Below are positions 1-53,486 of a DNA stretch of 53,486 nucleotides, piece by piece; positions within the stretch are counted from its first letter, which is position 1, and the number at the start of each line of letters is the position of its first letter. Under the pieces are notes generated by a model. It made no database searches, was not told the origin of the DNA, and saw only the letters and a list, made by a program, of their open reading frames with translations. This stretch comes from a virus: positions 1 through 53,486 of the IMG/VR virus record IMGVR_UViG_3300025083_000041. One strand, given 5' to 3'. A program made the translations under genes and the position numbers.

Positions 1-16
1 CATCAGGAGGTAACGA

Positions 17-1489
17 ATGATTAATCACAGAAAATACAAAATAAAAGAAGGAATATTGGGTAGCCTTAACAAAAGGTTTCGTGATGAGATGGACAACAAA
101 GAATTGTTCAGTGAAAAAGAGATTAATGGTATAATAGAAGAGATCATTAAGAACTCTATTCCTAGTGGTATATTAGAACCTTTCAATCCAGAAATAATAC
201 CTCAAGGAAAAAATAGTGCAGGAACAAAGGATCTTTATCACAACAAGAAGTATTATTTTGAGCATGCATTTCCTAAAGGATTTGCCGTTGGTTCTCAAGA
301 CACGATTAGTGGAGACGCTCTAGACGATATGTCAGAGTATCAAGGAGAATCAAGAAATGTTTTCCCTGAATTTCAATCAATTGACTTCATACACGATAAG
401 ATTCTATATGGACGTATAGACACTCATAATCGCCCTGTGTATCCTTCTAACAAGTTTCTTAGACTTGTACCCGGAACAGATGATGTACTGCTCTTAGATT
501 TCGTTTGTGAGGCTCTGACAGATATGTTAGATAAGATTAACAGGATGAAAGAGATAAAGAAATTAAAGAAAAAAAGCACATATTACTCATTTGTGGTAAA
601 AACCGGATGGACTGATAGTTTATCAGATCATCATAAGACAATGGAATCTATATTTCAAGGGTTTATAAAAAAGTATGCTAAGCAAGGCTCTAGTAAGATC
701 AAGAACTATAGAGACTATGTAAAGGAGTTTACTTTGTTTTTAGATGTGTTTTTACCTGTATTCCCGATGACAAGAAGCAATCTTCAGTTAAGACGTGCTG
801 CAAATCCAGCAATGAGTGGGCTAGTTTTTGAGATATCAACAGCAAAGCATGATGACGATAAAAAGAAGTATACTTCATATATCCTAGACGAACATTTTTT
901 GCAAATACAGAAAATTGCAAATGCATATGGATTCATGGTAGATAAAAATGCTCCATGGAGATTTGTTGCAGATTTAGAATCGCCGCAAATGCAGCATAGA
1001 ATGAACGAGAAAGGTTATAAAAACCTTCAAGATATGTTTGATAAGTGTTACTATCAAACTCATTTCTTTGAAATTAACGCACTTAAGAAGTATATGTTAT
1101 CTTTTTATGACAGTTACTTAAGTTCATTCCCATACTATACAGAGACAAAGATATGTGGACAAGGCTCTAAGTCCAAACTGACATATAGAAAGAAAAGAAC
1201 TGACACCGACTTTACGGACAGAAAACTGATAGAGTTATATTACTATATTAGGGCGAAAGAAGCAAAAAAAGAATGGAATCAAGAATACTTTGATCTGTCT
1301 GTCGAAGAGGCATATGAAGTATTTCAGCATTATGGATTGACAGAGTGCCTACATCATATTCACGACAAAACATGTTTGATCGTCGGTGATGGCGCAAATT
1401 ATGGAGTTCGAACCAAAAAAGAAGAAAATTATAGAATATTCTCCACTCATCAAACGTATAAGAATAGCACATTTACAATCAAATTATAG
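17..1489 (+). CDS. Unknown 490-aa phage protein
   Basis: I do not recognise a family for this protein. It begins at an ATG preceded by AGGAGG (7-12), so the gene is complete in the window. The sequence is soluble and lysine/tyrosine rich, with no signal peptide or membrane segment. A charged, probably coiled-coil stretch lies near residues 175-195, and aromatic-rich segments fill the second half. It ends 8 nt before the PolA-like polymerase gene, so the two are probably co-transcribed and may share a replication role, but nothing in the sequence proves this. A virion role is also possible. Confidence 0.8.
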   Translation: MINHRKYKIKEGILGSLNKRFRDEMDNKELFSEKEINGIIEEIIKNSIPSGILEPFNPEIIPQGKNSAGTKDLYHNKKYYFEHAFPKGFAVGSQDTISGDALDDMSEYQGESRNVFPEFQSIDFIHDKILYGRIDTHNRPVYPSNKFLRLVPGTDDVLLLDFVCEALTDMLDKINRMKEIKKLKKKSTYYSFVVKTGWTDSLSDHHKTMESIFQGFIKKYAKQGSSKIKNYRDYVKEFTLFLDVFLPVFPMTRSNLQLRRAANPAMSGLVFEISTAKHDDDKKKYTSYILDEHFLQIQKIANAYGFMVDKNAPWRFVADLESPQMQHRMNEKGYKNLQDMFDKCYYQTHFFEINALKKYMLSFYDSYLSSFPYYTETKICGQGSKSKLTYRKKRTDTDFTDRKLIELYYYIRAKEAKKEWNQEYFDLSVEEAYEVFQHYGLTECLHHIHDKTCLIVGDGANYGVRTKKEENYRIFSTHQTYKNSTFTIKL

Positions 1490-1497
1490 GAGAAAAT

Positions 1498-2679
1498 ATG
1501 CTATTCCAAACACTCGACGATAAATCAGAGTGTGTCGGTGTGTATTCCAATGGTGAACTTCATTTCAACGATATGCCGGAAGGCTTATCTAAGACTTGGG
1601 GTTACTCAAACTTTTTATATGGAATACCTATCGAGTATGCTCAACTTTACGTCAATGGGAAAAGCCTTAGTGATGTGTGCCCGTCTCATCTTTTAAAAGA
1701 TTGGGAAAGGATCACAAATAGACTTAAGGCTTTCATTCGTTCAAACCACTTAGCAAAAGTTAATCTAGTTGAAAATTGTTTTTTTGACTTGACACCCGAA
1801 AGATTTCTTAAGGAGTATTGCGATATCCGTAATCAAATTTGCAATTGGATATTCGACAAGTACGCCCGTCCAGAAAACTATGATCATTTGTTGCAAGTAC
1901 AGCAAGTATTATCAGATATCAAGTATCGAAAAGTCAATTTAGATACAAAAGTATTACAAGACTTCTGGACTGAACCAAAAGCAAAACTTCTTTACAAGAA
2001 ATTTACAAGTAGAGATGCATACTGTGACTATAACTTATTCGGCTCTAAGACGGGCAGGCTAAGCCTTTCAGGTGATTCGCTACCTCTAATGAACATGAAG
2101 AAAGAATACAGGGCTTGTATCAAGCCTAACAATGACTTCTTTATTGAGTTAGATTACAATGCAGCAGAGGCAAGAGTCGTACTTGCTCTACTCGGATTAG
2201 ATCAGCCAGACGAAGATATACACGACTATAACGCAAAAAACCTCTATCATAGTACTAGAGACGAAGCGAAGAAAAGATTCTTTGCTTGGTTGTATAATCC
2301 TAATTCAGACGATACAGTCTCTAGTGGGCAGTATGATAGAGATTTAATATTGGGCAGATATTATATATACGGTTCAGTTGAGAATATATTCAAAAGAAAA
2401 ATACAATGTGATGATTATCATGCTTTAAACTACCTTATTCAAAGTACATGTGCAGACTTGGTGCTAGAAAGAATGGTGGCGATCTATGAACTCTTGAAGG
2501 GCAGAAAGAGTTACATAGCGTTCACACTTCACGACAGCGTCATCTTGGACTTTGCTTCCGAAGATAAGGAACTTATAAAGCCGATTATTGAAGAATTCAG
2601 AAACACCAAATTGGGCAGATTTGTTGCTACTGTTTCAGCAGGAAAGGATTTATATAATTTAAATAAAATTAATATATAA
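1498..2679 (+). CDS. DNA polymerase family A (PolA-like), short form
   Basis: This is a 393-residue family A DNA polymerase core. Visible motifs in order are KTGRLS (184-189), motif A ELDYNAAEARV (217-227, metal-binding Asp219), an O-helix-like motif B DEAKKRFFAWLYN (255-267), NYLIQSTCADL (311-321) and motif C HDS (345-347, Asp346). E. coli PolA is 928 residues; here there is no 5'-3' exonuclease domain and no evident proofreading motif in the first 150 residues. A separate 5'-3' exonuclease is encoded at 7113 and a DnaQ-type exonuclease at 42575. Because a full PolIII alpha lies at 14577, this enzyme may serve repair or Okazaki-fragment processing. Confidence 0.9.
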   Translation: MLFQTLDDKSECVGVYSNGELHFNDMPEGLSKTWGYSNFLYGIPIEYAQLYVNGKSLSDVCPSHLLKDWERITNRLKAFIRSNHLAKVNLVENCFFDLTPERFLKEYCDIRNQICNWIFDKYARPENYDHLLQVQQVLSDIKYRKVNLDTKVLQDFWTEPKAKLLYKKFTSRDAYCDYNLFGSKTGRLSLSGDSLPLMNMKKEYRACIKPNNDFFIELDYNAAEARVVLALLGLDQPDEDIHDYNAKNLYHSTRDEAKKRFFAWLYNPNSDDTVSSGQYDRDLILGRYYIYGSVENIFKRKIQCDDYHALNYLIQSTCADLVLERMVAIYELLKGRKSYIAFTLHDSVILDFASEDKELIKPIIEEFRNTKLGRFVATVSAGKDLYNLNKINI

Positions 2680-2790
2680 TATAATATTATATAAAATATA
2701 TTATAATAATAAAATAAAATGATTATAATATAATAATATTAAGTAAAATATATTATTAATAAACTAAAACAATTAGAAATAAGGAGATTA
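2680..2790. other. Extremely AT-rich intergenic tract
   Basis: About 110 nt composed almost only of A and T, made of short repeated ATAATATTATA-like units, between the PolA-like gene and the FtsZ-like gene. It contains no copy of the phage promoter motif. It could be an easily melted replication-origin element or carry an unrecognised promoter; neither is shown by the sequence. Confidence 0.6.
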
Positions 2791-2798
2791 AAACTAAA

Positions 2799-3638
2799 AT
2801 GAATATAATAGGATTAGGAAAAGCAGGATGTAAGATAGCAGAACTATTTAAAGAATATCCTCAGTATAAAGTCTTTTTACTAGACTCAGAGGATAAGTAT
2901 AAGAGAAAGAAGAATTGTTTTTATATACCCTCTCAGAAATCAGCAGAACTCTATGATGCAAATCCAATAGATTTAGCAAAACTCATAGGCTCGTTAGATG
3001 ACGATGAGGAAGTATATTTTATTGTCTGCGGTTCAGGAAAGGTATCTGCTTGTTCTCTTTGGATCTTGAAAGAACTTACAGAAAAGAAAATTAATATTGT
3101 ATATGTCAAGCCAGACTCATCTACACTAGACAAGAAATCAATAATGAGAAATAGAGCACATTTTCATATTCTTCAGGAGTATACTAGATCAGGTGTGTTT
3201 GAGAGAATGTTTATATTTAACAATAACTCTATGTCTGACATAGTTGGGAAGACATCTATTTTGAGTTTCTATCCTAAGATCAACAAACTACTTGCAACAT
3301 CAATACATTGGTATAACATATACATTAATTCAGATCCAGTGTTTGATACATTTAGAGATAAGTACATCAGTTCTAGAGTAGGAACCATTAGTATTGTAAA
3401 TATCGATGAATCTCAGGCTATAGATTGTTTTGAGATGAAAGATGTTAATCAAATTGAATATTTCTTTGGAGTCAATCGTATAAGAATAGAAGACGATGAA
3501 GAGTTGTTTGAAAAATTAACAAATATCTCTTCTTCAGAATCAGGAGATAAGTCAATTTCTTTTGGAGTGTATTCAACAGAACTAGAAGAAGGCTTTTCTT
3601 TTGCTTTGAAATCATCATCAAAAATTCAATCTGAATAA
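2799..3638 (+). CDS. Divergent FtsZ/tubulin-like protein (tentative)
   Basis: A 279-residue protein whose order of elements follows the FtsZ/tubulin fold: a Gly-rich N-terminus (IIGLGKAGCKIAELF, 3-17), a strand-plus-loop at the place of the G-box (FIVCGSGKVSA, 74-84), then a helix, a strand reading INIVYVKP, a long helix, and IFNNNSMSD (139-147), which sits like the FtsZ 'IPND' segment. The canonical GGGTGTG box is replaced and no NxDxxD catalytic T7 loop is evident, so GTP hydrolysis is doubtful. Start chosen at ATG with AAGGAG upstream. If correct, it could organise phage DNA in the cell as PhuZ does. A Rossmann-type protein is the main alternative. Confidence 0.5.
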   Translation: MNIIGLGKAGCKIAELFKEYPQYKVFLLDSEDKYKRKKNCFYIPSQKSAELYDANPIDLAKLIGSLDDDEEVYFIVCGSGKVSACSLWILKELTEKKINIVYVKPDSSTLDKKSIMRNRAHFHILQEYTRSGVFERMFIFNNNSMSDIVGKTSILSFYPKINKLLATSIHWYNIYINSDPVFDTFRDKYISSRVGTISIVNIDESQAIDCFEMKDVNQIEYFFGVNRIRIEDDEELFEKLTNISSSESGDKSISFGVYSTELEEGFSFALKSSSKIQSE

Positions 3639-3664
3639 AATGAAGGCTTCAAACGTATATAATA
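3631..3664 (+). promoter_or_regulatory. Phage promoter, gene 3687
   Basis: CTGAATAAA (3631-3639), 11-nt spacer, AAACGTATA (3651-3659). The -35-like box contains the GAA-TAA end of the upstream FtsZ-like gene. Confidence 0.75.
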
Positions 3665-3686
3665 TGTCAACTAAACAGGAGATAAA

Positions 3687-3968
3687 ATGACAAACATAAA
3701 ATACTATCGTGGAACTTTTTCTAAATCAAATGGAGAAATTCGAACAATGTTCTTTGTTCGTTCCCAAGACTTGCCAACTACCTTTGTAGAAAGCAATACC
3801 AAAGGAACAGGCAAAACCCGTAACCTTAAAGAGGGACTGGAAACTGTCTGGGATCTTGAATCTAAGGGATGGCGTACATTCAATTGGCGCACAGCAAACA
3901 CAGAAGAAGTGGTTTCATTTGAATCAGATGAAAATATTCTTAACAATTTCAACAACTCAAATCAATAA
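3687..3968 (+). CDS. WYL_2 (DUF2693)-family small protein
   Basis: A 93-residue protein matching the pattern of the WYL_2/DUF2693 family of Sm-like SH3 barrels: FSKSNGEIRTMFF near the start, then a basic stretch, then VWDLESKGWRTFNW around residues 54-67. The family is common in T4-like phages; its molecular role is not established, although an Sm-like fold suggests nucleic-acid or protein binding. It has its own promoter and a good AGGAG site, and is followed after 9 nt by a 47-residue ORF, then by the SSB gene. Confidence 0.7.
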   Translation: MTNIKYYRGTFSKSNGEIRTMFFVRSQDLPTTFVESNTKGTGKTRNLKEGLETVWDLESKGWRTFNWRTANTEEVVSFESDENILNNFNNSNQ

Positions 3969-3977
3969 GGAGATTCA

Positions 3978-4121
3978 ATGAGTAAAAAAACGTACAAAGG
4001 ACGTCCTGTAAAGGAATCCTACCAAACCGAAGAGCAAGGCTGGAGTGGAGATGATACCTATCACAAAGTTTCAGATGGAAAAGGTGGACACAAATATGTA
4101 GATGATAATGAATTAGATTAA
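3978..4121 (+). CDS. Small hydrophilic protein, 47 aa
   Basis: The ATG lies 7 nt after AAGGAG. The product is charged and Gly/Asp/Lys rich (for example GWSGDDTYHKVSDGKGGHKY), with no membrane segment. It follows the WYL_2-like gene in the same transcription unit and ends just before the SSB promoter. Function unknown. Confidence 0.65.
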   Translation: MSKKTYKGRPVKESYQTEEQGWSGDDTYHKVSDGKGGHKYVDDNELD

Positions 4122-4127
4122 CAAAGT

Positions 4128-4158
4128 TTGAATAAAACAAGCAACTCAAACGTATAAT
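4128..4158 (+). promoter_or_regulatory. Phage promoter, SSB gene
   Basis: TTGAATAAA (4128-4136), 11-nt spacer, AAACGTATA (4148-4156) giving a perfect TATAAT. A 9-bp hairpin starts about where transcription should begin. Confidence 0.8.
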
Positions 4159-4165
4159 ACTATAG

Positions 4166-4189
4166 AGGGATAATAAATCAATTATCCCT
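4166..4189 (+). promoter_or_regulatory. 5'-leader hairpin of the SSB mRNA
   Basis: AGGGATAAT (4166-4174) pairs perfectly over 9 bp with ATTATCCCT (4181-4189) around a 6-nt loop, immediately downstream of the promoter. There is no U-run, so it is not an obvious terminator. In T4 the gp32 mRNA leader is structured and bound by gp32 for autoregulation; a similar role here is inferred from position only. Confidence 0.7.
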
Positions 4190-4230
4190 ACTTTAGACAA
4201 AAGTCAAAATTAACACAAAGGAGAAATATT

Positions 4231-4998
4231 ATGGCTATAGATTTTAACAAAATGAAACAAAAACTAAATGCATTGCAAGGAAACGGCAATGGAAACTCAA
4301 CCCAAAACGCATTTTGGAAACCACAAGACGGAGATCAAACGATTCGTATCGTATGTCCCGAAGATGGTGATCCGTTCAAGCAATTCTACTTTCATTATAA
4401 TGTAGGTAAGAATCCCGGATTTTTGTGTCCTAAGAAGATGCATGGCGATGATTGCCCTGTATGCAACTTTGCTTGGAGCACTTATAATGACGCAAAAAAG
4501 GCAGGTGATACTGAAACACTTAAGTTCTGTAAAACCTTGTTTGCAAAGGAACGCTTTTTCTCACCTGTAGTAGTACGAGGTGATGAAGAACAAGGCATCA
4601 AATTGTGGGGCTATGGTAAGACGGCTTATGGCGAATTGATTGGATTGGTAACAAATCCGGACTATGGGGATATCACTGATACCGATGGCGGTACTGATTT
4701 GACTATCAATTATGGTAAGCCTCCCGGAGCACAGTTCCCAGTAACTAAAATCACTCCACGTCGTCGTCCAAGTACATTGTCAGAATCTTCTGATGAGACG
4801 GTTCGAATCATGGACTCAATGCCTTCATTTGTAGATAACTTTAACTCAAAGACTACAGAAGAAATTGAAACAATGTTGTCAGAGTTCCTAAATGCAGAAG
4901 CAGGTTCTTCAACAATGGATAACTCTACTGGTACTACAAAGTATTCCAAATCAGAGTCTTCCGATGTAGATGCGGCTTTTAAAGAATTACTATCATAG
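4231..4998 (+). CDS. Single-stranded DNA-binding protein (gp32-like)
   Basis: A 255-residue gp32-type SSB. It starts with a basic N-terminus and has an OB-fold core with a zinc-ligand pattern C66-H71-C75-C78 (FLCPKKMHGDDCPVC), the arrangement used by T4 gp32. The C-terminus is Ser/Thr/acidic rich, as in the protein-interaction tail of SSBs. It would coat single-stranded DNA at the fork and load the recombinase encoded at 5418. It is preceded by a perfect promoter, a leader hairpin and GGAG, and followed by a terminator-like hairpin. Confidence 0.9.
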   Translation: MAIDFNKMKQKLNALQGNGNGNSTQNAFWKPQDGDQTIRIVCPEDGDPFKQFYFHYNVGKNPGFLCPKKMHGDDCPVCNFAWSTYNDAKKAGDTETLKFCKTLFAKERFFSPVVVRGDEEQGIKLWGYGKTAYGELIGLVTNPDYGDITDTDGGTDLTINYGKPPGAQFPVTKITPRRRPSTLSESSDETVRIMDSMPSFVDNFNSKTTEEIETMLSEFLNAEAGSSTMDNSTGTTKYSKSESSDVDAAFKELLS

Positions 4999-5025
4999 AT
5001 TTATCTCCTATATTAGTAAGAGTTT

Positions 5026-5056
5026 GGTAGTTCTCTCCAAAAACTACCCGTTTATT
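5026..5056 (+). terminator. Terminator-like hairpin after the SSB gene
   Basis: GGTAGTT (5026-5032) pairs with AACTACC (5042-5048), followed by CGTTTATTTTAT. The loop sequence CTCTCCAAA resembles that of the hairpin at 5337. Confidence 0.7.
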
Positions 5057-5105
5057 TTATCTCTCTTTGAGTGGTAAGTAACCGTTGATTTTCGTTCCGC
5101 AGGTA

Positions 5106-5132
5106 GGCATGGGGTTACAGATGCCTTATTTT
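5106..5132 (+). terminator. Second hairpin in the 4999-5154 gap
   Basis: GGCAT (5106-5110) pairs with ATGCC (5121-5125), followed by TTATTTT. The loop sequence GGTTAC could alternatively pair with GTAACC upstream near 5083-5090, so two exclusive folds are possible. It is a weak terminator or a structured leader of the Gly-rich gene. Confidence 0.45.
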
Positions 5133-5154
5133 AAATAAAAAAAAGGAGTTCAAA

Positions 5155-5316
5155 ATGGGAAAGAATGGTGGAAATAATTCAGGTGGTTCACGAGGATCAT
5201 CAGGTGGATCGCAAGGTTCATCAGGCGGAAGAGGACAAGGTAATGGCGGCGGATGGCCGAGCACTACTGGAAACCCTTCTGGAGGTGGCAGAAGTAACGC
5301 ACCTTCTAATCGATAA
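5155..5316 (+). CDS. Gly/Ser-rich small protein, 53 aa
   Basis: ATG follows AAAAAGGAG. The product is a low-complexity Gly/Ser/Asn/Gln protein with repeated SSGG units and one Trp-Pro near the middle, probably disordered. It has no phage promoter of its own and is bracketed by hairpins at 5026, 5106 and 5337, so its expression may rely on read-through from the SSB unit. Function unknown. Confidence 0.6.
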   Translation: MGKNGGNNSGGSRGSSGGSQGSSGGRGQGNGGGWPSTTGNPSGGGRSNAPSNR

Positions 5317-5336
5317 GATTTATTTGTCGAGAGTTT

Positions 5337-5365
5337 GACAGTTCTCTATAAAAACTGTCTTTTTA
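5337..5365 (+). terminator. Intrinsic terminator after the Gly-rich gene
   Basis: GACAGTT (5337-5343) pairs with AACTGTC (5353-5359), followed by TTTTT. It shares the GAGTTTG...AGTTCTCT...AAAAACT framework of the hairpin at 5026, with compensating base changes in the stem. The next promoter starts 2 nt later. Confidence 0.8.
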
Positions 5366-5366
5366 A

Positions 5367-5397
5367 TTGAATAAAACAACATGCTCAAACGTATAAA
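5367..5397 (+). promoter_or_regulatory. Phage promoter, recombinase gene
   Basis: TTGAATAAA (5367-5375), 11-nt spacer, AAACGTATA (5387-5395). Confidence 0.75.
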
Positions 5398-5417
5398 GTA
5401 TAACAAAGGAAACTAAA

Positions 5418-6566
5418 ATGGCTCGCAAGAAGAATTTAAAATCTAGCACTAGTGCTGGTAAATTATCTTTCAAAGATAAATTGAAGATGATTAATAAGTT
5501 AGCAGGTGGCTCTGTAGCACACGATTTAACTCAAGAGAATCCAACTGATGTGTATGATTGGATTCCTACAGGCTCTACTTGGCTAGACTCTATTATATGT
5601 AGAGGAAAAAAAGCAGGAATTCCAATTGGAAGGATTTCTGAATTAGCAGGACTTAGTGGTACTGGAAAGTCTTATATGGCTGCTCAGATATCTGGAAATG
5701 CTCAAAAGAAAGGTTATAATGTTTATTATTTCGACTCTGAGTCGGCAATTAGTTCTGATTTCTTGGAAGAATGTGGATGTCTATTAGACACAGAAGGTGT
5801 TGAAGATTATGGAGATTTCATATATATTCAGGCTCAGAATGTTGAGTTCGTTCTAGAAACAATTGAGACGATCTTGACATCGGGAGAAGAAAACAATCTA
5901 TTCGTGTGGGATAGTTTGGCTCTTACCCCGGCTATCGCTGACTTAGAAGGCGATTTTAACCCACAGAGTACTATGGCAGTTAAGCCACGTATTCTGTCTA
6001 AAGGATTGGCTAAATTACTTCAGCCAATTTCGAACTCCAACTCCGCATTGTTGGTACTAAACCAGTTGAAAGACAATATCACACGTAGCCCTTCAGAAGC
6101 AATGACTACGCCTTACTTTACTCCCGGTGGAAAAGCATTGATATATTCATATTCCCTCCGAATTTGGTTAACAGGGAGAAAAGCAAAAGCATCATTTGTT
6201 ACTGATGATAAAGGATATAGAATCGGTTCCGAAGTTAAGTGTAAGTTAGAGAAATCTCGCTTTGGAACACATGGAAGAATGTGTAACTTCAAGATTCTAT
6301 GGGGTGACGAAGTAGGTATACAAGATGAAGAATCTTGGTTTGATGCAATCGCATCATCAGAATGTATCAACAATAGCGGTGCTTGGTTTACTTTAAAGAA
6401 GAACGGATATGAAAAGAAGTTTCAAAAATCAAAGTTTGCCGACATAGTTCGAGAAGATGAAGAATTTAAAAGAATTGTATTAGAGATTATTGATGAAGAA
6501 GTCATCATGAAATTTGATAAAAGATTGGGCGAGGCATCCCAGTACTACGAAGATAACGAAACGTAG
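5418..6566 (+). CDS. RecA/UvsX-like recombinase
   Basis: A 382-residue RecA-superfamily ATPase. The Walker A box is GLSGTGKS (78-85), the glutamate-containing strand is YYFDSESA (103-110), and Walker B is LFVWDSLAL (161-169). A QLKDN motif follows with a disordered-loop-like region, as in UvsX. The size is close to T4 UvsX (391). It would form filaments on SSB-covered DNA for recombination-dependent replication. It has its own promoter and ends before a strong terminator, so it forms a single-gene unit. Confidence 0.88.
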   Translation: MARKKNLKSSTSAGKLSFKDKLKMINKLAGGSVAHDLTQENPTDVYDWIPTGSTWLDSIICRGKKAGIPIGRISELAGLSGTGKSYMAAQISGNAQKKGYNVYYFDSESAISSDFLEECGCLLDTEGVEDYGDFIYIQAQNVEFVLETIETILTSGEENNLFVWDSLALTPAIADLEGDFNPQSTMAVKPRILSKGLAKLLQPISNSNSALLVLNQLKDNITRSPSEAMTTPYFTPGGKALIYSYSLRIWLTGRKAKASFVTDDKGYRIGSEVKCKLEKSRFGTHGRMCNFKILWGDEVGIQDEESWFDAIASSECINNSGAWFTLKKNGYEKKFQKSKFADIVREDEEFKRIVLEIIDEEVIMKFDKRLGEASQYYEDNET

Positions 6567-6606
6567 AACGTAGTACGAAATGACTCCTTTGTTAATTGTA
6601 TGTTGT

Positions 6607-6643
6607 GGCTCCCTATCATTAATTTGGTAGGGAGTTTTTTTTT
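6607..6643 (+). terminator. Strong intrinsic terminator after the recombinase
   Basis: CTCCCTATC (6609-6617) pairs with GGTAGGGAG (6626-6634) over 9 bp with one wobble, followed directly by nine T. Confidence 0.9.
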
Positions 6644-6644
6644 G

Positions 6645-6655
6645 TGACTATTTAT
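6645..6655 (+). promoter_or_regulatory. Candidate late-type promoter element
   Basis: TGACTATTTAT lies 21 nt before the gene at 6677. The identical 11-mer precedes the gene at 14165, whose product has the same N-terminus. Neither gene has the common phage promoter. A late promoter is an inference from two copies. Confidence 0.4.
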
Positions 6656-6676
6656 ATCAAACAGGAGAATATAGCA

Positions 6677-7045
6677 ATGAAAGTTTCAAAATCATACATT
6701 AGGCAATTAGTAAAAGAAGAATTAAACGAGTCTAGACTCAGAAGACATATGATGCAAAAGAAATCTGCTCCACAAATTTCCCCAAGAGAAGTTCAAAAAA
6801 TAATTAACCACCCCTTCATGGGGCACTATTTAGACGCTCACTTTGGAGGAATGAGTCATGATTGGCGTAATGCTCCTGAAGGTTCTGGAATTACACAGAA
6901 CGATCTTAGTGAAAAAGAGTTGTTTTATATGATTCAAAGCAAACTAGCAGACGGCAATAGAGAACTAGCCATCGCCGTTGTTAAAAAGATGATGGAAGAT
7001 GGAACTTTGGGCGAAGAGTTTCTTTTAGCAGTCGGAATTAGATAA
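6677..7045 (+). CDS. Small protein with KSYI-x-QL-x-KEEL N-terminus
   Basis: I choose ATG 6677 (after AGGAG) rather than an upstream in-frame GTG at 6644, because the resulting N-terminus MKVSKSYIRQLVKEEL is nearly identical to that of the protein at 14165. Such basic helical starts recur on proteins of marine T4-like phages and resemble capsid-targeting peptides. The rest (122 aa total) contains a central HPFMGHYLDAHFGGMSHDW segment and an amphipathic C-terminal half. It may be a core or head protein; no enzymatic motif is seen. Confidence 0.7.
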   Translation: MKVSKSYIRQLVKEELNESRLRRHMMQKKSAPQISPREVQKIINHPFMGHYLDAHFGGMSHDWRNAPEGSGITQNDLSEKELFYMIQSKLADGNRELAIAVVKKMMEDGTLGEEFLLAVGIR

Positions 7046-7066
7046 TTTAAACTTTTTACTTAATAT

Positions 7067-7097
7067 GTGAATAAGACTACCCCCTCAAACGTATAAT
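7067..7097 (+). promoter_or_regulatory. Phage promoter, 5'-3' exonuclease gene
   Basis: GTGAATAAG (7067-7075), 11-nt spacer ending CCCTC (7082-7086), AAACGTATA (7087-7095). The spacer CCCTC can pair with the Shine-Dalgarno GAGGG (7105-7109) in read-through RNA. Confidence 0.75.
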
Positions 7098-7112
7098 AGA
7101 TACGGAGGGAAT

Positions 7113-8081
7113 ATGAGAAAAATTTTAATTATTGATGCACTTAATATGTTTTTTAGGTGCTATGCAAGGGATCCAAGTATTAGTATACAGGGTAACCCTG
7201 CAGGTGGTTGTATTGGCTTTTTAAAGTCTTTACAGAAGTCTATTAGGCTAACTAAGCCTGATGATGTGGTAATCGTTTGGGACGGAAGCGGTGGCTCTAG
7301 AAAGAGACGCCAAATCAATGCTAACTACAAAGCAGGAAGAAAGGTAGTTCGGTTACCAAAAGATATGGGATACGACTTCTCTTTGCAAGAAGAGAAAAAC
7401 AATAAGGTATGGCAGCAATCTAGATTGTTAGAATACCTAGAACATCTTCCAATTTGCCAATTCATGTTTGAGGATATTGAAGCGGATGATATCATCTCAG
7501 CAATTGTTCAGGCTAAAGGAGTTGCTCAAGATCAGAAGATCATTTTATCTAATGATAAAGACTTTATGCAGTTGTGTGATGAGAGAACTATCTTGATGCG
7601 TCCTGCAAAAAAGCCATGGGAAGTATTGAATACGAACCGAATATTGGAGGATCTTAAGATACATCCAAAGAACATGGCACTAGCCAGAGCAATGGTTGGC
7701 GATGCATCTGATAATCTTCCGGGTGTACCGGGAATTGGGTTTGGAAGGGTAGTTAAATTCTTTCCTTTCTTGTCAGAAGACGAAGAATATAGTGCTCAAG
7801 ATCTATTTAAGGTTACCAACGATCTCTTAAAAGAAAAGAAAAGTAAGTACCTAGAAGCAGTTCTAGAACATAAAGATGTTATTGATGAAAATTATAAAAT
7901 CATGCAACTTTACCAACCTTCAGTTTCTTATCAAAGACGACAAATGGTTGAAAATTGCTTGGTGGATAGAGACAAACACTTCAATCTAACAGGCTTTAAA
8001 CTAATGCTATCAGAAGACGGATTCATGTCACTCAAGTGGGAAGTACTTGAACAGACAATGAGGAGAATAATTTCTGAATAA
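7113..8081 (+). CDS. 5'-3' exonuclease / RNase H (FEN1/PIN fold)
   Basis: A 322-residue flap-nuclease-type enzyme. Acidic metal-binding motifs are visible in the expected order: LIIDALNMFFR at the N-terminus, WDGSGGSRKRR, EDIEADDI, LSNDKDFMQL and GDASDNLPGVPGIG, the last being the helix-hairpin-helix region. T4 RNase H (305 aa) is of similar size. It would remove RNA primers and flaps, and supplies the activity missing from the truncated PolA-like protein at 1498. Confidence 0.9.
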   Translation: MRKILIIDALNMFFRCYARDPSISIQGNPAGGCIGFLKSLQKSIRLTKPDDVVIVWDGSGGSRKRRQINANYKAGRKVVRLPKDMGYDFSLQEEKNNKVWQQSRLLEYLEHLPICQFMFEDIEADDIISAIVQAKGVAQDQKIILSNDKDFMQLCDERTILMRPAKKPWEVLNTNRILEDLKIHPKNMALARAMVGDASDNLPGVPGIGFGRVVKFFPFLSEDEEYSAQDLFKVTNDLLKEKKSKYLEAVLEHKDVIDENYKIMQLYQPSVSYQRRQMVENCLVDRDKHFNLTGFKLMLSEDGFMSLKWEVLEQTMRRIISE

Positions 8082-8105
8082 AACAAACAACATAAACGTA
8101 TAGAT
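8074..8105 (+). promoter_or_regulatory. Phage promoter, helicase operon
   Basis: CTGAATAAA (8074-8082), 11-nt spacer, AAACGTATA (8094-8102). The box contains the GAA-TAA end of the exonuclease gene. Confidence 0.75.
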
Positions 8106-8128
8106 TATACAACAAACAAGGAGGGTTA

Positions 8129-9499
8129 ATGAATATGAAGAAAATGCCAGAAGATTTTTCCAGATTTGGGAAACATTTTCAAGAATCAATGGTACAATTA
8201 ATGCTAGAGGATAGAAACTATTGTGATCAGATTACCGAAGTTTTAGATATAAACTTTTTTGAACTGTCATATCTGCAGACATTTGTTTCTAAGATACTTA
8301 TGTATCGAGAAAAGTACAAAGTTCATCCAACATACAAGACAATGATTACAATACTAAGAACAGAACTAGATTCTGAACACGAAGCATTGCAAAGACAGGT
8401 TAAGGAGTATTTTGGTAGAATTCACGGATCAGAAGTGGAAGACTCTGAGTATATTATGGGAGTAAGCCTAGATTTCTGCAGAAAGCAGAAATTAAAAGGA
8501 GCACTGATGGAGACTGTAGAATTGATGCAGTCTTCCTCGTTTGATGAGATAAGCAAGATTATTAATGATGCACTATCTCTAGGATTGGGAAATGAAGCAG
8601 GTTATGAATACCTTACAGATTTTGAAGAAAGATATGCCCTTAAGGCTCGAAATCCACAATCTACTGGCTGGGAGCATGTTGACGACATCACAGGTGGTGG
8701 ACTCGGTATGGGAGAATTGGGGGTTGTGGTAGCGCCAACTGGAGCAGGTAAGTCAATGGTTTTGACTGCCCTAGGTTCAGAAGCAGTTAAAAACGGAAAA
8801 ACTGTTGTTCACTACACCTTTGAACTTTCTGACAAGGTAATTGGAAGACGTTATGACTCATGCATCACGAAAGTACCATTATCAGACTTGAATAGTTTCA
8901 AGGAGCAAGTTTATGATGAAATTAGTCAAATTGAAGGCTCTCTCATCATTAAGGAATATCCTACTAAATCTGCCTCAACTAACACTATCAGAAATCATTT
9001 AGAAAAACTGAAAAAGAGAGGAATTGAAGTAGGCATGATTGTAGTTGATTACGCTGATTTGCTCAAACCTGTCAGTATTTCTAGAGAAAAGAGACATGAT
9101 TTAGAAAATATTTATGAAGAATTACGTGGGATATCTCAAGTGTTCCAATGCCCACTATGGACAGCGTCCCAGACAAACCGTTCAGGACTTAACGCTGAGG
9201 TTGTTACAATGGAATCAATATCTGAAGCATTTAATAAATGTTTTGTCGCTGACTTTATCTGTTCTGTCTCTAGGACAGCGCAGGACAAAGTTAATAACAC
9301 AGGAAGAATGTTTGTAGCAAAAAATAGAAATGGAGTCGATGGGATTGTATATCCAATTATTGCAGATTGGAGTACTGTTAGTATGGAAGTACTTTCTGAA
9401 TCTACAGAGACAATGCAAGAGATTGAAGAAAAATCTCTCTCTGAACACAAAGCAAGTTTATACGAAAGATACAAAAACAATAAAAACAAGGAGAATTAA
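8129..9499 (+). CDS. Replicative DNA helicase, DnaB/gp41-like
   Basis: A 456-residue RecA-fold hexameric helicase. An N-terminal helical domain is followed by a linker and the ATPase core with Walker A APTGAGKS (202-209), Walker B VVDYADLL (305-312) and a downstream SQTNRSG motif typical of DnaB motif 4. ATG 8129 follows AAGGAGGG; a second in-frame ATG lies 6 nt later. It is 2 nt upstream of the ribonucleotide reductase gene, so unwinding and precursor synthesis are co-transcribed. No primase gene is evident in the window. Confidence 0.9.
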   Translation: MNMKKMPEDFSRFGKHFQESMVQLMLEDRNYCDQITEVLDINFFELSYLQTFVSKILMYREKYKVHPTYKTMITILRTELDSEHEALQRQVKEYFGRIHGSEVEDSEYIMGVSLDFCRKQKLKGALMETVELMQSSSFDEISKIINDALSLGLGNEAGYEYLTDFEERYALKARNPQSTGWEHVDDITGGGLGMGELGVVVAPTGAGKSMVLTALGSEAVKNGKTVVHYTFELSDKVIGRRYDSCITKVPLSDLNSFKEQVYDEISQIEGSLIIKEYPTKSASTNTIRNHLEKLKKRGIEVGMIVVDYADLLKPVSISREKRHDLENIYEELRGISQVFQCPLWTASQTNRSGLNAEVVTMESISEAFNKCFVADFICSVSRTAQDKVNNTGRMFVAKNRNGVDGIVYPIIADWSTVSMEVLSESTETMQEIEEKSLSEHKASLYERYKNNKNKEN

Positions 9500-9501
9500 T
9501 T

Positions 9502-11358
9502 ATGGAAGTATCAAATCAAATATTATCGGACATAACTGTCCATATGAAATACGCTCGATATCTGGAAGACAAGCAGAGACGAGAGAATTGGAAAGAACTT
9601 GTCACTCGCAATATGGAGATGCATATTAAAAAGTACCCTAACCTATCAGATGAGATTATTGAAACATATAAGATGGTATTTGATAAGAAAGTACTACCAT
9701 CTATGAGAAGCATGCAGTTCGGAGGTAAACCAATTGAGGTTTCTCCTAATCGCATCTTCAACTGTGCTTTTATGCCCGTTGATGATCTTCGCTCATTCTC
9801 AGAAGCAATGTTCTTGCTTTTGGGGGGAACTGGAGTTGGCTTTTCTGTCCAACGTCATCATATTGACAAATTACCGGAAATCCGTAAGCCAAATGAAAGC
9901 AGAACTAGAAGATATCTAGTAGCAGATTCTATCGAAGGGTGGGCAGATGCAATCAAGGTGCTTTTGAGTTCTTATTTTAAGGGAACATCAAAGATTCGTT
10001 TTGATTTTTCAGATATTCGAGCAAAAGGTGCCAAATTGGTAACTTCAGGTGGTAAAGCACCCGGCCCACAACCTCTTCGCGAGTGCATTGTGAAGGTTAA
10101 AGGTATCTTACGCGAGAAAGAGGATGGTGAAAAACTGACTACAATCGAAGCACATGATATTATGTGTCACATTGCTGATGCAGTGTTGGCAGGTGGTATT
10201 CGACGTGCCGCTCTAATCTCTTTGTTTTCGGCAGATGACATCGAGATGCTAGCAGCAAAATCAGGAAACTGGTGGGAACTCAACCCTCAACGAGGACGAG
10301 CAAATAACTCTGTAGTACTGCTTCGACATCGTGTAACAAAAGAATTCTTTATGGATATTTGGGAACGTGTCAGAGCATCAGGTGCAGGAGAGCCCGGATT
10401 CTATTTCTCTAATGATAAAGACTGGGGTACAAACCCATGCTGTGAGATTGCTCTACGTTCGTATCAATTTTGTAATTTGACAGAAATCAATGTCTCAGAT
10501 GTCGATACACAAGAAGAGTTAGAGAAGAGGGCAAAAGCAGCAGCATTCATTGGAACTCTTCAGGCAGGATATACAGACTTTCATTATCTACGTCCAGTCT
10601 GGCAAAGAACAACAGAAAAAGATGCTTTAGTTGGCGTCTCAATGACTGGCATTGCTTCTGGTGGAGTACTTGAGTTAGACATGAGCAAGGCATCACTTGA
10701 AGTTAAGAAAGAAAACCGAAGAATAGCAATGCAAATTGGAATTAAGCCGGCTGCTAGAACTACTTGTGTAAAGCCTGCAGGCACAACTTCTTTAACCCTA
10801 GGAACGTCCAGTGGTATCCATGCGTGGCATAATGACTATTATATACGCAGAATTCGCGTAGGAAAGAATGAAGCAATTTATAACTATCTTGTGCAGAACC
10901 ATCCTGAGTTAGTTGAAGATGAGTATTTCTCTCCACATGATACAGCAGTCATCTCTGCACCGCAGAAGGCTCCTGAAGGCTCTATAACGCGTTCTGAGAG
11001 TGCGATGGACATGTTGGAGAGGGTTAAGACTGTAACGTCTTCTTGGGTGCGTGGTGGGCATCAAAAAGGGCAGAATTCTCACAATGTCTCTGCCACTGTA
11101 ACCATCAAAGATAACGAATGGGAAACAGTAGGAGAATGGATGTGGAACAATCGTGATTCTTATAATGGATTATCAGTTTTACCATTTAATGATCATTCTT
11201 ATAAACAGGCTCCGTTTGAAGACTGTACAGAAGAGCAATATCATCAAATGCTCAAGAGTTTGAAAGAAATTAATCTTGACAATGTCTCAGAAGAAGAAGA
11301 TCAAACAAATCTCTCAGGTGAGTTAGCCTGTGCCGGAGGTTCCTGCGAAATCTTCTAA
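9502..11358 (+). CDS. nrdJ: Class II (B12-dependent) ribonucleotide reductase, monomeric type
   Basis: A 618-residue reductase. The NPCCE motif (311-315) corresponds to the Asn-x-Cys-x-Glu radical site, with Cys313 as the thiyl position and Glu315 as the acid. Partner redox cysteines are visible at FNCAF (Cys88) and FCNLTEIN (Cys324), and a terminal shuttle pair at Cys610 and Cys615 (ACAGGSCEIF). No class I small subunit is nearby. Length and motif layout fit the adenosylcobalamin-dependent class II enzymes common in marine phages. It would turn ribonucleotides into deoxyribonucleotides, needing host-derived B12. The glutaredoxin at 29200 could help re-reduce it. Confidence 0.9.
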   Translation: MEVSNQILSDITVHMKYARYLEDKQRRENWKELVTRNMEMHIKKYPNLSDEIIETYKMVFDKKVLPSMRSMQFGGKPIEVSPNRIFNCAFMPVDDLRSFSEAMFLLLGGTGVGFSVQRHHIDKLPEIRKPNESRTRRYLVADSIEGWADAIKVLLSSYFKGTSKIRFDFSDIRAKGAKLVTSGGKAPGPQPLRECIVKVKGILREKEDGEKLTTIEAHDIMCHIADAVLAGGIRRAALISLFSADDIEMLAAKSGNWWELNPQRGRANNSVVLLRHRVTKEFFMDIWERVRASGAGEPGFYFSNDKDWGTNPCCEIALRSYQFCNLTEINVSDVDTQEELEKRAKAAAFIGTLQAGYTDFHYLRPVWQRTTEKDALVGVSMTGIASGGVLELDMSKASLEVKKENRRIAMQIGIKPAARTTCVKPAGTTSLTLGTSSGIHAWHNDYYIRRIRVGKNEAIYNYLVQNHPELVEDEYFSPHDTAVISAPQKAPEGSITRSESAMDMLERVKTVTSSWVRGGHQKGQNSHNVSATVTIKDNEWETVGEWMWNNRDSYNGLSVLPFNDHSYKQAPFEDCTEEQYHQMLKSLKEINLDNVSEEEDQTNLSGELACAGGSCEIF

Positions 11359-11364
11359 ATTAGA

Positions 11365-11395
11365 TTGAATATAATGTCCTCCTCAAACGTATAAT
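11365..11395 (+). promoter_or_regulatory. Phage promoter, GroES-like/thyX operon
   Basis: TTGAATATA (11365-11373), 11-nt spacer, AAACGTATA (11385-11393) with perfect TATAAT. The promoter -10 lies in the loop of the hairpin annotated at 11377-11419. Confidence 0.75.
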
Positions 11396-11419
11396 ATATA
11401 CCAAGAGGAGGATTTTTTT
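11377..11419 (+). terminator. Hairpin enclosing a promoter -10 and pairing with the SD
   Basis: TCCTCCTC (11377-11384) pairs perfectly over 8 bp with GAGGAGGA (11405-11412), followed by seven T and the ATG. In RNA coming from the reductase gene this is a terminator that also sequesters the GGAGG of the next gene. RNA started at the enclosed promoter lacks the left arm. Confidence 0.75.
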
Positions 11420-11692
11420 ATGAAACCAGTTAACAGACATTTATTGGTAGAGATGCCAATTGAAGAGATTAAAGAAGAGGAAGGCACATTTTTGCTTCCG
11501 GAAGATTATAAAACTACAAAAGTAGAGAGATATGCTAAAGTAAATATCATTGCATGTGCTGATGATTGCAAAAGAGAATATAGTGGCGAAGCATATGTAG
11601 AGAACTCTATGATTGAAGATATCATGATTGAAGGTAAAATGTATCATATAGTATCGGAAAACTATATAGTACTACTTATGGAGGCAAAATGA
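11420..11692 (+). CDS. GroES-like co-chaperonin
   Basis: A 90-residue protein with the GroES layout: N-terminal PVNRHLLVEMP, a mobile-loop-like segment with EEGTFLLPEDY, and a C-terminal strand reading YHIVSENYIVLLMEAK. It resembles phage co-chaperonins such as T4 gp31 in size, with low direct similarity. It would cap the phage GroEL encoded at 26748 or the host GroEL. Its stop overlaps the thyX start (ATGA). Confidence 0.65.
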   Translation: MKPVNRHLLVEMPIEEIKEEEGTFLLPEDYKTTKVERYAKVNIIACADDCKREYSGEAYVENSMIEDIMIEGKMYHIVSENYIVLLMEAK

Positions 11693-12438
11693 ATGGGACT
11701 GATGACAAAAGTAATGCTAATAACAGAACGATTTTTACTTACGGAGACAATATTGGCTCAGTTAGCCTTGTTGATTACATGGGCAGCGACATCACTGTTG
11801 TTAACTCTGCAAGGGTTTCTTTTGGTATCGAAAAGTCCGAACTTGATAGAAGAGACAAGCGACTTATCAATTACCTTATTAAACATCGCCACACATCAAC
11901 ACTTGAGCATAATCTTATTACTTTTAAATTCGTTGTGCCTTTGTTTGTTCGCTCTCAGCACCATAGGCACCGCACTTGGAGTTATAACGAGATTAGTAGA
12001 CGTTATACGGACAAAAATCTCCAGTTTTATGAACCTCTAGAGTTTAGAACCCAACATGAGAGTAATAGGCAGGCATCCAATGAGAATAATACTGCCAACC
12101 CTACTATTACGCCACAATTTATCGATTCCTACATTTCAGCATCTGACGCTATGAAATCTTGGCATGTCCAGTCATTAGACTTCTTCAACAAGTTGATCGA
12201 TGCTGGGGTATGCAGAGAACAGGCTAGAGGAGTTTTGCCACAAAACTTATATACAGAATATTACGGTACAGTTAATCTTAATAATCTTTTAAAGTTTGTG
12301 GAACTCAGAACACATGAAGGAGCGCAGTGGGAGATACAGAAGGTAGCAGAAGCATGTCTAGAATTAGCAACAGATTTATTCCCAGTGACAGTTAATGCAT
12401 ATAGGAAGGTGAAGAGTGAAGCCAAATCCACATCGTGA
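11689..12438 (+). CDS. thyX: Flavin-dependent thymidylate synthase ThyX
   Basis: A 249-residue ThyX. The signature RHR-x7-S is present as RHRTWSYNEIS (93-103), and a conserved GVCREQARGVLP segment follows near residue 180. The enzyme methylates dUMP to dTMP using FAD, NADPH and methylene-tetrahydrofolate. Its substrate would be supplied by the dUTPase at 22216. It overlaps the GroES-like gene by 4 nt and the next gene by 23 nt, so it belongs to one operon. Confidence 0.93.
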   Translation: MNGTDDKSNANNRTIFTYGDNIGSVSLVDYMGSDITVVNSARVSFGIEKSELDRRDKRLINYLIKHRHTSTLEHNLITFKFVVPLFVRSQHHRHRTWSYNEISRRYTDKNLQFYEPLEFRTQHESNRQASNENNTANPTITPQFIDSYISASDAMKSWHVQSLDFFNKLIDAGVCREQARGVLPQNLYTEYYGTVNLNNLLKFVELRTHEGAQWEIQKVAEACLELATDLFPVTVNAYRKVKSEAKSTS

Positions 12439-13225
12439 GACAGATCTCTACTTTGACAAGATAATAATCGGTAGCACAGTCCAAGCCATGGTTGCAGCGT
12501 TCAAGTACCAAATCCCAATTTTTGCGGATGAGGCATTGAAGCCACTACCTCATTATCACTTATCTTCCGATTTAGATCTGTCTAGAATTCAGGTTAAGAA
12601 CAGCATTACAGAGTTTGAACTTCTATCAGGTAAAAAAGAGACTAGAGGCATGCAAAGACTAGAATTATGGAATATCATGGCATATCGACTAGGAGTTATG
12701 GGATTGATGCCACTTCAGGGAGTCTTCGAGAATACATTCACAGAATCAATCCCAATGGGGCAGAACATTAGAATGTTTACAATTCGAGCAGACAATAAGA
12801 TAATTAATGTCAATTCAAAGAAAACGATACTCTTTGATTTTCCCAAGTATACATTAGGGAATAAAACTTATATGGTTAACGACTATATTCATATGAATAA
12901 GATTTACGATCTATCAGCGAATTTGTTTCCGTCGAAAGATTGTGAATTTGAAGATACTATTGCATATGAGACTGTGTTCATGAAAGATAAGGGGAGAAAG
13001 CACAAAGCATGTGCAAAGTCTATCATCAGTCAAGATAACTTGGATCATTGGAAGTATAGCCAGACAGCAGTAAGGTTAAGAACTCAAAGTTCTATATTCT
13101 GGAATATGGAAAAGAAGTTTGAACTGATCTTGGGTGAAAGAGAGATATCTCCAATAATGGCTAGAATTGCTGATTCTATTGAAGATATTATTGAATATGA
13201 TATTTTAGATGAGGAATTCCATTGA
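12416..13225 (+). CDS. Unknown 269-aa protein, Rossmann-like N-terminus
   Basis: Starts at GTG 12416 after AGGAAGG and overlaps thyX. The N-terminal FDKIIIGSTVQAMVAAFKY (14-31) looks like the first strand and turn of a nucleotide-binding Rossmann fold, as in FAD-linked oxidoreductases, but the usual GxGxxG is degenerate. The remainder is not recognised. It overlaps the following gene by 4 nt, and the two may act together. Confidence 0.75.
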   Translation: MKPNPHRETDLYFDKIIIGSTVQAMVAAFKYQIPIFADEALKPLPHYHLSSDLDLSRIQVKNSITEFELLSGKKETRGMQRLELWNIMAYRLGVMGLMPLQGVFENTFTESIPMGQNIRMFTIRADNKIINVNSKKTILFDFPKYTLGNKTYMVNDYIHMNKIYDLSANLFPSKDCEFEDTIAYETVFMKDKGRKHKACAKSIISQDNLDHWKYSQTAVRLRTQSSIFWNMEKKFELILGEREISPIMARIADSIEDIIEYDILDEEFH

Positions 13226-14106
13226 GCAATCTTAACTTTCATTTGGCAGGAATAATTCCTCTGTCTTCTATCCCTTTGCAGTATAATCTGCCTTATCACC
13301 CATGTATGCTCCCAATCAACGACAACTACCTGATGATCCATAGAGCAATCATGGAATGTGCATGGGCAGGCTGTGAGACAATATGGATAGTTGCAGATCC
13401 AGATATTCAGCCAATGTTTAAGAAAGTGGTAGGAGATTATGTTTATGATCCGGTAAATTATCATCGTCCAATGGATCCCGATAGGTTTGCAAAAAGATCA
13501 ATGATACCAATATATTTTACGTCGATTGATATTAAGAACAGGAACAAGAGAGACTCTTATGGTTGGAGCATTATAGAAGGCGCATATATGGCTTATAGGG
13601 TATCTAATCAACTTTCCAAGTGGGTAGTGCCTAATATGTATTACGTTGCATTCCCGTGGAGCCTCTACCCTCCAGAGATGATTAGAGAATATAGGAAGCC
13701 AATATCCACTCACAAGAGATTTAGAATCACATCACAGGGAGATGGCATAAAGCAGGGAAAGATGCTGGGCTTCACATTTAATGAAGAGGATTTTATAAAC
13801 TGTCGCGCTTGGGTTCGCAAAGAAGGTACAGGCAGGTATGTTCCCGGAGGCAAGAAAAATGAAGAAGGCATACCTAGAGAGTTGCTCCCTGCAGAAGAAA
13901 GGTGGAGTGGAAGACATTTTCAACTTGAGGACGTATTCTCGCAACTTGGGGAAGATGCCACAACCTTGGATCTTTCTTACTATTTTGAAGCCACTTCATT
14001 TGATGGATATAAGAAGTGGGCAGAATCGAACGTTGAAATCGCAAAGCCAGTTGTTGAAAAATGGATAGAACCTTCAAGGTATAGAAAAACTTTATTTGAA
14101 TACTGA
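13222..14106 (+). CDS. Unknown 294-aa protein, nucleotidyltransferase-like N-terminus
   Basis: Starts at TTG 13222 in a TTGA overlap with the previous stop. The first 70 residues follow the GT-A nucleotidyltransferase pattern (AGIIPLSSIP, LMIHRAIMECAWAGCETIWIVADPD), similar to sugar-1-phosphate nucleotidyltransferases. The catalytic GxGxRxxPLT loop is not conserved, so catalytic activity is uncertain. The C-terminal 170 residues are unfamiliar. It is the last gene of the GroES-like/thyX operon. Confidence 0.7.
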   Translation: MSNLNFHLAGIIPLSSIPLQYNLPYHPCMLPINDNYLMIHRAIMECAWAGCETIWIVADPDIQPMFKKVVGDYVYDPVNYHRPMDPDRFAKRSMIPIYFTSIDIKNRNKRDSYGWSIIEGAYMAYRVSNQLSKWVVPNMYYVAFPWSLYPPEMIREYRKPISTHKRFRITSQGDGIKQGKMLGFTFNEEDFINCRAWVRKEGTGRYVPGGKKNEEGIPRELLPAEERWSGRHFQLEDVFSQLGEDATTLDLSYYFEATSFDGYKKWAESNVEIAKPVVEKWIEPSRYRKTLFEY

Positions 14107-14121
14107 GAATAAGAAAAATGT

Positions 14122-14132
14122 TGACTATTTAT
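14122..14132 (+). promoter_or_regulatory. Candidate late-type promoter element
   Basis: TGACTATTTAT, identical to 6645-6655, 32 nt before the second KSYI-type gene. Confidence 0.4.
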
Positions 14133-14164
14133 TACAATCGATACTCATTTAAGGAGAAATTAAA

Positions 14165-14497
14165 ATGAAAGTAACAAAATCTTATATCAAGCAACTTATC
14201 AAAGAGGAGTTGGCTAATGTACTCGAAGGCAAAGGCCCTGAGTATGAAAGAAGAGGAAAAACACAAGCAGGGCAAGATTATACAATCTATGTTAGATCTT
14301 CTAATTCTGGTGAGCCTAGATACTTTTTGAGTATTATCGGCGATGTATCAGATGGTAAATACCAAATCGGCGAAGAGATGGCTAACGAAATCTTGAGAAA
14401 TTCGAATAATCCTCCAAAGTTTCTGGATAATCAGTTTACAATGGAAAATTATAAATCAAAGGATGAAGTTTATAATTCATATGTTCACAATATGTAA
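14165..14497 (+). CDS. Small protein with KSYI-x-QL-x-KEEL N-terminus
   Basis: A 110-residue protein beginning MKVTKSYIKQLIKEEL after AAGGAG, the same start as the product at 6677, with unrelated remaining sequence. The N-terminus contains IKE, which fits the (L/I)xE cleavage preference of T4-type prohead proteases. A head-targeted protein is the most attractive reading but is inferred. No catalytic motif is visible. Confidence 0.7.
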   Translation: MKVTKSYIKQLIKEELANVLEGKGPEYERRGKTQAGQDYTIYVRSSNSGEPRYFLSIIGDVSDGKYQIGEEMANEILRNSNNPPKFLDNQFTMENYKSKDEVYNSYVHNM

Positions 14498-14505
14498 CAT
14501 ATTAT

Positions 14506-14537
14506 TTGAATAAATCAACTCCCTCAATCGTATTAAT
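14506..14537 (+). promoter_or_regulatory. Phage promoter, PolIII alpha gene
   Basis: TTGAATAAA (14506-14514), 11-nt spacer, AATCGTATT (14526-14534). Confidence 0.75.
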
Positions 14538-14574
14538 CATACAACAACAAACAATACGACTAAGGGAGTTTTTA
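14517..14574 (+). terminator. Long hairpin spanning the PolIII alpha promoter
   Basis: AACTCCCT (14517-14524) pairs with AGGGAGTT (14563-14570), and TCGTATT (14528-14534) with AATACGA (14553-14559), followed by a short T-run. The outer right arm contains the Shine-Dalgarno. Only read-through RNA carries both arms. Confidence 0.7.
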
Positions 14575-14576
14575 TT

Positions 14577-17500
14577 ATGGATATCAAGAATATTGATTTC
14601 GTCAATTTACATGCACATTCTGGTGTAGGTTCGCCGTTTGACGGCTTTGGATACCCACAGGATCACATGGATTATGCCCACTCTAACGGCTCAAAAGCGT
14701 TAGCACTCACTGATCATGGAAACATGAATGGGTTTGCCTATCAAGTACTCCACGCCAAGAAGATGAAAGAAGCAGGAAAAGACTTCAAGCCAATCTTTGG
14801 CGTTGAGGCTTATTTTATTGAAGATGTAGTAGAATGGAGAGAAAAGTATGAACAAGCAAAAGCAGACAAGAAGCGCAAGAAAGAGATCAAAGACGATTCA
14901 TCAGGAATCTCAATCGAAACAGAAGGAGAATCTAAGTCTAAAGGACGTTCTGACATTAATCGCTCTCGTCATCTTATTCTTATTGCTATGAGTCAGAAGG
15001 GGCTTAACAATATCTTTAAGATGGTGTCTGAGTCTCACAAGGGTGACTATTTTTATCGTAAGCCTAGAGTTGATTTCGGACTCTTAGAGAAGTATGGAGA
15101 GGATGTTATTGCAGCCTCTGCTTGTTTGGGGGGAGTCTATGCAGGTGCTTACTGGAGTCTTCACGAGGAAGGTGATGAAGCCGTCTTAAGCGAGATGCGA
15201 CGTCTAACAGAGCGCTTTCAATCTATTTTGGGTGATCGATGGTATGGAGAGTTGCAATGGAACCGTGTTCCTCAACAACATGAACTTAATCGTCACATAA
15301 TTCAGATCCATAAAGAGACTGGGCTTAAGTTGATCTCTACAGCAGACTCTCACTATCCAACACCTGAAGCATGGCAAGACAGAGAACTATATAAGCGACT
15401 TGGTTGGCTTGGTAGATCTAAGCCAGAGTGGCTAGATATGTCCCTTCCTGCCGAGGTTCAAGAACTAGAGTGCGAACTTTATCCTAAGAACGCAGAACAA
15501 ATGTGGGAATCATACAAGAGATATGCAAACGAGTGTGGAGTATCCTATGACGATGATATTGTCCTAGATTCTATCAAAGAGACACAAACTATTGCTTTTG
15601 AACGTATCCAAGACTTCCTTCCGGACAATACAGTACGATTACCAGATTTTGTTGTACCGTCTGGATATACTGAAGATGGCTATCTTAAGCGCCTTACAAC
15701 TGAAGGGATGTTCAATATCCTCAAAGATCAGAACAGAGCAAACAAAGAAACAGCCAGAATATACAAAGAACGTATTGATGAAGAACTGTCTGTAATCTCA
15801 GAACGTGGGTTCTCAAAGTACTTCTTGACTATGAAAGCAGTGGCAGACAAAGCATCTAATATGATGCTCACAGGTACTGGACGTGGCTCAGCAGCCGGAT
15901 CTTTAGTGGCATATGCACTTGGCATAACACAGGTTGATCCTATTGAGTATGGATTACTGTTTTCACGTTTCTTGCGTAAAGATGCTAAGGATTACCCAGA
16001 TATCGATTATGATGTAGCAGAACCTATGGAACTTAAGGATCACCTCATTGAGGAATGGGGAACTGACTGTGTGGCTCCTATCTCCAACTGGAACACATTA
16101 CAGTTAAAGTCTTTAATCAAAGACATCTCCAAAATGTATGACATTGAATTTAAAGAAGTTAACATTGTAACAGGCAAAATGATTGCTGAAGCAACTCCGC
16201 TTGCCAAGAAGAAGCATGGTATCAAAGCAGGTATGTATATTCCCACATGGGAAGAGGTGTTAGAGTTCTCAAGTACTCTCAAGTCTTTCTTGGAGAAATA
16301 TCCACAAGTAGAAAAGCATGTCAAATCTATGGTTGGGCAATATCGATCTTGCTCTCGTCATGCCGGTGGCGTGGTGATTGCAGAGAACTTGGATAGACAC
16401 ATGCCCTTGATTCAATCAGGTGGCGTAATCCAGACTCCATGGAGTGAGGGGCAGAACGTCCGTCAACTTGAACCAATGGGTTTCATCAAGTTCGACTTAC
16501 TTGGGTTAACAACCCTTCGTATGATTCAGGGTGCTATCGAGCGAATACTCAAGAAGCAAGGTAACATCAATCCATCATTCATACAAGTTAAGGAGTTCTA
16601 TAACAAGAATTTGCATCCCTCTGTTCTGAACTTCGATGATCAGAGAGTATACAAGAATGTGTTTCATAAAGGTAAGTGGGCTGGAATCTTTCAGTTCACA
16701 GAGTCTGGAGCACAGAACTTTTGTAAGTCTGTCAAGCCATCTTCTATTGTTGACATCTCTGCTATCACTTCTATCTTCCGTCCCGGCCCACTATCTGCAG
16801 GTGTACATGAAGACTATGTAAAGGCTAAAGATGCACCAGACGATGTGTTCTACGAGAACCAAATTGTACGTGACGTTACAGAAGAGACGTATGGTTTTCT
16901 AATCTTTCAGGAGCAGATTGCCCTACTGGCTCACAAGTTGGGAGATGGCATCTCTTTGGATGAGGGTAACTTGCTTCGTAAACTCTTGACTAAGAAAGGT
17001 ACAGGTAAAGGTGCTGAATTGATGTACTCTATCAGAGACAGGTTTATCAAAGGCTGTGTTCAGAAGAGAATGCGACGAGAAGATGCTACTGCAATGTGGC
17101 AAACATTTGAATACTTCTCTGGATATGGTTTCAACAAATCACACGCTGTGTGTTACTCTATGATCTCATATCAATGTGCTTGGCTTATGACTTATCATGA
17201 GGGTGAGTGGCTGGCAGCATATCTAGATAAAGTTTCAGACAAGAAGAAAGAATCTGCAATCGCTACTGCGAAGACTTTGGGGTATACCATCTCTAAACTT
17301 AATGTAAATATATCTGGAAAGCAGTGGGAATATGATTCGTCATCCAACTCTTTGCTTCAGCCTTTGACTACTATTAAAGGACTAGGTGCATCTGCCATGG
17401 AACAAGTGGTTAATAACCGCCCATTTAACACTGTAGAGGACTTTCTATTCAACCCTGACGTCAAGTATAGCAAACTTAATAAAAAGGCTCTAGACGTGCT

Positions 17501-18044
17501 TGTGAGAGCAGGAGCGTGTGATCATTTGATGGACGACAGGTTCACTGGCATGAAACATTTCTGGAGTGCCGTAGTTGTTGATCGTCCCAAGAACAAGAAG
17601 AAGTTCGGTGAGAATATAGAATTATATAAGCACGAGGGAGATTTCTCTAGAGATGAATTAATATCTCAGAAGTCAGACTTAACTGGTATCTTTCCGTTTG
17701 ATCTAGTGATGAGTGATAACGTTCGTATAAAATTAGAACAACTACCAGTAGTTCCAATCTCAGAATATGAGATGGCAATGTCTGTGGAATCTAGTGGAGA
17801 CGATCAACTGTTGGTATGGTTTGTGCCACGTAAGTTACTAAAGAAGAAAACAACTAAAGGCAAGGACTATTGGATTCTTAAAGTTGTGGACTCAAACAAT
17901 GCAATGGTTGACATCAAGTGCTGGAATCCTAGGGACACAGATACAGTGTATGTTAATCAGCCCTACATGGCTAGACTAGATTACTCAGAACAGTGGGGAT
18001 TTAGTACACGCTCAGTTGGGAAACGTTTCAGGCTATTGGGTTAA
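14577..18044 (+). CDS. dnaE: DNA polymerase III alpha subunit (family C)
   Basis: A 1155-residue replicative polymerase, close to E. coli DnaE (1160). The N-terminal PHP domain starts NLHAHSG (10-16). The polymerase core shows GRGSAAGSLVAYALGIT near residue 440, catalytic PDIDYD (474-479, Asp475 and Asp477) and KFDLLGL with the third Asp640. A helix-hairpin-helix-like region and an OB-fold-like C-terminus follow. A separate DnaQ-type proofreader is encoded at 42575. No clamp or clamp loader is visible in the window. Carrying both family A and family C polymerases is unusual for a phage. Confidence 0.93.
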   Translation: MDIKNIDFVNLHAHSGVGSPFDGFGYPQDHMDYAHSNGSKALALTDHGNMNGFAYQVLHAKKMKEAGKDFKPIFGVEAYFIEDVVEWREKYEQAKADKKRKKEIKDDSSGISIETEGESKSKGRSDINRSRHLILIAMSQKGLNNIFKMVSESHKGDYFYRKPRVDFGLLEKYGEDVIAASACLGGVYAGAYWSLHEEGDEAVLSEMRRLTERFQSILGDRWYGELQWNRVPQQHELNRHIIQIHKETGLKLISTADSHYPTPEAWQDRELYKRLGWLGRSKPEWLDMSLPAEVQELECELYPKNAEQMWESYKRYANECGVSYDDDIVLDSIKETQTIAFERIQDFLPDNTVRLPDFVVPSGYTEDGYLKRLTTEGMFNILKDQNRANKETARIYKERIDEELSVISERGFSKYFLTMKAVADKASNMMLTGTGRGSAAGSLVAYALGITQVDPIEYGLLFSRFLRKDAKDYPDIDYDVAEPMELKDHLIEEWGTDCVAPISNWNTLQLKSLIKDISKMYDIEFKEVNIVTGKMIAEATPLAKKKHGIKAGMYIPTWEEVLEFSSTLKSFLEKYPQVEKHVKSMVGQYRSCSRHAGGVVIAENLDRHMPLIQSGGVIQTPWSEGQNVRQLEPMGFIKFDLLGLTTLRMIQGAIERILKKQGNINPSFIQVKEFYNKNLHPSVLNFDDQRVYKNVFHKGKWAGIFQFTESGAQNFCKSVKPSSIVDISAITSIFRPGPLSAGVHEDYVKAKDAPDDVFYENQIVRDVTEETYGFLIFQEQIALLAHKLGDGISLDEGNLLRKLLTKKGTGKGAELMYSIRDRFIKGCVQKRMRREDATAMWQTFEYFSGYGFNKSHAVCYSMISYQCAWLMTYHEGEWLAAYLDKVSDKKKESAIATAKTLGYTISKLNVNISGKQWEYDSSSNSLLQPLTTIKGLGASAMEQVVNNRPFNTVEDFLFNPDVKYSKLNKKALDVLVRAGACDHLMDDRFTGMKHFWSAVVVDRPKNKKKFGENIELYKHEGDFSRDELISQKSDLTGIFPFDLVMSDNVRIKLEQLPVVPISEYEMAMSVESSGDDQLLVWFVPRKLLKKKTTKGKDYWILKVVDSNNAMVDIKCWNPRDTDTVYVNQPYMARLDYSEQWGFSTRSVGKRFRLLG

Positions 18045-18053
18045 GGAGGAGAA

Positions 18054-18254
18054 ATGGTAAAGAACAAATGGGAAATAGAAAATAATAACTTCAGATACTT
18101 TAATGAAGATGGAGACTTGGTTGTACACCTCTTTATGCACATGGGAACTTGGAAAGGCTATGTCTTAGGGCACGAAAAGACAATAAAGCGCAAGAGGTTT
18201 ACCGATGCCTTGGAAGACGTACGCAAGGCTCTCAAGGAGTGCGGTTGGGAATAA
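18054..18254 (+). CDS. Unknown 66-aa protein
   Basis: Starts 9 nt after the polymerase stop with AAGGAGGAG, so it is translated from the same mRNA. Basic and aromatic (WEIENNNFRYFNEDGDLVV, then HMGTWKGYVLGHEK), it looks like a small mixed alpha/beta protein. Function unknown. Confidence 0.65.
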   Translation: MVKNKWEIENNNFRYFNEDGDLVVHLFMHMGTWKGYVLGHEKTIKRKRFTDALEDVRKALKECGWE

Positions 18255-18257
18255 AAA

Positions 18258-18290
18258 ATGAATAAATAGTGCCCTTCAGACGTATATACT
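18258..18290 (+). promoter_or_regulatory. Phage promoter, 18306 and methyltransferase operon
   Basis: ATGAATAAA (18258-18266), 11-nt spacer with CCCTTC (18272-18277), AGACGTATA (18278-18286). CCCTTC can pair with the Shine-Dalgarno GGAGGG (18294-18299). Confidence 0.65.
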
Positions 18291-18305
18291 ATAGGAGGGT
18301 TTACT

Positions 18306-18500
18306 ATGCTCACAAAGAAACAAATTAAAGAGAAGATAAAACAGACTGAAACTATTGAAAGAATGTTGTTAATGTTTTTGGCTGATCGCTCAACACCTGA
18401 AGAACAAGCACATATGCTAGTCGGAGAGTTGTTGACAGCGTCAGAGTTCATAGTTCGGTTCAAACAATGCTTAAAAGAAATGAAAAGGGAGGGAAAGTGA
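18306..18500 (+). CDS. Unknown 64-aa helical protein
   Basis: A small helix-rich protein (KKQIKEKIKQTETIERMLLM and a second helix near residues 40-60) translated from AGGAGGG. It overlaps the methyltransferase start by 4 nt. It could be a regulatory partner of the methyltransferase, but nothing shows this. Confidence 0.65.
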   Translation: MLTKKQIKEKIKQTETIERMLLMFLADRSTPEEQAHMLVGELLTASEFIVRFKQCLKEMKREGK

Positions 18501-19408
18501 ATAAAATTATATTAGGAAACTGTGTGAAGGTGATGGATCAACTAGAGGATGAATCTGTAGATGCATTTATCACCTCACCGCCTTATGATGAATTGAGAGA
18601 TTACAATGGATACTCATTTCCGTTTGAAGACATCGCTCGGAAGATGTATCAGAAGTTGGCAAAGGGTGGAGTCATTGTATGGGTTGTAGGAGATGCAACA
18701 AAGAAGGGCTCTGAGACTGGTTCGTCCTTTCGACAAGCCATCTTCTTTCAAGAGTTGGGACTAAACATCCACGACACAATGATCTATGAGAAGAATGGCT
18801 CGTCCTTTCCTGCAAGACGCACAGGTAATAGATACTCTCAGGTGTTTGAGTACATGTTTGTATTCAGCAAGGGCAAACCAAAGACAGCGAACCTCATCTG
18901 TGACAAGCCCAACAAGTGGAGCGGCTACACCTCGTTCGGTACATCGACGAACCGCAACGCAGCCGGCGAACTCGTAAAGGCAAAGAACAGAAAGCCTACG
19001 CCTAATTTTTCCCCCCGTCACAACGTTTGGAAGTATAATACAGGTAAAAAGTATACAACAAATGACGATTTTGCTTTCAAACATCCGGCAATGTTTCCGG
19101 AATCACTAGCAGAAGATCATGTTATGACTTGGACAAACGAAGGAGATCTTATTGTAGATCCTTTTGTAGGAGCAGGAACTACGACAAAGATGGCAGCAAT
19201 CAATGGACGACGTTGGTTAGGTATCGATATATCAGAAGAGTATGTTGATATTGCGAATGAACGAATGAAGATTGCAGAACAGATGATTCAGAACGGATAC
19301 AAGAAAGACTACACTCCGGAAGTAAAGGAAGGCAGTCTATCAAGAAAGGAAGTAACGGCTATGAGCAAGTCAGAGTTAATTGAGTTGGTTCTCAAGGGGC
19401 AGAAATGA
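18497..19408 (+). CDS. DNA methyltransferase, N4-cytosine or N6-adenine
   Basis: I choose GTG 18497, which follows GGGAGGG and overlaps the previous stop, over the longer ATG at 18467; this gives 303 residues. The catalytic motif TSPPY (26-30) precedes the SAM-binding DPFVGAGTT (221-229), the order of beta-class DNA methyltransferases; SPPY is usual for N4-cytosine enzymes. No cognate restriction gene is adjacent, so protection from host restriction is likely. An internal 80-nt stretch (18901-18980) is about 59% GC by hand count, unlike its surroundings, suggesting mosaic origin. Confidence 0.88.
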   Translation: MNKIILGNCVKVMDQLEDESVDAFITSPPYDELRDYNGYSFPFEDIARKMYQKLAKGGVIVWVVGDATKKGSETGSSFRQAIFFQELGLNIHDTMIYEKNGSSFPARRTGNRYSQVFEYMFVFSKGKPKTANLICDKPNKWSGYTSFGTSTNRNAAGELVKAKNRKPTPNFSPRHNVWKYNTGKKYTTNDDFAFKHPAMFPESLAEDHVMTWTNEGDLIVDPFVGAGTTTKMAAINGRRWLGIDISEEYVDIANERMKIAEQMIQNGYKKDYTPEVKEGSLSRKEVTAMSKSELIELVLKGQK

Positions 19409-20091
19409 ATACAAGGAAATGCAAAAAATGTGGAATTGAAAAACCGTTAGCAGAGTTTTATAAGAATAAGGCTTCGAAAGGTGGACATATATGGCAATGC
19501 AGGACATGCAAATGTCTCCAAGTCAAACAACGCAATGAAACCCCGGAAGGCAAAGCGAATAGAAGAAAGTGGAATCAAAGCCCGAAAGGGAAAGAGTCTG
19601 TTAGAAATAGTAATAAGAAATACCAATCCGGCCCGAAATTCGCAATTGCGCATCTAAGGTACCGGTACAGTCCGAAAGGGCAAGCAACAAGTGCAAGGTA
19701 TCGTGCTGAAAACAAAGAAGAAATCACAGAAAAAAAGACAAAGAAACGCTCAGAAGAGCCAAATTGTGTTTATCAAATAAAGAACTTGGAGAATATCAAA
19801 GTCTATATTGGCGAGACAATAAGAGGAGAGTCAAGATGGAAAAGACATCTAAGATGTCTCAAAGGTAATTGTCACGCTAACAAACCACTCCAAGAAGACT
19901 TCAATAAGTATGGAGAAGAAGCATTTGAATGGAGCATTCTAAAAGAGTTTGAAATCGAGAATAAAGATATCCTACTCTTGGAAGAAGCAAGAACCATCCA
20001 GCAATATATTCAAGATGGTGTTGAACTTTATAATGTGCAATTGACAAACAAACAACTTAAAATGCTTGAAGAAGACAAAAAATCTCAATAG
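19405..20091 (+). CDS. GIY-YIG endonuclease with zinc finger
   Basis: A 228-residue probable homing endonuclease. It has an N-terminal zinc-binding module with CKKC (6-9) and CRTC (32-35), a basic linker with repeated SPKGK/TPEGK units as in DNA-binding modules of such enzymes, and a GIY-YIG domain with VYQI (122-125) and VYIG (133-136) followed by RWKRH (144-148), the catalytic Arg region. It overlaps the methyltransferase stop by 4 nt and converges with the VWA gene. Its position next to a mosaic methyltransferase suggests a free-standing mobile gene. Confidence 0.8.
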   Translation: MNTRKCKKCGIEKPLAEFYKNKASKGGHIWQCRTCKCLQVKQRNETPEGKANRRKWNQSPKGKESVRNSNKKYQSGPKFAIAHLRYRYSPKGQATSARYRAENKEEITEKKTKKRSEEPNCVYQIKNLENIKVYIGETIRGESRWKRHLRCLKGNCHANKPLQEDFNKYGEEAFEWSILKEFEIENKDILLLEEARTIQQYIQDGVELYNVQLTNKQLKMLEEDKKSQ

Positions 20092-21017
20092 TTATAAACT
20101 ACTTCAACCAAAGAGTTGCCTGTTGGAATGACAGTGAACTCAACCCTGTTTAAGGTGGCGTTGTAAGTCCAATCACGATTTAGGATGCCATCTATATAAA
20201 CGTATATCCAATTGGGATCTAGCGGAACGTGTGTCAAGTCAATCCATTCATAAGGAACGACTTGATCTGCTGCTTGTGCCACACCAGCACTCCAATCTTC
20301 GGAACAGATATCGACAATATTACCGCCGAAGTGGTTTGTGGCGTTAACGTATCTCTCTCCAACATTCTGCATTGGCACATTCGAAGTACATTCAGAGACA
20401 TCATTTGGCAAGTTTATGATGCTAGCAACAAAGGTGTGAGATCTTTGCATTAATGCCCAGTTTATAAACTCAAACTCATTGGCTACATGTTCTCTAGACT
20501 GATCATTCTCATCAGAGACGAAAACAATTAGAAGAGCAGCATCATTCCTAAGCCAAGTATTGGCGTATTGATTGAAGTCTATGTATTCTATCACAGCATC
20601 AAAGCCTGCCTCATACTGTCCATTGATATGATCGCTATACATCGCTTCAACATCTGCTATTGTATCACCCGGAACAATAGGGAAAGAAGTTAAGTTTGTC
20701 ACTTCACGGTAATCAGAAGGAATAATCATCAGTCTCCACCCAACAGCAGGCAAACTGTTCATCATGAGTTGGATACCTGCCAAGATTGCAGGCTGATCGT
20801 CAAACATAGAGCCTGAAGGATCAATAACCCAAAATATATCAACACCATCCAGTGAGCGAATCTGAACAAAAGAATCAACCCAAAGATCTGAAAAGTCATA
20901 GTCAGTGTCCTCTATCACTTCACACTCAGACTCAACCTCTATATATACCTCAACCTCTTTTTCGTATGCTAGCATCCCATCGGACATGCAAGACATAATA
21001 AACAATAACATCAACAT
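20085..21017 (-). CDS. Von Willebrand A-domain lipoprotein
   Basis: The only convincing minus-strand gene. The 310-residue product has a short hydrophobic start ending in a lipobox-like IMSC (Cys10), then an acidic segment and a VWA domain whose MIDAS motif is DPSGS (66-70). This domain composition indicates an exported, lipid-anchored, metal-dependent adhesion-type protein. VWA lipoproteins of this kind occur in bacterial genomes, including myxobacteria, so it may be an acquired host gene altering the infected cell surface. Its 3' end overlaps the GIY-YIG gene by 7 nt; no phage-type promoter faces it. Confidence 0.75.
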   Translation of the reverse strand: MLMLLFIMSCMSDGMLAYEKEVEVYIEVESECEVIEDTDYDFSDLWVDSFVQIRSLDGVDIFWVIDPSGSMFDDQPAILAGIQLMMNSLPAVGWRLMIIPSDYREVTNLTSFPIVPGDTIADVEAMYSDHINGQYEAGFDAVIEYIDFNQYANTWLRNDAALLIVFVSDENDQSREHVANEFEFINWALMQRSHTFVASIINLPNDVSECTSNVPMQNVGERYVNATNHFGGNIVDICSEDWSAGVAQAADQVVPYEWIDLTHVPLDPNWIYVYIDGILNRDWTYNATLNRVEFTVIPTGNSLVEVVYNY

Positions 21018-21080
21018 AACATATAACCCCCATAGTATCTAATATAACTACCTTTCGGAAAAAGAAAAAGTAACTTTAAA

Positions 21081-21111
21081 TTGAATAAAGAATGTTTGTC
21101 AAACGTATAAT
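21081..21111 (+). promoter_or_regulatory. Phage promoter, 21139-22749 operon
   Basis: TTGAATAAA (21081-21089), 11-nt spacer, AAACGTATA (21101-21109) with perfect TATAAT. Confidence 0.8.
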
Positions 21112-21138
21112 AAGTAACAACTACCAAAGGAGGTAAAA

Positions 21139-21372
21139 ATGGAAGTATCAAATGAAGAGCCAGAGCAAACATCTGGCTTAACTCAGGGAGACTTGGCAAT
21201 CGCTGCATATGCTCTCGCAGAAACATATAACTCATACTTAGAAGAGTATGAAGCAGAAGACTTTGGCGAATTGTCAAAGGAACAGATGGAATCATCAATG
21301 AACTCTTTACGCACTGCGTTTTCAAAGTTCGATGCGATTCTCAAAGCAATGCAACCACAGGAGGAAGAATGA
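21139..21372 (+). CDS. Unknown acidic 77-aa protein
   Basis: Follows AAAGGAGG. Acidic and helical, with a poly-Glu C-terminus. It is the first gene of an operon of overlapping small genes leading to dUTPase. No family recognised. Confidence 0.65.
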   Translation: MEVSNEEPEQTSGLTQGDLAIAAYALAETYNSYLEEYEAEDFGELSKEQMESSMNSLRTAFSKFDAILKAMQPQEEE

Positions 21373-21449
21373 TTACTTTCATAGGAACAATTGTGCTTGT
21401 ATCGGTATTCACAGTTGTATGGATGAAAATGTTTGGAGGTGGTGAATGA
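21369..21449 (+). CDS. Single-pass membrane peptide, 26 aa
   Basis: Starts in an ATGA overlap with the previous gene after AGGAGGAAG, and overlaps the next start in the same way. The product is one hydrophobic helix (TFIGTIVLVSVFTVVW) plus a short polar tail. The double translational coupling supports a real gene. Confidence 0.6.
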   Translation: MITFIGTIVLVSVFTVVWMKMFGGGE

Positions 21450-21661
21450 AGAGCAGAGATATTCACGGCTTAACTAAAGCGGCTCTAGCACACTTCATAG
21501 CGACGAAAAAAAGGGCAGAGGCTAATCTTGGTGTCTATCTTTCGAGTCCTACAGGCATCGGGGAACATCCTGATATTGTAGGAGAAGTTGTTAAACTTAT
21601 AAAAACAATCACAGAAGCAGAAGAATCGATAAATTATCTACAACGGAGAATAAATGAATAA
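21446..21661 (+). CDS. Unknown 71-aa helical protein
   Basis: Starts after GGAGGTGG in an ATGA overlap. Mostly helical, with a C-terminal heptad-like segment. It overlaps the next membrane protein by 8 nt. Function unknown. Confidence 0.6.
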   Translation: MKSRDIHGLTKAALAHFIATKKRAEANLGVYLSSPTGIGEHPDIVGEVVKLIKTITEAEESINYLQRRINE

Positions 21662-21878
21662 ATGGATGAAAGAAGGAATGATTAATGGACTGCAAGGGAT
21701 GCTATTCTTTGCCGTTGTCTGTTCAATCTGGGCAATTATTATTAAGTTGTCTGAAAACTTGGGAGTTAGTCCCGGATGGAGTATGTTGGCTTTCTTTATT
21801 ATAGCCATATTCTCAATGAGCATGGCATCTGCCAAGGCTAAATACGATTTAGATCAAAAGTTTGGAGGAGACAAATGA
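21654..21878 (+). CDS. Two-helix membrane protein, 74 aa
   Basis: Two predicted transmembrane segments (about residues 14-31 and 42-58) separated by a short SENLGVSPG loop, with a charged C-terminus. It is embedded in the overlapping operon. It might be a holin-like or inner-membrane modifier, but the endolysin is 3 kb away and holin identity is not supported. Confidence 0.6.
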   Translation: MNKWMKEGMINGLQGMLFFAVVCSIWAIIIKLSENLGVSPGWSMLAFFIIAIFSMSMASAKAKYDLDQKFGGDK

Positions 21879-22219
21879 ATAAAACAATATATCTTATTGA
21901 CATTGATGGTACAGTTTGTGAGGACGTACCAAATGAAGAAGCACATCGCTTCTTATCGGCAAAGCCAATTGATGGTGCTTTGGATATGGTTAACAAAGTC
22001 TTAGAGGAAGGTAATAGAGTAACTTTCTTTACTGCTAGGACTAGTGAACATGCCGATGTAACTGAACAATGGTTGAAAAATAATGGCTTTCCATTTGAGT
22101 CTGTGTGCTATAACAAGCCTCGAACAGATGATGGTTGGGAATATCATTGGGTTGATAATAAACCAGTAACCAGTACTTATACACCACAAGGGTTTGTACT
22201 GTTAGGAGAGGGAAAATGA
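21875..22219 (+). CDS. HAD-superfamily phosphatase, small
   Basis: A 114-residue minimal HAD fold. Motif I is IDIDGT (8-13), motif II is FFTART, and conserved VDNKP lies near the C-terminus. It lacks a cap domain, similar to phage nucleotidase or polynucleotide 3'-phosphatase domains. Its overlap with dUTPase suggests nucleotide metabolism. Confidence 0.75.
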   Translation: MNKTIYLIDIDGTVCEDVPNEEAHRFLSAKPIDGALDMVNKVLEEGNRVTFFTARTSEHADVTEQWLKNNGFPFESVCYNKPRTDDGWEYHWVDNKPVTSTYTPQGFVLLGEGK

Positions 22220-22749
22220 TTCTAGAATATACTTTTACACATGATAATGTAGTTCCACCAACTCGCTCCAACCCTTCAGATGCAGGATTGGATATCTATT
22301 TCTCTCATCCTGAGTCTTCAGAAGAGGTTATAATATATCCAAATACTGGAGCGCTATTCCGCACAGGACTTCGCTTTGGAGTTCCCCATGGGTACATGCT
22401 GCAAATCATGAACAGATCATCTGTGGCATCTAAGAGGAGCCTTCTTGTTGGTGCATGTGTAGTGGACTCTGGGTATGATGGGGAAGTGTTTGTCAATCTG
22501 CACAATGTAGGGTTAAACCCTCAAGTGATTAGACATGGAGACAAGATTGCTCAGGCAGTTTTAGTCCCAATTGTGCCTTTCCGAGCCTACTGTCGTCATG
22601 ACGGAGATCTATATGGATATCCTATCACAATGTCCGAAAGAGGTGATGGAGCACTAGGAAGTACAGATGCCAAAGAAAAGCCATTGGCTGATGAAGGGCA
22701 AAATAAAGATTATGATGATATTTATTTAAACTCTAGTAAGTCGGATTAA
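22216..22749 (+). CDS. dut: dUTP diphosphatase
   Basis: A 177-residue trimeric-type dUTPase with all five motifs: SDAGLDI (21-27), NRSS (66-69), VDSGYDGE (83-90), GDKIAQ (108-113) and RGDGALGST (142-150). It makes dUMP for ThyX and keeps uracil out of DNA. An acidic tail of about 25 residues extends beyond motif 5. ATG overlaps the HAD stop. Confidence 0.93.
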   Translation: MILEYTFTHDNVVPPTRSNPSDAGLDIYFSHPESSEEVIIYPNTGALFRTGLRFGVPHGYMLQIMNRSSVASKRSLLVGACVVDSGYDGEVFVNLHNVGLNPQVIRHGDKIAQAVLVPIVPFRAYCRHDGDLYGYPITMSERGDGALGSTDAKEKPLADEGQNKDYDDIYLNSSKSD

Positions 22750-22766
22750 ATTAAGGAGGAACTGCT

Positions 22767-23099
22767 ATGAAAGGAATTAAGAAAGATAAACAAATACTGT
22801 TCTTAGAGACAGAGAAGCGTCATGCTGACTTGAAAATTAAATTAAAACACTACGGCATCTCCCAATCTGACTTTATCAGAGGATGCATATCCGGACTAAT
22901 TAATGACGATGAGCAGTTCTTCCAATTCTTTTTCAAATTGCTTGAAGAAAAATCTTATGTAAAATCATCTAAAAATCGTAAAAAGAATGAAGAAATGATA
23001 ACGAAAGGACTAAATACTATTGAAGAAGACTTTGTATTCAAAGATTCTGAAATTGAAAATATTTTCGATATAATTGAAAAAGATCATCCGGATTTATGA
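22767..23099 (+). CDS. Unknown 110-aa protein with a possible RHH segment
   Basis: Follows AAGGAGG. A segment reading LKIKLKHYGISQSDFIRGCISGL resembles the strand-helix of ribbon-helix-helix DNA-binding proteins, followed by an acidic helical tail. It sits just before the prohead-core-like gene. Function unknown; a structural-assembly role is also possible. Confidence 0.6.
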   Translation: MKGIKKDKQILFLETEKRHADLKIKLKHYGISQSDFIRGCISGLINDDEQFFQFFFKLLEEKSYVKSSKNRKKNEEMITKGLNTIEEDFVFKDSEIENIFDIIEKDHPDL

Positions 23100-23166
23100 T
23101 TTTTGGATAGAATATCACTAATTAAAACAAAATGCATAATTTGTCATGACAAAAAGGAGATTTCAA

Positions 23167-23700
23167 ATGGCTAAGAAAAAATTAATTTTAAACGAGGGTA
23201 CTACTCGTCAATTCATGAAGTACGCAAATATCAAGCCTACTTATGTTTCTAACTTCTTAAGTGAGTCCGAGTACAATCGCGATGAAGAAGAAGAGAAAAT
23301 GGAAGAAGGACTACTTGATGAAGTGGAAGAAGAAGAGGGAGTTGAAATGGAAGCAGAACCAGAAATGGATGCTGGCATGGAAGTTGAAGACGAAATGGCT
23401 GCAGAACCAGAAATGGATGCAGGATCTGACGATGCCGAAGGCATGGTAATGGATCTACTTGGCGCAATTAAAGATTGGGCACAGTCTCAAGGAGTCTCTA
23501 TGGAACTCGAAGGTGATGAAGAAGAAGGCATGGAAGATATGGAAGCAGCGCCCGAAGGAGGTGATTTGGGGATGGCTGACGATGTTGATGCTGATTTGGA
23601 AGCCGCAGATACTGAAGTAATGGACGATGAAGAAGTCATTGCTGAAGTTACTCGTCGTGTGGCTAGACGTTTATTGAGAGAGTCTGCAAAAAGAAAGTAA
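23167..23700 (+). CDS. Acidic prohead-core/scaffold-like protein
   Basis: I choose ATG 23167, which follows AAAGGAG, over an upstream in-frame ATG. The 177-residue product has a basic N-terminus (LILNEGTTRQFMKYANI) of a type seen on marine T4-like phage core proteins, a very acidic Glu/Met/Asp-rich middle with repeated MEAEPEMDAG units, and a basic Arg-rich C-terminal helix. This charge layout suits an internal scaffold. The ClpP-like protease next to it may process it. Confidence 0.6.
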   Translation: MAKKKLILNEGTTRQFMKYANIKPTYVSNFLSESEYNRDEEEEKMEEGLLDEVEEEEGVEMEAEPEMDAGMEVEDEMAAEPEMDAGSDDAEGMVMDLLGAIKDWAQSQGVSMELEGDEEEGMEDMEAAPEGGDLGMADDVDADLEAADTEVMDDEEVIAEVTRRVARRLLRESAKRK

Positions 23701-23701
23701 T

Positions 23702-23732
23702 CTGAATATTTTGCAAAATTCAAACGTATTAT
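23702..23732 (+). promoter_or_regulatory. Phage promoter, ClpP-like protease gene
   Basis: CTGAATATT (23702-23710), 11-nt spacer, AAACGTATT (23722-23730). A hairpin with a T-run begins directly at the expected transcription start. Confidence 0.65.
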
Positions 23733-23774
23733 AAGGGCAGGCTATCTATAATGTGGGTAGTTCGCCCTTTTTTT
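23733..23774 (+). terminator. Hairpin plus T-run at the transcription start
   Basis: AAGGGC (23733-23738) pairs with GCCCTT (23764-23769), with an inner CTATC/GGTAG stem, followed by TTTTTTTG. It can end the transcript of the scaffold-like gene, and would be the first structure in RNA from the overlapping promoter. Confidence 0.7.
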
Positions 23775-23793
23775 GTTTAACAAAGGAGAAGTT

Positions 23794-24549
23794 ATGAACA
23801 AAGATAATGAAGAAAACGAAGAAACTTCGGAAGATGTTGTAGATCAACAGCGGCAACACGCACTTGCTGAAGATCAACAATTCGACGGCGAAGAGTCAGA
23901 AGAGGGAGAGTCAGAAGAGGGAGAGCAAATAACTCTCCAAGAACTATTAGAGATGGTAGCAGCCAAATCAGAAGAGGCTGAAAAGGAAGACGATTTGAAC
24001 TCTATGCGCTCAGTCGGACTTTATGGTGATGTAGAAGAGGAAAGGATTGCTGAAGTTATCTCCGCATTGCTGATGTTACAGCATGTAGGCAAACCAAAGT
24101 ATGATGACGAAGGGAAACTTACAGAAGAAGGCAAGCCCATCAAATTGTATGTCTCCACTTATGGTGGTTCTGCAGATGATATGGCAGCCCTTGTTGACAT
24201 CATGAATGTTGTAAAGAAAGATTGTCCAATTGAAACAGTTGGGATTGGCAAGGTTATGTCTGCCGGTGTGCTTATATTAGCATCAGGGACAAAGGGTGAA
24301 CGCTATATTGGAAAGAATTGTCGTGTTATGATTCATTCTGTGATTGCCGGTAACCATGGTTCTTTGCACAATTTGGAAAATGAACTCTCAGAGATTAAAA
24401 AAATGCAAGACATTTATCTACAATCTCTAGCAGATGCAACAAGTATGACAAAGAAACAACTAAAATCTTTCATGAGAAGAAAACAAAACGTCTATTTAAA
24501 TGCAGAAGAGGCAATTAAATTAGGCATTGCTGATAAAATTTTGGAGTAA
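23794..24549 (+). CDS. ClpP-like serine protease (S14), possible prohead protease
   Basis: Start at ATG 23794 after AAAGGAG. The 251-residue product has an acidic N-terminal extension of about 65 residues, then a ClpP fold with LYVSTYGGSADD (118-129), the nucleophile in GKVMSAG (Ser156) and the catalytic His in MIHSVIAG (His181). The C-terminal NAEEAIKLGIAD fits ClpP. S14 enzymes serve as capsid maturation proteases in several phage groups; the neighbouring scaffold-like gene supports that reading, while a ClpP-type housekeeping role is the alternative. Confidence 0.85.
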   Translation: MNKDNEENEETSEDVVDQQRQHALAEDQQFDGEESEEGESEEGEQITLQELLEMVAAKSEEAEKEDDLNSMRSVGLYGDVEEERIAEVISALLMLQHVGKPKYDDEGKLTEEGKPIKLYVSTYGGSADDMAALVDIMNVVKKDCPIETVGIGKVMSAGVLILASGTKGERYIGKNCRVMIHSVIAGNHGSLHNLENELSEIKKMQDIYLQSLADATSMTKKQLKSFMRRKQNVYLNAEEAIKLGIADKILE

Positions 24550-24555
24550 TATATT

Positions 24556-25455
24556 ATGGCTATAGATAAAGAATTTTACAATGAAGCGTCTGCCGCCAAG
24601 TTAGGATGGGATCCTACTTGGTTTGGGCATGATGCGTTTGACGAGAAACTAACTCGCATCATTCGTAACTGGCAGAAGGATAGAAGGCTTGCAGCCGATG
24701 GGTTGTGTGGGCCGGGAACCTTCCGTGTCCTTTTTAATGAGAGAGAATCACAGATCTCTGATTATGTCTCGCCTAACTATGATAATGATGGACTAGCACG
24801 TATCGTCTATAATGGTAGCGAGTTTCCTATTGAATGGGATAAGACTGTCTTATGGACAGACAAGGGCGGCTTGATGGCAAAATTGGGAGCCTATCGTTCC
24901 CAAGCAGGAAAGAAGCCTAGAAAGATTACTCAGTTTATTAATCACTGGGATGTCTGCTTGTCGTCGAAGTCATGTCAACGTGTCCTTGATAAGCGTGGTA
25001 TATCCGTACATTTCTTGATTGACAATGACGGAACCATCTATCAGACAATGGATCTTCAGCATATTGGATGGCATGCAGGTGTTTCAAAGATCAACAACCT
25101 TTCTGTAGGTGTTGAGATTTCAAATGCTTACTATCCTAAGTGGCAGCAGTGGTACAAGAAGCATGGATTTGGTGAACGTCCAATCGTAACAGATGCAGAA
25201 GTTCATGGAAAGAAGTTAGATACTCACCTAGGGTTCTATCCTGTACAATTGCAAGCCCTACAAGCCCTCTGGAAAGCCATTCACTTGGCTTGTGGTGTTC
25301 CACTAGAGACATTGACTGGAAGCACTAAGAACGCCTATGACGCTTCTGCAAAGAGTGGTAAGTTTAAAGGGTTCTTGTCGCATTATCATATCAAGAAAAC
25401 AAAGATTGATTGTGCAGGACTTGACATTGAAAAACTATTGGAGGACTTGAAATGA
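24556..25455 (+). CDS. N-acetylmuramoyl-L-alanine amidase (endolysin)
   Basis: A 299-residue Amidase_2 enzyme with an N-terminal peptidoglycan-binding-like segment (ADGLCGPGTFRVL, 47-59). Zinc ligands of the T7 lysozyme type are visible: His130 (FINHWD), then His278 and Cys286 in HYHIKKTKIDC, spaced by 8 as in T7; IGWHAG (170-175) is also conserved. It cleaves the amide bond between MurNAc and the stem peptide. No signal peptide is present, so it would need a holin. It is co-transcribed with the ClpP-like gene. Confidence 0.88.
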   Translation: MAIDKEFYNEASAAKLGWDPTWFGHDAFDEKLTRIIRNWQKDRRLAADGLCGPGTFRVLFNERESQISDYVSPNYDNDGLARIVYNGSEFPIEWDKTVLWTDKGGLMAKLGAYRSQAGKKPRKITQFINHWDVCLSSKSCQRVLDKRGISVHFLIDNDGTIYQTMDLQHIGWHAGVSKINNLSVGVEISNAYYPKWQQWYKKHGFGERPIVTDAEVHGKKLDTHLGFYPVQLQALQALWKAIHLACGVPLETLTGSTKNAYDASAKSGKFKGFLSHYHIKKTKIDCAGLDIEKLLEDLK

Positions 25456-26684
25456 ATTTTAAAGGAAATGATATGCTACTGAGAGTACTGGCTGAGGCTG
25501 TCGACAAGAGGGAGAAGTTGAAAGAAGACGCAGCGGCTGCACCGACGATAGATCCATCTAAGAAATCTGTAGTAGGTAACGTTGACAGTGTTAAGAGCGA
25601 TATTGGTAGTAATGGCGCTGAAGGTGACAGTATCTTAAATGTACAAGACATTGCAAGAACCCTCATCACAGGAACAGAGTCGGGACAAAGAGATCAGATG
25701 AACATCAAAGATGCTTTCGACGTTATAAGAAAATCTAATAATTTCGTAACTGAACTAAAATCAGTTTCAGGAGACAAGTTAATTGAAACTTTAATTAATG
25801 CTCTTGCGAAGTATTTTGTTCCTCCTGAGGATAGTGATGGTTGTACAGATTTGTCTTCTATGTTCACTCGACATGTTGTAATGAGTTCATATTCTATGAT
25901 ATTTAAAGAATATTCTGGCTCACCAGCAGGCTTCGTCAATGAAAGTTTTATTGCAGGACTTATAGGAGGAGAATCAATTCCAGCAGCCTCTTCGACAACC
26001 ATTGCAGATATACAAATACAAGGTAACAATATAGGAATTTCTCTCAAAACAACGTCATCTGATTCAAAATTATCTGGCTCATTTACTAATTTGATGAGAA
26101 CATTAGGAATAAAATTCAGAGTAGAAGGAGGTACAAAGTCATATATTTCTGATTCGGATGTCCCTCAACACGCTTTAGGACTTTATTATCTTTTATTTAA
26201 CAAGAAATCAACAGAAAGTCACTCAATCTCATGCTTTAAAGTTGATAGAGGGGAGATGATCAATAATCTAGATTATTATGTCGCCAACCAAAAAGGAACA
26301 AGAATGTCAAAGGAAGAAGACGGTACGTATGTGTTTCGTTCGAAGAAAGACTATGATGACTTGGTTTCTAAGTTTGCACCTCTGCTTGGGATAAAGTTTG
26401 ATAGTATCGTAGATGATAGTGTTATTGGTATTTCTGGATTTCAGAAAATTGAGCAAGAGTTAGAGTTGAGTGCTCAAGTAACTGCCAATGGCAAGCAAGA
26501 GAATATTGATAAGATCATCAAAACATTGAACCTATTGAATACATTTTATTCACAATATGTTAATGCTGTAGTGTCTTTTGCATCAGATCCAACTGGGGAA
26601 AAGTTACAAGGTATACAAGAGAAATTAACTGCCATGTCAAAAATTGATCCTACGAACTTAGTAACTTCTGAAAATTGTAGTTGA
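25452..26684 (+). CDS. Unknown 410-aa protein, nuclease-like core possible
   Basis: Overlaps the amidase by 4 nt. Residues 160-200 show Glu164, then ADIQIQ (Asp186) and ISLK (197-200), an arrangement like a PD-(D/E)XK nuclease core with Ser in place of the acidic residue. The following segment, SFTNLMRTLGIKF, is a helix as expected in such folds. The rest is not recognised. An inactive or divergent nuclease, or a virion protein, are both possible. Confidence 0.7.
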   Translation: MNFKGNDMLLRVLAEAVDKREKLKEDAAAAPTIDPSKKSVVGNVDSVKSDIGSNGAEGDSILNVQDIARTLITGTESGQRDQMNIKDAFDVIRKSNNFVTELKSVSGDKLIETLINALAKYFVPPEDSDGCTDLSSMFTRHVVMSSYSMIFKEYSGSPAGFVNESFIAGLIGGESIPAASSTTIADIQIQGNNIGISLKTTSSDSKLSGSFTNLMRTLGIKFRVEGGTKSYISDSDVPQHALGLYYLLFNKKSTESHSISCFKVDRGEMINNLDYYVANQKGTRMSKEEDGTYVFRSKKDYDDLVSKFAPLLGIKFDSIVDDSVIGISGFQKIEQELELSAQVTANGKQENIDKIIKTLNLLNTFYSQYVNAVVSFASDPTGEKLQGIQEKLTAMSKIDPTNLVTSENCS

Positions 26685-26686
26685 CT

Positions 26687-26717
26687 TTGAATAAAACGGT
26701 GATTATAAACGTATAAT
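26687..26717 (+). promoter_or_regulatory. Phage promoter, GroEL gene
   Basis: TTGAATAAA (26687-26695), 11-nt spacer, AAACGTATA (26707-26715) with perfect TATAAT. TGATTAT in the spacer (26700-26706) can pair with ATAATCA (26729-26735) just before the Shine-Dalgarno. Confidence 0.8.
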
Positions 26718-26747
26718 ATATATAACGAATAATCATTGGAGGAAAAA

Positions 26748-28331
26748 GTGAAGAAAATCGTTTTGAAAGGTGAAGAGTTAAGGGAGGCTATTGTTAATGC
26801 AGTAAATGAATTGGCAGAGCCTGTCGCTTCTACACTAGGGCCGAAAGGACAAAATGTTCTTCTCAAGAACAAAGGCAAGCCATGCTACGTCACTAAAGAC
26901 GGCGTGACAGTTGCTAGAGAGTTTGGAGGTATTGATCCGGTGACTGATGCCATTGCAGAGATTGTAAAGCAAGCAAGTCACGAAACAAATACAAATGCAG
27001 GAGATGGAACTACAACGTCAACTGTGCTAGCGAGAGCAATCATCAACGAAGCACAGAAGTATATTGTATCCGGTGTATCTCCGATTGAACTTAAAAGAGG
27101 AATGGATAAGACATGCGAACTTCTGATCCAAGGATTAGAAAGTGTTGCTCGTCCTATTCGATCTGTTGAAGACATTCAGCATATTGCACGTATTTCAGCC
27201 AATAATGATAAGATGATTGGTGATCTAGTGGCAAGGGCTGTTGATCTCGCAGGTAAGGATGGTACTGTAATCATCGAAGAAGCAAGATCGAACAAGACTA
27301 GTCTTAATTTGATTGAAGGTTTCAAGATAGATTCAGGCTTTGCAGCAGGTGCTTTCATGACAGATGAGCGACGAGGGGTATGTTATTATGACAATCCTTT
27401 GGTATTAGTCACTGATGAACGCTTAGAGACAGTAGATGAAATGCTCCCTCTCCTAGAACAAGTCGCAAGAGACGGACGTCCACTTGTAATTGTGGCAGAG
27501 GAAATCGAAGGACAGGCACTTGCTGCTCTTATCATGAACGCAATCCGTGGTACAATGCGGATTGTAGCAATCAAAGCACCTCGATACGGAGAAGAGAGAA
27601 AGTCTATCTTACAAGACTTGGCTATTTCTGTTGGTGCAGATTATATCTCTAGAGAAGCAGGTTTACTCATGAGAGATGTAAAGATTGAAAACTTAGGGAC
27701 TAGTAAGTCTATTGAGGTAGGCAAGTCTATCACTACATTCGTAGGAGGTAAAGGTGAAGGAGAAGCAGTCGAAGAAAGGATTGAAATTGTTAAAGCACTC
27801 CTCAGGCAAACAGAAACAGAACACGAAGCGAAAGTATACAACGAGCGTATTACTCGGCTTGCTAGTGGGGTTTCTGTTGTTAGAGTTGGTGGTGCTACAG
27901 ATGTTGAAATGATTGAGACTAAGCATCGCATTGAAGATGCTCTAGAAGCCGTCAGATCGGCTCAGAAAGACGGCATCATTACAGGAGGTGGTACAGCCCT
28001 ACTAACAGCCATATTCGTCTCTGATGGCGATTCTCTAGAGTTTGAGAACGATGATCAAAGGATAGGATCAAACATCCTTATCAAGGCTTGTGAGTCACCA
28101 TTTAGACAATTGTGTATTAACGCAGGGTTATCCGAAGATATTCTGATTCAGCAAGTGACAAGTGTCGAAAATGTTAACTCAGGTTATGACTTCCGTAATC
28201 ATCAGATGTGTGATATGTACGAGTCAGGAATTGTTGATCCAGTTAAAGTAACTAAGACTGCACTGACAAATGCTGTATCTGCAGCATCAACTTTGCTAAA
28301 TACCAATCACGCTATCATTCAAATTGAATAA
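26748..28331 (+). CDS. groEL: GroEL-type chaperonin (phage-encoded)
   Basis: I choose GTG 26748, 5 nt after GGAGG (26738-26742), giving 527 residues. Group I chaperonin features are clear: STLGPKGQNVLL (28-39), GDGTTT (85-90, ATP site), an apical domain with a GAFMTDERRG segment, and GGGTALL near residue 415. The C-terminal GGM repeat is absent. Phages with their own GroEL usually use it to fold capsid proteins. The GroES-like gene is 15 kb upstream, not adjacent as in bacteria. Confidence 0.93.
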   Translation: MKKIVLKGEELREAIVNAVNELAEPVASTLGPKGQNVLLKNKGKPCYVTKDGVTVAREFGGIDPVTDAIAEIVKQASHETNTNAGDGTTTSTVLARAIINEAQKYIVSGVSPIELKRGMDKTCELLIQGLESVARPIRSVEDIQHIARISANNDKMIGDLVARAVDLAGKDGTVIIEEARSNKTSLNLIEGFKIDSGFAAGAFMTDERRGVCYYDNPLVLVTDERLETVDEMLPLLEQVARDGRPLVIVAEEIEGQALAALIMNAIRGTMRIVAIKAPRYGEERKSILQDLAISVGADYISREAGLLMRDVKIENLGTSKSIEVGKSITTFVGGKGEGEAVEERIEIVKALLRQTETEHEAKVYNERITRLASGVSVVRVGGATDVEMIETKHRIEDALEAVRSAQKDGIITGGGTALLTAIFVSDGDSLEFENDDQRIGSNILIKACESPFRQLCINAGLSEDILIQQVTSVENVNSGYDFRNHQMCDMYESGIVDPVKVTKTALTNAVSAASTLLNTNHAIIQIE

Positions 28332-28355
28332 AACTTGATACTTAAACGTATATAA
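28324..28355 (+). promoter_or_regulatory. Phage promoter, 28373-32209 operon
   Basis: TTGAATAAA (28324-28332), 11-nt spacer, AAACGTATA (28344-28352). The box contains the GAA-TAA end of groEL. Confidence 0.75.
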
Positions 28356-28372
28356 CATATAGGAGTTACGTA

Positions 28373-28672
28373 ATGAAAATAACAATACAGAAAACAATGT
28401 ATCTAGATGAAGTTCCTGAAGAAATTGATGGCGAGTTTGTAACAATATCAAATCGCCTGATTGGTGCGCGAGCATTACTTAATGACGCATCTCGAAATGC
28501 AGAAGAAGGTAGATATATCGACGCATCAGAAGATATTGAGAGAATAAGAGAGATCCTAACAATACTAGACAAAAATCTAGAAGAGCAACAATCTCTCTGT
28601 CTCTCGTACGAGAAGATACGCATTTCATCTCAGTACGATATCCCTCCACAAGAGGATACTGATGTACAATAG
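28373..28672 (+). CDS. Unknown 99-aa protein
   Basis: Follows AGGAG. A beta-hairpin-like N-terminus (KITIQKTMYL) is followed by a long helical, probably coiled-coil region. It heads a ten-gene, closely spaced operon and overlaps the next gene by 11 nt. Not recognised. Confidence 0.65.
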   Translation: MKITIQKTMYLDEVPEEIDGEFVTISNRLIGARALLNDASRNAEEGRYIDASEDIERIREILTILDKNLEEQQSLCLSYEKIRISSQYDIPPQEDTDVQ

Positions 28673-28925
28673 TACTATTATTCCGGGCGACTTAGTGTCA
28701 ATCAAGCAGTCTTCATGGTATACGAATGTTAACACTTGGACTTTAGAATTGACAAAGAAATGTCTTAGAGGAGTATTCCTAGGGAGACTAAAAGAAGAAA
28801 ACAAGTCTTTTCACGATTATCCCAACCCTGTCAGAGTAGTCATCAATGGCTGTGAAGAAATTGTGGTAGACTTAAGCAAAATTAACTATTATAATAAAAG
28901 GAGAAGTTATGAAAAAATTAATTGA
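28662..28925 (+). CDS. Small GDLV-domain protein, 87 aa
   Basis: The N-terminus STIIPGDLVSIKQSSW and the later VRVVINGCEEIVVDLSKI fit the small SH3-like 'GDLV' family that recurs at 37026-46832. It overlaps both neighbours. Function unknown. Confidence 0.65.
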   Translation: MYNSTIIPGDLVSIKQSSWYTNVNTWTLELTKKCLRGVFLGRLKEENKSFHDYPNPVRVVINGCEEIVVDLSKINYYNKRRSYEKIN

Positions 28926-29193
28926 GGTGATGCAGAATTCTGTTACCACAAAGACGTATTCACTGAGAGAGGTATTTGTAAATCCGGATTTTGTAGTGTC
29001 ATTAGTACCCGATACCAACACTAAGAGATTGCTCTCAGAGGGACGTCTGCCTGATGGTATTCACACTGGTGCAGAGTTCACTAGGATAGCAATCCACAAA
29101 GGTGCCAGTGGGCAAGAGATGGTAGTTGTAGGTTCAGTGCGTGACATTAGGAAAAAATTGTATAGTACTGCGACTAGTATTCTTAAGGGGTAA
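28909..29193 (+). CDS. Unknown 94-aa protein
   Basis: Starts after AAAAGGAG inside the end of the previous gene. Compact, with FTRIAIHKGASGQEMVVVGS in the middle; no membrane segment or known motif. Confidence 0.65.
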   Translation: MKKLIEVMQNSVTTKTYSLREVFVNPDFVVSLVPDTNTKRLLSEGRLPDGIHTGAEFTRIAIHKGASGQEMVVVGSVRDIRKKLYSTATSILKG

Positions 29194-29199
29194 AACGTG

Positions 29200-29466
29200 A
29201 TGCTAGATTATTACAAGATATATGCAAAAGTTAAATGTCCTTTCTGTGTAGACGCTATAAATAAAATGAATGAACATGGCTTTGATCATGCGCTGATCTT
29301 GATAGATAAGTCTCCTGATTATTTCGAGTCAATCAAAAAGGTATATGATCATAGCACTGTTCCAATTATAGTGAAAGTCTCAAAGATTAATGGTAAACAA
29401 GAGTTTATTGGAGGGTTTGACGACTTTATAAAGTTTTTAATAGAGGAGGGTTACGAAAAGTGTTAG
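29200..29466 (+). CDS. Glutaredoxin
   Basis: ATG 29200 preferred over the adjacent GTG 29197. The product has the glutaredoxin CPFC motif near residue 13, STVPIIV (cis-Pro loop) and IGGFDDF, the order expected for a thioredoxin fold. It can reduce disulphides, probably including the C-terminal cysteine pair of the class II ribonucleotide reductase at 9502. Confidence 0.88.
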   Translation: MLDYYKIYAKVKCPFCVDAINKMNEHGFDHALILIDKSPDYFESIKKVYDHSTVPIIVKVSKINGKQEFIGGFDDFIKFLIEEGYEKC

Positions 29467-29897
29467 ATTATAAATATGAATTCTCAGATTATTATCGATG
29501 GATTCAGAAAGTATGCAGATATGCACACATGGAGTACGATGCCGAGGTTGAGTTGTTAGCAGAAGACAATGCTTTTATCTACCACTATGGCAACAAGAAG
29601 ATTGAAGTCAGTGGGCGAACACCTCCAAGAGATAAGTTGTACATACTTCTTCACGAGGTTGGACATGTATCTAGGATGATGGAGAATGAAGAAGACTCAA
29701 CCTTTTTCATGAACCACTCAGGTAATAAGAACATTAAAGAGAAAACCATGATTCTTATGGAAGAAGTTCTTGCTTGGCACAAAGCAGAAGAAATTGCCAA
29801 TAGAATGGAGATTCCAATAGAAAAAAGGGCTTGGCAGAGACTAGTTAACAAGACAACGCAGAAATACGTTGAATGGATCAATAAACAGGAGAAATAA
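29460..29897 (+). CDS. Zinc metallopeptidase-like protein (HEVGH)
   Basis: Starts at GTG 29460, overlapping the glutaredoxin end. The 145-residue product carries LLHEVGH (HEXXH at 65-69) followed by a helical domain with a downstream MEEVLAWHKAEE helix whose Glu could be the third zinc ligand, as in ImmA/IrrE- or SprT-like peptidases. A target, such as a host regulator, is not evident. Confidence 0.7.
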   Translation: MLDYKYEFSDYYRWIQKVCRYAHMEYDAEVELLAEDNAFIYHYGNKKIEVSGRTPPRDKLYILLHEVGHVSRMMENEEDSTFFMNHSGNKNIKEKTMILMEEVLAWHKAEEIANRMEIPIEKRAWQRLVNKTTQKYVEWINKQEK

Positions 29898-30250
29898 TGA
29901 AAAAAGTAGACAAACCTTGGGGTAGTGAGATTTGGTGGGCACATGTCAAGGGTAAATATATGGGAAAGATTTTGCACATCAAAAAAGGACACAGACTATC
30001 CTTGCAGTACCATATCGACAAAGAAGAAACAATATATGTACTTAAAGGTAGATTAAAATTAACTTACTCTGTGGCTAGAGATGGAGAATTAAAACAGTGT
30101 TTCGTGGAAGAAGGAGAGTCTTATCACGTATACCCGATGACAGTACACAGGTTTGAGGCAGTATCTGAAGACGTGACTCTGCTAGAAGTCAGTACTGATT
30201 ATCCTGAAGATGTTGTTAGGATAGAAGATGATTATAGGAGAGCAGAATGA
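29897..30250 (+). CDS. Cupin, mannose-6-phosphate isomerase-like
   Basis: A 117-residue single cupin resembling the C-terminal domain of type II phosphomannose isomerase/GDP-mannose pyrophosphorylase: KPWGSEIWW (6-14), HRLSLQYHIDKEETIYVL with the metal-binding His/Glu set, and later MTVHRFEA with the last His. It could act on sugar phosphates, which fits the class II aldolase in the same operon. Confidence 0.82.
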   Translation: MKKVDKPWGSEIWWAHVKGKYMGKILHIKKGHRLSLQYHIDKEETIYVLKGRLKLTYSVARDGELKQCFVEEGESYHVYPMTVHRFEAVSEDVTLLEVSTDYPEDVVRIEDDYRRAE

Positions 30251-31431
30251 TACTAGCATTAATGGCAAACTTGGCTTTAGCCGAATTGAATGTTCCGGAA
30301 ACTTCATACACAGGAGCGTCGATCTTAGAAGGTGACTTAGATGTCACCTTTAACGTCGCAACTGATTTGGATAATAATCCCAGTCCGGACAACTATGCTT
30401 TCTTTGAAGGCAATACACTTTATCTGGGAACGGCAGATCAGTATGGGAACTCTATTGATGGCATCATCGAGTTCTTTTGGTTCCAGTCTTCCATAGACAG
30501 AGGATCTGACTTCTATGTTGCAGTAGTAAAAGTACGTGCAACGCCGGGCAATGATTGCCCTTGGTATCTATTTGGATCTGATTGTGAGTTGTGGGCTGAT
30601 GACTGGGCAGACTGGGGTGAATATCCTGTCGTGACTGTCGAGGCTATCACAGACGTATCTAGAGAACAAGGTGCTTTCCGTTGGGATTGGGCTGTTCCGT
30701 TTGAGAACTATGGTATCGACGCATACGGACAAATGAGTTTCTCCAATCAATATGGTATTGGAGCAGAGTCCTCAGCAGGAGCAGAAGGTTCCGCTATGTC
30801 CGCAGTATCTATCCCAGAGGGGACAAACATTAATGGTGTACCAGTTCAAGGTGGCGCCAATGTAGAATCTAGTGTTCAAGCAAAGGGTTTTATGAACTCT
30901 GAATACAGGGTACAGACACAATACGAAGTAACTTTGTTCGAGTGGGATGTGTATGTGAGTGGTAGAGCAGATCTAATGGCTTGGGATACGTATCTTAATC
31001 TTGGAGAGCGAGCAAACCAGTCAGCATATTATGAATACTTTCTCCCCATTCAAGTTGAAACTGGAGAGACTTTTATGTTGGATGAGTTCAATTTTGTATC
31101 TCATTTTGACATAGGAAACATAAATCCTTTTGCTCATGAGGTAGGATTGTCGTTAAAAGGGGTAGAGATTGGAGTCCCTTATTGGGAGCCTGAAGATAAT
31201 GTCTCTGAGCCTTCTGAGGAGCCAATTGTAGAGCCTTCTGAAGAGTCGATAGAGGAAGACACCGGAGAAATCTTAGAAGACACTGGAGAGCCGTATATAG
31301 ATCCTAATGAGGATACACTGGATAGCAATGAACTATCTGAACCAGTTAAGTCTTGTAGTTCAAGCCCATCCCCATCTGGAATAGTACTGTCGTTCTTGAC
31401 TTTGGTATTACTGGGTTGGAGGAAGAGATGA
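30247..31431 (+). CDS. Secreted protein with MYXO-CTERM-like anchor tail
   Basis: A 394-residue exported protein. The N-terminus is a short hydrophobic signal ending ANLALA; a beta-rich, Trp/Asp-rich ectodomain follows. A Glu/Pro/Ser/Thr-Asp linker then has repeated EPSEE and EDTGE units. The end is SCSSSPSPSG (Cys370), a hydrophobic helix (IVLSFLTLVLLG) and WRKR. Cys plus helix plus Arg cluster is the layout of MYXO-CTERM sorting signals of myxobacteria, processed at the Cys. This suggests display on the host surface and a related host; both points are inferred. Confidence 0.8.
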   Translation: MILALMANLALAELNVPETSYTGASILEGDLDVTFNVATDLDNNPSPDNYAFFEGNTLYLGTADQYGNSIDGIIEFFWFQSSIDRGSDFYVAVVKVRATPGNDCPWYLFGSDCELWADDWADWGEYPVVTVEAITDVSREQGAFRWDWAVPFENYGIDAYGQMSFSNQYGIGAESSAGAEGSAMSAVSIPEGTNINGVPVQGGANVESSVQAKGFMNSEYRVQTQYEVTLFEWDVYVSGRADLMAWDTYLNLGERANQSAYYEYFLPIQVETGETFMLDEFNFVSHFDIGNINPFAHEVGLSLKGVEIGVPYWEPEDNVSEPSEEPIVEPSEESIEEDTGEILEDTGEPYIDPNEDTLDSNELSEPVKSCSSSPSPSGIVLSFLTLVLLGWRKR

Positions 31432-31628
31432 TGATCAACTGGCAATCAGAAGAAAGATTAAAAAAAGTCTTATATTGGAGAATGTGTTCTATTACCATAA
31501 CTCTGCTGACGACATGGGCTTTCACTGGATCTATCAAAGAAGCGACACATTTCACAATTATGTTGCACATGCTATTAATAGTTTCTCACTATGTATTCGA
31601 AACTTTGTGGGATAGGAGAGACAAGTGA
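31428..31628 (+). CDS. DUF2061-like membrane protein
   Basis: Start ATG 31428 overlaps the previous stop; GGAGGAAG precedes it. The 66-residue product fits the DUF2061 layout: a charged start with RLKKVLYWRM, a helix with TLLTTWAFTGSI, a second helix, and the terminal HYVFETLWDRRDK. The family is a two-helix membrane protein of unknown role. Confidence 0.75.
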   Translation: MMINWQSEERLKKVLYWRMCSITITLLTTWAFTGSIKEATHFTIMLHMLLIVSHYVFETLWDRRDK

Positions 31629-32209
31629 TTACAGCAATGGGCGATGTGATGCGAGAAGCACACAAGAGAGGATGGATTACTACTAGAGATGGTAACTGTT
31701 CATTGAGAAGGGCAGGAGCAGGGATACTCTATATCACTCCATCGGCAGTGAGAAAGACTACGATCATACCTGAGACAGTCGTAAGGATACCAATCTTTGA
31801 AAATAAATTGGTGTTAGATGGGCTGAACCCTAGTGGAGAACTTGAAATGCACTGGAAGTTGCAACAGAAGTTTAGGCACAGAACTAAATCTGTACTTCAT
31901 CTCCATCCTACCTACACCATCGCTGCAATGAGGGCAGGGTGGAACTTAAGAGAACTAGCAGAAGAGTTTCCAGAGGTGCATAGATACACAAAGGTTGGAA
32001 ATAATGTACCAGTACTTCCTGCCATATCACAAGAATTGGCATCTGAAACTTTTTACAAAATGTCAGTTCCGTACAATGTCGATATAGTTGGGCAAGCACA
32101 ACATGGTGTTTGTGCTATGGGTAGCAATCCTTGGGATGCTTTTGAGCACATTGAAAGACTAGAGCACATATGCCAGATCGCCCTAGCATCCGGGGTTAAA
32201 CCAGAATGA
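31625..32209 (+). CDS. Class II aldolase/adducin-family protein
   Basis: Starts at GTG 31625 in a GTGA overlap. The 194-residue product has GNCSLRR near residue 23, the zinc-binding HLHPTYTIAA, and a later QHGVCAMGSNPWDAFEHIERLEH with the third His, as in fuculose- or ribulose-phosphate aldolases and related dehydratases. With the cupin in the same operon it suggests sugar-phosphate or nucleotide-sugar chemistry. Confidence 0.87.
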   Translation: MITAMGDVMREAHKRGWITTRDGNCSLRRAGAGILYITPSAVRKTTIIPETVVRIPIFENKLVLDGLNPSGELEMHWKLQQKFRHRTKSVLHLHPTYTIAAMRAGWNLRELAEEFPEVHRYTKVGNNVPVLPAISQELASETFYKMSVPYNVDIVGQAQHGVCAMGSNPWDAFEHIERLEHICQIALASGVKPE

Positions 32210-32210
32210 C

Positions 32211-32228
32211 TGCAAAACTTCTTTTGCA
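32211..32228 (+). promoter_or_regulatory. Hairpin before the tRNA-like element
   Basis: TGCAAAA (32211-32217) pairs with TTTTGCA (32222-32228) around a CTTC tetraloop. It has no T-run after it and may protect the 3' end of the operon RNA or guide processing. Confidence 0.55.
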
Positions 32229-32241
32229 AATACAAGATTAC

Positions 32242-32334
32242 GCTCAGTTAAAGGTGAAAGGCTCAATGTAGGGCAGGCACTCTATTTTAAAGATAAGCAT
32301 TGAGAATTGTGGGGTTCAAGTCCCCACCTGAGCA
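32242..32334 (+). tRNA. Non-canonical tRNA-like element, possibly Leu(UAA)
   Basis: The right half is convincing: a T arm TGGGG-TTCAAGT-CCCCA (32310-32326) followed by CCTGAGC-A (32327-32334), which pairs with GCTCAGT (32242-32248; last pair mismatched). The left half is odd. One fold gives an imperfect anticodon stem around TTTAAAG (32286-32292), anticodon UAA, with a short variable arm but a D region about 12 nt too long. Another fold gives a perfect 7-bp stem CTCAATG/CATTGAG (32262-32268 with 32298-32304) around 29 nt. CCA is not encoded. It could be a tRNA, a degenerate tRNA or a tRNA mimic. Confidence 0.5.
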
Positions 32335-32398
32335 CTTTGGTTTAAATTAATTGACACAACTCAAGTATGGCTTGATTTCTGAAGATAATAATAAACTA

Positions 32399-32430
32399 TT
32401 GAATAAATTAATTTCCTCAAACGTATAGAA
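32399..32430 (+). promoter_or_regulatory. Phage promoter, 32493-35230 operon
   Basis: TTGAATAAA (32399-32407), 11-nt spacer, AAACGTATA (32419-32427). A 6-bp leader hairpin AGGTTG/CAACCT (32438-32464) follows. Besides these and the tRNA-like element, the 32210-32492 gap shows only a small TCAAG/CTTGA hairpin near 32362-32376. Confidence 0.75.
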
Positions 32431-32492
32431 TATGTAAAGGTTGCTGTTATTAAACGATCAACCTATTTAGGAAGAAAAGGAGAACATTCAAT

Positions 32493-32948
32493 ATGAACAA
32501 ACGTAAATGGTATAATTATGTATTTGAGACACAGGACGATGCGTATTACCAAAAGTTATACAAAGTGCCTGTTCGCTTTAAAGTTAAGAAACTTATGGGT
32601 GGAAACAAATCAGAGACAGAAGATGATTTTCGTGCAGTGGTGGCAGTAACCTCATTATCTCTACCTAGGGATAGAAAGTCTGATGGTGAGAATTGGTATA
32701 TGACTTATGATATTAAGTTTGATTTACCTAAATCGTCAACCGATGTTGGGATCTTTGTCCGTAACGAGTTAATTCCTGAACTTAACGCAGTTAGAGGAGT
32801 AGAAATACTTTCGTACGGAGAATCATTTCAAGTGTACGATGCCCAAGACAGTGGAGTCGGTGATCCAAGCAAGGATAGATCAAAAGTATTTGGCGGAGAT
32901 AAAAGAAAAGACTCCAAGAAAGACGATGACATAACCGGAGAGGAATAA
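32493..32948 (+). CDS. Unknown 151-aa protein
   Basis: Follows AAAAGGAG. An N-terminal region rich in Tyr and Lys is followed by an acidic/basic low-complexity tail (KRKDSKKDDD). No membrane segment or known motif. First gene of the operon with 32953 and the HAD phosphatase. Confidence 0.7.
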   Translation: MNKRKWYNYVFETQDDAYYQKLYKVPVRFKVKKLMGGNKSETEDDFRAVVAVTSLSLPRDRKSDGENWYMTYDIKFDLPKSSTDVGIFVRNELIPELNAVRGVEILSYGESFQVYDAQDSGVGDPSKDRSKVFGGDKRKDSKKDDDITGEE

Positions 32949-32952
32949 TAAT

Positions 32953-33309
32953 ATGATGGAAGAGTCCAAAGATGACGGCTTAGATAGTTTAAAACCTAAG
33001 CCACCACCTAAACTTGCGCCTAGAGGTATCAGAACTTTTACGGTTTGTAGGAACTTTGATGAGAGTGGAGTATCAGGCGAGGGTGTTGTTATAGAGGGCG
33101 TGGTAATGGCAACAGGACAATGCGTGTTGCATTGGTTGTACCCACCACCAAGAGGAGGTATATCAATCTTTGATAGTCTAGACGACTTTCTTAAGGTGCA
33201 TGTATTGCCACACCCTACTAACAAAACTATATTGACATTTGAAGATGGCGAACAACATAAATATGGAAAAGGATGGAACGATGAAGAAGATAATAAGATT
33301 GAAAAGTAG
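32953..33309 (+). CDS. Unknown 118-aa protein with SGVSGEG motif
   Basis: The segment FDESGVSGEGVVIEGVVMATGQCVLHW (residues about 35-61) follows the pattern of a small phage/bacterial family of unknown function in which a 'D-x-SGVSGtG-x-V-x-GV' motif precedes a beta strand. A Pro/Lys-rich N-terminus precedes it. It overlaps the HAD gene. Confidence 0.65.
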   Translation: MMEESKDDGLDSLKPKPPPKLAPRGIRTFTVCRNFDESGVSGEGVVIEGVVMATGQCVLHWLYPPPRGGISIFDSLDDFLKVHVLPHPTNKTILTFEDGEQHKYGKGWNDEEDNKIEK

Positions 33310-34042
33310 TTGGAAAAACTTAGTTGTATTTGACTTTGATAAGACACTTGCAGATACAGATGAGTGCGTCCTTGTCAGAGATAATGATTCCAATAGGATT
33401 GTCGATCACCTATCATCCGAGACTGAATTAAACAATTACATTCTTGATGCTAGCACTCATCACTACGACTTTAGCGAGTTCAATTCGGTATCCGATTTAG
33501 CAGAGCCAATCTCAGAAACAATTGAATTGATGAAAAGGTTTACCCTAGAGAAAGATACTAAAGTCATAGTACTTACTGCAAGACAGAATGATTCTGTGCA
33601 TGCTATATCTAATTTTTTATCTCAACAGGGAGTCGATACTCAAAAGGTTTGGGCATACGGAACTTCCGGTGCAGTCCTTAAGGTAGGACATTTGCAAAAC
33701 TTTCTAAATAGGTTCAACATCAGTGAAAGTGTACTTATATTTGAAGATAGTATAGAAAACATTAAAAGATATATCACCCTAGAATATGAAAATCCTAATT
33801 TGTCATTTGACTACGTTCAAGTGATGCCAAAAAAATTAACTGATGAAGAATTATCTGAAGTCACGAAACACAAGTATCCAACTGGAGAAACAGGGACTGA
33901 GCCTTACCAAAGGATGTTAAAAAAGATACACCCTGCTATGAAAAGGAGGCTAATTGGACTTGGAGGTAATAATTACTCTACTAGTGGAGTTAAAAAGGTA
34001 AAAGATTTTAAGAGATCAAAATCCGCACCACCATCGGGATAA
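33281..34042 (+). CDS. HAD-superfamily phosphatase
   Basis: I choose ATG 33281 (AAAGGATGG upstream) over an earlier in-frame ATG. The 253-residue product has HAD motif I FDFDKTLADT near residue 16, motif II VLTARQN, and the aspartate motif IFEDSIENIKRY. This is similar to phage and eukaryotic RNA/DNA-end phosphatases of the 'Swiss-army-knife' type. The C-terminus is basic. A repair role is plausible, but the substrate is unknown. Confidence 0.75.
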   Translation: MKKIIRLKSSWKNLVVFDFDKTLADTDECVLVRDNDSNRIVDHLSSETELNNYILDASTHHYDFSEFNSVSDLAEPISETIELMKRFTLEKDTKVIVLTARQNDSVHAISNFLSQQGVDTQKVWAYGTSGAVLKVGHLQNFLNRFNISESVLIFEDSIENIKRYITLEYENPNLSFDYVQVMPKKLTDEELSEVTKHKYPTGETGTEPYQRMLKKIHPAMKRRLIGLGGNNYSTSGVKKVKDFKRSKSAPPSG

Positions 34043-34052
34043 AGGAGGAAGG

Positions 34053-34868
34053 ATGGGTAACAATAAAAAAACAGTTAAGTGTAGTTTCTGTGGCAGACTT
34101 GGGCACAATAGAGTTTCTTGCCCTAAACTAAAAGAATTGATCGAGAAAGAGAGAGAAGAGCATGGCTCTGATCATCCCGATGTGAGGTTGTATGACAAAA
34201 TGTCCAAAGGATATAGCAAGAAATCCTCAGACAATGCCAATAAAACTAGACATTGCAGTTATTGTTTTCAGCCCAACCATAACGTGCGATCTTGCAAAAT
34301 AAGATCCAAAGACATATCTAAATTAAAAAAGAGAAATACTGCTTGGAGAAATGCTATAATTTCCCACTTCAAAGAGAGGGGAATAGGTTTAGGGTGTATA
34401 ATGACTGGTAAGTATTCAAAGAGGTATGGTTCTAGAGTGTATAACAAAGGCGATAAATGGATTTTAACAGGCATTGAATGGGATTTGATTACGTTTGACA
34501 AAAAAGACTCAGCAGAGTTGGTATTTAAGTTAGTTAACCTAGAGAATTCTTCTGTCAGTACTGTAATAACTCTATCTAGGATTACTTCTTTGGTTGGAGA
34601 CTCCTCAGGAGATTACCATTGGGATGTTATATCACCCAGTACTACGCTTAATTACCCTGAAGGCTGGGACACTGTTAGTGATGTAGAATATGACAAGCAT
34701 TTAGTTAGTCTGTTCAAAGGAATGGGCAAGAGACAATACGAAGATATGATTTCATTTTCATATGACAGTGCACCACACGTAATACTTAAGGATATTGAGG
34801 AAATGCTACTAGAGGCACAGTCAGTATGCTTGGCTCACAGTAAGTGGCATATACCATCGGAGACTTGA
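34053..34868 (+). CDS. Double zinc-knuckle protein (CCHC)
   Basis: A 271-residue protein with two CCHC zinc knuckles: CSFCGRLGHNRVSC (10-23) and CSYCFQPNHNVRSC (68-81). A C-terminal domain of about 175 residues follows, starting ERGIGLGCIM. A second gene at 48570 has the same architecture and similar post-knuckle sequence, so the two are probably paralogs. CCHC knuckles bind single-stranded nucleic acid. It ends in a 1-nt overlap with the next gene. Confidence 0.8.
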   Translation: MGNNKKTVKCSFCGRLGHNRVSCPKLKELIEKEREEHGSDHPDVRLYDKMSKGYSKKSSDNANKTRHCSYCFQPNHNVRSCKIRSKDISKLKKRNTAWRNAIISHFKERGIGLGCIMTGKYSKRYGSRVYNKGDKWILTGIEWDLITFDKKDSAELVFKLVNLENSSVSTVITLSRITSLVGDSSGDYHWDVISPSTTLNYPEGWDTVSDVEYDKHLVSLFKGMGKRQYEDMISFSYDSAPHVILKDIEEMLLEAQSVCLAHSKWHIPSET

Positions 34869-35230
34869 TGAACAAGAGGTTCACTAAATTGACAGATGGT
34901 AACGTTGGCTACTTATACGACAATGGGTATCTGTGTAAGGGCACGTTAGTAAAATATAGATACCTCAATAGGACAATGGTGGCTTACAGTTTAGATGATA
35001 GGGACAACCATTGGAACATAGGTATTATATCGCATGTGCAGGCAATATCTTTCATGAGAGGTAATGGTGTTTGGCAAATTAAGGTTGATGAAAATGGAAT
35101 TGAAGAGCATATAGAGTTTGTATATGATATAAGTGTACACACATCTGAGTCCAGTGTCCCCCTTGAGACGGTATCGACAGAAAGCCATGAAATATATTTG
35201 GCTAATAGTATGAATAAAGCAAAGGCTTGA
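34868..35230 (+). CDS. Unknown 120-aa protein
   Basis: Start ATG 34868 overlaps the zinc-knuckle stop (TGATG). The N-terminal half (TDGNVGYLYDNGYLCKGTLV) looks like small beta strands, perhaps SH3-like. The C-terminus runs into the next promoter and reads MNKAKA. Confidence 0.65.
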   Translation: MNKRFTKLTDGNVGYLYDNGYLCKGTLVKYRYLNRTMVAYSLDDRDNHWNIGIISHVQAISFMRGNGVWQIKVDENGIEEHIEFVYDISVHTSESSVPLETVSTESHEIYLANSMNKAKA

Positions 35231-35241
35231 AACGTATAGAA
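35210..35241 (+). promoter_or_regulatory. Phage promoter, gene 35271
   Basis: ATGAATAAA (35210-35218), 11-nt spacer, AAACGTATA (35230-35238). AGAAACC (35238-35244) can pair with GGTTTCT (35263-35269), which overlaps the ribosome-binding site. Confidence 0.75.
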
Positions 35242-35270
35242 ACCACAATGCACAACACAAGAGGTTTCTA

Positions 35271-35855
35271 ATGAAAGGGTTTAACGTAAAATACCAACCA
35301 AATTATAATGGTTTCTTTTCAATGATCGAAAACATCGCTGATGAACTGAATGAGCGGAAGAATAGATTTGATAAGTCTGATTTACTTGAGCAATGTTTCG
35401 AACAAATAACTGAGGGACGCATTAAATGGGTAGATGAGAAAGGCTATGATCATATTGATACGGAAGATGGTATTAAGTTTGAAATGAAGAGTCAAAAGTT
35501 CTGCCTGTATACGAAGAAAGGGCATCTCAAAGATAAAACCTCTAAAATTAAATTAACAAACACATTGCAGAACACAGACAATAAGGTGCTAGAGCCAACA
35601 TCAGATTGGCTATTGATTGTAGACACTGGCAGTAAGGACTCATATTCAGTCGCTATCGTATCCTACAAAGATGTGGTGAGTAAGTATTCAAAAGAGTTGA
35701 AAGATGGCTTTGAGTGCCAAATACCAATCTCTGAGTTGGTTTTCTTGAGCGTACCATCTCAAGTATCCTTGTCAAAGGGTGAGCATAAGAGTTACTCTGA
35801 AGAGAAAAGACGATTACAATCAGAATATATTGAAAACTTTTTGAATAAAATCTAA
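35271..35855 (+). CDS. PD-(D/E)XK nuclease-like protein
   Basis: A 194-residue protein with a restriction-endonuclease-like core: Asp63 in HIDTED, then a strand carrying FEMK (Glu71-x-Lys73), followed by a strand DWLLIVDTG and others. The motif spacing fits PD-(D/E)XK enzymes. An early-expressed nuclease could attack host DNA or rival elements; the phage methyltransferase at 18497 could protect its own DNA. The C-terminus LNKI is encoded by the next promoter. Confidence 0.65.
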   Translation: MKGFNVKYQPNYNGFFSMIENIADELNERKNRFDKSDLLEQCFEQITEGRIKWVDEKGYDHIDTEDGIKFEMKSQKFCLYTKKGHLKDKTSKIKLTNTLQNTDNKVLEPTSDWLLIVDTGSKDSYSVAIVSYKDVVSKYSKELKDGFECQIPISELVFLSVPSQVSLSKGEHKSYSEEKRRLQSEYIENFLNKI

Positions 35856-35872
35856 ACAATGAACGTATAGAA
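35841..35872 (+). promoter_or_regulatory. Phage promoter, gene 35892
   Basis: TTGAATAAA (35841-35849), 11-nt spacer, GAACGTATA (35861-35869). Confidence 0.75.
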
Positions 35873-35891
35873 TATGAACAAGGGAGAAACA

Positions 35892-36131
35892 ATGAAAGAT
35901 AAAGAACTGAAACCATTTGATAAACTGGTGAAAGAGATACATGAAAGCAGAGAACTTTACTTACTTAGAGAGTCCTTTACTATGATAATAGATATGCTAT
36001 TGAAAGAAGACGAGAAAGTAAATATAATGCCAAGTGGTACGCTTAAAGATGAGTTTTTGAAAATACAAGAAAGTGCTTGGACTGCCTTGCTTAGAGACAA
36101 AGATTTTCAGAAGATTACGACAGAAGAATAA
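35892..36131 (+). CDS. Unknown 79-aa helical protein
   Basis: ATG 35892 after AGGGAG. Lys/Glu-rich, helical, no membrane segment. Single-gene promoter unit. Not recognised. Confidence 0.6.
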   Translation: MKDKELKPFDKLVKEIHESRELYLLRESFTMIIDMLLKEDEKVNIMPSGTLKDEFLKIQESAWTALLRDKDFQKITTEE

Positions 36132-36137
36132 AAAGAT

Positions 36138-36169
36138 TTGAATAAAACTTAAACATCAATCGTATAGAA
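36138..36169 (+). promoter_or_regulatory. Phage promoter, gene 36196
   Basis: TTGAATAAA (36138-36146), 11-nt spacer, AATCGTATA (36158-36166). Confidence 0.75.
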
Positions 36170-36195
36170 GATACACAACAACACAGGGAGTGGCT

Positions 36196-37014
36196 ATGAC
36201 TAACATCACTGAAACAATACTCAAAACAATGCGAACTAAGAGATTTGCTCTAGAGGTTCTTCGTCAAGTAGAACAATGCGCAGGATATCATTTCTACTCA
36301 CTATACCATTTAGGTGGCGCAAAGACTGTGCGAGAATGGGGAGAGTTGGCAGAGGACGATCCATCACAACGCACCTCACAGATCACAGTTCGTGTATGTC
36401 ATGATTTTGAATATGCCATTGCAAAAGTTTTAAAAGACAGTTATGGTTATGAGATTGTACCTAAGTCTGGGGCAAATGACATTGAAGGTAACTTTGATGT
36501 TGCCATACAAAAAGGAAAAACAGTAGTCGCTTTCGAAGTTAAGACTACACAATCATCCAATGGTTGGACTGGCTCTACACATAGTGCTGGTTGTGGTAAA
36601 GTCCCATTTTATGTTCTCATACAATATGAACTGGACTTGGACATTGAGTTGGGCACACAGTCTCTTAATGGACTATTCAAATCTTGTCACTTCTCTGTCA
36701 CCTCACCACTTGAAAATGGTGATGCCATCATCCAATGGATGGGACAGGCTAGCGAAACCAATTCACGTACTACTGGTAAGATAAGAAAAGACGATGCAAT
36801 TGAGTATGACTTTATGATCTGCTTAGGCTCGGTAGACACGACACGCTCTAGAAAGTGGGCTAAGACTTTGAAAGAAGAGTTAGTTGAATACCGTACAGGC
36901 ATTGTTAATGGAGAATTAAACCCTAACTACAACTTACAAATTATTGACATAGAACCATCAACACATTCATTGTTTGTTGAGTCGATCTATAGCAGATTGC
37001 TATTGAGTGTATAG
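36196..37014 (+). CDS. PD-(D/E)XK nuclease-like protein
   Basis: ATG 36196 chosen because GGGAG is too close to GTG 36190. The 272-residue product has a nuclease-like core: SGANDIEGNFDVAI (Asp95, Asp101) followed by VAFEVKTTQ with Glu114-x-Lys116. This is the classical D-(x)n-E-x-K of type II restriction enzymes and related nucleases. It may act with the protein at 35271 in host DNA breakdown. No partner methyltransferase is adjacent. Confidence 0.7.
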   Translation: MTNITETILKTMRTKRFALEVLRQVEQCAGYHFYSLYHLGGAKTVREWGELAEDDPSQRTSQITVRVCHDFEYAIAKVLKDSYGYEIVPKSGANDIEGNFDVAIQKGKTVVAFEVKTTQSSNGWTGSTHSAGCGKVPFYVLIQYELDLDIELGTQSLNGLFKSCHFSVTSPLENGDAIIQWMGQASETNSRTTGKIRKDDAIEYDFMICLGSVDTTRSRKWAKTLKEELVEYRTGIVNGELNPNYNLQIIDIEPSTHSLFVESIYSRLLLSV

Positions 37015-37025
37015 GGGATAGGTAA

Positions 37026-37310
37026 ATGCCTAGAAATAGCGACATTCAAGTTGGAGATTTGGTTTGCCTAAGCAAGAAAGGGGAGCGATACATATATGGG
37101 AAAACTTTATGTAGCATATATTATCGCCCAATCTTAGAGGGAAACCTAGGATTAGTAACATCTATCAAAGGAAACTCGTATGGAAAAGATAAACATGTCA
37201 GTCCTGTAAGAGTTGTTTGGTTCGTAAGGAACGGAGATAACACAACAAAACGTACAACAGTCGTCATGTCAATGAACGCAAAGTATTTAAAAAGATTGAA
37301 TAAAAGATAA
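37026..37310 (+). CDS. Small GDLV-domain protein, 94 aa
   Basis: Begins with a QVGDLVCLSKKGERY segment and ends with VRVVWF strands, the pattern of the recurrent SH3-like GDLV family. The C-terminus reads RLNKR, encoded by the next promoter box. Confidence 0.65.
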   Translation: MPRNSDIQVGDLVCLSKKGERYIYGKTLCSIYYRPILEGNLGLVTSIKGNSYGKDKHVSPVRVVWFVRNGDNTTKRTTVVMSMNAKYLKRLNKR

Positions 37311-37327
37311 GCATCAAACGTATAGAT
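37296..37327 (+). promoter_or_regulatory. Phage promoter, 37354-38190 operon
   Basis: TTGAATAAA (37296-37304), 11-nt spacer, AAACGTATA (37316-37324). Confidence 0.75.
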
Positions 37328-37353
37328 AATACAACATAACAAAGGAGAACTCA

Positions 37354-37623
37354 ATGAGTTACTTAATCAAACAAAAACTAGATGAGATAATGAATATGGT
37401 AGAGGAATCAAGTTATGGCTCGATTGACTCTTATGACTTAGAAAGACTTAAAGAAAAATGTATGGGCGATGATTTGTACAGAGTACAGTTTCATTATACT
37501 ATTGAATGGATTGGCAGAGAGAGTGCTTTCTACGTCAATACACATCACTATGGCTATTGGAGAATGGAAACGAATGGCGAATGGACTCGCACAGACATCG
37601 ACGAAGAGGAGGATGTAGCATAA
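37354..37623 (+). CDS. Unknown 89-aa protein
   Basis: Follows AAAGGAG. An N-terminal helix precedes an aromatic region (FHYTIEWIGRESAFYVNTHHY). The stop overlaps the next ATG. Not recognised. Confidence 0.6.
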   Translation: MSYLIKQKLDEIMNMVEESSYGSIDSYDLERLKEKCMGDDLYRVQFHYTIEWIGRESAFYVNTHHYGYWRMETNGEWTRTDIDEEEDVA

Positions 37624-38045
37624 TGGCTTACTTGAAAAAAGAAGACTTGGTTGTCCTTAAGGGAAAAGTAGGACAGACAACAGCAATCGTAACAGACATA
37701 GAGTTCCGTAGGTTCAAACGAACCTATAGAGATAAAAAGACTGGTGAGATGAAATGGAGATTAAAATCAGTTCCGTATGCTCTCTGCACTGTCATGACTG
37801 GTGGCTTTGGGAAAATTGCCATAGGCTCAAAAATGGTTATAGCAGGATACAAACTACGTAATCATGCCCTAAAAGGAGAGAAATGTTTGGTATTAGAAAA
37901 TCAGTATATTCCCGAATATGAAAGTAGTGGGGAGAAATGGGTTGTCGATATGATCACTAAGAACAAGGAAAAGAAAAATGCCAAGAAGAAAAAAAGTAGT
38001 AAAAGAAAAGAAACTCAAAAATCAGAAAATAAAGATAAGAGTTAA
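37623..38045 (+). CDS. Unknown 140-aa protein, GDLV-like N-terminus, Lys-rich tail
   Basis: ATG 37623 chosen (overlap TAATG, upstream GAGGAGG). It starts KKEDLVVLKGKVGQTTAIV, similar to the GDLV family, and ends with a strongly basic Lys-rich tail that could bind nucleic acid. Confidence 0.6.
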   Translation: MAYLKKEDLVVLKGKVGQTTAIVTDIEFRRFKRTYRDKKTGEMKWRLKSVPYALCTVMTGGFGKIAIGSKMVIAGYKLRNHALKGEKCLVLENQYIPEYESSGEKWVVDMITKNKEKKNAKKKKSSKRKETQKSENKDKS

Positions 38046-38190
38046 GTCGGCAGTAACAAAACGTCGATCTTGGAAAGTCTTTGAGGTTATATCAATCGAC
38101 GAAGAGGGGTGGATAAAGATTAAAGGAACTACAAAGCCCCATTTTTACATGCACAAAGTCATAAATAAAAATCACATCAAAAAAGTTTGA
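37978..38190 (+). CDS. Unknown basic 70-aa protein
   Basis: Overlaps the Lys-rich end of the previous gene by 68 nt but continues 145 nt beyond it, with sensible sequence (KVFEVISIDEEGWIKIKG). The long overlap makes the start uncertain. The TGA stop lies in the next promoter box. Confidence 0.5.
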   Translation: MPRRKKVVKEKKLKNQKIKIRVKSAVTKRRSWKVFEVISIDEEGWIKIKGTTKPHFYMHKVINKNHIKKV

Positions 38191-38218
38191 ATAAAATAAG
38201 ATAGTTAGACGTATAGAT
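38187..38218 (+). promoter_or_regulatory. Phage promoter, 38243-39245 unit
   Basis: TTGAATAAA (38187-38195), 11-nt spacer, AGACGTATA (38207-38215). Confidence 0.72.
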
Positions 38219-38242
38219 AGTACACAACAACAAGGAGACTCA

Positions 38243-38476
38243 ATGTCACGCAAGAAAACAAACAACGAGATCAACATTAGTATTAACGTATCAGATGATT
38301 TGCTTAATAAGTTCATGGGGGCTATGATCAAGATGAGTAGTATGTCCTCTATGGGCGGCATGCAGATGATGCTAGGTGGGATGATGGGCGCAGAACAGGC
38401 TGAGCCTGAGGGCGAAGATAAAGAAAAGGCTAGCATAGGCTTTCAATCCAAGCCTGAAGTAGGTGAGAATGGTTAA
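38243..38476 (+). CDS. Methionine-rich 77-aa protein
   Basis: After AAGGAG. The middle contains about ten Met in 25 residues (MSSMSSMGGMQMML), followed by an acidic tail. The N-terminal third looks like a short beta segment. It overlaps the next gene by 8 nt. Met-rich helices can bind metals or membranes; no assignment possible. Confidence 0.6.
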   Translation: MSRKKTNNEINISINVSDDLLNKFMGAMIKMSSMSSMGGMQMMLGGMMGAEQAEPEGEDKEKASIGFQSKPEVGENG

Positions 38477-39245
38477 GCACTATGACTTTGAGCAATTAAA
38501 AGACTTTGTATTGGCATATAGACTGTCAAACCCCGACTTTGATTGTATTGGTAGTAAGTTTGCGCAATCTATTTATCGTGCATTGTGCGAAATATATGAT
38601 TTAGTTTCAACAGAACAGGACTTTAAAGAAAAATGGACTAAAAGGCTGAACGAAAACTATCATAGTTGGCTAAGTTTCGATACTGAATTGAATAAATTGG
38701 TATATGATACTGGACTTCGTGACGAAGAATGGAGCAATGCTTTAATAGACGATACTTTCTTGCTCTTCGATCTAAAGCAGACTAAGCATTTCCTAGAGAC
38801 AAAAGCAACAAAAGAGTTCCAAGATACCTACGATGTAATTCAGACGTATTATAGCCTACAAGGATACTTTACAGGCATATTCAAAAGAGGGATAGAGGGC
38901 ATATCTTATGCAGAATGGGAGAGGGTGTCTACTAACAAATATGCTGTAAAGGTATTGAAAGCATACAAGGATCAACCTAAGTTTAAAGTTGGGGAACTGG
39001 TATCATTGAGGACGAATAGAGAGTGCACTAAAACTAAAAATGCACCCAACGCAAAGTTTAATTCTTGGAATATAAATTGTAATATATCCAAAGTCTTAAT
39101 CTTGTCAAACACTGAGCCTATTATTAATGCTAGGAAAGGAGCAAAACGGTATAAAGTCGCTCCTATCGGAGGAAACGGACAGCCTTTTTGGATTGAAGAA
39201 GCGTTTATGAAGAAACACAGAAAAAAAGTGAATAAAAAGATATAG
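38469..39245 (+). CDS. Unknown 258-aa protein with C-terminal GELV segment
   Basis: ATG 38469 preferred; an in-frame GTG at 38463 is possible. The first 170 residues are helical and aromatic without a known motif. The last 85 start FKVGELVSLRTNREC, resembling the GDLV family, so this may be a fusion. The C-terminus VNKKI is encoded by the next promoter. Confidence 0.65.
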   Translation: MVKHYDFEQLKDFVLAYRLSNPDFDCIGSKFAQSIYRALCEIYDLVSTEQDFKEKWTKRLNENYHSWLSFDTELNKLVYDTGLRDEEWSNALIDDTFLLFDLKQTKHFLETKATKEFQDTYDVIQTYYSLQGYFTGIFKRGIEGISYAEWERVSTNKYAVKVLKAYKDQPKFKVGELVSLRTNRECTKTKNAPNAKFNSWNINCNISKVLILSNTEPIINARKGAKRYKVAPIGGNGQPFWIEEAFMKKHRKKVNKKI

Positions 39246-39259
39246 CCAATCGTATAAAT
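39228..39259 (+). promoter_or_regulatory. Phage promoter, gene 39286
   Basis: GTGAATAAA (39228-39236), 11-nt spacer, AATCGTATA (39248-39256). Confidence 0.72.
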
Positions 39260-39285
39260 TACGTAACAAACAACGGAGCAAAACA

Positions 39286-40023
39286 ATGAGTGGAAACGCA
39301 TTTAAAGACTTTAACCCACACCCAGTCACATATGACGACTGGATTGTTCTAAAGAACATCGTGAAAGATTTCTTTCCGAACATCGCTGAAATTGGCTCAG
39401 CACAACTGTTCCATGATGGGGTAGGAATGTATGACAGGACTCTAGGAGATTTGGACTTTGCAGTAGAACTACCGAAGGCTGAGATCCTCAAGATTGCCAA
39501 AGCACATCCCGACACATTCCAAGCAGTCAAAGTATTTGGCAACACTGTATCAACACTAGTGTATAACCCTGAAGAACAATATGTTCAGCACGTAGACTTT
39601 ATGACAAGTACAGACACAGTCAATGAGACTTGGGTAATGACTGGTGGCTCAGATAAGTTTAAAGGTGTGGTGCGTAATATGATGCTTTGTTACCTAGCAA
39701 GAGTTCAGAATGAAAAGGAAAGTACCGAAGATCGAACAGTAAAGCACACTGTAGCCTTTCCAAGTGGAATAGCCACAAGAGTCAATGGAGAATATGTAAC
39801 ACAACGAGATAGCAACCCAAGTGTCATATTGCAGACTCTAGGGCTGAAAGACGACTGTGAAAGCGTTGAAATGGCTAGAACATATGAGGGGCTACTAAGT
39901 ATCTTAGACGATGTTCAGAGCCATTATGATGGGTTCAAGACATACTGCGAAGAGTCGTACTTTTATCGTAAGAGTCCTGTATTGTTGGACAGAGCATTAG
40001 ATTATTTAAAGAACTTTGAATAA
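39286..40023 (+). CDS. Nucleotidyltransferase-fold protein
   Basis: A 245-residue protein with the pol-beta-type nucleotidyltransferase motif set: IGS (36-38), GDLDFAV with Asp55 and Asp57, and a third Asp104 in HVDF. The remainder is helical. Such proteins add nucleotides to RNA, proteins or small molecules, and include tRNA-modifying toxins. Substrate unknown. It has its own promoter and its stop lies in the next one. Confidence 0.65.
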   Translation: MSGNAFKDFNPHPVTYDDWIVLKNIVKDFFPNIAEIGSAQLFHDGVGMYDRTLGDLDFAVELPKAEILKIAKAHPDTFQAVKVFGNTVSTLVYNPEEQYVQHVDFMTSTDTVNETWVMTGGSDKFKGVVRNMMLCYLARVQNEKESTEDRTVKHTVAFPSGIATRVNGEYVTQRDSNPSVILQTLGLKDDCESVEMARTYEGLLSILDDVQSHYDGFKTYCEESYFYRKSPVLLDRALDYLKNFE

Positions 40024-40047
40024 ACTTTGAACGTCATTCGTATAGAT
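40016..40047 (+). promoter_or_regulatory. Phage promoter, genes 40075 and 40220
   Basis: TTGAATAAA (40016-40024), 11-nt spacer, ATTCGTATA (40036-40044). The box contains the GAA-TAA end of gene 39286. Confidence 0.73.
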
Positions 40048-40074
40048 AATACAACACACAACATTGGAGACACA

Positions 40075-40233
40075 ATGAAAGTAGGTGATTTAGTTAGAGT
40101 GCGATCAAGTGGGGTATCTGGTGTTATTCGTAAAATACTACCCTATAAGTTCGCAGAGGTTCTCATATTTGACGATGGTAAGCGAAAACAATACCACATC
40201 GGACACTTGGGGGTGATAGGTGAAAGTAGGTGA
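40075..40233 (+). CDS. GDLV tandem array member 1, 52 aa
   Basis: ATG 40075 after GGAG gives MKVGDLVRVRSSGVSGVI and a C-terminus GESR. Its last 14 nt are also the start of the next gene. SH3-like strands are likely; function unknown. Confidence 0.7.
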   Translation: MKVGDLVRVRSSGVSGVIRKILPYKFAEVLIFDDGKRKQYHIGHLGVIGESR

Positions 40234-40441
40234 TTTAGTTACATTAACCAAAACAGGTGAACATAACTTAGATGATATAGAACTGTCAGAAGGTGACAAG
40301 GCTATTCTTCTTAGCATATACGAGGGTGATGAGTCAAGTAACCGTACCAATCATGGAGACTTGTTTTACAAGATCGTTATGTGCAAAAGCAATAGAATAA
40401 TCGAACACTTGTGGAGTTTTGAAATAAAAAAGTTTGAATAA
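40220..40441 (+). CDS. GDLV tandem array member 2, 73 aa
   Basis: GTG start overlapping member 1 by 14 nt; begins MKVGDLVTLTKTG. The C-terminus KFE and stop lie in the next promoter box. Confidence 0.7.
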   Translation: MKVGDLVTLTKTGEHNLDDIELSEGDKAILLSIYEGDESSNRTNHGDLFYKIVMCKSNRIIEHLWSFEIKKFE

Positions 40442-40465
40442 AACTTTAATCACAATCGTATAGAC
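40434..40465 (+). promoter_or_regulatory. Phage promoter, genes 40493-41016
   Basis: TTGAATAAA (40434-40442), 11-nt spacer, AATCGTATA (40454-40462). Confidence 0.75.
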
Positions 40466-40492
40466 TATACAACAGCAAACAATGGACATATA

Positions 40493-40672
40493 ATGAAAGT
40501 AGGCGATTTAGTAAGAATAAGGAAAGGAGCGTTTCTGAAGTCTGACTTTGATGATAAGTTGGCGATTGTCGTCTATAAAGGAACGTGGAGCGTGGACATT
40601 CGAGTAGTCCAAAACGGTTGGCACACTCGTATTGATAAAAAACATTTGGAGGTAATCAGTGAAAGTAGGTGA
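40493..40672 (+). CDS. GDLV tandem array member 3, 59 aa
   Basis: ATG 40493; begins MKVGDLVRIRKGA and ends VISESR. The final 14 nt are shared with the start of member 4. Confidence 0.7.
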   Translation: MKVGDLVRIRKGAFLKSDFDDKLAIVVYKGTWSVDIRVVQNGWHTRIDKKHLEVISESR

Positions 40673-40835
40673 TTTAGTAAGACACGATCAAGGATTTATT
40701 GGGGTTATTATTTGTATAGATCCCGAAACCATTGGCGACATTGTATACACTGCCAACGTTAAAGTTGCTTGGAATGATGGCGATGTTTGCCATATGTCAG
40801 TTCATGACTTGGAAGTGATAAGTGAAAGTAGGTGA
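40659..40835 (+). CDS. GDLV tandem array member 4, 58 aa
   Basis: GTG 40659 in GTGAAAGTAGGTGA; begins MKVGDLVRHDQGF and ends VISESR. GGAGG precedes it. The ending is shared with the start of member 5. Confidence 0.7.
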   Translation: MKVGDLVRHDQGFIGVIICIDPETIGDIVYTANVKVAWNDGDVCHMSVHDLEVISESR

Positions 40836-41016
40836 TTTAGTAATTCGTGTCCACAGAAGTATAACCCTCCCGCATAAGAAAGGGATAATATTATCCATTC
40901 GTCAAGTTGGAGGACAGACATATTACAAGATCGCTTGGTTCTTCACAGATATAGTATCTAACAGATGGACTGATAGGGAGTTTTGCCCATACAGGTTTTT
41001 TTTGAATAAACTTTAA
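40822..41016 (+). CDS. GDLV tandem array member 5, 64 aa
   Basis: GTG 40822 in the same junction sequence; begins MKVGDLVIRVHRS. The C-terminus FLNKL is encoded by the following promoter box. Confidence 0.7.
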   Translation: MKVGDLVIRVHRSITLPHKKGIILSIRQVGGQTYYKIAWFFTDIVSNRWTDREFCPYRFFLNKL

Positions 41017-41033
41017 ACCACAAACGTATAGAA
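41002..41033 (+). promoter_or_regulatory. Phage promoter, genes 41054 and 41233
   Basis: TTGAATAAA (41002-41010), 11-nt spacer, AAACGTATA (41022-41030). Confidence 0.75.
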
Positions 41034-41053
41034 TATACACACAAGGAGAAACA

Positions 41054-41236
41054 ATGATCTATATCAGAGACTCAAAAACAAAGAAAAAGTATGCCCTCAA
41101 AGGCTTTACGGAACAAGATTATAACAATGGCAATCGTGAAGCAGAGTTGTTTGGTAAGATATATGACTTACTGATCAAGCATGACATTCAAGATGGCGAA
41201 ATTATTAACAAAAAAGGTGACAGGATAGACTTATGA
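41054..41236 (+). CDS. Unknown 60-aa protein
   Basis: After AAGGAG. Hydrophilic, helical, with a terminal GEIINKKGDRIDL. Overlaps the next gene by 4 nt (ATGA). Confidence 0.6.
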   Translation: MIYIRDSKTKKKYALKGFTEQDYNNGNREAELFGKIYDLLIKHDIQDGEIINKKGDRIDL

Positions 41237-41520
41237 AAACGTATGATCCAAGTAAGCACTATCGTTCTAGTATGAACTTTACAACATGCTACACTCCTCT
41301 GCCTAGAGGAAAGGGAATTGTAATGTCAGTTGGAACTTACGGATTAGAGGGTGTATTCCAAAAACCCGATGGTGATGGTAAAGTCTTCACTAGTGTTGAC
41401 GATGCTAGACAATATGCACTTAACAAAGGCTATTTAGTAGAGTATGATCCTAGAGAAGACTTAAATAAAGCGATAGAACATCAAAATAAATTGAATAAAC
41501 AATCAAGTTCATCCGTATAG
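41233..41520 (+). CDS. Unknown 95-aa protein ending inside a promoter
   Basis: A compact protein (YTPLPRGKGIVMSVGTYGLEG). Its last ten residues KLNKQSSSSV are read through the next promoter, and the stop is the TAG of CGTATAG. Confidence 0.6.
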   Translation: MKTYDPSKHYRSSMNFTTCYTPLPRGKGIVMSVGTYGLEGVFQKPDGDGKVFTSVDDARQYALNKGYLVEYDPREDLNKAIEHQNKLNKQSSSSV

Positions 41521-41522
41521 AA
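41491..41522 (+). promoter_or_regulatory. Phage promoter, genes 41551 and 41752
   Basis: TTGAATAAA (41491-41499), 11-nt spacer, ATCCGTATA (41511-41519). Lies wholly inside the end of gene 41233. Confidence 0.72.
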
Positions 41523-41550
41523 TATACAACAAACAAAACAGGGAGAGATA

Positions 41551-41742
41551 ATGGTTACAATTAGTTGCTATTACGAAAATATAATGAACGCACAGAACAG
41601 GCTAATAGAGATTATGGAAAATGATGAGACTGATAGGACAGACTTAGAGTGGGAACAATGGGTGGGCGATACTATCCGTATGCTCTCAGAAGAGTTTGGT
41701 GTTTCTGTCATTGAACTTGACGAGTTTTACCAGTTTATGTAA
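41551..41742 (+). CDS. Unknown acidic 63-aa protein
   Basis: After GGGAG. Helical and acidic. Followed after 9 nt by a GDLV gene. Confidence 0.6.
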   Translation: MVTISCYYENIMNAQNRLIEIMENDETDRTDLEWEQWVGDTIRMLSEEFGVSVIELDEFYQFM

Positions 41743-41751
41743 GGAGATGTG

Positions 41752-42006
41752 ATGAAAGTAGGTGATCTAGTGGAGATGTCTCATTACGGATGGAAACGTT
41801 CGCGTTATGAACATCGACACGCTAAATACGGAATTGTCGTAGACATTATGGGTGATCAAGTATTAATGATGAGTGGCAGATATAAAGATGTTATTTCTTA
41901 TCGTGTTAGATGGTTCGATAGTCAGGGCAATCCACTGGTAGCACTCACTGGTTTTGAAAGAAAATCTTTAAAGTTTTTGAATAAAAAGAAGAGATCAAGC
42001 GTATAA
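41752..42006 (+). CDS. Small GDLV-domain protein, 84 aa
   Basis: ATG 41752 (GTG 41749 also possible) after AAGGAG. Begins MKVGDLVEMSHYGW, with later YGIVVDIMGD and SYRVRWF strands. The C-terminus FLNKKKRSSV is read through the next promoter, ending at its TATAAT. Confidence 0.7.
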   Translation: MKVGDLVEMSHYGWKRSRYEHRHAKYGIVVDIMGDQVLMMSGRYKDVISYRVRWFDSQGNPLVALTGFERKSLKFLNKKKRSSV

Positions 42007-42007
42007 T
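41977..42007 (+). promoter_or_regulatory. Phage promoter, gene 42043
   Basis: TTGAATAAA (41977-41985), 11-nt spacer, AAGCGTATA (41997-42005) with TATAAT. Confidence 0.75.
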
Positions 42008-42042
42008 ATATACAACACAACAACCAAACCAAGAGGTTTCAC

Positions 42043-42291
42043 ATGAAGAAAGCATATCTTATCACAGTTAACTACATCGAAGATAATCATTGGGAATTTT
42101 ACCTTACTAGCACTATGGAAGATGCGATTAAACTGGCACACGACTATCTAAAAGGATACTATCAGTCGCTCATGGACAACTGTGGTTGGGAGCAAGATCA
42201 GCCTGTAACTGGCTTTGAACCTCTGCAACGGTATCTAGGAGATGAGTGTGGTTACTTAGATGTTCAGATAATCGAAAAAAACTTTGAATAA
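42043..42291 (+). CDS. Unknown 82-aa protein
   Basis: AGAGG upstream. A beta-strand start (AYLITVNYIEDN) is followed by a helix and an aromatic/acidic end. The TAA stop lies in the next promoter box. Confidence 0.6.
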   Translation: MKKAYLITVNYIEDNHWEFYLTSTMEDAIKLAHDYLKGYYQSLMDNCGWEQDQPVTGFEPLQRYLGDECGYLDVQIIEKNFE

Positions 42292-42314
42292 AGTTTAGAC
42301 TACAATCGTATAAT
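42284..42314 (+). promoter_or_regulatory. Phage promoter, gene 42348 and DnaQ gene
   Basis: TTGAATAAA (42284-42292), 11-nt spacer, AATCGTATA (42304-42312) with TATAAT. Confidence 0.77.
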
Positions 42315-42347
42315 ATATACAGCAAACAAGTACAAAGGAAAGAGACA

Positions 42348-42575
42348 ATGAAAGTATGGGTAGTACAGATAAGAGAGAGTGGAGAAGAAGATCAAGTATA
42401 TCTTTTCGACACACAAGAGAAAGCAGAGCAGTCAGCATTTCGCCAACTTTGGGATTATGCCGAATGGAGAGTGGAGAACGCTGATGATCTTCCCGACACT
42501 TTACACGAACTAGGATGTTTGGTTGAGGATAACGATTGGGGATACTATAACATTTACACATGTGAGGTGAAATAA
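42348..42575 (+). CDS. Unknown acidic 75-aa protein
   Basis: Starts MKVWVVQIRESGEEDQVYLF and shares a similar strand-helix organisation with the product of 42043; the two may be distant paralogs. Overlaps the exonuclease start by 1 nt. Confidence 0.6.
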   Translation: MKVWVVQIRESGEEDQVYLFDTQEKAEQSAFRQLWDYAEWRVENADDLPDTLHELGCLVEDNDWGYYNIYTCEVK

Positions 42576-43111
42576 TGGGCAGATTAGCATTTATAGACAC
42601 AGAGACAACAGGACTTGATCCCATAAACAACGAGATTATCGAGATTGCTATTAAGATTATAGACACAGAAAAGGTGGGAGACACAGACTGGCTAGAGTAT
42701 CAGTTCGAGGGCAAGTTCAAGATCCGTAGGATGGACTTGGCAAGCCCAAAAGCACTAGAGATCAACGGATACAATGAAGAGGAATGGAAAGACTCATACA
42801 GTTGGAGCAAGCCTGCTTGTGAGCGATTACTTGAACGATTGAAAGGATGTGTAGTGGTTGGGCACAATGTACAGTTTGACATTGGCTTTATTCGCGAAGA
42901 ATGTCGTAGACAAGGTGTTTGGTGTCCTAGGTTTCCAAACTTGGACACACAAGGTATGGCTAGGTTTCTTTGGGCTGACTTTAAGTCGGTATCTATGGAC
43001 AACATACGAAAAGAACTACCACAGTGGTTCGACACAGAGGGATCACACAGGGCAATGAAAGATGTAAATGATTGTGTGACGATATGGAACTTGTTTAGAG
43101 AAGGTTGTTAA
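42575..43111 (+). CDS. DnaQ-like 3'-5' exonuclease (DEDDh)
   Basis: A 178-residue exonuclease domain with ExoI FIDTETTG (6-13, Asp8 and Glu10), ExoII GHNVQFDIGF, and ExoIII HRAMKDVND carrying the DEDDh His and Asp. It may proofread for the PolIII alpha at 14577, like bacterial epsilon. The following 104-nt gap has only a 5-bp GATAC/GTATC hairpin. Confidence 0.88.
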   Translation: MGRLAFIDTETTGLDPINNEIIEIAIKIIDTEKVGDTDWLEYQFEGKFKIRRMDLASPKALEINGYNEEEWKDSYSWSKPACERLLERLKGCVVVGHNVQFDIGFIREECRRQGVWCPRFPNLDTQGMARFLWADFKSVSMDNIRKELPQWFDTEGSHRAMKDVNDCVTIWNLFREGC

Positions 43112-43164
43112 AAAACAAAGGTGTGATACAGAATAGTATCGGGAATGGGTGGGCATAAAAAACT

Positions 43165-43196
43165 TTGAATAAAACAATCAACTGAAACGTATAGAT
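43165..43196 (+). promoter_or_regulatory. Phage promoter, gene 43216
   Basis: TTGAATAAA (43165-43173), 11-nt spacer, AAACGTATA (43185-43193). Nearly identical to the promoter at 43505, including the leader. Confidence 0.75.
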
Positions 43197-43215
43197 AGTA
43201 AGCAAGGGAGAAACA

Positions 43216-43512
43216 ATGAAAATGGCGACAGGGTATCGGTTTTTTGACGTGGGTGATTTGGTAAGAGTTAAAAGTCAATCAGATAACTCATCATACAACT
43301 GGCAGTTTCAAGTATTTAATTCAGCGAACAATGATCAGTTAGCAATAACTGATTGGGGTGGTAGTTATGTCAGTGCGAAAGAGTTAAGAACTATGACAGG
43401 CATAGTCATTGGTGAGGTGTATTCCAATGGCAAACTAACGGGCACTTACCGTTTCGCTTTCGGGAATCATATCATTAAGGCATATCAAGATTATTTTTTA
43501 AAAGTTGAATAA
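43216..43512 (+). CDS. Small GDLV-domain protein, 98 aa
   Basis: Contains FDVGDLVRVKSQ and ends HIIKAYQDYFLKVE, which closely parallels the end of the product at 44285, so the two are paralogs. The stop lies in the next promoter box. Confidence 0.68.
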   Translation: MKMATGYRFFDVGDLVRVKSQSDNSSYNWQFQVFNSANNDQLAITDWGGSYVSAKELRTMTGIVIGEVYSNGKLTGTYRFAFGNHIIKAYQDYFLKVE

Positions 43513-43536
43513 AACAATCAACTGAAACGTATAGAT
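43505..43536 (+). promoter_or_regulatory. Phage promoter, gene 43556
   Basis: TTGAATAAA (43505-43513), 11-nt spacer, AAACGTATA (43525-43533). Confidence 0.75.
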
Positions 43537-43555
43537 AGTAACCAAGGGAGAAACA

Positions 43556-43786
43556 ATGAAAAAAGGTGACTTAGTTATATACAAAGATAATGCTTTATGG
43601 TACAACACACCACAAGGCTCTACCATTGGGTATGGTATCGTGTTAAAGAATCTTAAAACTGGAGGACTATTAGAAATCTATTGGATGGATAAAGATCCCT
43701 ATCACTCTTCCCATATCTTCGAAGATCCAACAAAAATGAAAATATATTCAAAAAAACTGAATAAAATAAATCATTCAATCGTATAG
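43556..43786 (+). CDS. Small GDLV-domain protein, 76 aa
   Basis: Begins MKKGDLVIYKDN, followed by YGIVLKNLKTGGLLEIYW strands. The end KLNKINHSIV is read through the next promoter, with the stop at its TATAG. Confidence 0.68.
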   Translation: MKKGDLVIYKDNALWYNTPQGSTIGYGIVLKNLKTGGLLEIYWMDKDPYHSSHIFEDPTKMKIYSKKLNKINHSIV

Positions 43787-43788
43787 AT
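43757..43788 (+). promoter_or_regulatory. Phage promoter, genes 43808-44581
   Basis: CTGAATAAA (43757-43765), 11-nt spacer, AATCGTATA (43777-43785). Confidence 0.75.
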
Positions 43789-43807
43789 AGTAACCAAGGG
43801 AGAAACA

Positions 43808-43897
43808 ATGACTGTACTTAAGATGTTAGGCATGTGCCTTATCTGCATGGCTTTCGCCATACCAATCATACTTAAACATGAAAATCAGGAAAATTAG
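43808..43897 (+). CDS. Membrane peptide, 29 aa
   Basis: ATG after AAGGGAG in the standard leader. One hydrophobic helix (CLICMAFAIPIIL) and a polar tail. Function unknown. Confidence 0.55.
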   Translation: MTVLKMLGMCLICMAFAIPIILKHENQEN

Positions 43898-43899
43898 TC

Positions 43900-44046
43900 A
43901 TGACATATGATCAAGAAGAGAACATTATGGGATGGTGTCTTGTAGTATGGGCTATCATATTTGTAATAGCAACATTCAACGCATCACATTTAAATCATAT
44001 CAAAACATCAAAGAGTATTCCATGTACTCATGAGAGTAGACAATGA
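43900..44046 (+). CDS. Single-pass membrane protein, 48 aa
   Basis: Starts 2 nt after the previous stop and overlaps the next start (ATGA). One transmembrane helix (WCLVVWAIIFVIATF) with a polar tail. Translational coupling supports it. Confidence 0.55.
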   Translation: MTYDQEENIMGWCLVVWAIIFVIATFNASHLNHIKTSKSIPCTHESRQ

Positions 44047-44285
44047 ACCAAACTTATATATTCGAACCAAACAATGGGACTAGATATACTATTACAGTAG
44101 TACCATCTCCATCAAAGCCAGATTATCACATGTTTATGTTAGACTACTGGCAAACATTTATGTACGTACAAAATGGTAATGTGCCCCACTGGACTTATAT
44201 CCAAGACAAGTTGGGCTTGACAGAGGGCGATGCTAAGCCATTGGTAACCTTTTTCAAAGAGTTTTGGGATGGAGGAACAGAATAA
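44043..44285 (+). CDS. Unknown 80-aa protein
   Basis: Aromatic-rich, soluble; starts in an ATGA overlap and ends in a TAATG overlap with the next gene. Not recognised. Confidence 0.6.
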   Translation: MNQTYIFEPNNGTRYTITVVPSPSKPDYHMFMLDYWQTFMYVQNGNVPHWTYIQDKLGLTEGDAKPLVTFFKEFWDGGTE

Positions 44286-44581
44286 TGGACAACAAGAAGG
44301 TAAATATAGGTGACTTGGTGACACTAAAGATAAAGCGTCACACTTCATTGACAGGGCAAAAGTCACATGATACTTTTCAATTAGTAACAGGATCACACTC
44401 ACCACTTCCTCAGTATGTCGAGAGCGAAAGGCTTGCGGGAAAGGTAGGGATAGTGCTCTCAGAGAACGCAAGCGATGGATACTCAGATGTCTATCACGTT
44501 GCTTTTAACGACATAATTATTGAAGCCTATCGAGACTACTTTCAAAAGTTTGAAAAAAGTTTGAATAAAACAAATAACTGA
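44285..44581 (+). CDS. Small GDLV-domain protein, 98 aa
   Basis: ATG 44285 chosen (GGAGG upstream). Begins NIGDLVTLKIKRH; its end IIIEAYRDYFQKFE parallels the product at 43216. The final SLNKTNN is encoded by the next promoter box. Confidence 0.68.
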   Translation: MDNKKVNIGDLVTLKIKRHTSLTGQKSHDTFQLVTGSHSPLPQYVESERLAGKVGIVLSENASDGYSDVYHVAFNDIIIEAYRDYFQKFEKSLNKTNN

Positions 44582-44595
44582 AACGTATCAATAAT
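44561..44595 (+). promoter_or_regulatory. Phage promoter, peptidase/VWA gene
   Basis: TTGAATAAA (44561-44569), 11-nt spacer, AAACGTATC (44581-44589); the -10 is weaker than usual. A box-like TTGAAAAAA lies 11 nt further upstream (44550-44558). Confidence 0.65.
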
Positions 44596-44619
44596 GTAAC
44601 CCAAACATTGGAGGACACA

Positions 44620-45849
44620 ATGTCCAAGTTTGATCTCAACAAGCACACAGCAAGGCTCTTAATGACTGAGCCATTCTTTGCCAGTATCTCACGACGTATT
44701 GATAAGACGGCTAGTAAAGCCATTCCAACGGCTGGTGTTCGACTTAACAAGTCTACAGGCTATTTTGAAATGCTTTACAACCCAGATTTCTTCGAGGGTT
44801 TGCCCGACGTTCAAAAGTTGGGTGTTCTCAAGCATGAGTTCTATCACTTGATCTTGCAACACACAACTACACGTAATCCCGATCCCGATGGTAAAGTGTC
44901 TAAGGCTTGGAATGTTGCTACCGACTTGTCCATCAACTCACACCTTATGGGCGAGTTACCCGAAAATGGTTGCATACCTAGTATGAAAGACAGTCCATTC
45001 GAAGATTATCCTGTTGGGTTGTCGGCAGATGCGTATCTAAAGATGATCAAAGAAGATCCACAATTCCAACCCGACGATAAAGACAAAGAGAAAGGTAGTG
45101 GCAAAGGTGGTAAAGGTGGTGGACAGGGTGGAGAACTACCCGATACCCTAGACGATCATGGAGATTGGGCTGATGGGGATGATGCCGATGCAGACTCAAA
45201 CGCAGTTGCTAGAGAACGACTACGTGACATGCTAGACAAGGCTAGCAATGAGGCAAACCAAAGAGGATCATGGGGTAGTGTGTCGTCCGAGACTAGAAAA
45301 GAGATACAAAAGTTCTTAAACCCATCTATTGATTGGAGAAAGATGTTAAGGTATTTCATCAAAGCGAGTCGTAAGGCTAGCAAGCGCAGTACTATTCGTA
45401 GGCTTAATAAAAGATACCCACGTATTCACAGTGGACATAAGGTTACTAGAATGGCAAACATCGCCATATCCATTGATCAATCGGGATCTGTATCCGATAC
45501 CATGTTGGCACAATTCTTTTCAGAACTTAACGAGTTATCGAAACTAGCAACCTTTACAGTAGTACCTTTCGATACTGAGGTTGACGAGAGTAAAGTATTT
45601 GTATGGAAGAAGGGACAGACAAGGGACTGGGAACGTGTACTATGTGGTGGTACTTGCTTTGATGCTCCAACCAAGTATGTAAACAAGCACAAGTTTGATG
45701 GACATATTGTATTGACAGATATGTGCGCTCCTAAGCCAGTACCTAGCAAGTGTCAACGCATGTGGATCACAGATGAATCGGGCAAATCTAATCAATACTT
45801 TGATACCAACGAAATTGTATTGGCTATCAAAGATGGAATAAGGGGATAA
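44620..45849 (+). CDS. Metallopeptidase-like/VWA protein (DUF2201-like), MoxR partner
   Basis: ATG 44620 after GGAGG. The 409-residue product has a peptidase-like N-domain with KHEFYHLIL (HEXXH at 72-76), a disordered Gly/Lys/Asp linker (about 155-195) and a C-terminal VWA-like domain with DQSGS (286-290). This is the architecture of COG3864-type proteins, which are encoded with MoxR ATPases; such an ATPase lies at 47122. The pair may act as a metal-dependent remodelling or proteolysis system on host proteins. The target is unknown. Confidence 0.78.
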   Translation: MSKFDLNKHTARLLMTEPFFASISRRIDKTASKAIPTAGVRLNKSTGYFEMLYNPDFFEGLPDVQKLGVLKHEFYHLILQHTTTRNPDPDGKVSKAWNVATDLSINSHLMGELPENGCIPSMKDSPFEDYPVGLSADAYLKMIKEDPQFQPDDKDKEKGSGKGGKGGGQGGELPDTLDDHGDWADGDDADADSNAVARERLRDMLDKASNEANQRGSWGSVSSETRKEIQKFLNPSIDWRKMLRYFIKASRKASKRSTIRRLNKRYPRIHSGHKVTRMANIAISIDQSGSVSDTMLAQFFSELNELSKLATFTVVPFDTEVDESKVFVWKKGQTRDWERVLCGGTCFDAPTKYVNKHKFDGHIVLTDMCAPKPVPSKCQRMWITDESGKSNQYFDTNEIVLAIKDGIRG

Positions 45850-45853
45850 GAGT

Positions 45854-46063
45854 ATGTGTGAAAGAAAGTGTAAGCAAAAATGTAAACTCCCTTGTAAGAT
45901 AGGGGATCTAGTGCAGTTTAAAGTTGACAAAGGTATATACAAAACTGCAATAGTGACAGAAAGACACGATAAAAGAACAGTGTTTATTCGCTATAATGTC
46001 GGTGAAGAGGCAATGAGAGTAAGAATTATAGAAGAATACTTATATAGTTTGAATAAAACATGA
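45854..46063 (+). CDS. Small GDLV-domain protein with Cys-rich start, 69 aa
   Basis: Begins CERKCKQKCKLPCKIGDLVQF: four regularly spaced Cys precede the GDLV segment and could bind zinc. It follows the VWA gene by 4 nt. C-terminus SLNKT comes from the next promoter box. Confidence 0.65.
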   Translation: MCERKCKQKCKLPCKIGDLVQFKVDKGIYKTAIVTERHDKRTVFIRYNVGEEAMRVRIIEEYLYSLNKT

Positions 46064-46080
46064 ACTACAAACGTATAGAG
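46049..46080 (+). promoter_or_regulatory. Phage promoter, genes 46109-46516
   Basis: TTGAATAAA (46049-46057), 11-nt spacer, AAACGTATA (46069-46077). Nearly identical to the promoter at 46523. Confidence 0.75.
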
Positions 46081-46108
46081 CATATAACAACCAAACACAG
46101 GTGACAGA

Positions 46109-46292
46109 ATGTTTTATAAGGGACAATTTATCGCAAGGATACCAAACGATGAAAATGCTAAGTCTAGGATTGAGGAATATAAGGCTATCCATGGACAGTT
46201 GCGTCTATGTGGTAGACACCCTAGGCGAAAGCAAGCAATGGCAGAGAACGGACTTAAACGAAACTTTATGGGAGACATACCCTACAGGATAG
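46109..46292 (+). pseudogene. Small gene with an apparent frameshift
   Basis: From ATG 46109 the first 30 codons read as a normal protein (FYKGQFIARIPNDENAKSRI). From about 46200 the natural-looking sequence switches by +1 to CVYVVDTLGESKQWQRTD, ending at TAG 46290-46292. The original frame stays open to 46516 but reads like out-of-frame translation for about 35 residues. This suggests a one-base change, a sequencing error or, less likely, programmed shifting. If there is no shift, 46109-46516 is one 135-aa gene. Confidence 0.45.
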
Positions 46293-46327
46293 CGAAAGAA
46301 ATAGTTATCTATCGCAAGGAGGGAGGT

Positions 46328-46516
46328 ATGACATACAGACAGTTCCAAGCCTTGGAAGTAGGAAATATGATTGAGATTGTAAGAGAACGCTATTATTCTA
46401 AGACTGGAATAGTCTTGAACAAGAAAGGAAAGAACCAAATCAAGATAGCAATAGGAGATAGGGCAATATGGACAACTAGACAAAAGGTTATTCTTCACAG
46501 GTGTAATAAAAGATAA
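46328..46516 (+). CDS. Small GDLV-like protein, 62 aa
   Basis: ATG 46328 has a strong AGGAGGGAG site and an N-terminus FQALEVGNMIEIVRERYYSK followed by TGIVLNKKG, like the GDLV family. It is in frame with the ORF from 46109, so a longer protein is possible, but the ribosome site supports an independent start. Confidence 0.55.
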   Translation: MTYRQFQALEVGNMIEIVRERYYSKTGIVLNKKGKNQIKIAIGDRAIWTTRQKVILHRCNKR

Positions 46517-46522
46517 AAAACT

Positions 46523-46554
46523 TTGAATAAAACATGAACTACAAACGTATAGAA
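46523..46554 (+). promoter_or_regulatory. Phage promoter, gene 46575
   Basis: TTGAATAAA (46523-46531), 11-nt spacer, AAACGTATA (46543-46551). Confidence 0.75.
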
Positions 46555-46574
46555 CATGAACAAGGAGACACATA

Positions 46575-46832
46575 ATGAAAATAAATGAATACTATGCTTT
46601 GAAGAAGGGTGATATAGTCGAGTGGGCAGATACTGGATCTAAATGTATCGTGATGCACTTTGATGTATCAGACTATCCCAGCAACAATCCAGTGCCATTA
46701 CAAGAACCCAATAACACTGAAAGTCTATGTGTTATCTTTTTTGAGGACAACTTCCGACTGATTGGGCATCGTAAAGAGTTTGGATATATAAATCGAAAAA
46801 AACTGAATAAAATAAATCACTCAAACGTATAA
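46575..46832 (+). CDS. Small GDLV-domain protein, 85 aa
   Basis: Contains LKKGDIVEWADTGSKCIVM. The end KLNKINHSNV is read through the next promoter; it differs from the end of the product at 43556 by one residue because both promoters have similar spacers. Confidence 0.67.
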   Translation: MKINEYYALKKGDIVEWADTGSKCIVMHFDVSDYPSNNPVPLQEPNNTESLCVIFFEDNFRLIGHRKEFGYINRKKLNKINHSNV

Positions 46833-46833
46833 T
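46803..46833 (+). promoter_or_regulatory. Phage promoter, gene 46864
   Basis: CTGAATAAA (46803-46811), 11-nt spacer, AAACGTATA (46823-46831) with TATAAT. Confidence 0.77.
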
Positions 46834-46863
46834 AAACACAACATCAACACAAGGACAATAACA

Positions 46864-47043
46864 ATGACTTTGCAACAATACTTTGATAGATATCACTTGA
46901 ATGATACCGATGCCGACTATGACGACAGGTGGGAATATGCTTCATGCTTTGTGTGTGACGCTCAAGAGTCAAAAGAACTATCGTACACACAGCAACAGAT
47001 ATATTCTTTTGCTGAGAAAGTCTACAATGTAGAAGACTTGTAA
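46864..47043 (+). CDS. Unknown acidic 59-aa protein
   Basis: ATG within the standard leader (AAGGACAATAACAATG). Asp/Tyr-rich, soluble, two Cys in CFVC. Function unknown. Confidence 0.6.
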   Translation: MTLQQYFDRYHLNDTDADYDDRWEYASCFVCDAQESKELSYTQQQIYSFAEKVYNVEDL

Positions 47044-47061
47044 AAAAATAATAAAGAAACT

Positions 47062-47093
47062 TTGAATAAACAATAACAACCAATCGTATAAAT
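47062..47093 (+). promoter_or_regulatory. Phage promoter, MoxR gene
   Basis: TTGAATAAA (47062-47070), 11-nt spacer, AATCGTATA (47082-47090). Confidence 0.75.
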
Positions 47094-47121
47094 AATACAA
47101 CACAAAACAACGAGGTTTAAA

Positions 47122-48207
47122 ATGGCTATTCCATTCTCATCATTCACAAAAACAGCACCTTACGTCCTTAAAATCAAAAAGCCAGTACTCATTCGTGGTA
47201 GACATGGTATCGGTAAGTCCGAAACAGTCTATCAAGTAGCAAAAGACATGGGACTCCCAGTCGTAGAACGTCGTGCATCTCAGATGACTGAGGGTGATCT
47301 ATTGGGGCTACCCGATAATCGCGATGTTGTCGTCAATGGCATTAAAGCCACAACATTCAACCCACCCGATTGGTTTGTAACAGCCTGTACTGAGGCATGT
47401 GTCCTCTTCTTTGATGAAATTGATCGTGCTACAATGGAGGTTCGCCAAGGTATCTTTGAACTTACTGATAGTCGTAAGATTAACGGACATTATCTACACC
47501 CTGAGACAGTTATCATGGGTGCAGTCAATGGTGGCGATCATGGGGCACAATACCAAGTTGGAGAGTTTGATCCTGCCGAACTAGATCGGTGGACTGTATT
47601 TGACTTAGAGCCAACCACAGAAGACTTTTTACACTGGGCTAAAGGCAAGGTTGACGATATGGTATGGGACTTTATCAATAACAACCATGGGCATCTTATC
47701 CATAAAGATGATTACGAGCCTAACAAGGTATATCCAACACCCCGATCATGGGTAAGATTAGACGAATGTCTTGTCACTGGTGAGTTAATGGACAAGACAG
47801 ATCAAGAGTCCAATGCTATCGTATTCAACCTAGCACAGGGTTTTGTGGGATTAGAGGGTGCAGTAGCGTTTATCGACTTTCGAAAAAACTATGACAGACA
47901 GGTTACTATCGAACACTTACTAGACGAAGGACGTTTTGACAAAGTCAAAGACTGGGGTATCAATGAGCACCTTGCTATGGTAGAAAAGTTTGAGAGCAAG
48001 GACACATTCACCAAACGCATGAACAAGACAAGAGTACAGAATCTTATTGACTATATGGACATGCTACCTTCAGAATGTGCAATGAAATTATGGACATTGC
48101 TATCATCTGAAAAAGCCAATGAAGATAACATGTTAGAGGTACATATTGGTACTACGTCTAAGGGAATTCCAGTAGCATCAATCATAGTCAGAATGTACGA
48201 GGGCTAA
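47122..48207 (+). CDS. MoxR-type AAA+ ATPase
   Basis: A 361-residue AAA+ protein. Walker A is GRHGIGKS (26-33), Walker B LFFDEID (95-101), with sensor-1 region GAVNGGD and a helical lid domain. The layout matches MoxR/RavA-like ATPases that work with VWA proteins. The likely partner at 44620 lies 1.3 kb upstream under a separate promoter. The gene ends before a strong terminator. Confidence 0.82.
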   Translation: MAIPFSSFTKTAPYVLKIKKPVLIRGRHGIGKSETVYQVAKDMGLPVVERRASQMTEGDLLGLPDNRDVVVNGIKATTFNPPDWFVTACTEACVLFFDEIDRATMEVRQGIFELTDSRKINGHYLHPETVIMGAVNGGDHGAQYQVGEFDPAELDRWTVFDLEPTTEDFLHWAKGKVDDMVWDFINNNHGHLIHKDDYEPNKVYPTPRSWVRLDECLVTGELMDKTDQESNAIVFNLAQGFVGLEGAVAFIDFRKNYDRQVTIEHLLDEGRFDKVKDWGINEHLAMVEKFESKDTFTKRMNKTRVQNLIDYMDMLPSECAMKLWTLLSSEKANEDNMLEVHIGTTSKGIPVASIIVRMYEG

Positions 48208-48218
48208 GAGTTCGGTAG

Positions 48219-48253
48219 TGTGGGGGTTATTGCAATCCCCACATTCTTTTTTA
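48219..48253 (+). terminator. Strong intrinsic terminator after MoxR
   Basis: TGTGGGG (48219-48225) pairs with CCCCACA (48237-48243), with TT/AA continuing inside, followed by TTCTTTTTT. Confidence 0.85.
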
Positions 48254-48261
48254 TACTTTTT

Positions 48262-48304
48262 TTGAATAAAGTTTGAATAAAACAAAACAGTCAATCGTAT
48301 AGAA
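48262..48304 (+). promoter_or_regulatory. Phage promoter with tandem -35 boxes, gene 48335
   Basis: TTGAATAAA at 48262-48270 and again at 48273-48281, 11 nt apart; 11-nt spacer; AATCGTATA (48293-48301). Confidence 0.75.
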
Positions 48305-48334
48305 TGTACAGTACAACAAACAATGGAGACACAA

Positions 48335-48472
48335 ATGAAACTAAAAGTAACCTATGCCAACGGAAACGTGAGAGTGTACAACATCAATCCAAACTGTACG
48401 ACAGAGCAACTCATAGCCAAGATCGAGAAACACGAATATAACCCCATAGTAAAGAATGTAAAACTACTATGA
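48335..48472 (+). CDS. Unknown 45-aa protein
   Basis: After GGAG. Small basic protein (KLKVTYANGNVRVYNI, then a helix) that could fold as a mini alpha/beta unit. Not recognised. Confidence 0.55.
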   Translation: MKLKVTYANGNVRVYNINPNCTTEQLIAKIEKHEYNPIVKNVKLL

Positions 48473-48507
48473 ATACTTATTGGAAAATGAAAAAGAACAA
48501 AAAAACT

Positions 48508-48539
48508 TTGAATAAAACTTTTAACTCAATCGTATAAAC
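48508..48539 (+). promoter_or_regulatory. Phage promoter, gene 48570
   Basis: TTGAATAAA (48508-48516), 11-nt spacer, AATCGTATA (48528-48536). Confidence 0.75.
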
Positions 48540-48569
48540 AATACACAACACTAAACAAAGGAAAACACG

Positions 48570-49634
48570 ATGCGTGGTTTATCTTCATCAAAGTCAGCAA
48601 ACGGACGTTCGTCCTCAACATGTTCATTCTGTCGTTCGGAAGAGCATCAAGTCAACACCTGTCCCCATGTACCTATCATATGGAAAAGTCTACAGACTGG
48701 TATCATCCCATTAGAATACATGGCAAGTGCAGTTAAAACGTCTATTTCAGCACGTCGTTGGGATTCTCCTCCTTTCGTAAGTCAAATGCACTACTATCAA
48801 AGTGGGAATAACTGGGGTGAATTATACAAGTCTTGTGAAAAATCTTATGCTAAGTGGCTGAAAAAACAAGAAAGTAAAACTAAGAAAAAAAGAAATGTAA
48901 AAGCCACCAAGACTTGTGGCTATTGTAAGGAGACAGGGCACACTAGAGCCAAGTGTAATCATTTGGATAGCCACAAGAAAATGCTTGTAAAAGCAAATCG
49001 TAACTTTCGAAAGTGGTTTTATGAAGAGTATGTAGAGAAACAAGGGCTATCTACTGGTTGTATTATCAGTTTCGATCATGTATCTCCCGAAAGTTACAAT
49101 ACACCCGAAAAGATAACCCACATACAAACGATTGTAACAGACATAAACTGGGATAGTATTAACTTACTTACTATGCTAGACTTAGACAGTGCAAAAGTGA
49201 CATGGACATCTGAGGTTGATGGCAAAAAATCGGAGGGACTTAAATCTATTCGAGAGTTTATGAGATCAAAAGTTGTAATGAAAGTACCAAGTCAATCTCT
49301 TAGCCCTGTTGATGTACATTCATATTGGCGTAACGAGTCTTTGTCATCATACGGGATTGAATTACCTTTGGTGAGTAGGACAGGCAAAAATGGACGTCCG
49401 TCTTCTACTAGACAACACAATGTACTAGTCAATTTTGAGACTATGGACAGAATTGGATACTCAAGCAATACTACAAAAAATGTACGTATTGTACAACGTG
49501 CCCCACAAGTACTAGCCGATAACTGGGTAGACGGATACAGTGAACAAATGTCTGTCATATTCAAAAAGTTCACAATGAAACAGTTAGAGTACTTTGGCGT
49601 CACCGAACATATCACTGTATGGGCAAATAATTAA
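48570..49634 (+). CDS. Double zinc-knuckle protein (CCHC), second copy
   Basis: A 354-residue protein with two CCHC knuckles: CSFCRSEEHQVNTC (19-32) and CGYCKETGHTRAKC (116-129). After the second knuckle, KQGLSTGCII and TDINWDSINL align with GIGLGCIM and TGIEWDLITF of the protein at 34053, supporting common ancestry. It differs in knuckle spacing and a longer C-terminus. Nucleic-acid binding is likely. Confidence 0.8.
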   Translation: MRGLSSSKSANGRSSSTCSFCRSEEHQVNTCPHVPIIWKSLQTGIIPLEYMASAVKTSISARRWDSPPFVSQMHYYQSGNNWGELYKSCEKSYAKWLKKQESKTKKKRNVKATKTCGYCKETGHTRAKCNHLDSHKKMLVKANRNFRKWFYEEYVEKQGLSTGCIISFDHVSPESYNTPEKITHIQTIVTDINWDSINLLTMLDLDSAKVTWTSEVDGKKSEGLKSIREFMRSKVVMKVPSQSLSPVDVHSYWRNESLSSYGIELPLVSRTGKNGRPSSTRQHNVLVNFETMDRIGYSSNTTKNVRIVQRAPQVLADNWVDGYSEQMSVIFKKFTMKQLEYFGVTEHITVWANN

Positions 49635-49643
49635 TTTTATAAT

Positions 49644-49675
49644 CTGAATAAACAATAGCAGTGAAACGTATAAGA
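49644..49675 (+). promoter_or_regulatory. Phage promoter, gene 49706
   Basis: CTGAATAAA (49644-49652), 11-nt spacer, AAACGTATA (49664-49672). Confidence 0.73.
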
Positions 49676-49705
49676 ACTATAACCGACAAACACAGGACAA
49701 TGACA

Positions 49706-50011
49706 ATGACACAATCATCAAACACATCTTACCCATCAAGCATGTACATTGTTAGAAAAGATCAGGCATTTCAGGAGGGAGTGAGACAAGCATTAGTACT
49801 CTTAACCACAGAATACGGTAATCCCGACTATAAACAGTATTATCTAGTGTCTGAGACTAGCAGACTAGAGTATTTTATGCCCGAAACAGTTATCTTTGAA
49901 TGTGATATGAATGGGAAAGTAAAAGACTATCAAAAGAAGGTTGGAGGTTTTAAGTCATTGACTCTGGAAGACGTATTATCAGACTTTGAAAGTTTTCTGA
50001 ATAAACAATAA
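49706..50011 (+). CDS. Unknown 101-aa protein
   Basis: Of two ATGs (49700, 49706) the second fits the recurring AGGACAATGACAATG leader. Soluble, mixed alpha/beta. Ends FLNKQ, from the next promoter box. Confidence 0.6.
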   Translation: MTQSSNTSYPSSMYIVRKDQAFQEGVRQALVLLTTEYGNPDYKQYYLVSETSRLEYFMPETVIFECDMNGKVKDYQKKVGGFKSLTLEDVLSDFESFLNKQ

Positions 50012-50028
50012 CACTCAAACGTATAAGA
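49997..50028 (+). promoter_or_regulatory. Phage promoter, gene 50059
   Basis: CTGAATAAA (49997-50005), 11-nt spacer, AAACGTATA (50017-50025). Confidence 0.73.
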
Positions 50029-50058
50029 AGTATAACCAACAAGCACAGGACAATGACA

Positions 50059-50220
50059 ATGACAAAACAGATTATCACAATAGAGTTAGAAACGGAAATA
50101 GACTCTTCATCTTTGCTAGATATAATGCACAGTATCGGAGAGTTGATTGTAGAAGAGATAGGGACTTATGGCGAGGATGCCGTATATGTCGAAGGGGAAA
50201 CATCTGTCGAAACAAAATAA
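50059..50220 (+). CDS. Unknown acidic 53-aa protein
   Basis: Second ATG of the AGGACAATGACAATG leader, the same leader as gene 49706. Acidic alpha/beta (IITIELETEID). Unknown. Confidence 0.55.
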   Translation: MTKQIITIELETEIDSSSLLDIMHSIGELIVEEIGTYGEDAVYVEGETSVETK

Positions 50221-50227
50221 AAAAAGT

Positions 50228-50259
50228 TTGAATAAAGATTGAACCTTAAACGTATAAAC
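50228..50259 (+). promoter_or_regulatory. Phage promoter, gene 50289
   Basis: TTGAATAAA (50228-50236), 11-nt spacer, AAACGTATA (50248-50256). Confidence 0.75.
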
Positions 50260-50288
50260 AATATAACAAACAACAAAGGATAAACACA

Positions 50289-50423
50289 ATGGACTTGACA
50301 ACTACTTTTATTGTCTTACAGACAGGTTGGGATATATTGTTAATGGTGATCTTCTCATTCATCGTGGCTATGGTAATCGGATTAGCAGTCGTATTTTATC
50401 AGGAAAAGATTTTGAATAAATAA
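50289..50423 (+). CDS. Single-pass membrane protein, 44 aa
   Basis: One long hydrophobic helix (ILLMVIFSFIVAMVIGLAVV) near the middle. The C-terminus ILNK followed by TAA is encoded by the next -35-like box. Confidence 0.6.
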   Translation: MDLTTTFIVLQTGWDILLMVIFSFIVAMVIGLAVVFYQEKILNK

Positions 50424-50443
50424 TGAGACTCAAACGTATAGAT
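50412..50443 (+). promoter_or_regulatory. Phage promoter, gene 50474
   Basis: TTGAATAAA (50412-50420), 11-nt spacer, AAACGTATA (50432-50440). Confidence 0.75.
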
Positions 50444-50473
50444 AGTATAACCCACAATCAAAGGACAATAACA

Positions 50474-50806
50474 ATGGATATATTAAACAACCTACCAAAC
50501 AAAGAAGACTTGATTAAACTAATCAAAGAGATCCAAAAGCAAGAGTTTAGAAAAAGCATGTTAGATGCAGTTGAGTTTTCATTCGATGACGAAGTCTCTA
50601 TGATAGACTTAACTATCGCCACCAATGGCAAGGACTCAGAAGACTGGGGCTTTCAAACAGGAGATAACTCTTATAGTGGTGCTTGCTATTCTTATCATCA
50701 TTGGGCAGTAGGCTATGTAGATGGACAAACCAATGCAGAACACTTGGCAATAGAACTGCTTGATCAGTTAGAAGAGTGTCTAGCATACGAGAGCCTAGAC
50801 TGTTAG
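50474..50806 (+). CDS. Unknown acidic 110-aa protein
   Basis: ATG 50474 follows the leader AAAGGACAATAACA. Acidic, with a Tyr/His-rich middle (SGACYSYHHWAVGYVDG). Not recognised. Confidence 0.62.
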   Translation: MDILNNLPNKEDLIKLIKEIQKQEFRKSMLDAVEFSFDDEVSMIDLTIATNGKDSEDWGFQTGDNSYSGACYSYHHWAVGYVDGQTNAEHLAIELLDQLEECLAYESLDC

Positions 50807-50816
50807 ATAAAAAAAC

Positions 50817-50859
50817 TTGAATAAACTTTGAATAAAACAATCAACCCAAACGTATAGAT
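50817..50859 (+). promoter_or_regulatory. Phage promoter with tandem -35 boxes, gene 50889
   Basis: TTGAATAAA at 50817-50825 and 50828-50836, 11 nt apart; 11-nt spacer; AAACGTATA (50848-50856). Confidence 0.75.
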
Positions 50860-50888
50860 AATATAACCAATAAACAAGGGATAACACG

Positions 50889-51098
50889 ATGTCATCATAC
50901 CATGAAGAACGAGAGCAAAAACTACAAGAGATAATCACAGAATACAAGAATACAGATATGTCCCTTGCATACTTTATGTGTGAGATGGCATGCGAGTGTT
51001 TCGATGGCATCTCAGATAGTGATTGCTTAGAGTGGTTTGTAGAACAAGGTTACTTCGATACTACCGAAGAAGCATTAGAATACTATGATAATAACTAA
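50889..51098 (+). CDS. Unknown acidic 69-aa protein
   Basis: AAGGG leader. Very acidic and helical with four Cys (CEMACEC, then one further). Unknown; such acidic small proteins may mimic DNA, but this is not shown. Confidence 0.58.
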   Translation: MSSYHEEREQKLQEIITEYKNTDMSLAYFMCEMACECFDGISDSDCLEWFVEQGYFDTTEEALEYYDNN

Positions 51099-51104
51099 AA
51101 AACT

Positions 51105-51136
51105 TTGAATAAAATAAAACACTGAAACGTATAGTA
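51105..51136 (+). promoter_or_regulatory. Phage promoter, gene 51167
   Basis: TTGAATAAA (51105-51113), 11-nt spacer, AAACGTATA (51125-51133). Confidence 0.75.
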
Positions 51137-51166
51137 AGTATAACGACAACACAAGGACAATAAAAA

Positions 51167-51514
51167 ATGACTTTTACAGAAACACAAGTAAAGAATATGG
51201 CTAATGTCAATCAAGTATTTCAATTACAACGTCTACATGAGAACAATGGTGGATACTTCTTTTCAAAAGATAGCATGAGGTTTTTCAGTAGTCGTATTCA
51301 TACAGATGTTTATGGTGGTTGCGTGTTCGTAACCAGTGAAAAGAATAGTTCAGGCTATCACGAATACCCTAGATTATATACTGTGAGATACATGGATGCT
51401 AGTGGTAGCACCCATACAATCGGAGACTTTCAAGGCTTTGACACACGATCAAAAGCGCACACATTCGCCAAGAACATTGGTATCAAGATTGATCAGATGC
51501 GCCTTGCCTTATAA
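51167..51514 (+). CDS. Unknown 115-aa protein
   Basis: Compact alpha/beta protein with SKDSMRFFSSRIHTDVYGG and FVTSEKNS segments that look like a conserved phage family, but I cannot name it. Followed directly by a terminator-like hairpin. Confidence 0.65.
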   Translation: MTFTETQVKNMANVNQVFQLQRLHENNGGYFFSKDSMRFFSSRIHTDVYGGCVFVTSEKNSSGYHEYPRLYTVRYMDASGSTHTIGDFQGFDTRSKAHTFAKNIGIKIDQMRLAL

Positions 51515-51515
51515 T

Positions 51516-51538
51516 GCCGAACCATTCGGGCTATTTTT
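51516..51538 (+). terminator. Intrinsic terminator after gene 51167
   Basis: GCCGA (51516-51520) pairs with TCGGGC (51526-51531; one bulge), followed by TATTTTT. Confidence 0.6.
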
Positions 51539-51565
51539 CCTTTCTCAAAAAAACTTTAACATATT

Positions 51566-51597
51566 TTGAATAAACAATAACACTCAAACGTATAGTA
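51566..51597 (+). promoter_or_regulatory. Phage promoter, gene 51630
   Basis: TTGAATAAA (51566-51574), 11-nt spacer, AAACGTATA (51586-51594). Confidence 0.75.
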
Positions 51598-51629
51598 TAT
51601 ACAACCACAAGAACAAAGGACAATATACA

Positions 51630-51914
51630 ATGAACATGTTTAACGCATCTCTTACAGCAGTTATCACATTCGCCCTATTTTTTCCCTCAACTATATCTCA
51701 TGCTAATGATACATCACCCATTGCAAAGGTGGAGATCCTAGAGGATGAGATTGAGATTGAGTACATAGACACCACAGTATGGGATCAATGGGTGTTTGAC
51801 ACCGATACAACAGTAGAGTATATGTATTTTGATAATGACACAGGAGAGATAACCTACAAGCCAATACAAGTACAGGGTGAAAAGATTGTCGCTATGAACG
51901 ACACTTCAGAATAA
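51630..51914 (+). CDS. Secreted acidic protein, 94 aa
   Basis: A clear signal peptide (hydrophobic SLTAVITFALFFPS then SHANDT, cleavage likely after SHA) leads into a very acidic mature part rich in Asp/Glu/Tyr/Thr. It would be exported to the periplasm or beyond, and could modify the cell envelope or block superinfection; that is speculation. Confidence 0.65.
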   Translation: MNMFNASLTAVITFALFFPSTISHANDTSPIAKVEILEDEIEIEYIDTTVWDQWVFDTDTTVEYMYFDNDTGEITYKPIQVQGEKIVAMNDTSE

Positions 51915-51926
51915 AAATAAAAAAGT

Positions 51927-51958
51927 TTGAATAAACAATCAACCTCAATCGTATAAGA
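51927..51958 (+). promoter_or_regulatory. Phage promoter, gene 51989
   Basis: TTGAATAAA (51927-51935), 11-nt spacer, AATCGTATA (51947-51955). Confidence 0.75.
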
Positions 51959-51988
51959 AGTATAACCCATAACACAAGGACAATAAAA

Positions 51989-52207
51989 ATGAGCAATAAA
52001 AAACAAACATTAACCGATGTGTTCACTTATCAGGAAAGAGTAAACAATGCCTGCCAATCATTCTTAAAACTCAAAAGTGAGTATATGGAAAGATATGGAC
52101 AAACACTAGGTGATTTTATAGCAAAGGATTGGCAAGTGGAAAGACTTGATATGGATGAGAGATTATGGGAACTTAAGAATAAAAAACAAAAAACTTTGAA
52201 TAAATAA
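51989..52207 (+). CDS. Unknown 72-aa helical protein
   Basis: AAGGACAATAAAA leader. Helical and charged; ends TLNK, encoded by the next promoter box, followed by TAA. Confidence 0.6.
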   Translation: MSNKKQTLTDVFTYQERVNNACQSFLKLKSEYMERYGQTLGDFIAKDWQVERLDMDERLWELKNKKQKTLNK

Positions 52208-52227
52208 CAACACTCAAACGTATAATA
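52196..52227 (+). promoter_or_regulatory. Phage promoter, gene 52258
   Basis: TTGAATAAA (52196-52204), 11-nt spacer, AAACGTATA (52216-52224) with TATAAT. Confidence 0.77.
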
Positions 52228-52257
52228 AGTACAACAAACAACACAAGGACAATAAAA

Positions 52258-52545
52258 ATGATTAAGACAACGAATAGTGGTGTAGCACAGGCATGGGGAC
52301 GATCAACGATGGCTAGATCAAACAATGGTAACTATAGTACAGACGGGAATAAACTCTTTTCATATAGTACTATGATCGGCTATACAAGTAGTGAAGGCAA
52401 GAAGGTATTACTAGATTACACTGCCAGCACAGGCAACTTCTTATCAATGACAACCAGTAGCAAGCATATTCCACCAGCCCGAAAGCATTGTGATCACTTG
52501 CTCAACCCGACACACTTTGAGAACACAGATAAAAAGTTTGAATAA
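52258..52545 (+). CDS. Unknown 95-aa Ser/Thr-rich protein
   Basis: Polar Ser/Thr/Asn-rich sequence with probable beta strands; ends KKFE with the stop inside the first of two tandem -35 boxes. Unknown. Confidence 0.6.
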   Translation: MIKTTNSGVAQAWGRSTMARSNNGNYSTDGNKLFSYSTMIGYTSSEGKKVLLDYTASTGNFLSMTTSSKHIPPARKHCDHLLNPTHFENTDKKFE

Positions 52546-52580
52546 AGTTTGAATAAAAGTAAGTCCCCAAACGTATAATA
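52538..52580 (+). promoter_or_regulatory. Phage promoter with tandem -35 boxes, gene 52612
   Basis: TTGAATAAA at 52538-52546 and 52549-52557, 11 nt apart; 11-nt spacer; AAACGTATA (52569-52577) with TATAAT. Confidence 0.77.
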
Positions 52581-52611
52581 TATACACAACATAGAAAACA
52601 AGGAAAATACA

Positions 52612-52803
52612 ATGTTACCTTACTCAAAGTCATACAAGCCAAACACATCTAGCAAAGTCCTTAAGAGAGAGCAAGCCATAATGGAGCGATGCGCAGTTAT
52701 AGCAAAAGAGATAAGACATGCAAAAGAAGACAATACAAATAAAAGTCAATGGCGTGTACGTCGTCTACAACGCTCTCTATTCCAGTTGACATCTAGCCTT
52801 TAA
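52612..52803 (+). CDS. Unknown basic 63-aa protein
   Basis: Arg/Lys-rich helical protein (SQWRVRRLQRSLF) that could bind nucleic acid. AAGGAAAATACA leader. Confidence 0.57.
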   Translation: MLPYSKSYKPNTSSKVLKREQAIMERCAVIAKEIRHAKEDNTNKSQWRVRRLQRSLFQLTSSL

Positions 52804-52811
52804 AAGAAAGT

Positions 52812-52843
52812 TTGAATAAACAATAAGACTCAATCGTATATAA
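52812..52843 (+). promoter_or_regulatory. Phage promoter, gene 52871
   Basis: TTGAATAAA (52812-52820), 11-nt spacer, AATCGTATA (52832-52840). Confidence 0.75.
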
Positions 52844-52870
52844 TTTTACACACATACAAGGGACAATACA

Positions 52871-53098
52871 ATGTACTTTTCAAACAATAGATCAACCATG
52901 CAGTATAGAACATCAACCAAAGACAACAAAGAACAAGTTAAGATTGTAACAGGTGGGTATCCCGAAACGACATTGCATAAAGGTTCAATGGATGAGTTCA
53001 GCAAAGCAACAGGCATTGTATTATTCGGTAAGGGTGGCAGAACGAAACTTTCAGAGCGTCAGATAAGAAGAATAAATATATTCTTAAATAATCTTTGA
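52871..53098 (+). CDS. Unknown basic 75-aa protein
   Basis: Polar start, basic C-terminal helix (LSERQIRRINIFLNN). Its TGA stop is inside the next promoter box. Confidence 0.58.
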   Translation: MYFSNNRSTMQYRTSTKDNKEQVKIVTGGYPETTLHKGSMDEFSKATGIVLFGKGGRTKLSERQIRRINIFLNNL

Positions 53099-53126
53099 AT
53101 AAACGATACTGCTCAAACGTATATAA
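53095..53126 (+). promoter_or_regulatory. Phage promoter, gene 53183
   Basis: TTGAATAAA (53095-53103), 11-nt spacer, AAACGTATA (53115-53123). Confidence 0.75.
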
Positions 53127-53182
53127 AGAGTAGAGAGAAGAAACTATTAGGATTTACACACACGTAAGAGAGGATAACTATA

Positions 53183-53299
53183 ATGACTCAGTATATTATT
53201 TCATTCGTCATTGCATACATGGTAATAGGATTAATACCTAAGTTCATTATAGCCCTATTATTTACTTTCATTGTACATGGGTATATATGTAAAGGATGA
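53183..53299 (+). CDS. Hydrophobic membrane protein, 38 aa
   Basis: ATG after AGAGAGGATAACTA. Almost entirely hydrophobic (YIISFVIAYMVIGLIPKFII), probably two short helices. Confidence 0.5.
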   Translation: MTQYIISFVIAYMVIGLIPKFIIALLFTFIVHGYICKG

Positions 53300-53305
53300 T
53301 TATGT

Positions 53306-53374
53306 ATGACGTGTCAAGTATTATTTGCTTTCATTACGTATGTAGTATATACATTAGATAGAAAGAAGGTATAG
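53306..53374 (+). CDS. Possible membrane peptide, 22 aa
   Basis: AAGGA lies 10-14 nt upstream of ATG 53306; product CQVLFAFITYVVYTLDRKKV, a single helix with a basic end. Very short and only weakly supported. Confidence 0.35.
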   Translation: MTCQVLFAFITYVVYTLDRKKV

Positions 53375-53443
53375 AGTGGGAGGGACTTTACCCATACTCA
53401 ACTAGTATATTCAAAAGATTTTTGACAATAAAAAGAATATATT

Positions 53444-53475
53444 CTGAATAAAAGCAACAGTTCAAACGTATTATA
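53444..53475 (+). promoter_or_regulatory. Phage promoter for a gene starting at the window end
   Basis: CTGAATAAA (53444-53452), 11-nt spacer, AAACGTATT (53464-53472). An ATG follows at 53484, the last three bases. Confidence 0.7.
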
Positions 53476-53486
53476 AGTATACAATG

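Follow-up and report, generated by a model that had tools for sequence, protein, structure and literature searches.

The stretch of DNA analyzed here (the window, 53,486 nucleotides) is a fragment of an uncultured, probably marine phage in which parts of several promoters are complementary to sequence at or beside the Shine-Dalgarno (SD) site of the following gene. This arrangement raises the question of what becomes of RNA that enters such a gene from upstream. The window codes for RecA, a gp32-like protein, a 5'-3' exonuclease (exo), a DnaB-like helicase, ribonucleotide reductase, Thy1, DnaE, a DNA methylase, GroEL and a GroES-like protein, the last label resting on sequence and position, with no Pfam match. 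A near-identity search against named phage genomes returned no match for the window, and DnaE matches among these genomes are ~30% identical.

Forward-strand genes of the window are preceded by a very regular promoter, TGAATAA-N15-CGTATAAT (core GAATAA-N15-CGTATAA), with a 15-nt spacer, which the plain sigma-70 consensus fits poorly. We found 23 strict copies (0.12 expected) and 49-50 copies in total (span 1434-53473), nearly all on the + strand. Contigs of relatives carry the same motif with a fixed spacer, and the reversed pattern gave 0 matches in them. We infer the label early for this promoter, and late for a second motif introduced below, from gene content. The -10 region is quasi-palindromic (CGTATAATATATACG) at 7090-7104 and at other promoters, and this gives the exo hairpins an extra inner stem.

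Pairing between early promoters and ribosome sites

A first-pass annotation had listed five pairings between a promoter spacer and the SD region downstream, and all five are present in the sequence; judged by the -10 box, transcription should start ~20 nt or more downstream of the left arms. That list was a selection, as it omitted a stronger sixth element at 23704. The features are:

7069-7097, + strand: exo early promoter (GAATAA 7069-7074, -10 TATAAT 7092-7097)
7082-7086, + strand: exo left arm CCCTC, in the promoter spacer; longer in relatives
7105-7109, + strand: exo right arm GAGGG, which is the SD; ATG at 7113, no U-tract after the arm
11367-11395, + strand: early promoter of the GroES-like gene (groES)
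11377-11384, + strand: groES left arm TCCTCCTC, in the spacer
11405-11419, + strand: terminator-like groES right arm GAGGAGGA, which is the SD (11405-11412), then TTTTTTT (11413-11419); ATG at 11420
14508-14536, + strand: dnaE early promoter
14517-14524, + strand: dnaE left arm AACTCCCT, in the spacer; inner stem arm TCGTATT at 14528-14534
14553-14576, + strand: dnaE inner arm AATACGA (14553-14559), right arm AGGGAGTT (SD, 14563-14570) and U-rich run; ATG at 14577
18272-18299, + strand: left arm CCCTTC (18272-18277) and right arm GGAGGG (SD, 18294-18299) of the ORF at 18306, with one G-U pair
23704-23732, + strand: early promoter GAATAT ... CGTATTAT, directly after the gene at 23167-23700
23733-23774, + strand: conserved hairpin of AAGGGC(A) (23733-23738) and GCCCTT (23764-23769), with a T-run to 23774
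26689-26717, + strand: groEL early promoter
26697-26738, + strand: groEL left arm CGGTGATTAT (26697-26706) and right arm ATAATCATTG (26729-26738), adjoining the SD; the start is probably GTG at 26748

At groEL, these arms extend a core pairing, TGATTAT/ATAATCA (26700-26706 / 26729-26735). At 23704, the left arm comes after the -10 box but before the expected start, not in the spacer. The description of the five as replication genes fits two of them (the 5'-3' exonuclease and DnaE); the others code for the GroES-like protein, GroEL and, behind a promoter at 18260, an unknown 64-aa ORF. Pairing is neither confined to nor defined by replication genes.

When spacers were re-dealt among 50 window promoters, three promoters reached a helix score of at least 19 where 0.28 were expected (P=0.002), namely 11367 (GroES-like), 14508 (DnaE) and 26689 (GroEL). 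Once the threshold was low enough to include the helices at exo (7069) and 18260, this window test gave a count at chance level, and duplex energies across the whole window showed no overall excess. The window's own exo helix has just 5 bp (shuffle P 0.12). Among 164 distinct promoter matches, nearly all of the strongest spacer/leader helices belong to orthologues of the listed sites, and a control, the helicase gene at 8129, which has an equally strong SD, was unpaired in 8/8 phages examined.

Read-through RNA of pairing exo, groES and dnaE alleles is predicted to form hairpins of about -10 to -25 kcal/mol in which the SD is buried, and the unpaired probability of the SD in pairing alleles of these genes and 18306 is 0.00-0.20. 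The proposal that read-through RNA hides the start is thus upheld, as a prediction, for these four genes but not for groEL, where the helix adjoins the SD without covering it and the SD is mostly free (unpaired probability 0.60-0.80). RNA begun at the promoter is generally predicted to leave the SD open (0.52-0.96), with the exception of the window's 18306, where it is mostly paired (0.27).

Pairing and its upstream context in relatives

Loci of relatives that share the early promoter were taken from IMG/VR. The pairing recurs in these phages at dnaE and groEL and, in some of them, at exo and groES, but it is not conserved at 18272/18294; the 18306 pairing is probably due to chance, and we drop it from the finding. 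The groupings used below (paired or unpaired, late gene present or absent) were drawn after the pattern had been seen, in a sample of few related phages.

A second promoter motif, ACTATTTAT, precedes tail sheath, tail tube and head-tail adaptor genes in relatives (L245, L352 and others) and may serve as a late promoter in these phages. The 185-kb relative L004 (a contig of 184,889 bases) has 12 forward and 0 reverse copies, against 3 and 2 for the reversed control. The window's two best forward copies lie directly before exo and dnaE, and the features concerned are:

6607-6643, + strand: ordinary intrinsic terminator (stem 6607-6636, T-run to 6643)
6647-6655, + strand: late motif ACTATTTAT, best forward-strand match in the window
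6677-7045, + strand: putative late gene (MKVSKSYIRQLVKEEL...), directly 5' of exo
14124-14132, + strand: late motif ACTATTTAT, second clear forward copy
14165-14497, + strand: putative late gene (MKVTKSYIKQLIKEEL...), directly 5' of dnaE
23167-23700, + strand: putative late gene (acidic, MAKKKLILNEGTTRQFMK...), upstream of promoter 23704

Before the last of these genes the window has a degenerate late motif, ACTAATTA, at 23117-23124, at a place where relatives have an intact ACTATTTAT. Early promoters that lie next 3' of a late promoter pair in 11/15 cases, compared to 13/123 others (Fisher P=4e-7; orthologues are not independent). As no recognised late gene lies upstream of groES or groEL, the case for a temporal role is best at exo, dnaE and 23704. 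Most of the intervening genes have a common N-terminus, MKVTKSYIKQLVKEEL, and otherwise different bodies. This N-terminus is nearly fixed over 16 residues, and the bodies that follow it (6677-7045, 14165-14497 and relatives) are unrelated and vary between close relatives; by analogy with the packaged proteins of T4, it may be a head-targeting or packaging signal on interchangeable cargo. A search with the late gene N-terminal sequence yielded one new contig (L359), in which the gene has no early promoter after it.

The exo locus gives the clearest view of this association. In 7/7 phages with a late gene directly upstream the spacer pairs, and in 7/7 phages that lack the late gene there is no pairing and an ordinary terminator abuts the promoter, running (e.g. 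as GGCTCCCTATCATTAATTTGGTAGGGAGTTTTTTTT) directly into the GAATAA box. This terminator is the one found at 6607-6643 in the window; in paired phages it lies several hundred bases further upstream, with the gene in between. Helix scores and folding energies separate the two sets fully (exact P=0.0003, not kinship-corrected); here and elsewhere, P values overstate the evidence because the orthologues are related. Since the exo arms shift register between phages, column-wise covariation is not countable, and we used scores, folding energies and shuffles instead. The helix has 9 bp in L258 and 11 bp in L177. In L268 and L260, both among the seven that have a late gene, the promoter drives a different inserted gene and still pairs, by only 5 bp in L260. 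L257, which is nested within the paired clade of the exonuclease tree, has no intervening gene and no pairing, though its SD region is still GGAGGGAAT. The pairing tracks its upstream context, occurring together with an unrelated transcription unit directly 5'.

At groES, four phages are paired and have no ordinary terminator upstream, and three are unpaired and have one; by eye, two of these terminators abut the promoter and one is ~50 nt away. At dnaE, 6/6 phages are paired through differing arms (e.g. CTCCCT/AGGGAG, CCTCCC/GGGAGG, CCTCTC/GAGAGG), most weakly in L004. Both sides have changed in 4/10 pairs and slid registers pair far less, a covariation of modest weight since the arms were set by hand and the sequences number six. 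The groEL helix is kept in 4/5 phages, and the 23704 element in all 6/6 where it was found.

Probable insulation of early genes from incoming RNA

From these sequence comparisons, we consider it probable that hairpins placed across the promoters shield early genes against transcripts entering from upstream, most of them late. Their 5' arm is part of the promoter itself, either in the -35/-10 spacer or, in the case of 23704, after the -10 box and before +1, so only incoming RNA would have it; the loop would span the transcription start, and the 3' arm would lie just before the gene, usually over the SD. A polymerase arriving from upstream, typically from a ACTATTTAT late promoter whose late gene has been inserted immediately 5' of the early gene, would make the whole hairpin. 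Its RNA would then be terminated at the U-tract (23704, 11367, 14508) or persist with the ribosome site folded shut (7069, and also 11367 and 14508). RNA started at the early promoter would lack the 5' arm and be made and translated normally. We infer the start sites from promoter position, and termination and translation block from the form of the hairpins.

We give about even chances to a fuller proposal, in which an early promoter that follows directly on a late gene becomes enclosed in a hairpin, either a terminator or one that masks the SD, and this hairpin is gained and lost with the late gene. By this means the promoter would tell its own RNA from late RNA, in a mirror image of T4 gene e repeated at several loci.

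As for the outcome in incoming RNA, the first-pass annotation had proposed a switch that blocks the SD. The arms do pair in relatives, with compensating changes, but the U-tracts at 11367, 14508 and 23704 point to termination. Because the right arm leads into a U-rich tract at 11367 and 14508, termination is at least as likely there as a translation block. Terminator scores are positive at 11367 and 23704 and, because of the long loop, negative in 4/5 dnaE alleles. At 23704, the next SD lies further 3', outside the hairpin, so termination is the sole effect open to this element. Judging by its position, the full 23704 hairpin should form in incoming RNA alone; an inner stem is possible in promoter-started RNA (-8 kcal/mol in the window vs -2 to -3 in relatives). 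We suggest that termination is the likelier effect where a U-tract is present and SD masking where there is none, as at exo; both would insulate the gene.

Two simpler accounts would each assign all of the elements to one of these effects. If the hairpins acted purely by sequestering the SD, as first proposed, read-through RNA would stay but go untranslated, and the U-tracts would be incidental or would extend the pairing towards the AUG. The right arm is indeed the SD at exo, groES and dnaE, exo has no U-tract, the L177 exo pairing extends into the start codon, and in L020 the U-rich run of dnaE itself pairs with the A-rich -35 side. We nevertheless regard this account as unlikely, as 23704 is a terminator that touches no SD, paired groES alleles have 6-8 T before the ATG compared to 2-4 in unpaired ones, and the pairing is replaced by ordinary terminators rather than by other SD hairpins. 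This same swap at exo and groES, together with the U-tracts and terminator scores at 11367 and 23704 and the U-rich run at 14508, favors pure intrinsic termination, in which the unit upstream ends in an ordinary terminator that overlaps the next promoter because space is short, and the SD falls in the arm as a by-product. That account also seems improbable to us, as no U-tract follows the hairpins at exo and groEL (terminator score ~-70) and yet exo is the clearest case of the swap.

A chance match of C-rich stretches in a few spacers to G-rich SDs would agree with the lack of excess in window duplex energies and with the exo and 18306 helices, which alone are at chance. It is contradicted by the two-sided changes at dnaE, the complete separation at exo, the unpaired control gene at 8129 and the A/T-rich, non-SD-like pairing at groEL. 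We consider chance very improbable as a general explanation and largely refuted for dnaE, groES and exo, though it is still the best reading of 18306. The inverted repeats could also be DNA sites for a regulator, given that their arms lie on either side of the -10/start region, or they could have arisen by hairpin-templated mutation and have no function, as templated repair can match arms. Unlike what a protein site would show, the arms differ in sequence between genes and orthologues and still pair, and templated mutation leaves the link to late genes and the missing terminators unexplained, so that we give these origins very little credence. We rejected an operator or chance reading, as the arms covary and the 8129 control never pairs.

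Relation to known hairpins and terminators

Hairpins sequester the ribosome site of T4 genes e, soc, 49 and I-TevI and of Aeh1 mobE (PMC3014915, PMC2988022). In these T4-type cases the shielded genes are all late genes on early or middle RNA (PMC2988022), and the late promoter region also encodes the 5' strand of the hairpin (PMC3014915, PMC2988022). The parallel to T4 gene e drawn in the first-pass annotation applies in part. As in that group, a long RNA from upstream would mask the ribosome site, and RNA begun at the nearby promoter is predicted, from promoter position, to lack the 5' strand and be translated. An SD or AUG held in a helix of upstream RNA is predicted at exo, groES and dnaE and not at groEL. 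The direction is reversed, however: early genes would be shielded here, at exo and dnaE from late-promoter RNA, both being replication genes with late-motif genes upstream. The elements described here also differ in having the left arm in the -35/-10 spacer, in their several U-tracts and in their swap with ordinary terminators.

Like intrinsic (Rho-independent) terminators, the elements at 11367 and 23704, and more weakly 14508, have a G+C-rich stem followed by a U-run, which the exo and groEL hairpins (7069, 26689) lack. Unlike ordinary intrinsic terminators, they hold the promoter and start of the next gene inside the stem and loop, so that gene's own RNA cannot form the full stem. The groEL hairpin (26697-26738), which adjoins the ribosome site without covering it, resembles Aeromonas phage 25 seg43(25), where a stable hairpin lies just upstream of the ribosome site and regulation remained undetermined (PMC2988022). 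It differs in that the groEL early promoter lies within the hairpin. Among the papers covered by a literature search, none described a promoter-straddling terminator of this kind, which is weak evidence of novelty.

If this insulation is real, a phage can place late genes in its early region without having its replication genes switched on again by late transcription, reversing the direction of the classic T4 example. No extra DNA would be needed, as one stretch of 50-70 bp would serve as promoter, terminator and ribosome site. The presence or absence of a late gene at one locus would amount to a sequence-level natural experiment.

We also observed two structures at other genes. At 35212-35273 of the window, TAGAAACC in the -10 region of a promoter pairs with GGTTTCTA, reaching the start codon of 35271, in a comparison limited to one near-identical relative. 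The leader of the gp32-like gene (4130-4230) contains a conserved hairpin, GAGGGATAAT...ATTATCCCTACTTTAGACAAA, both arms of which have changed in L257, L258, L259, L268 and L269.
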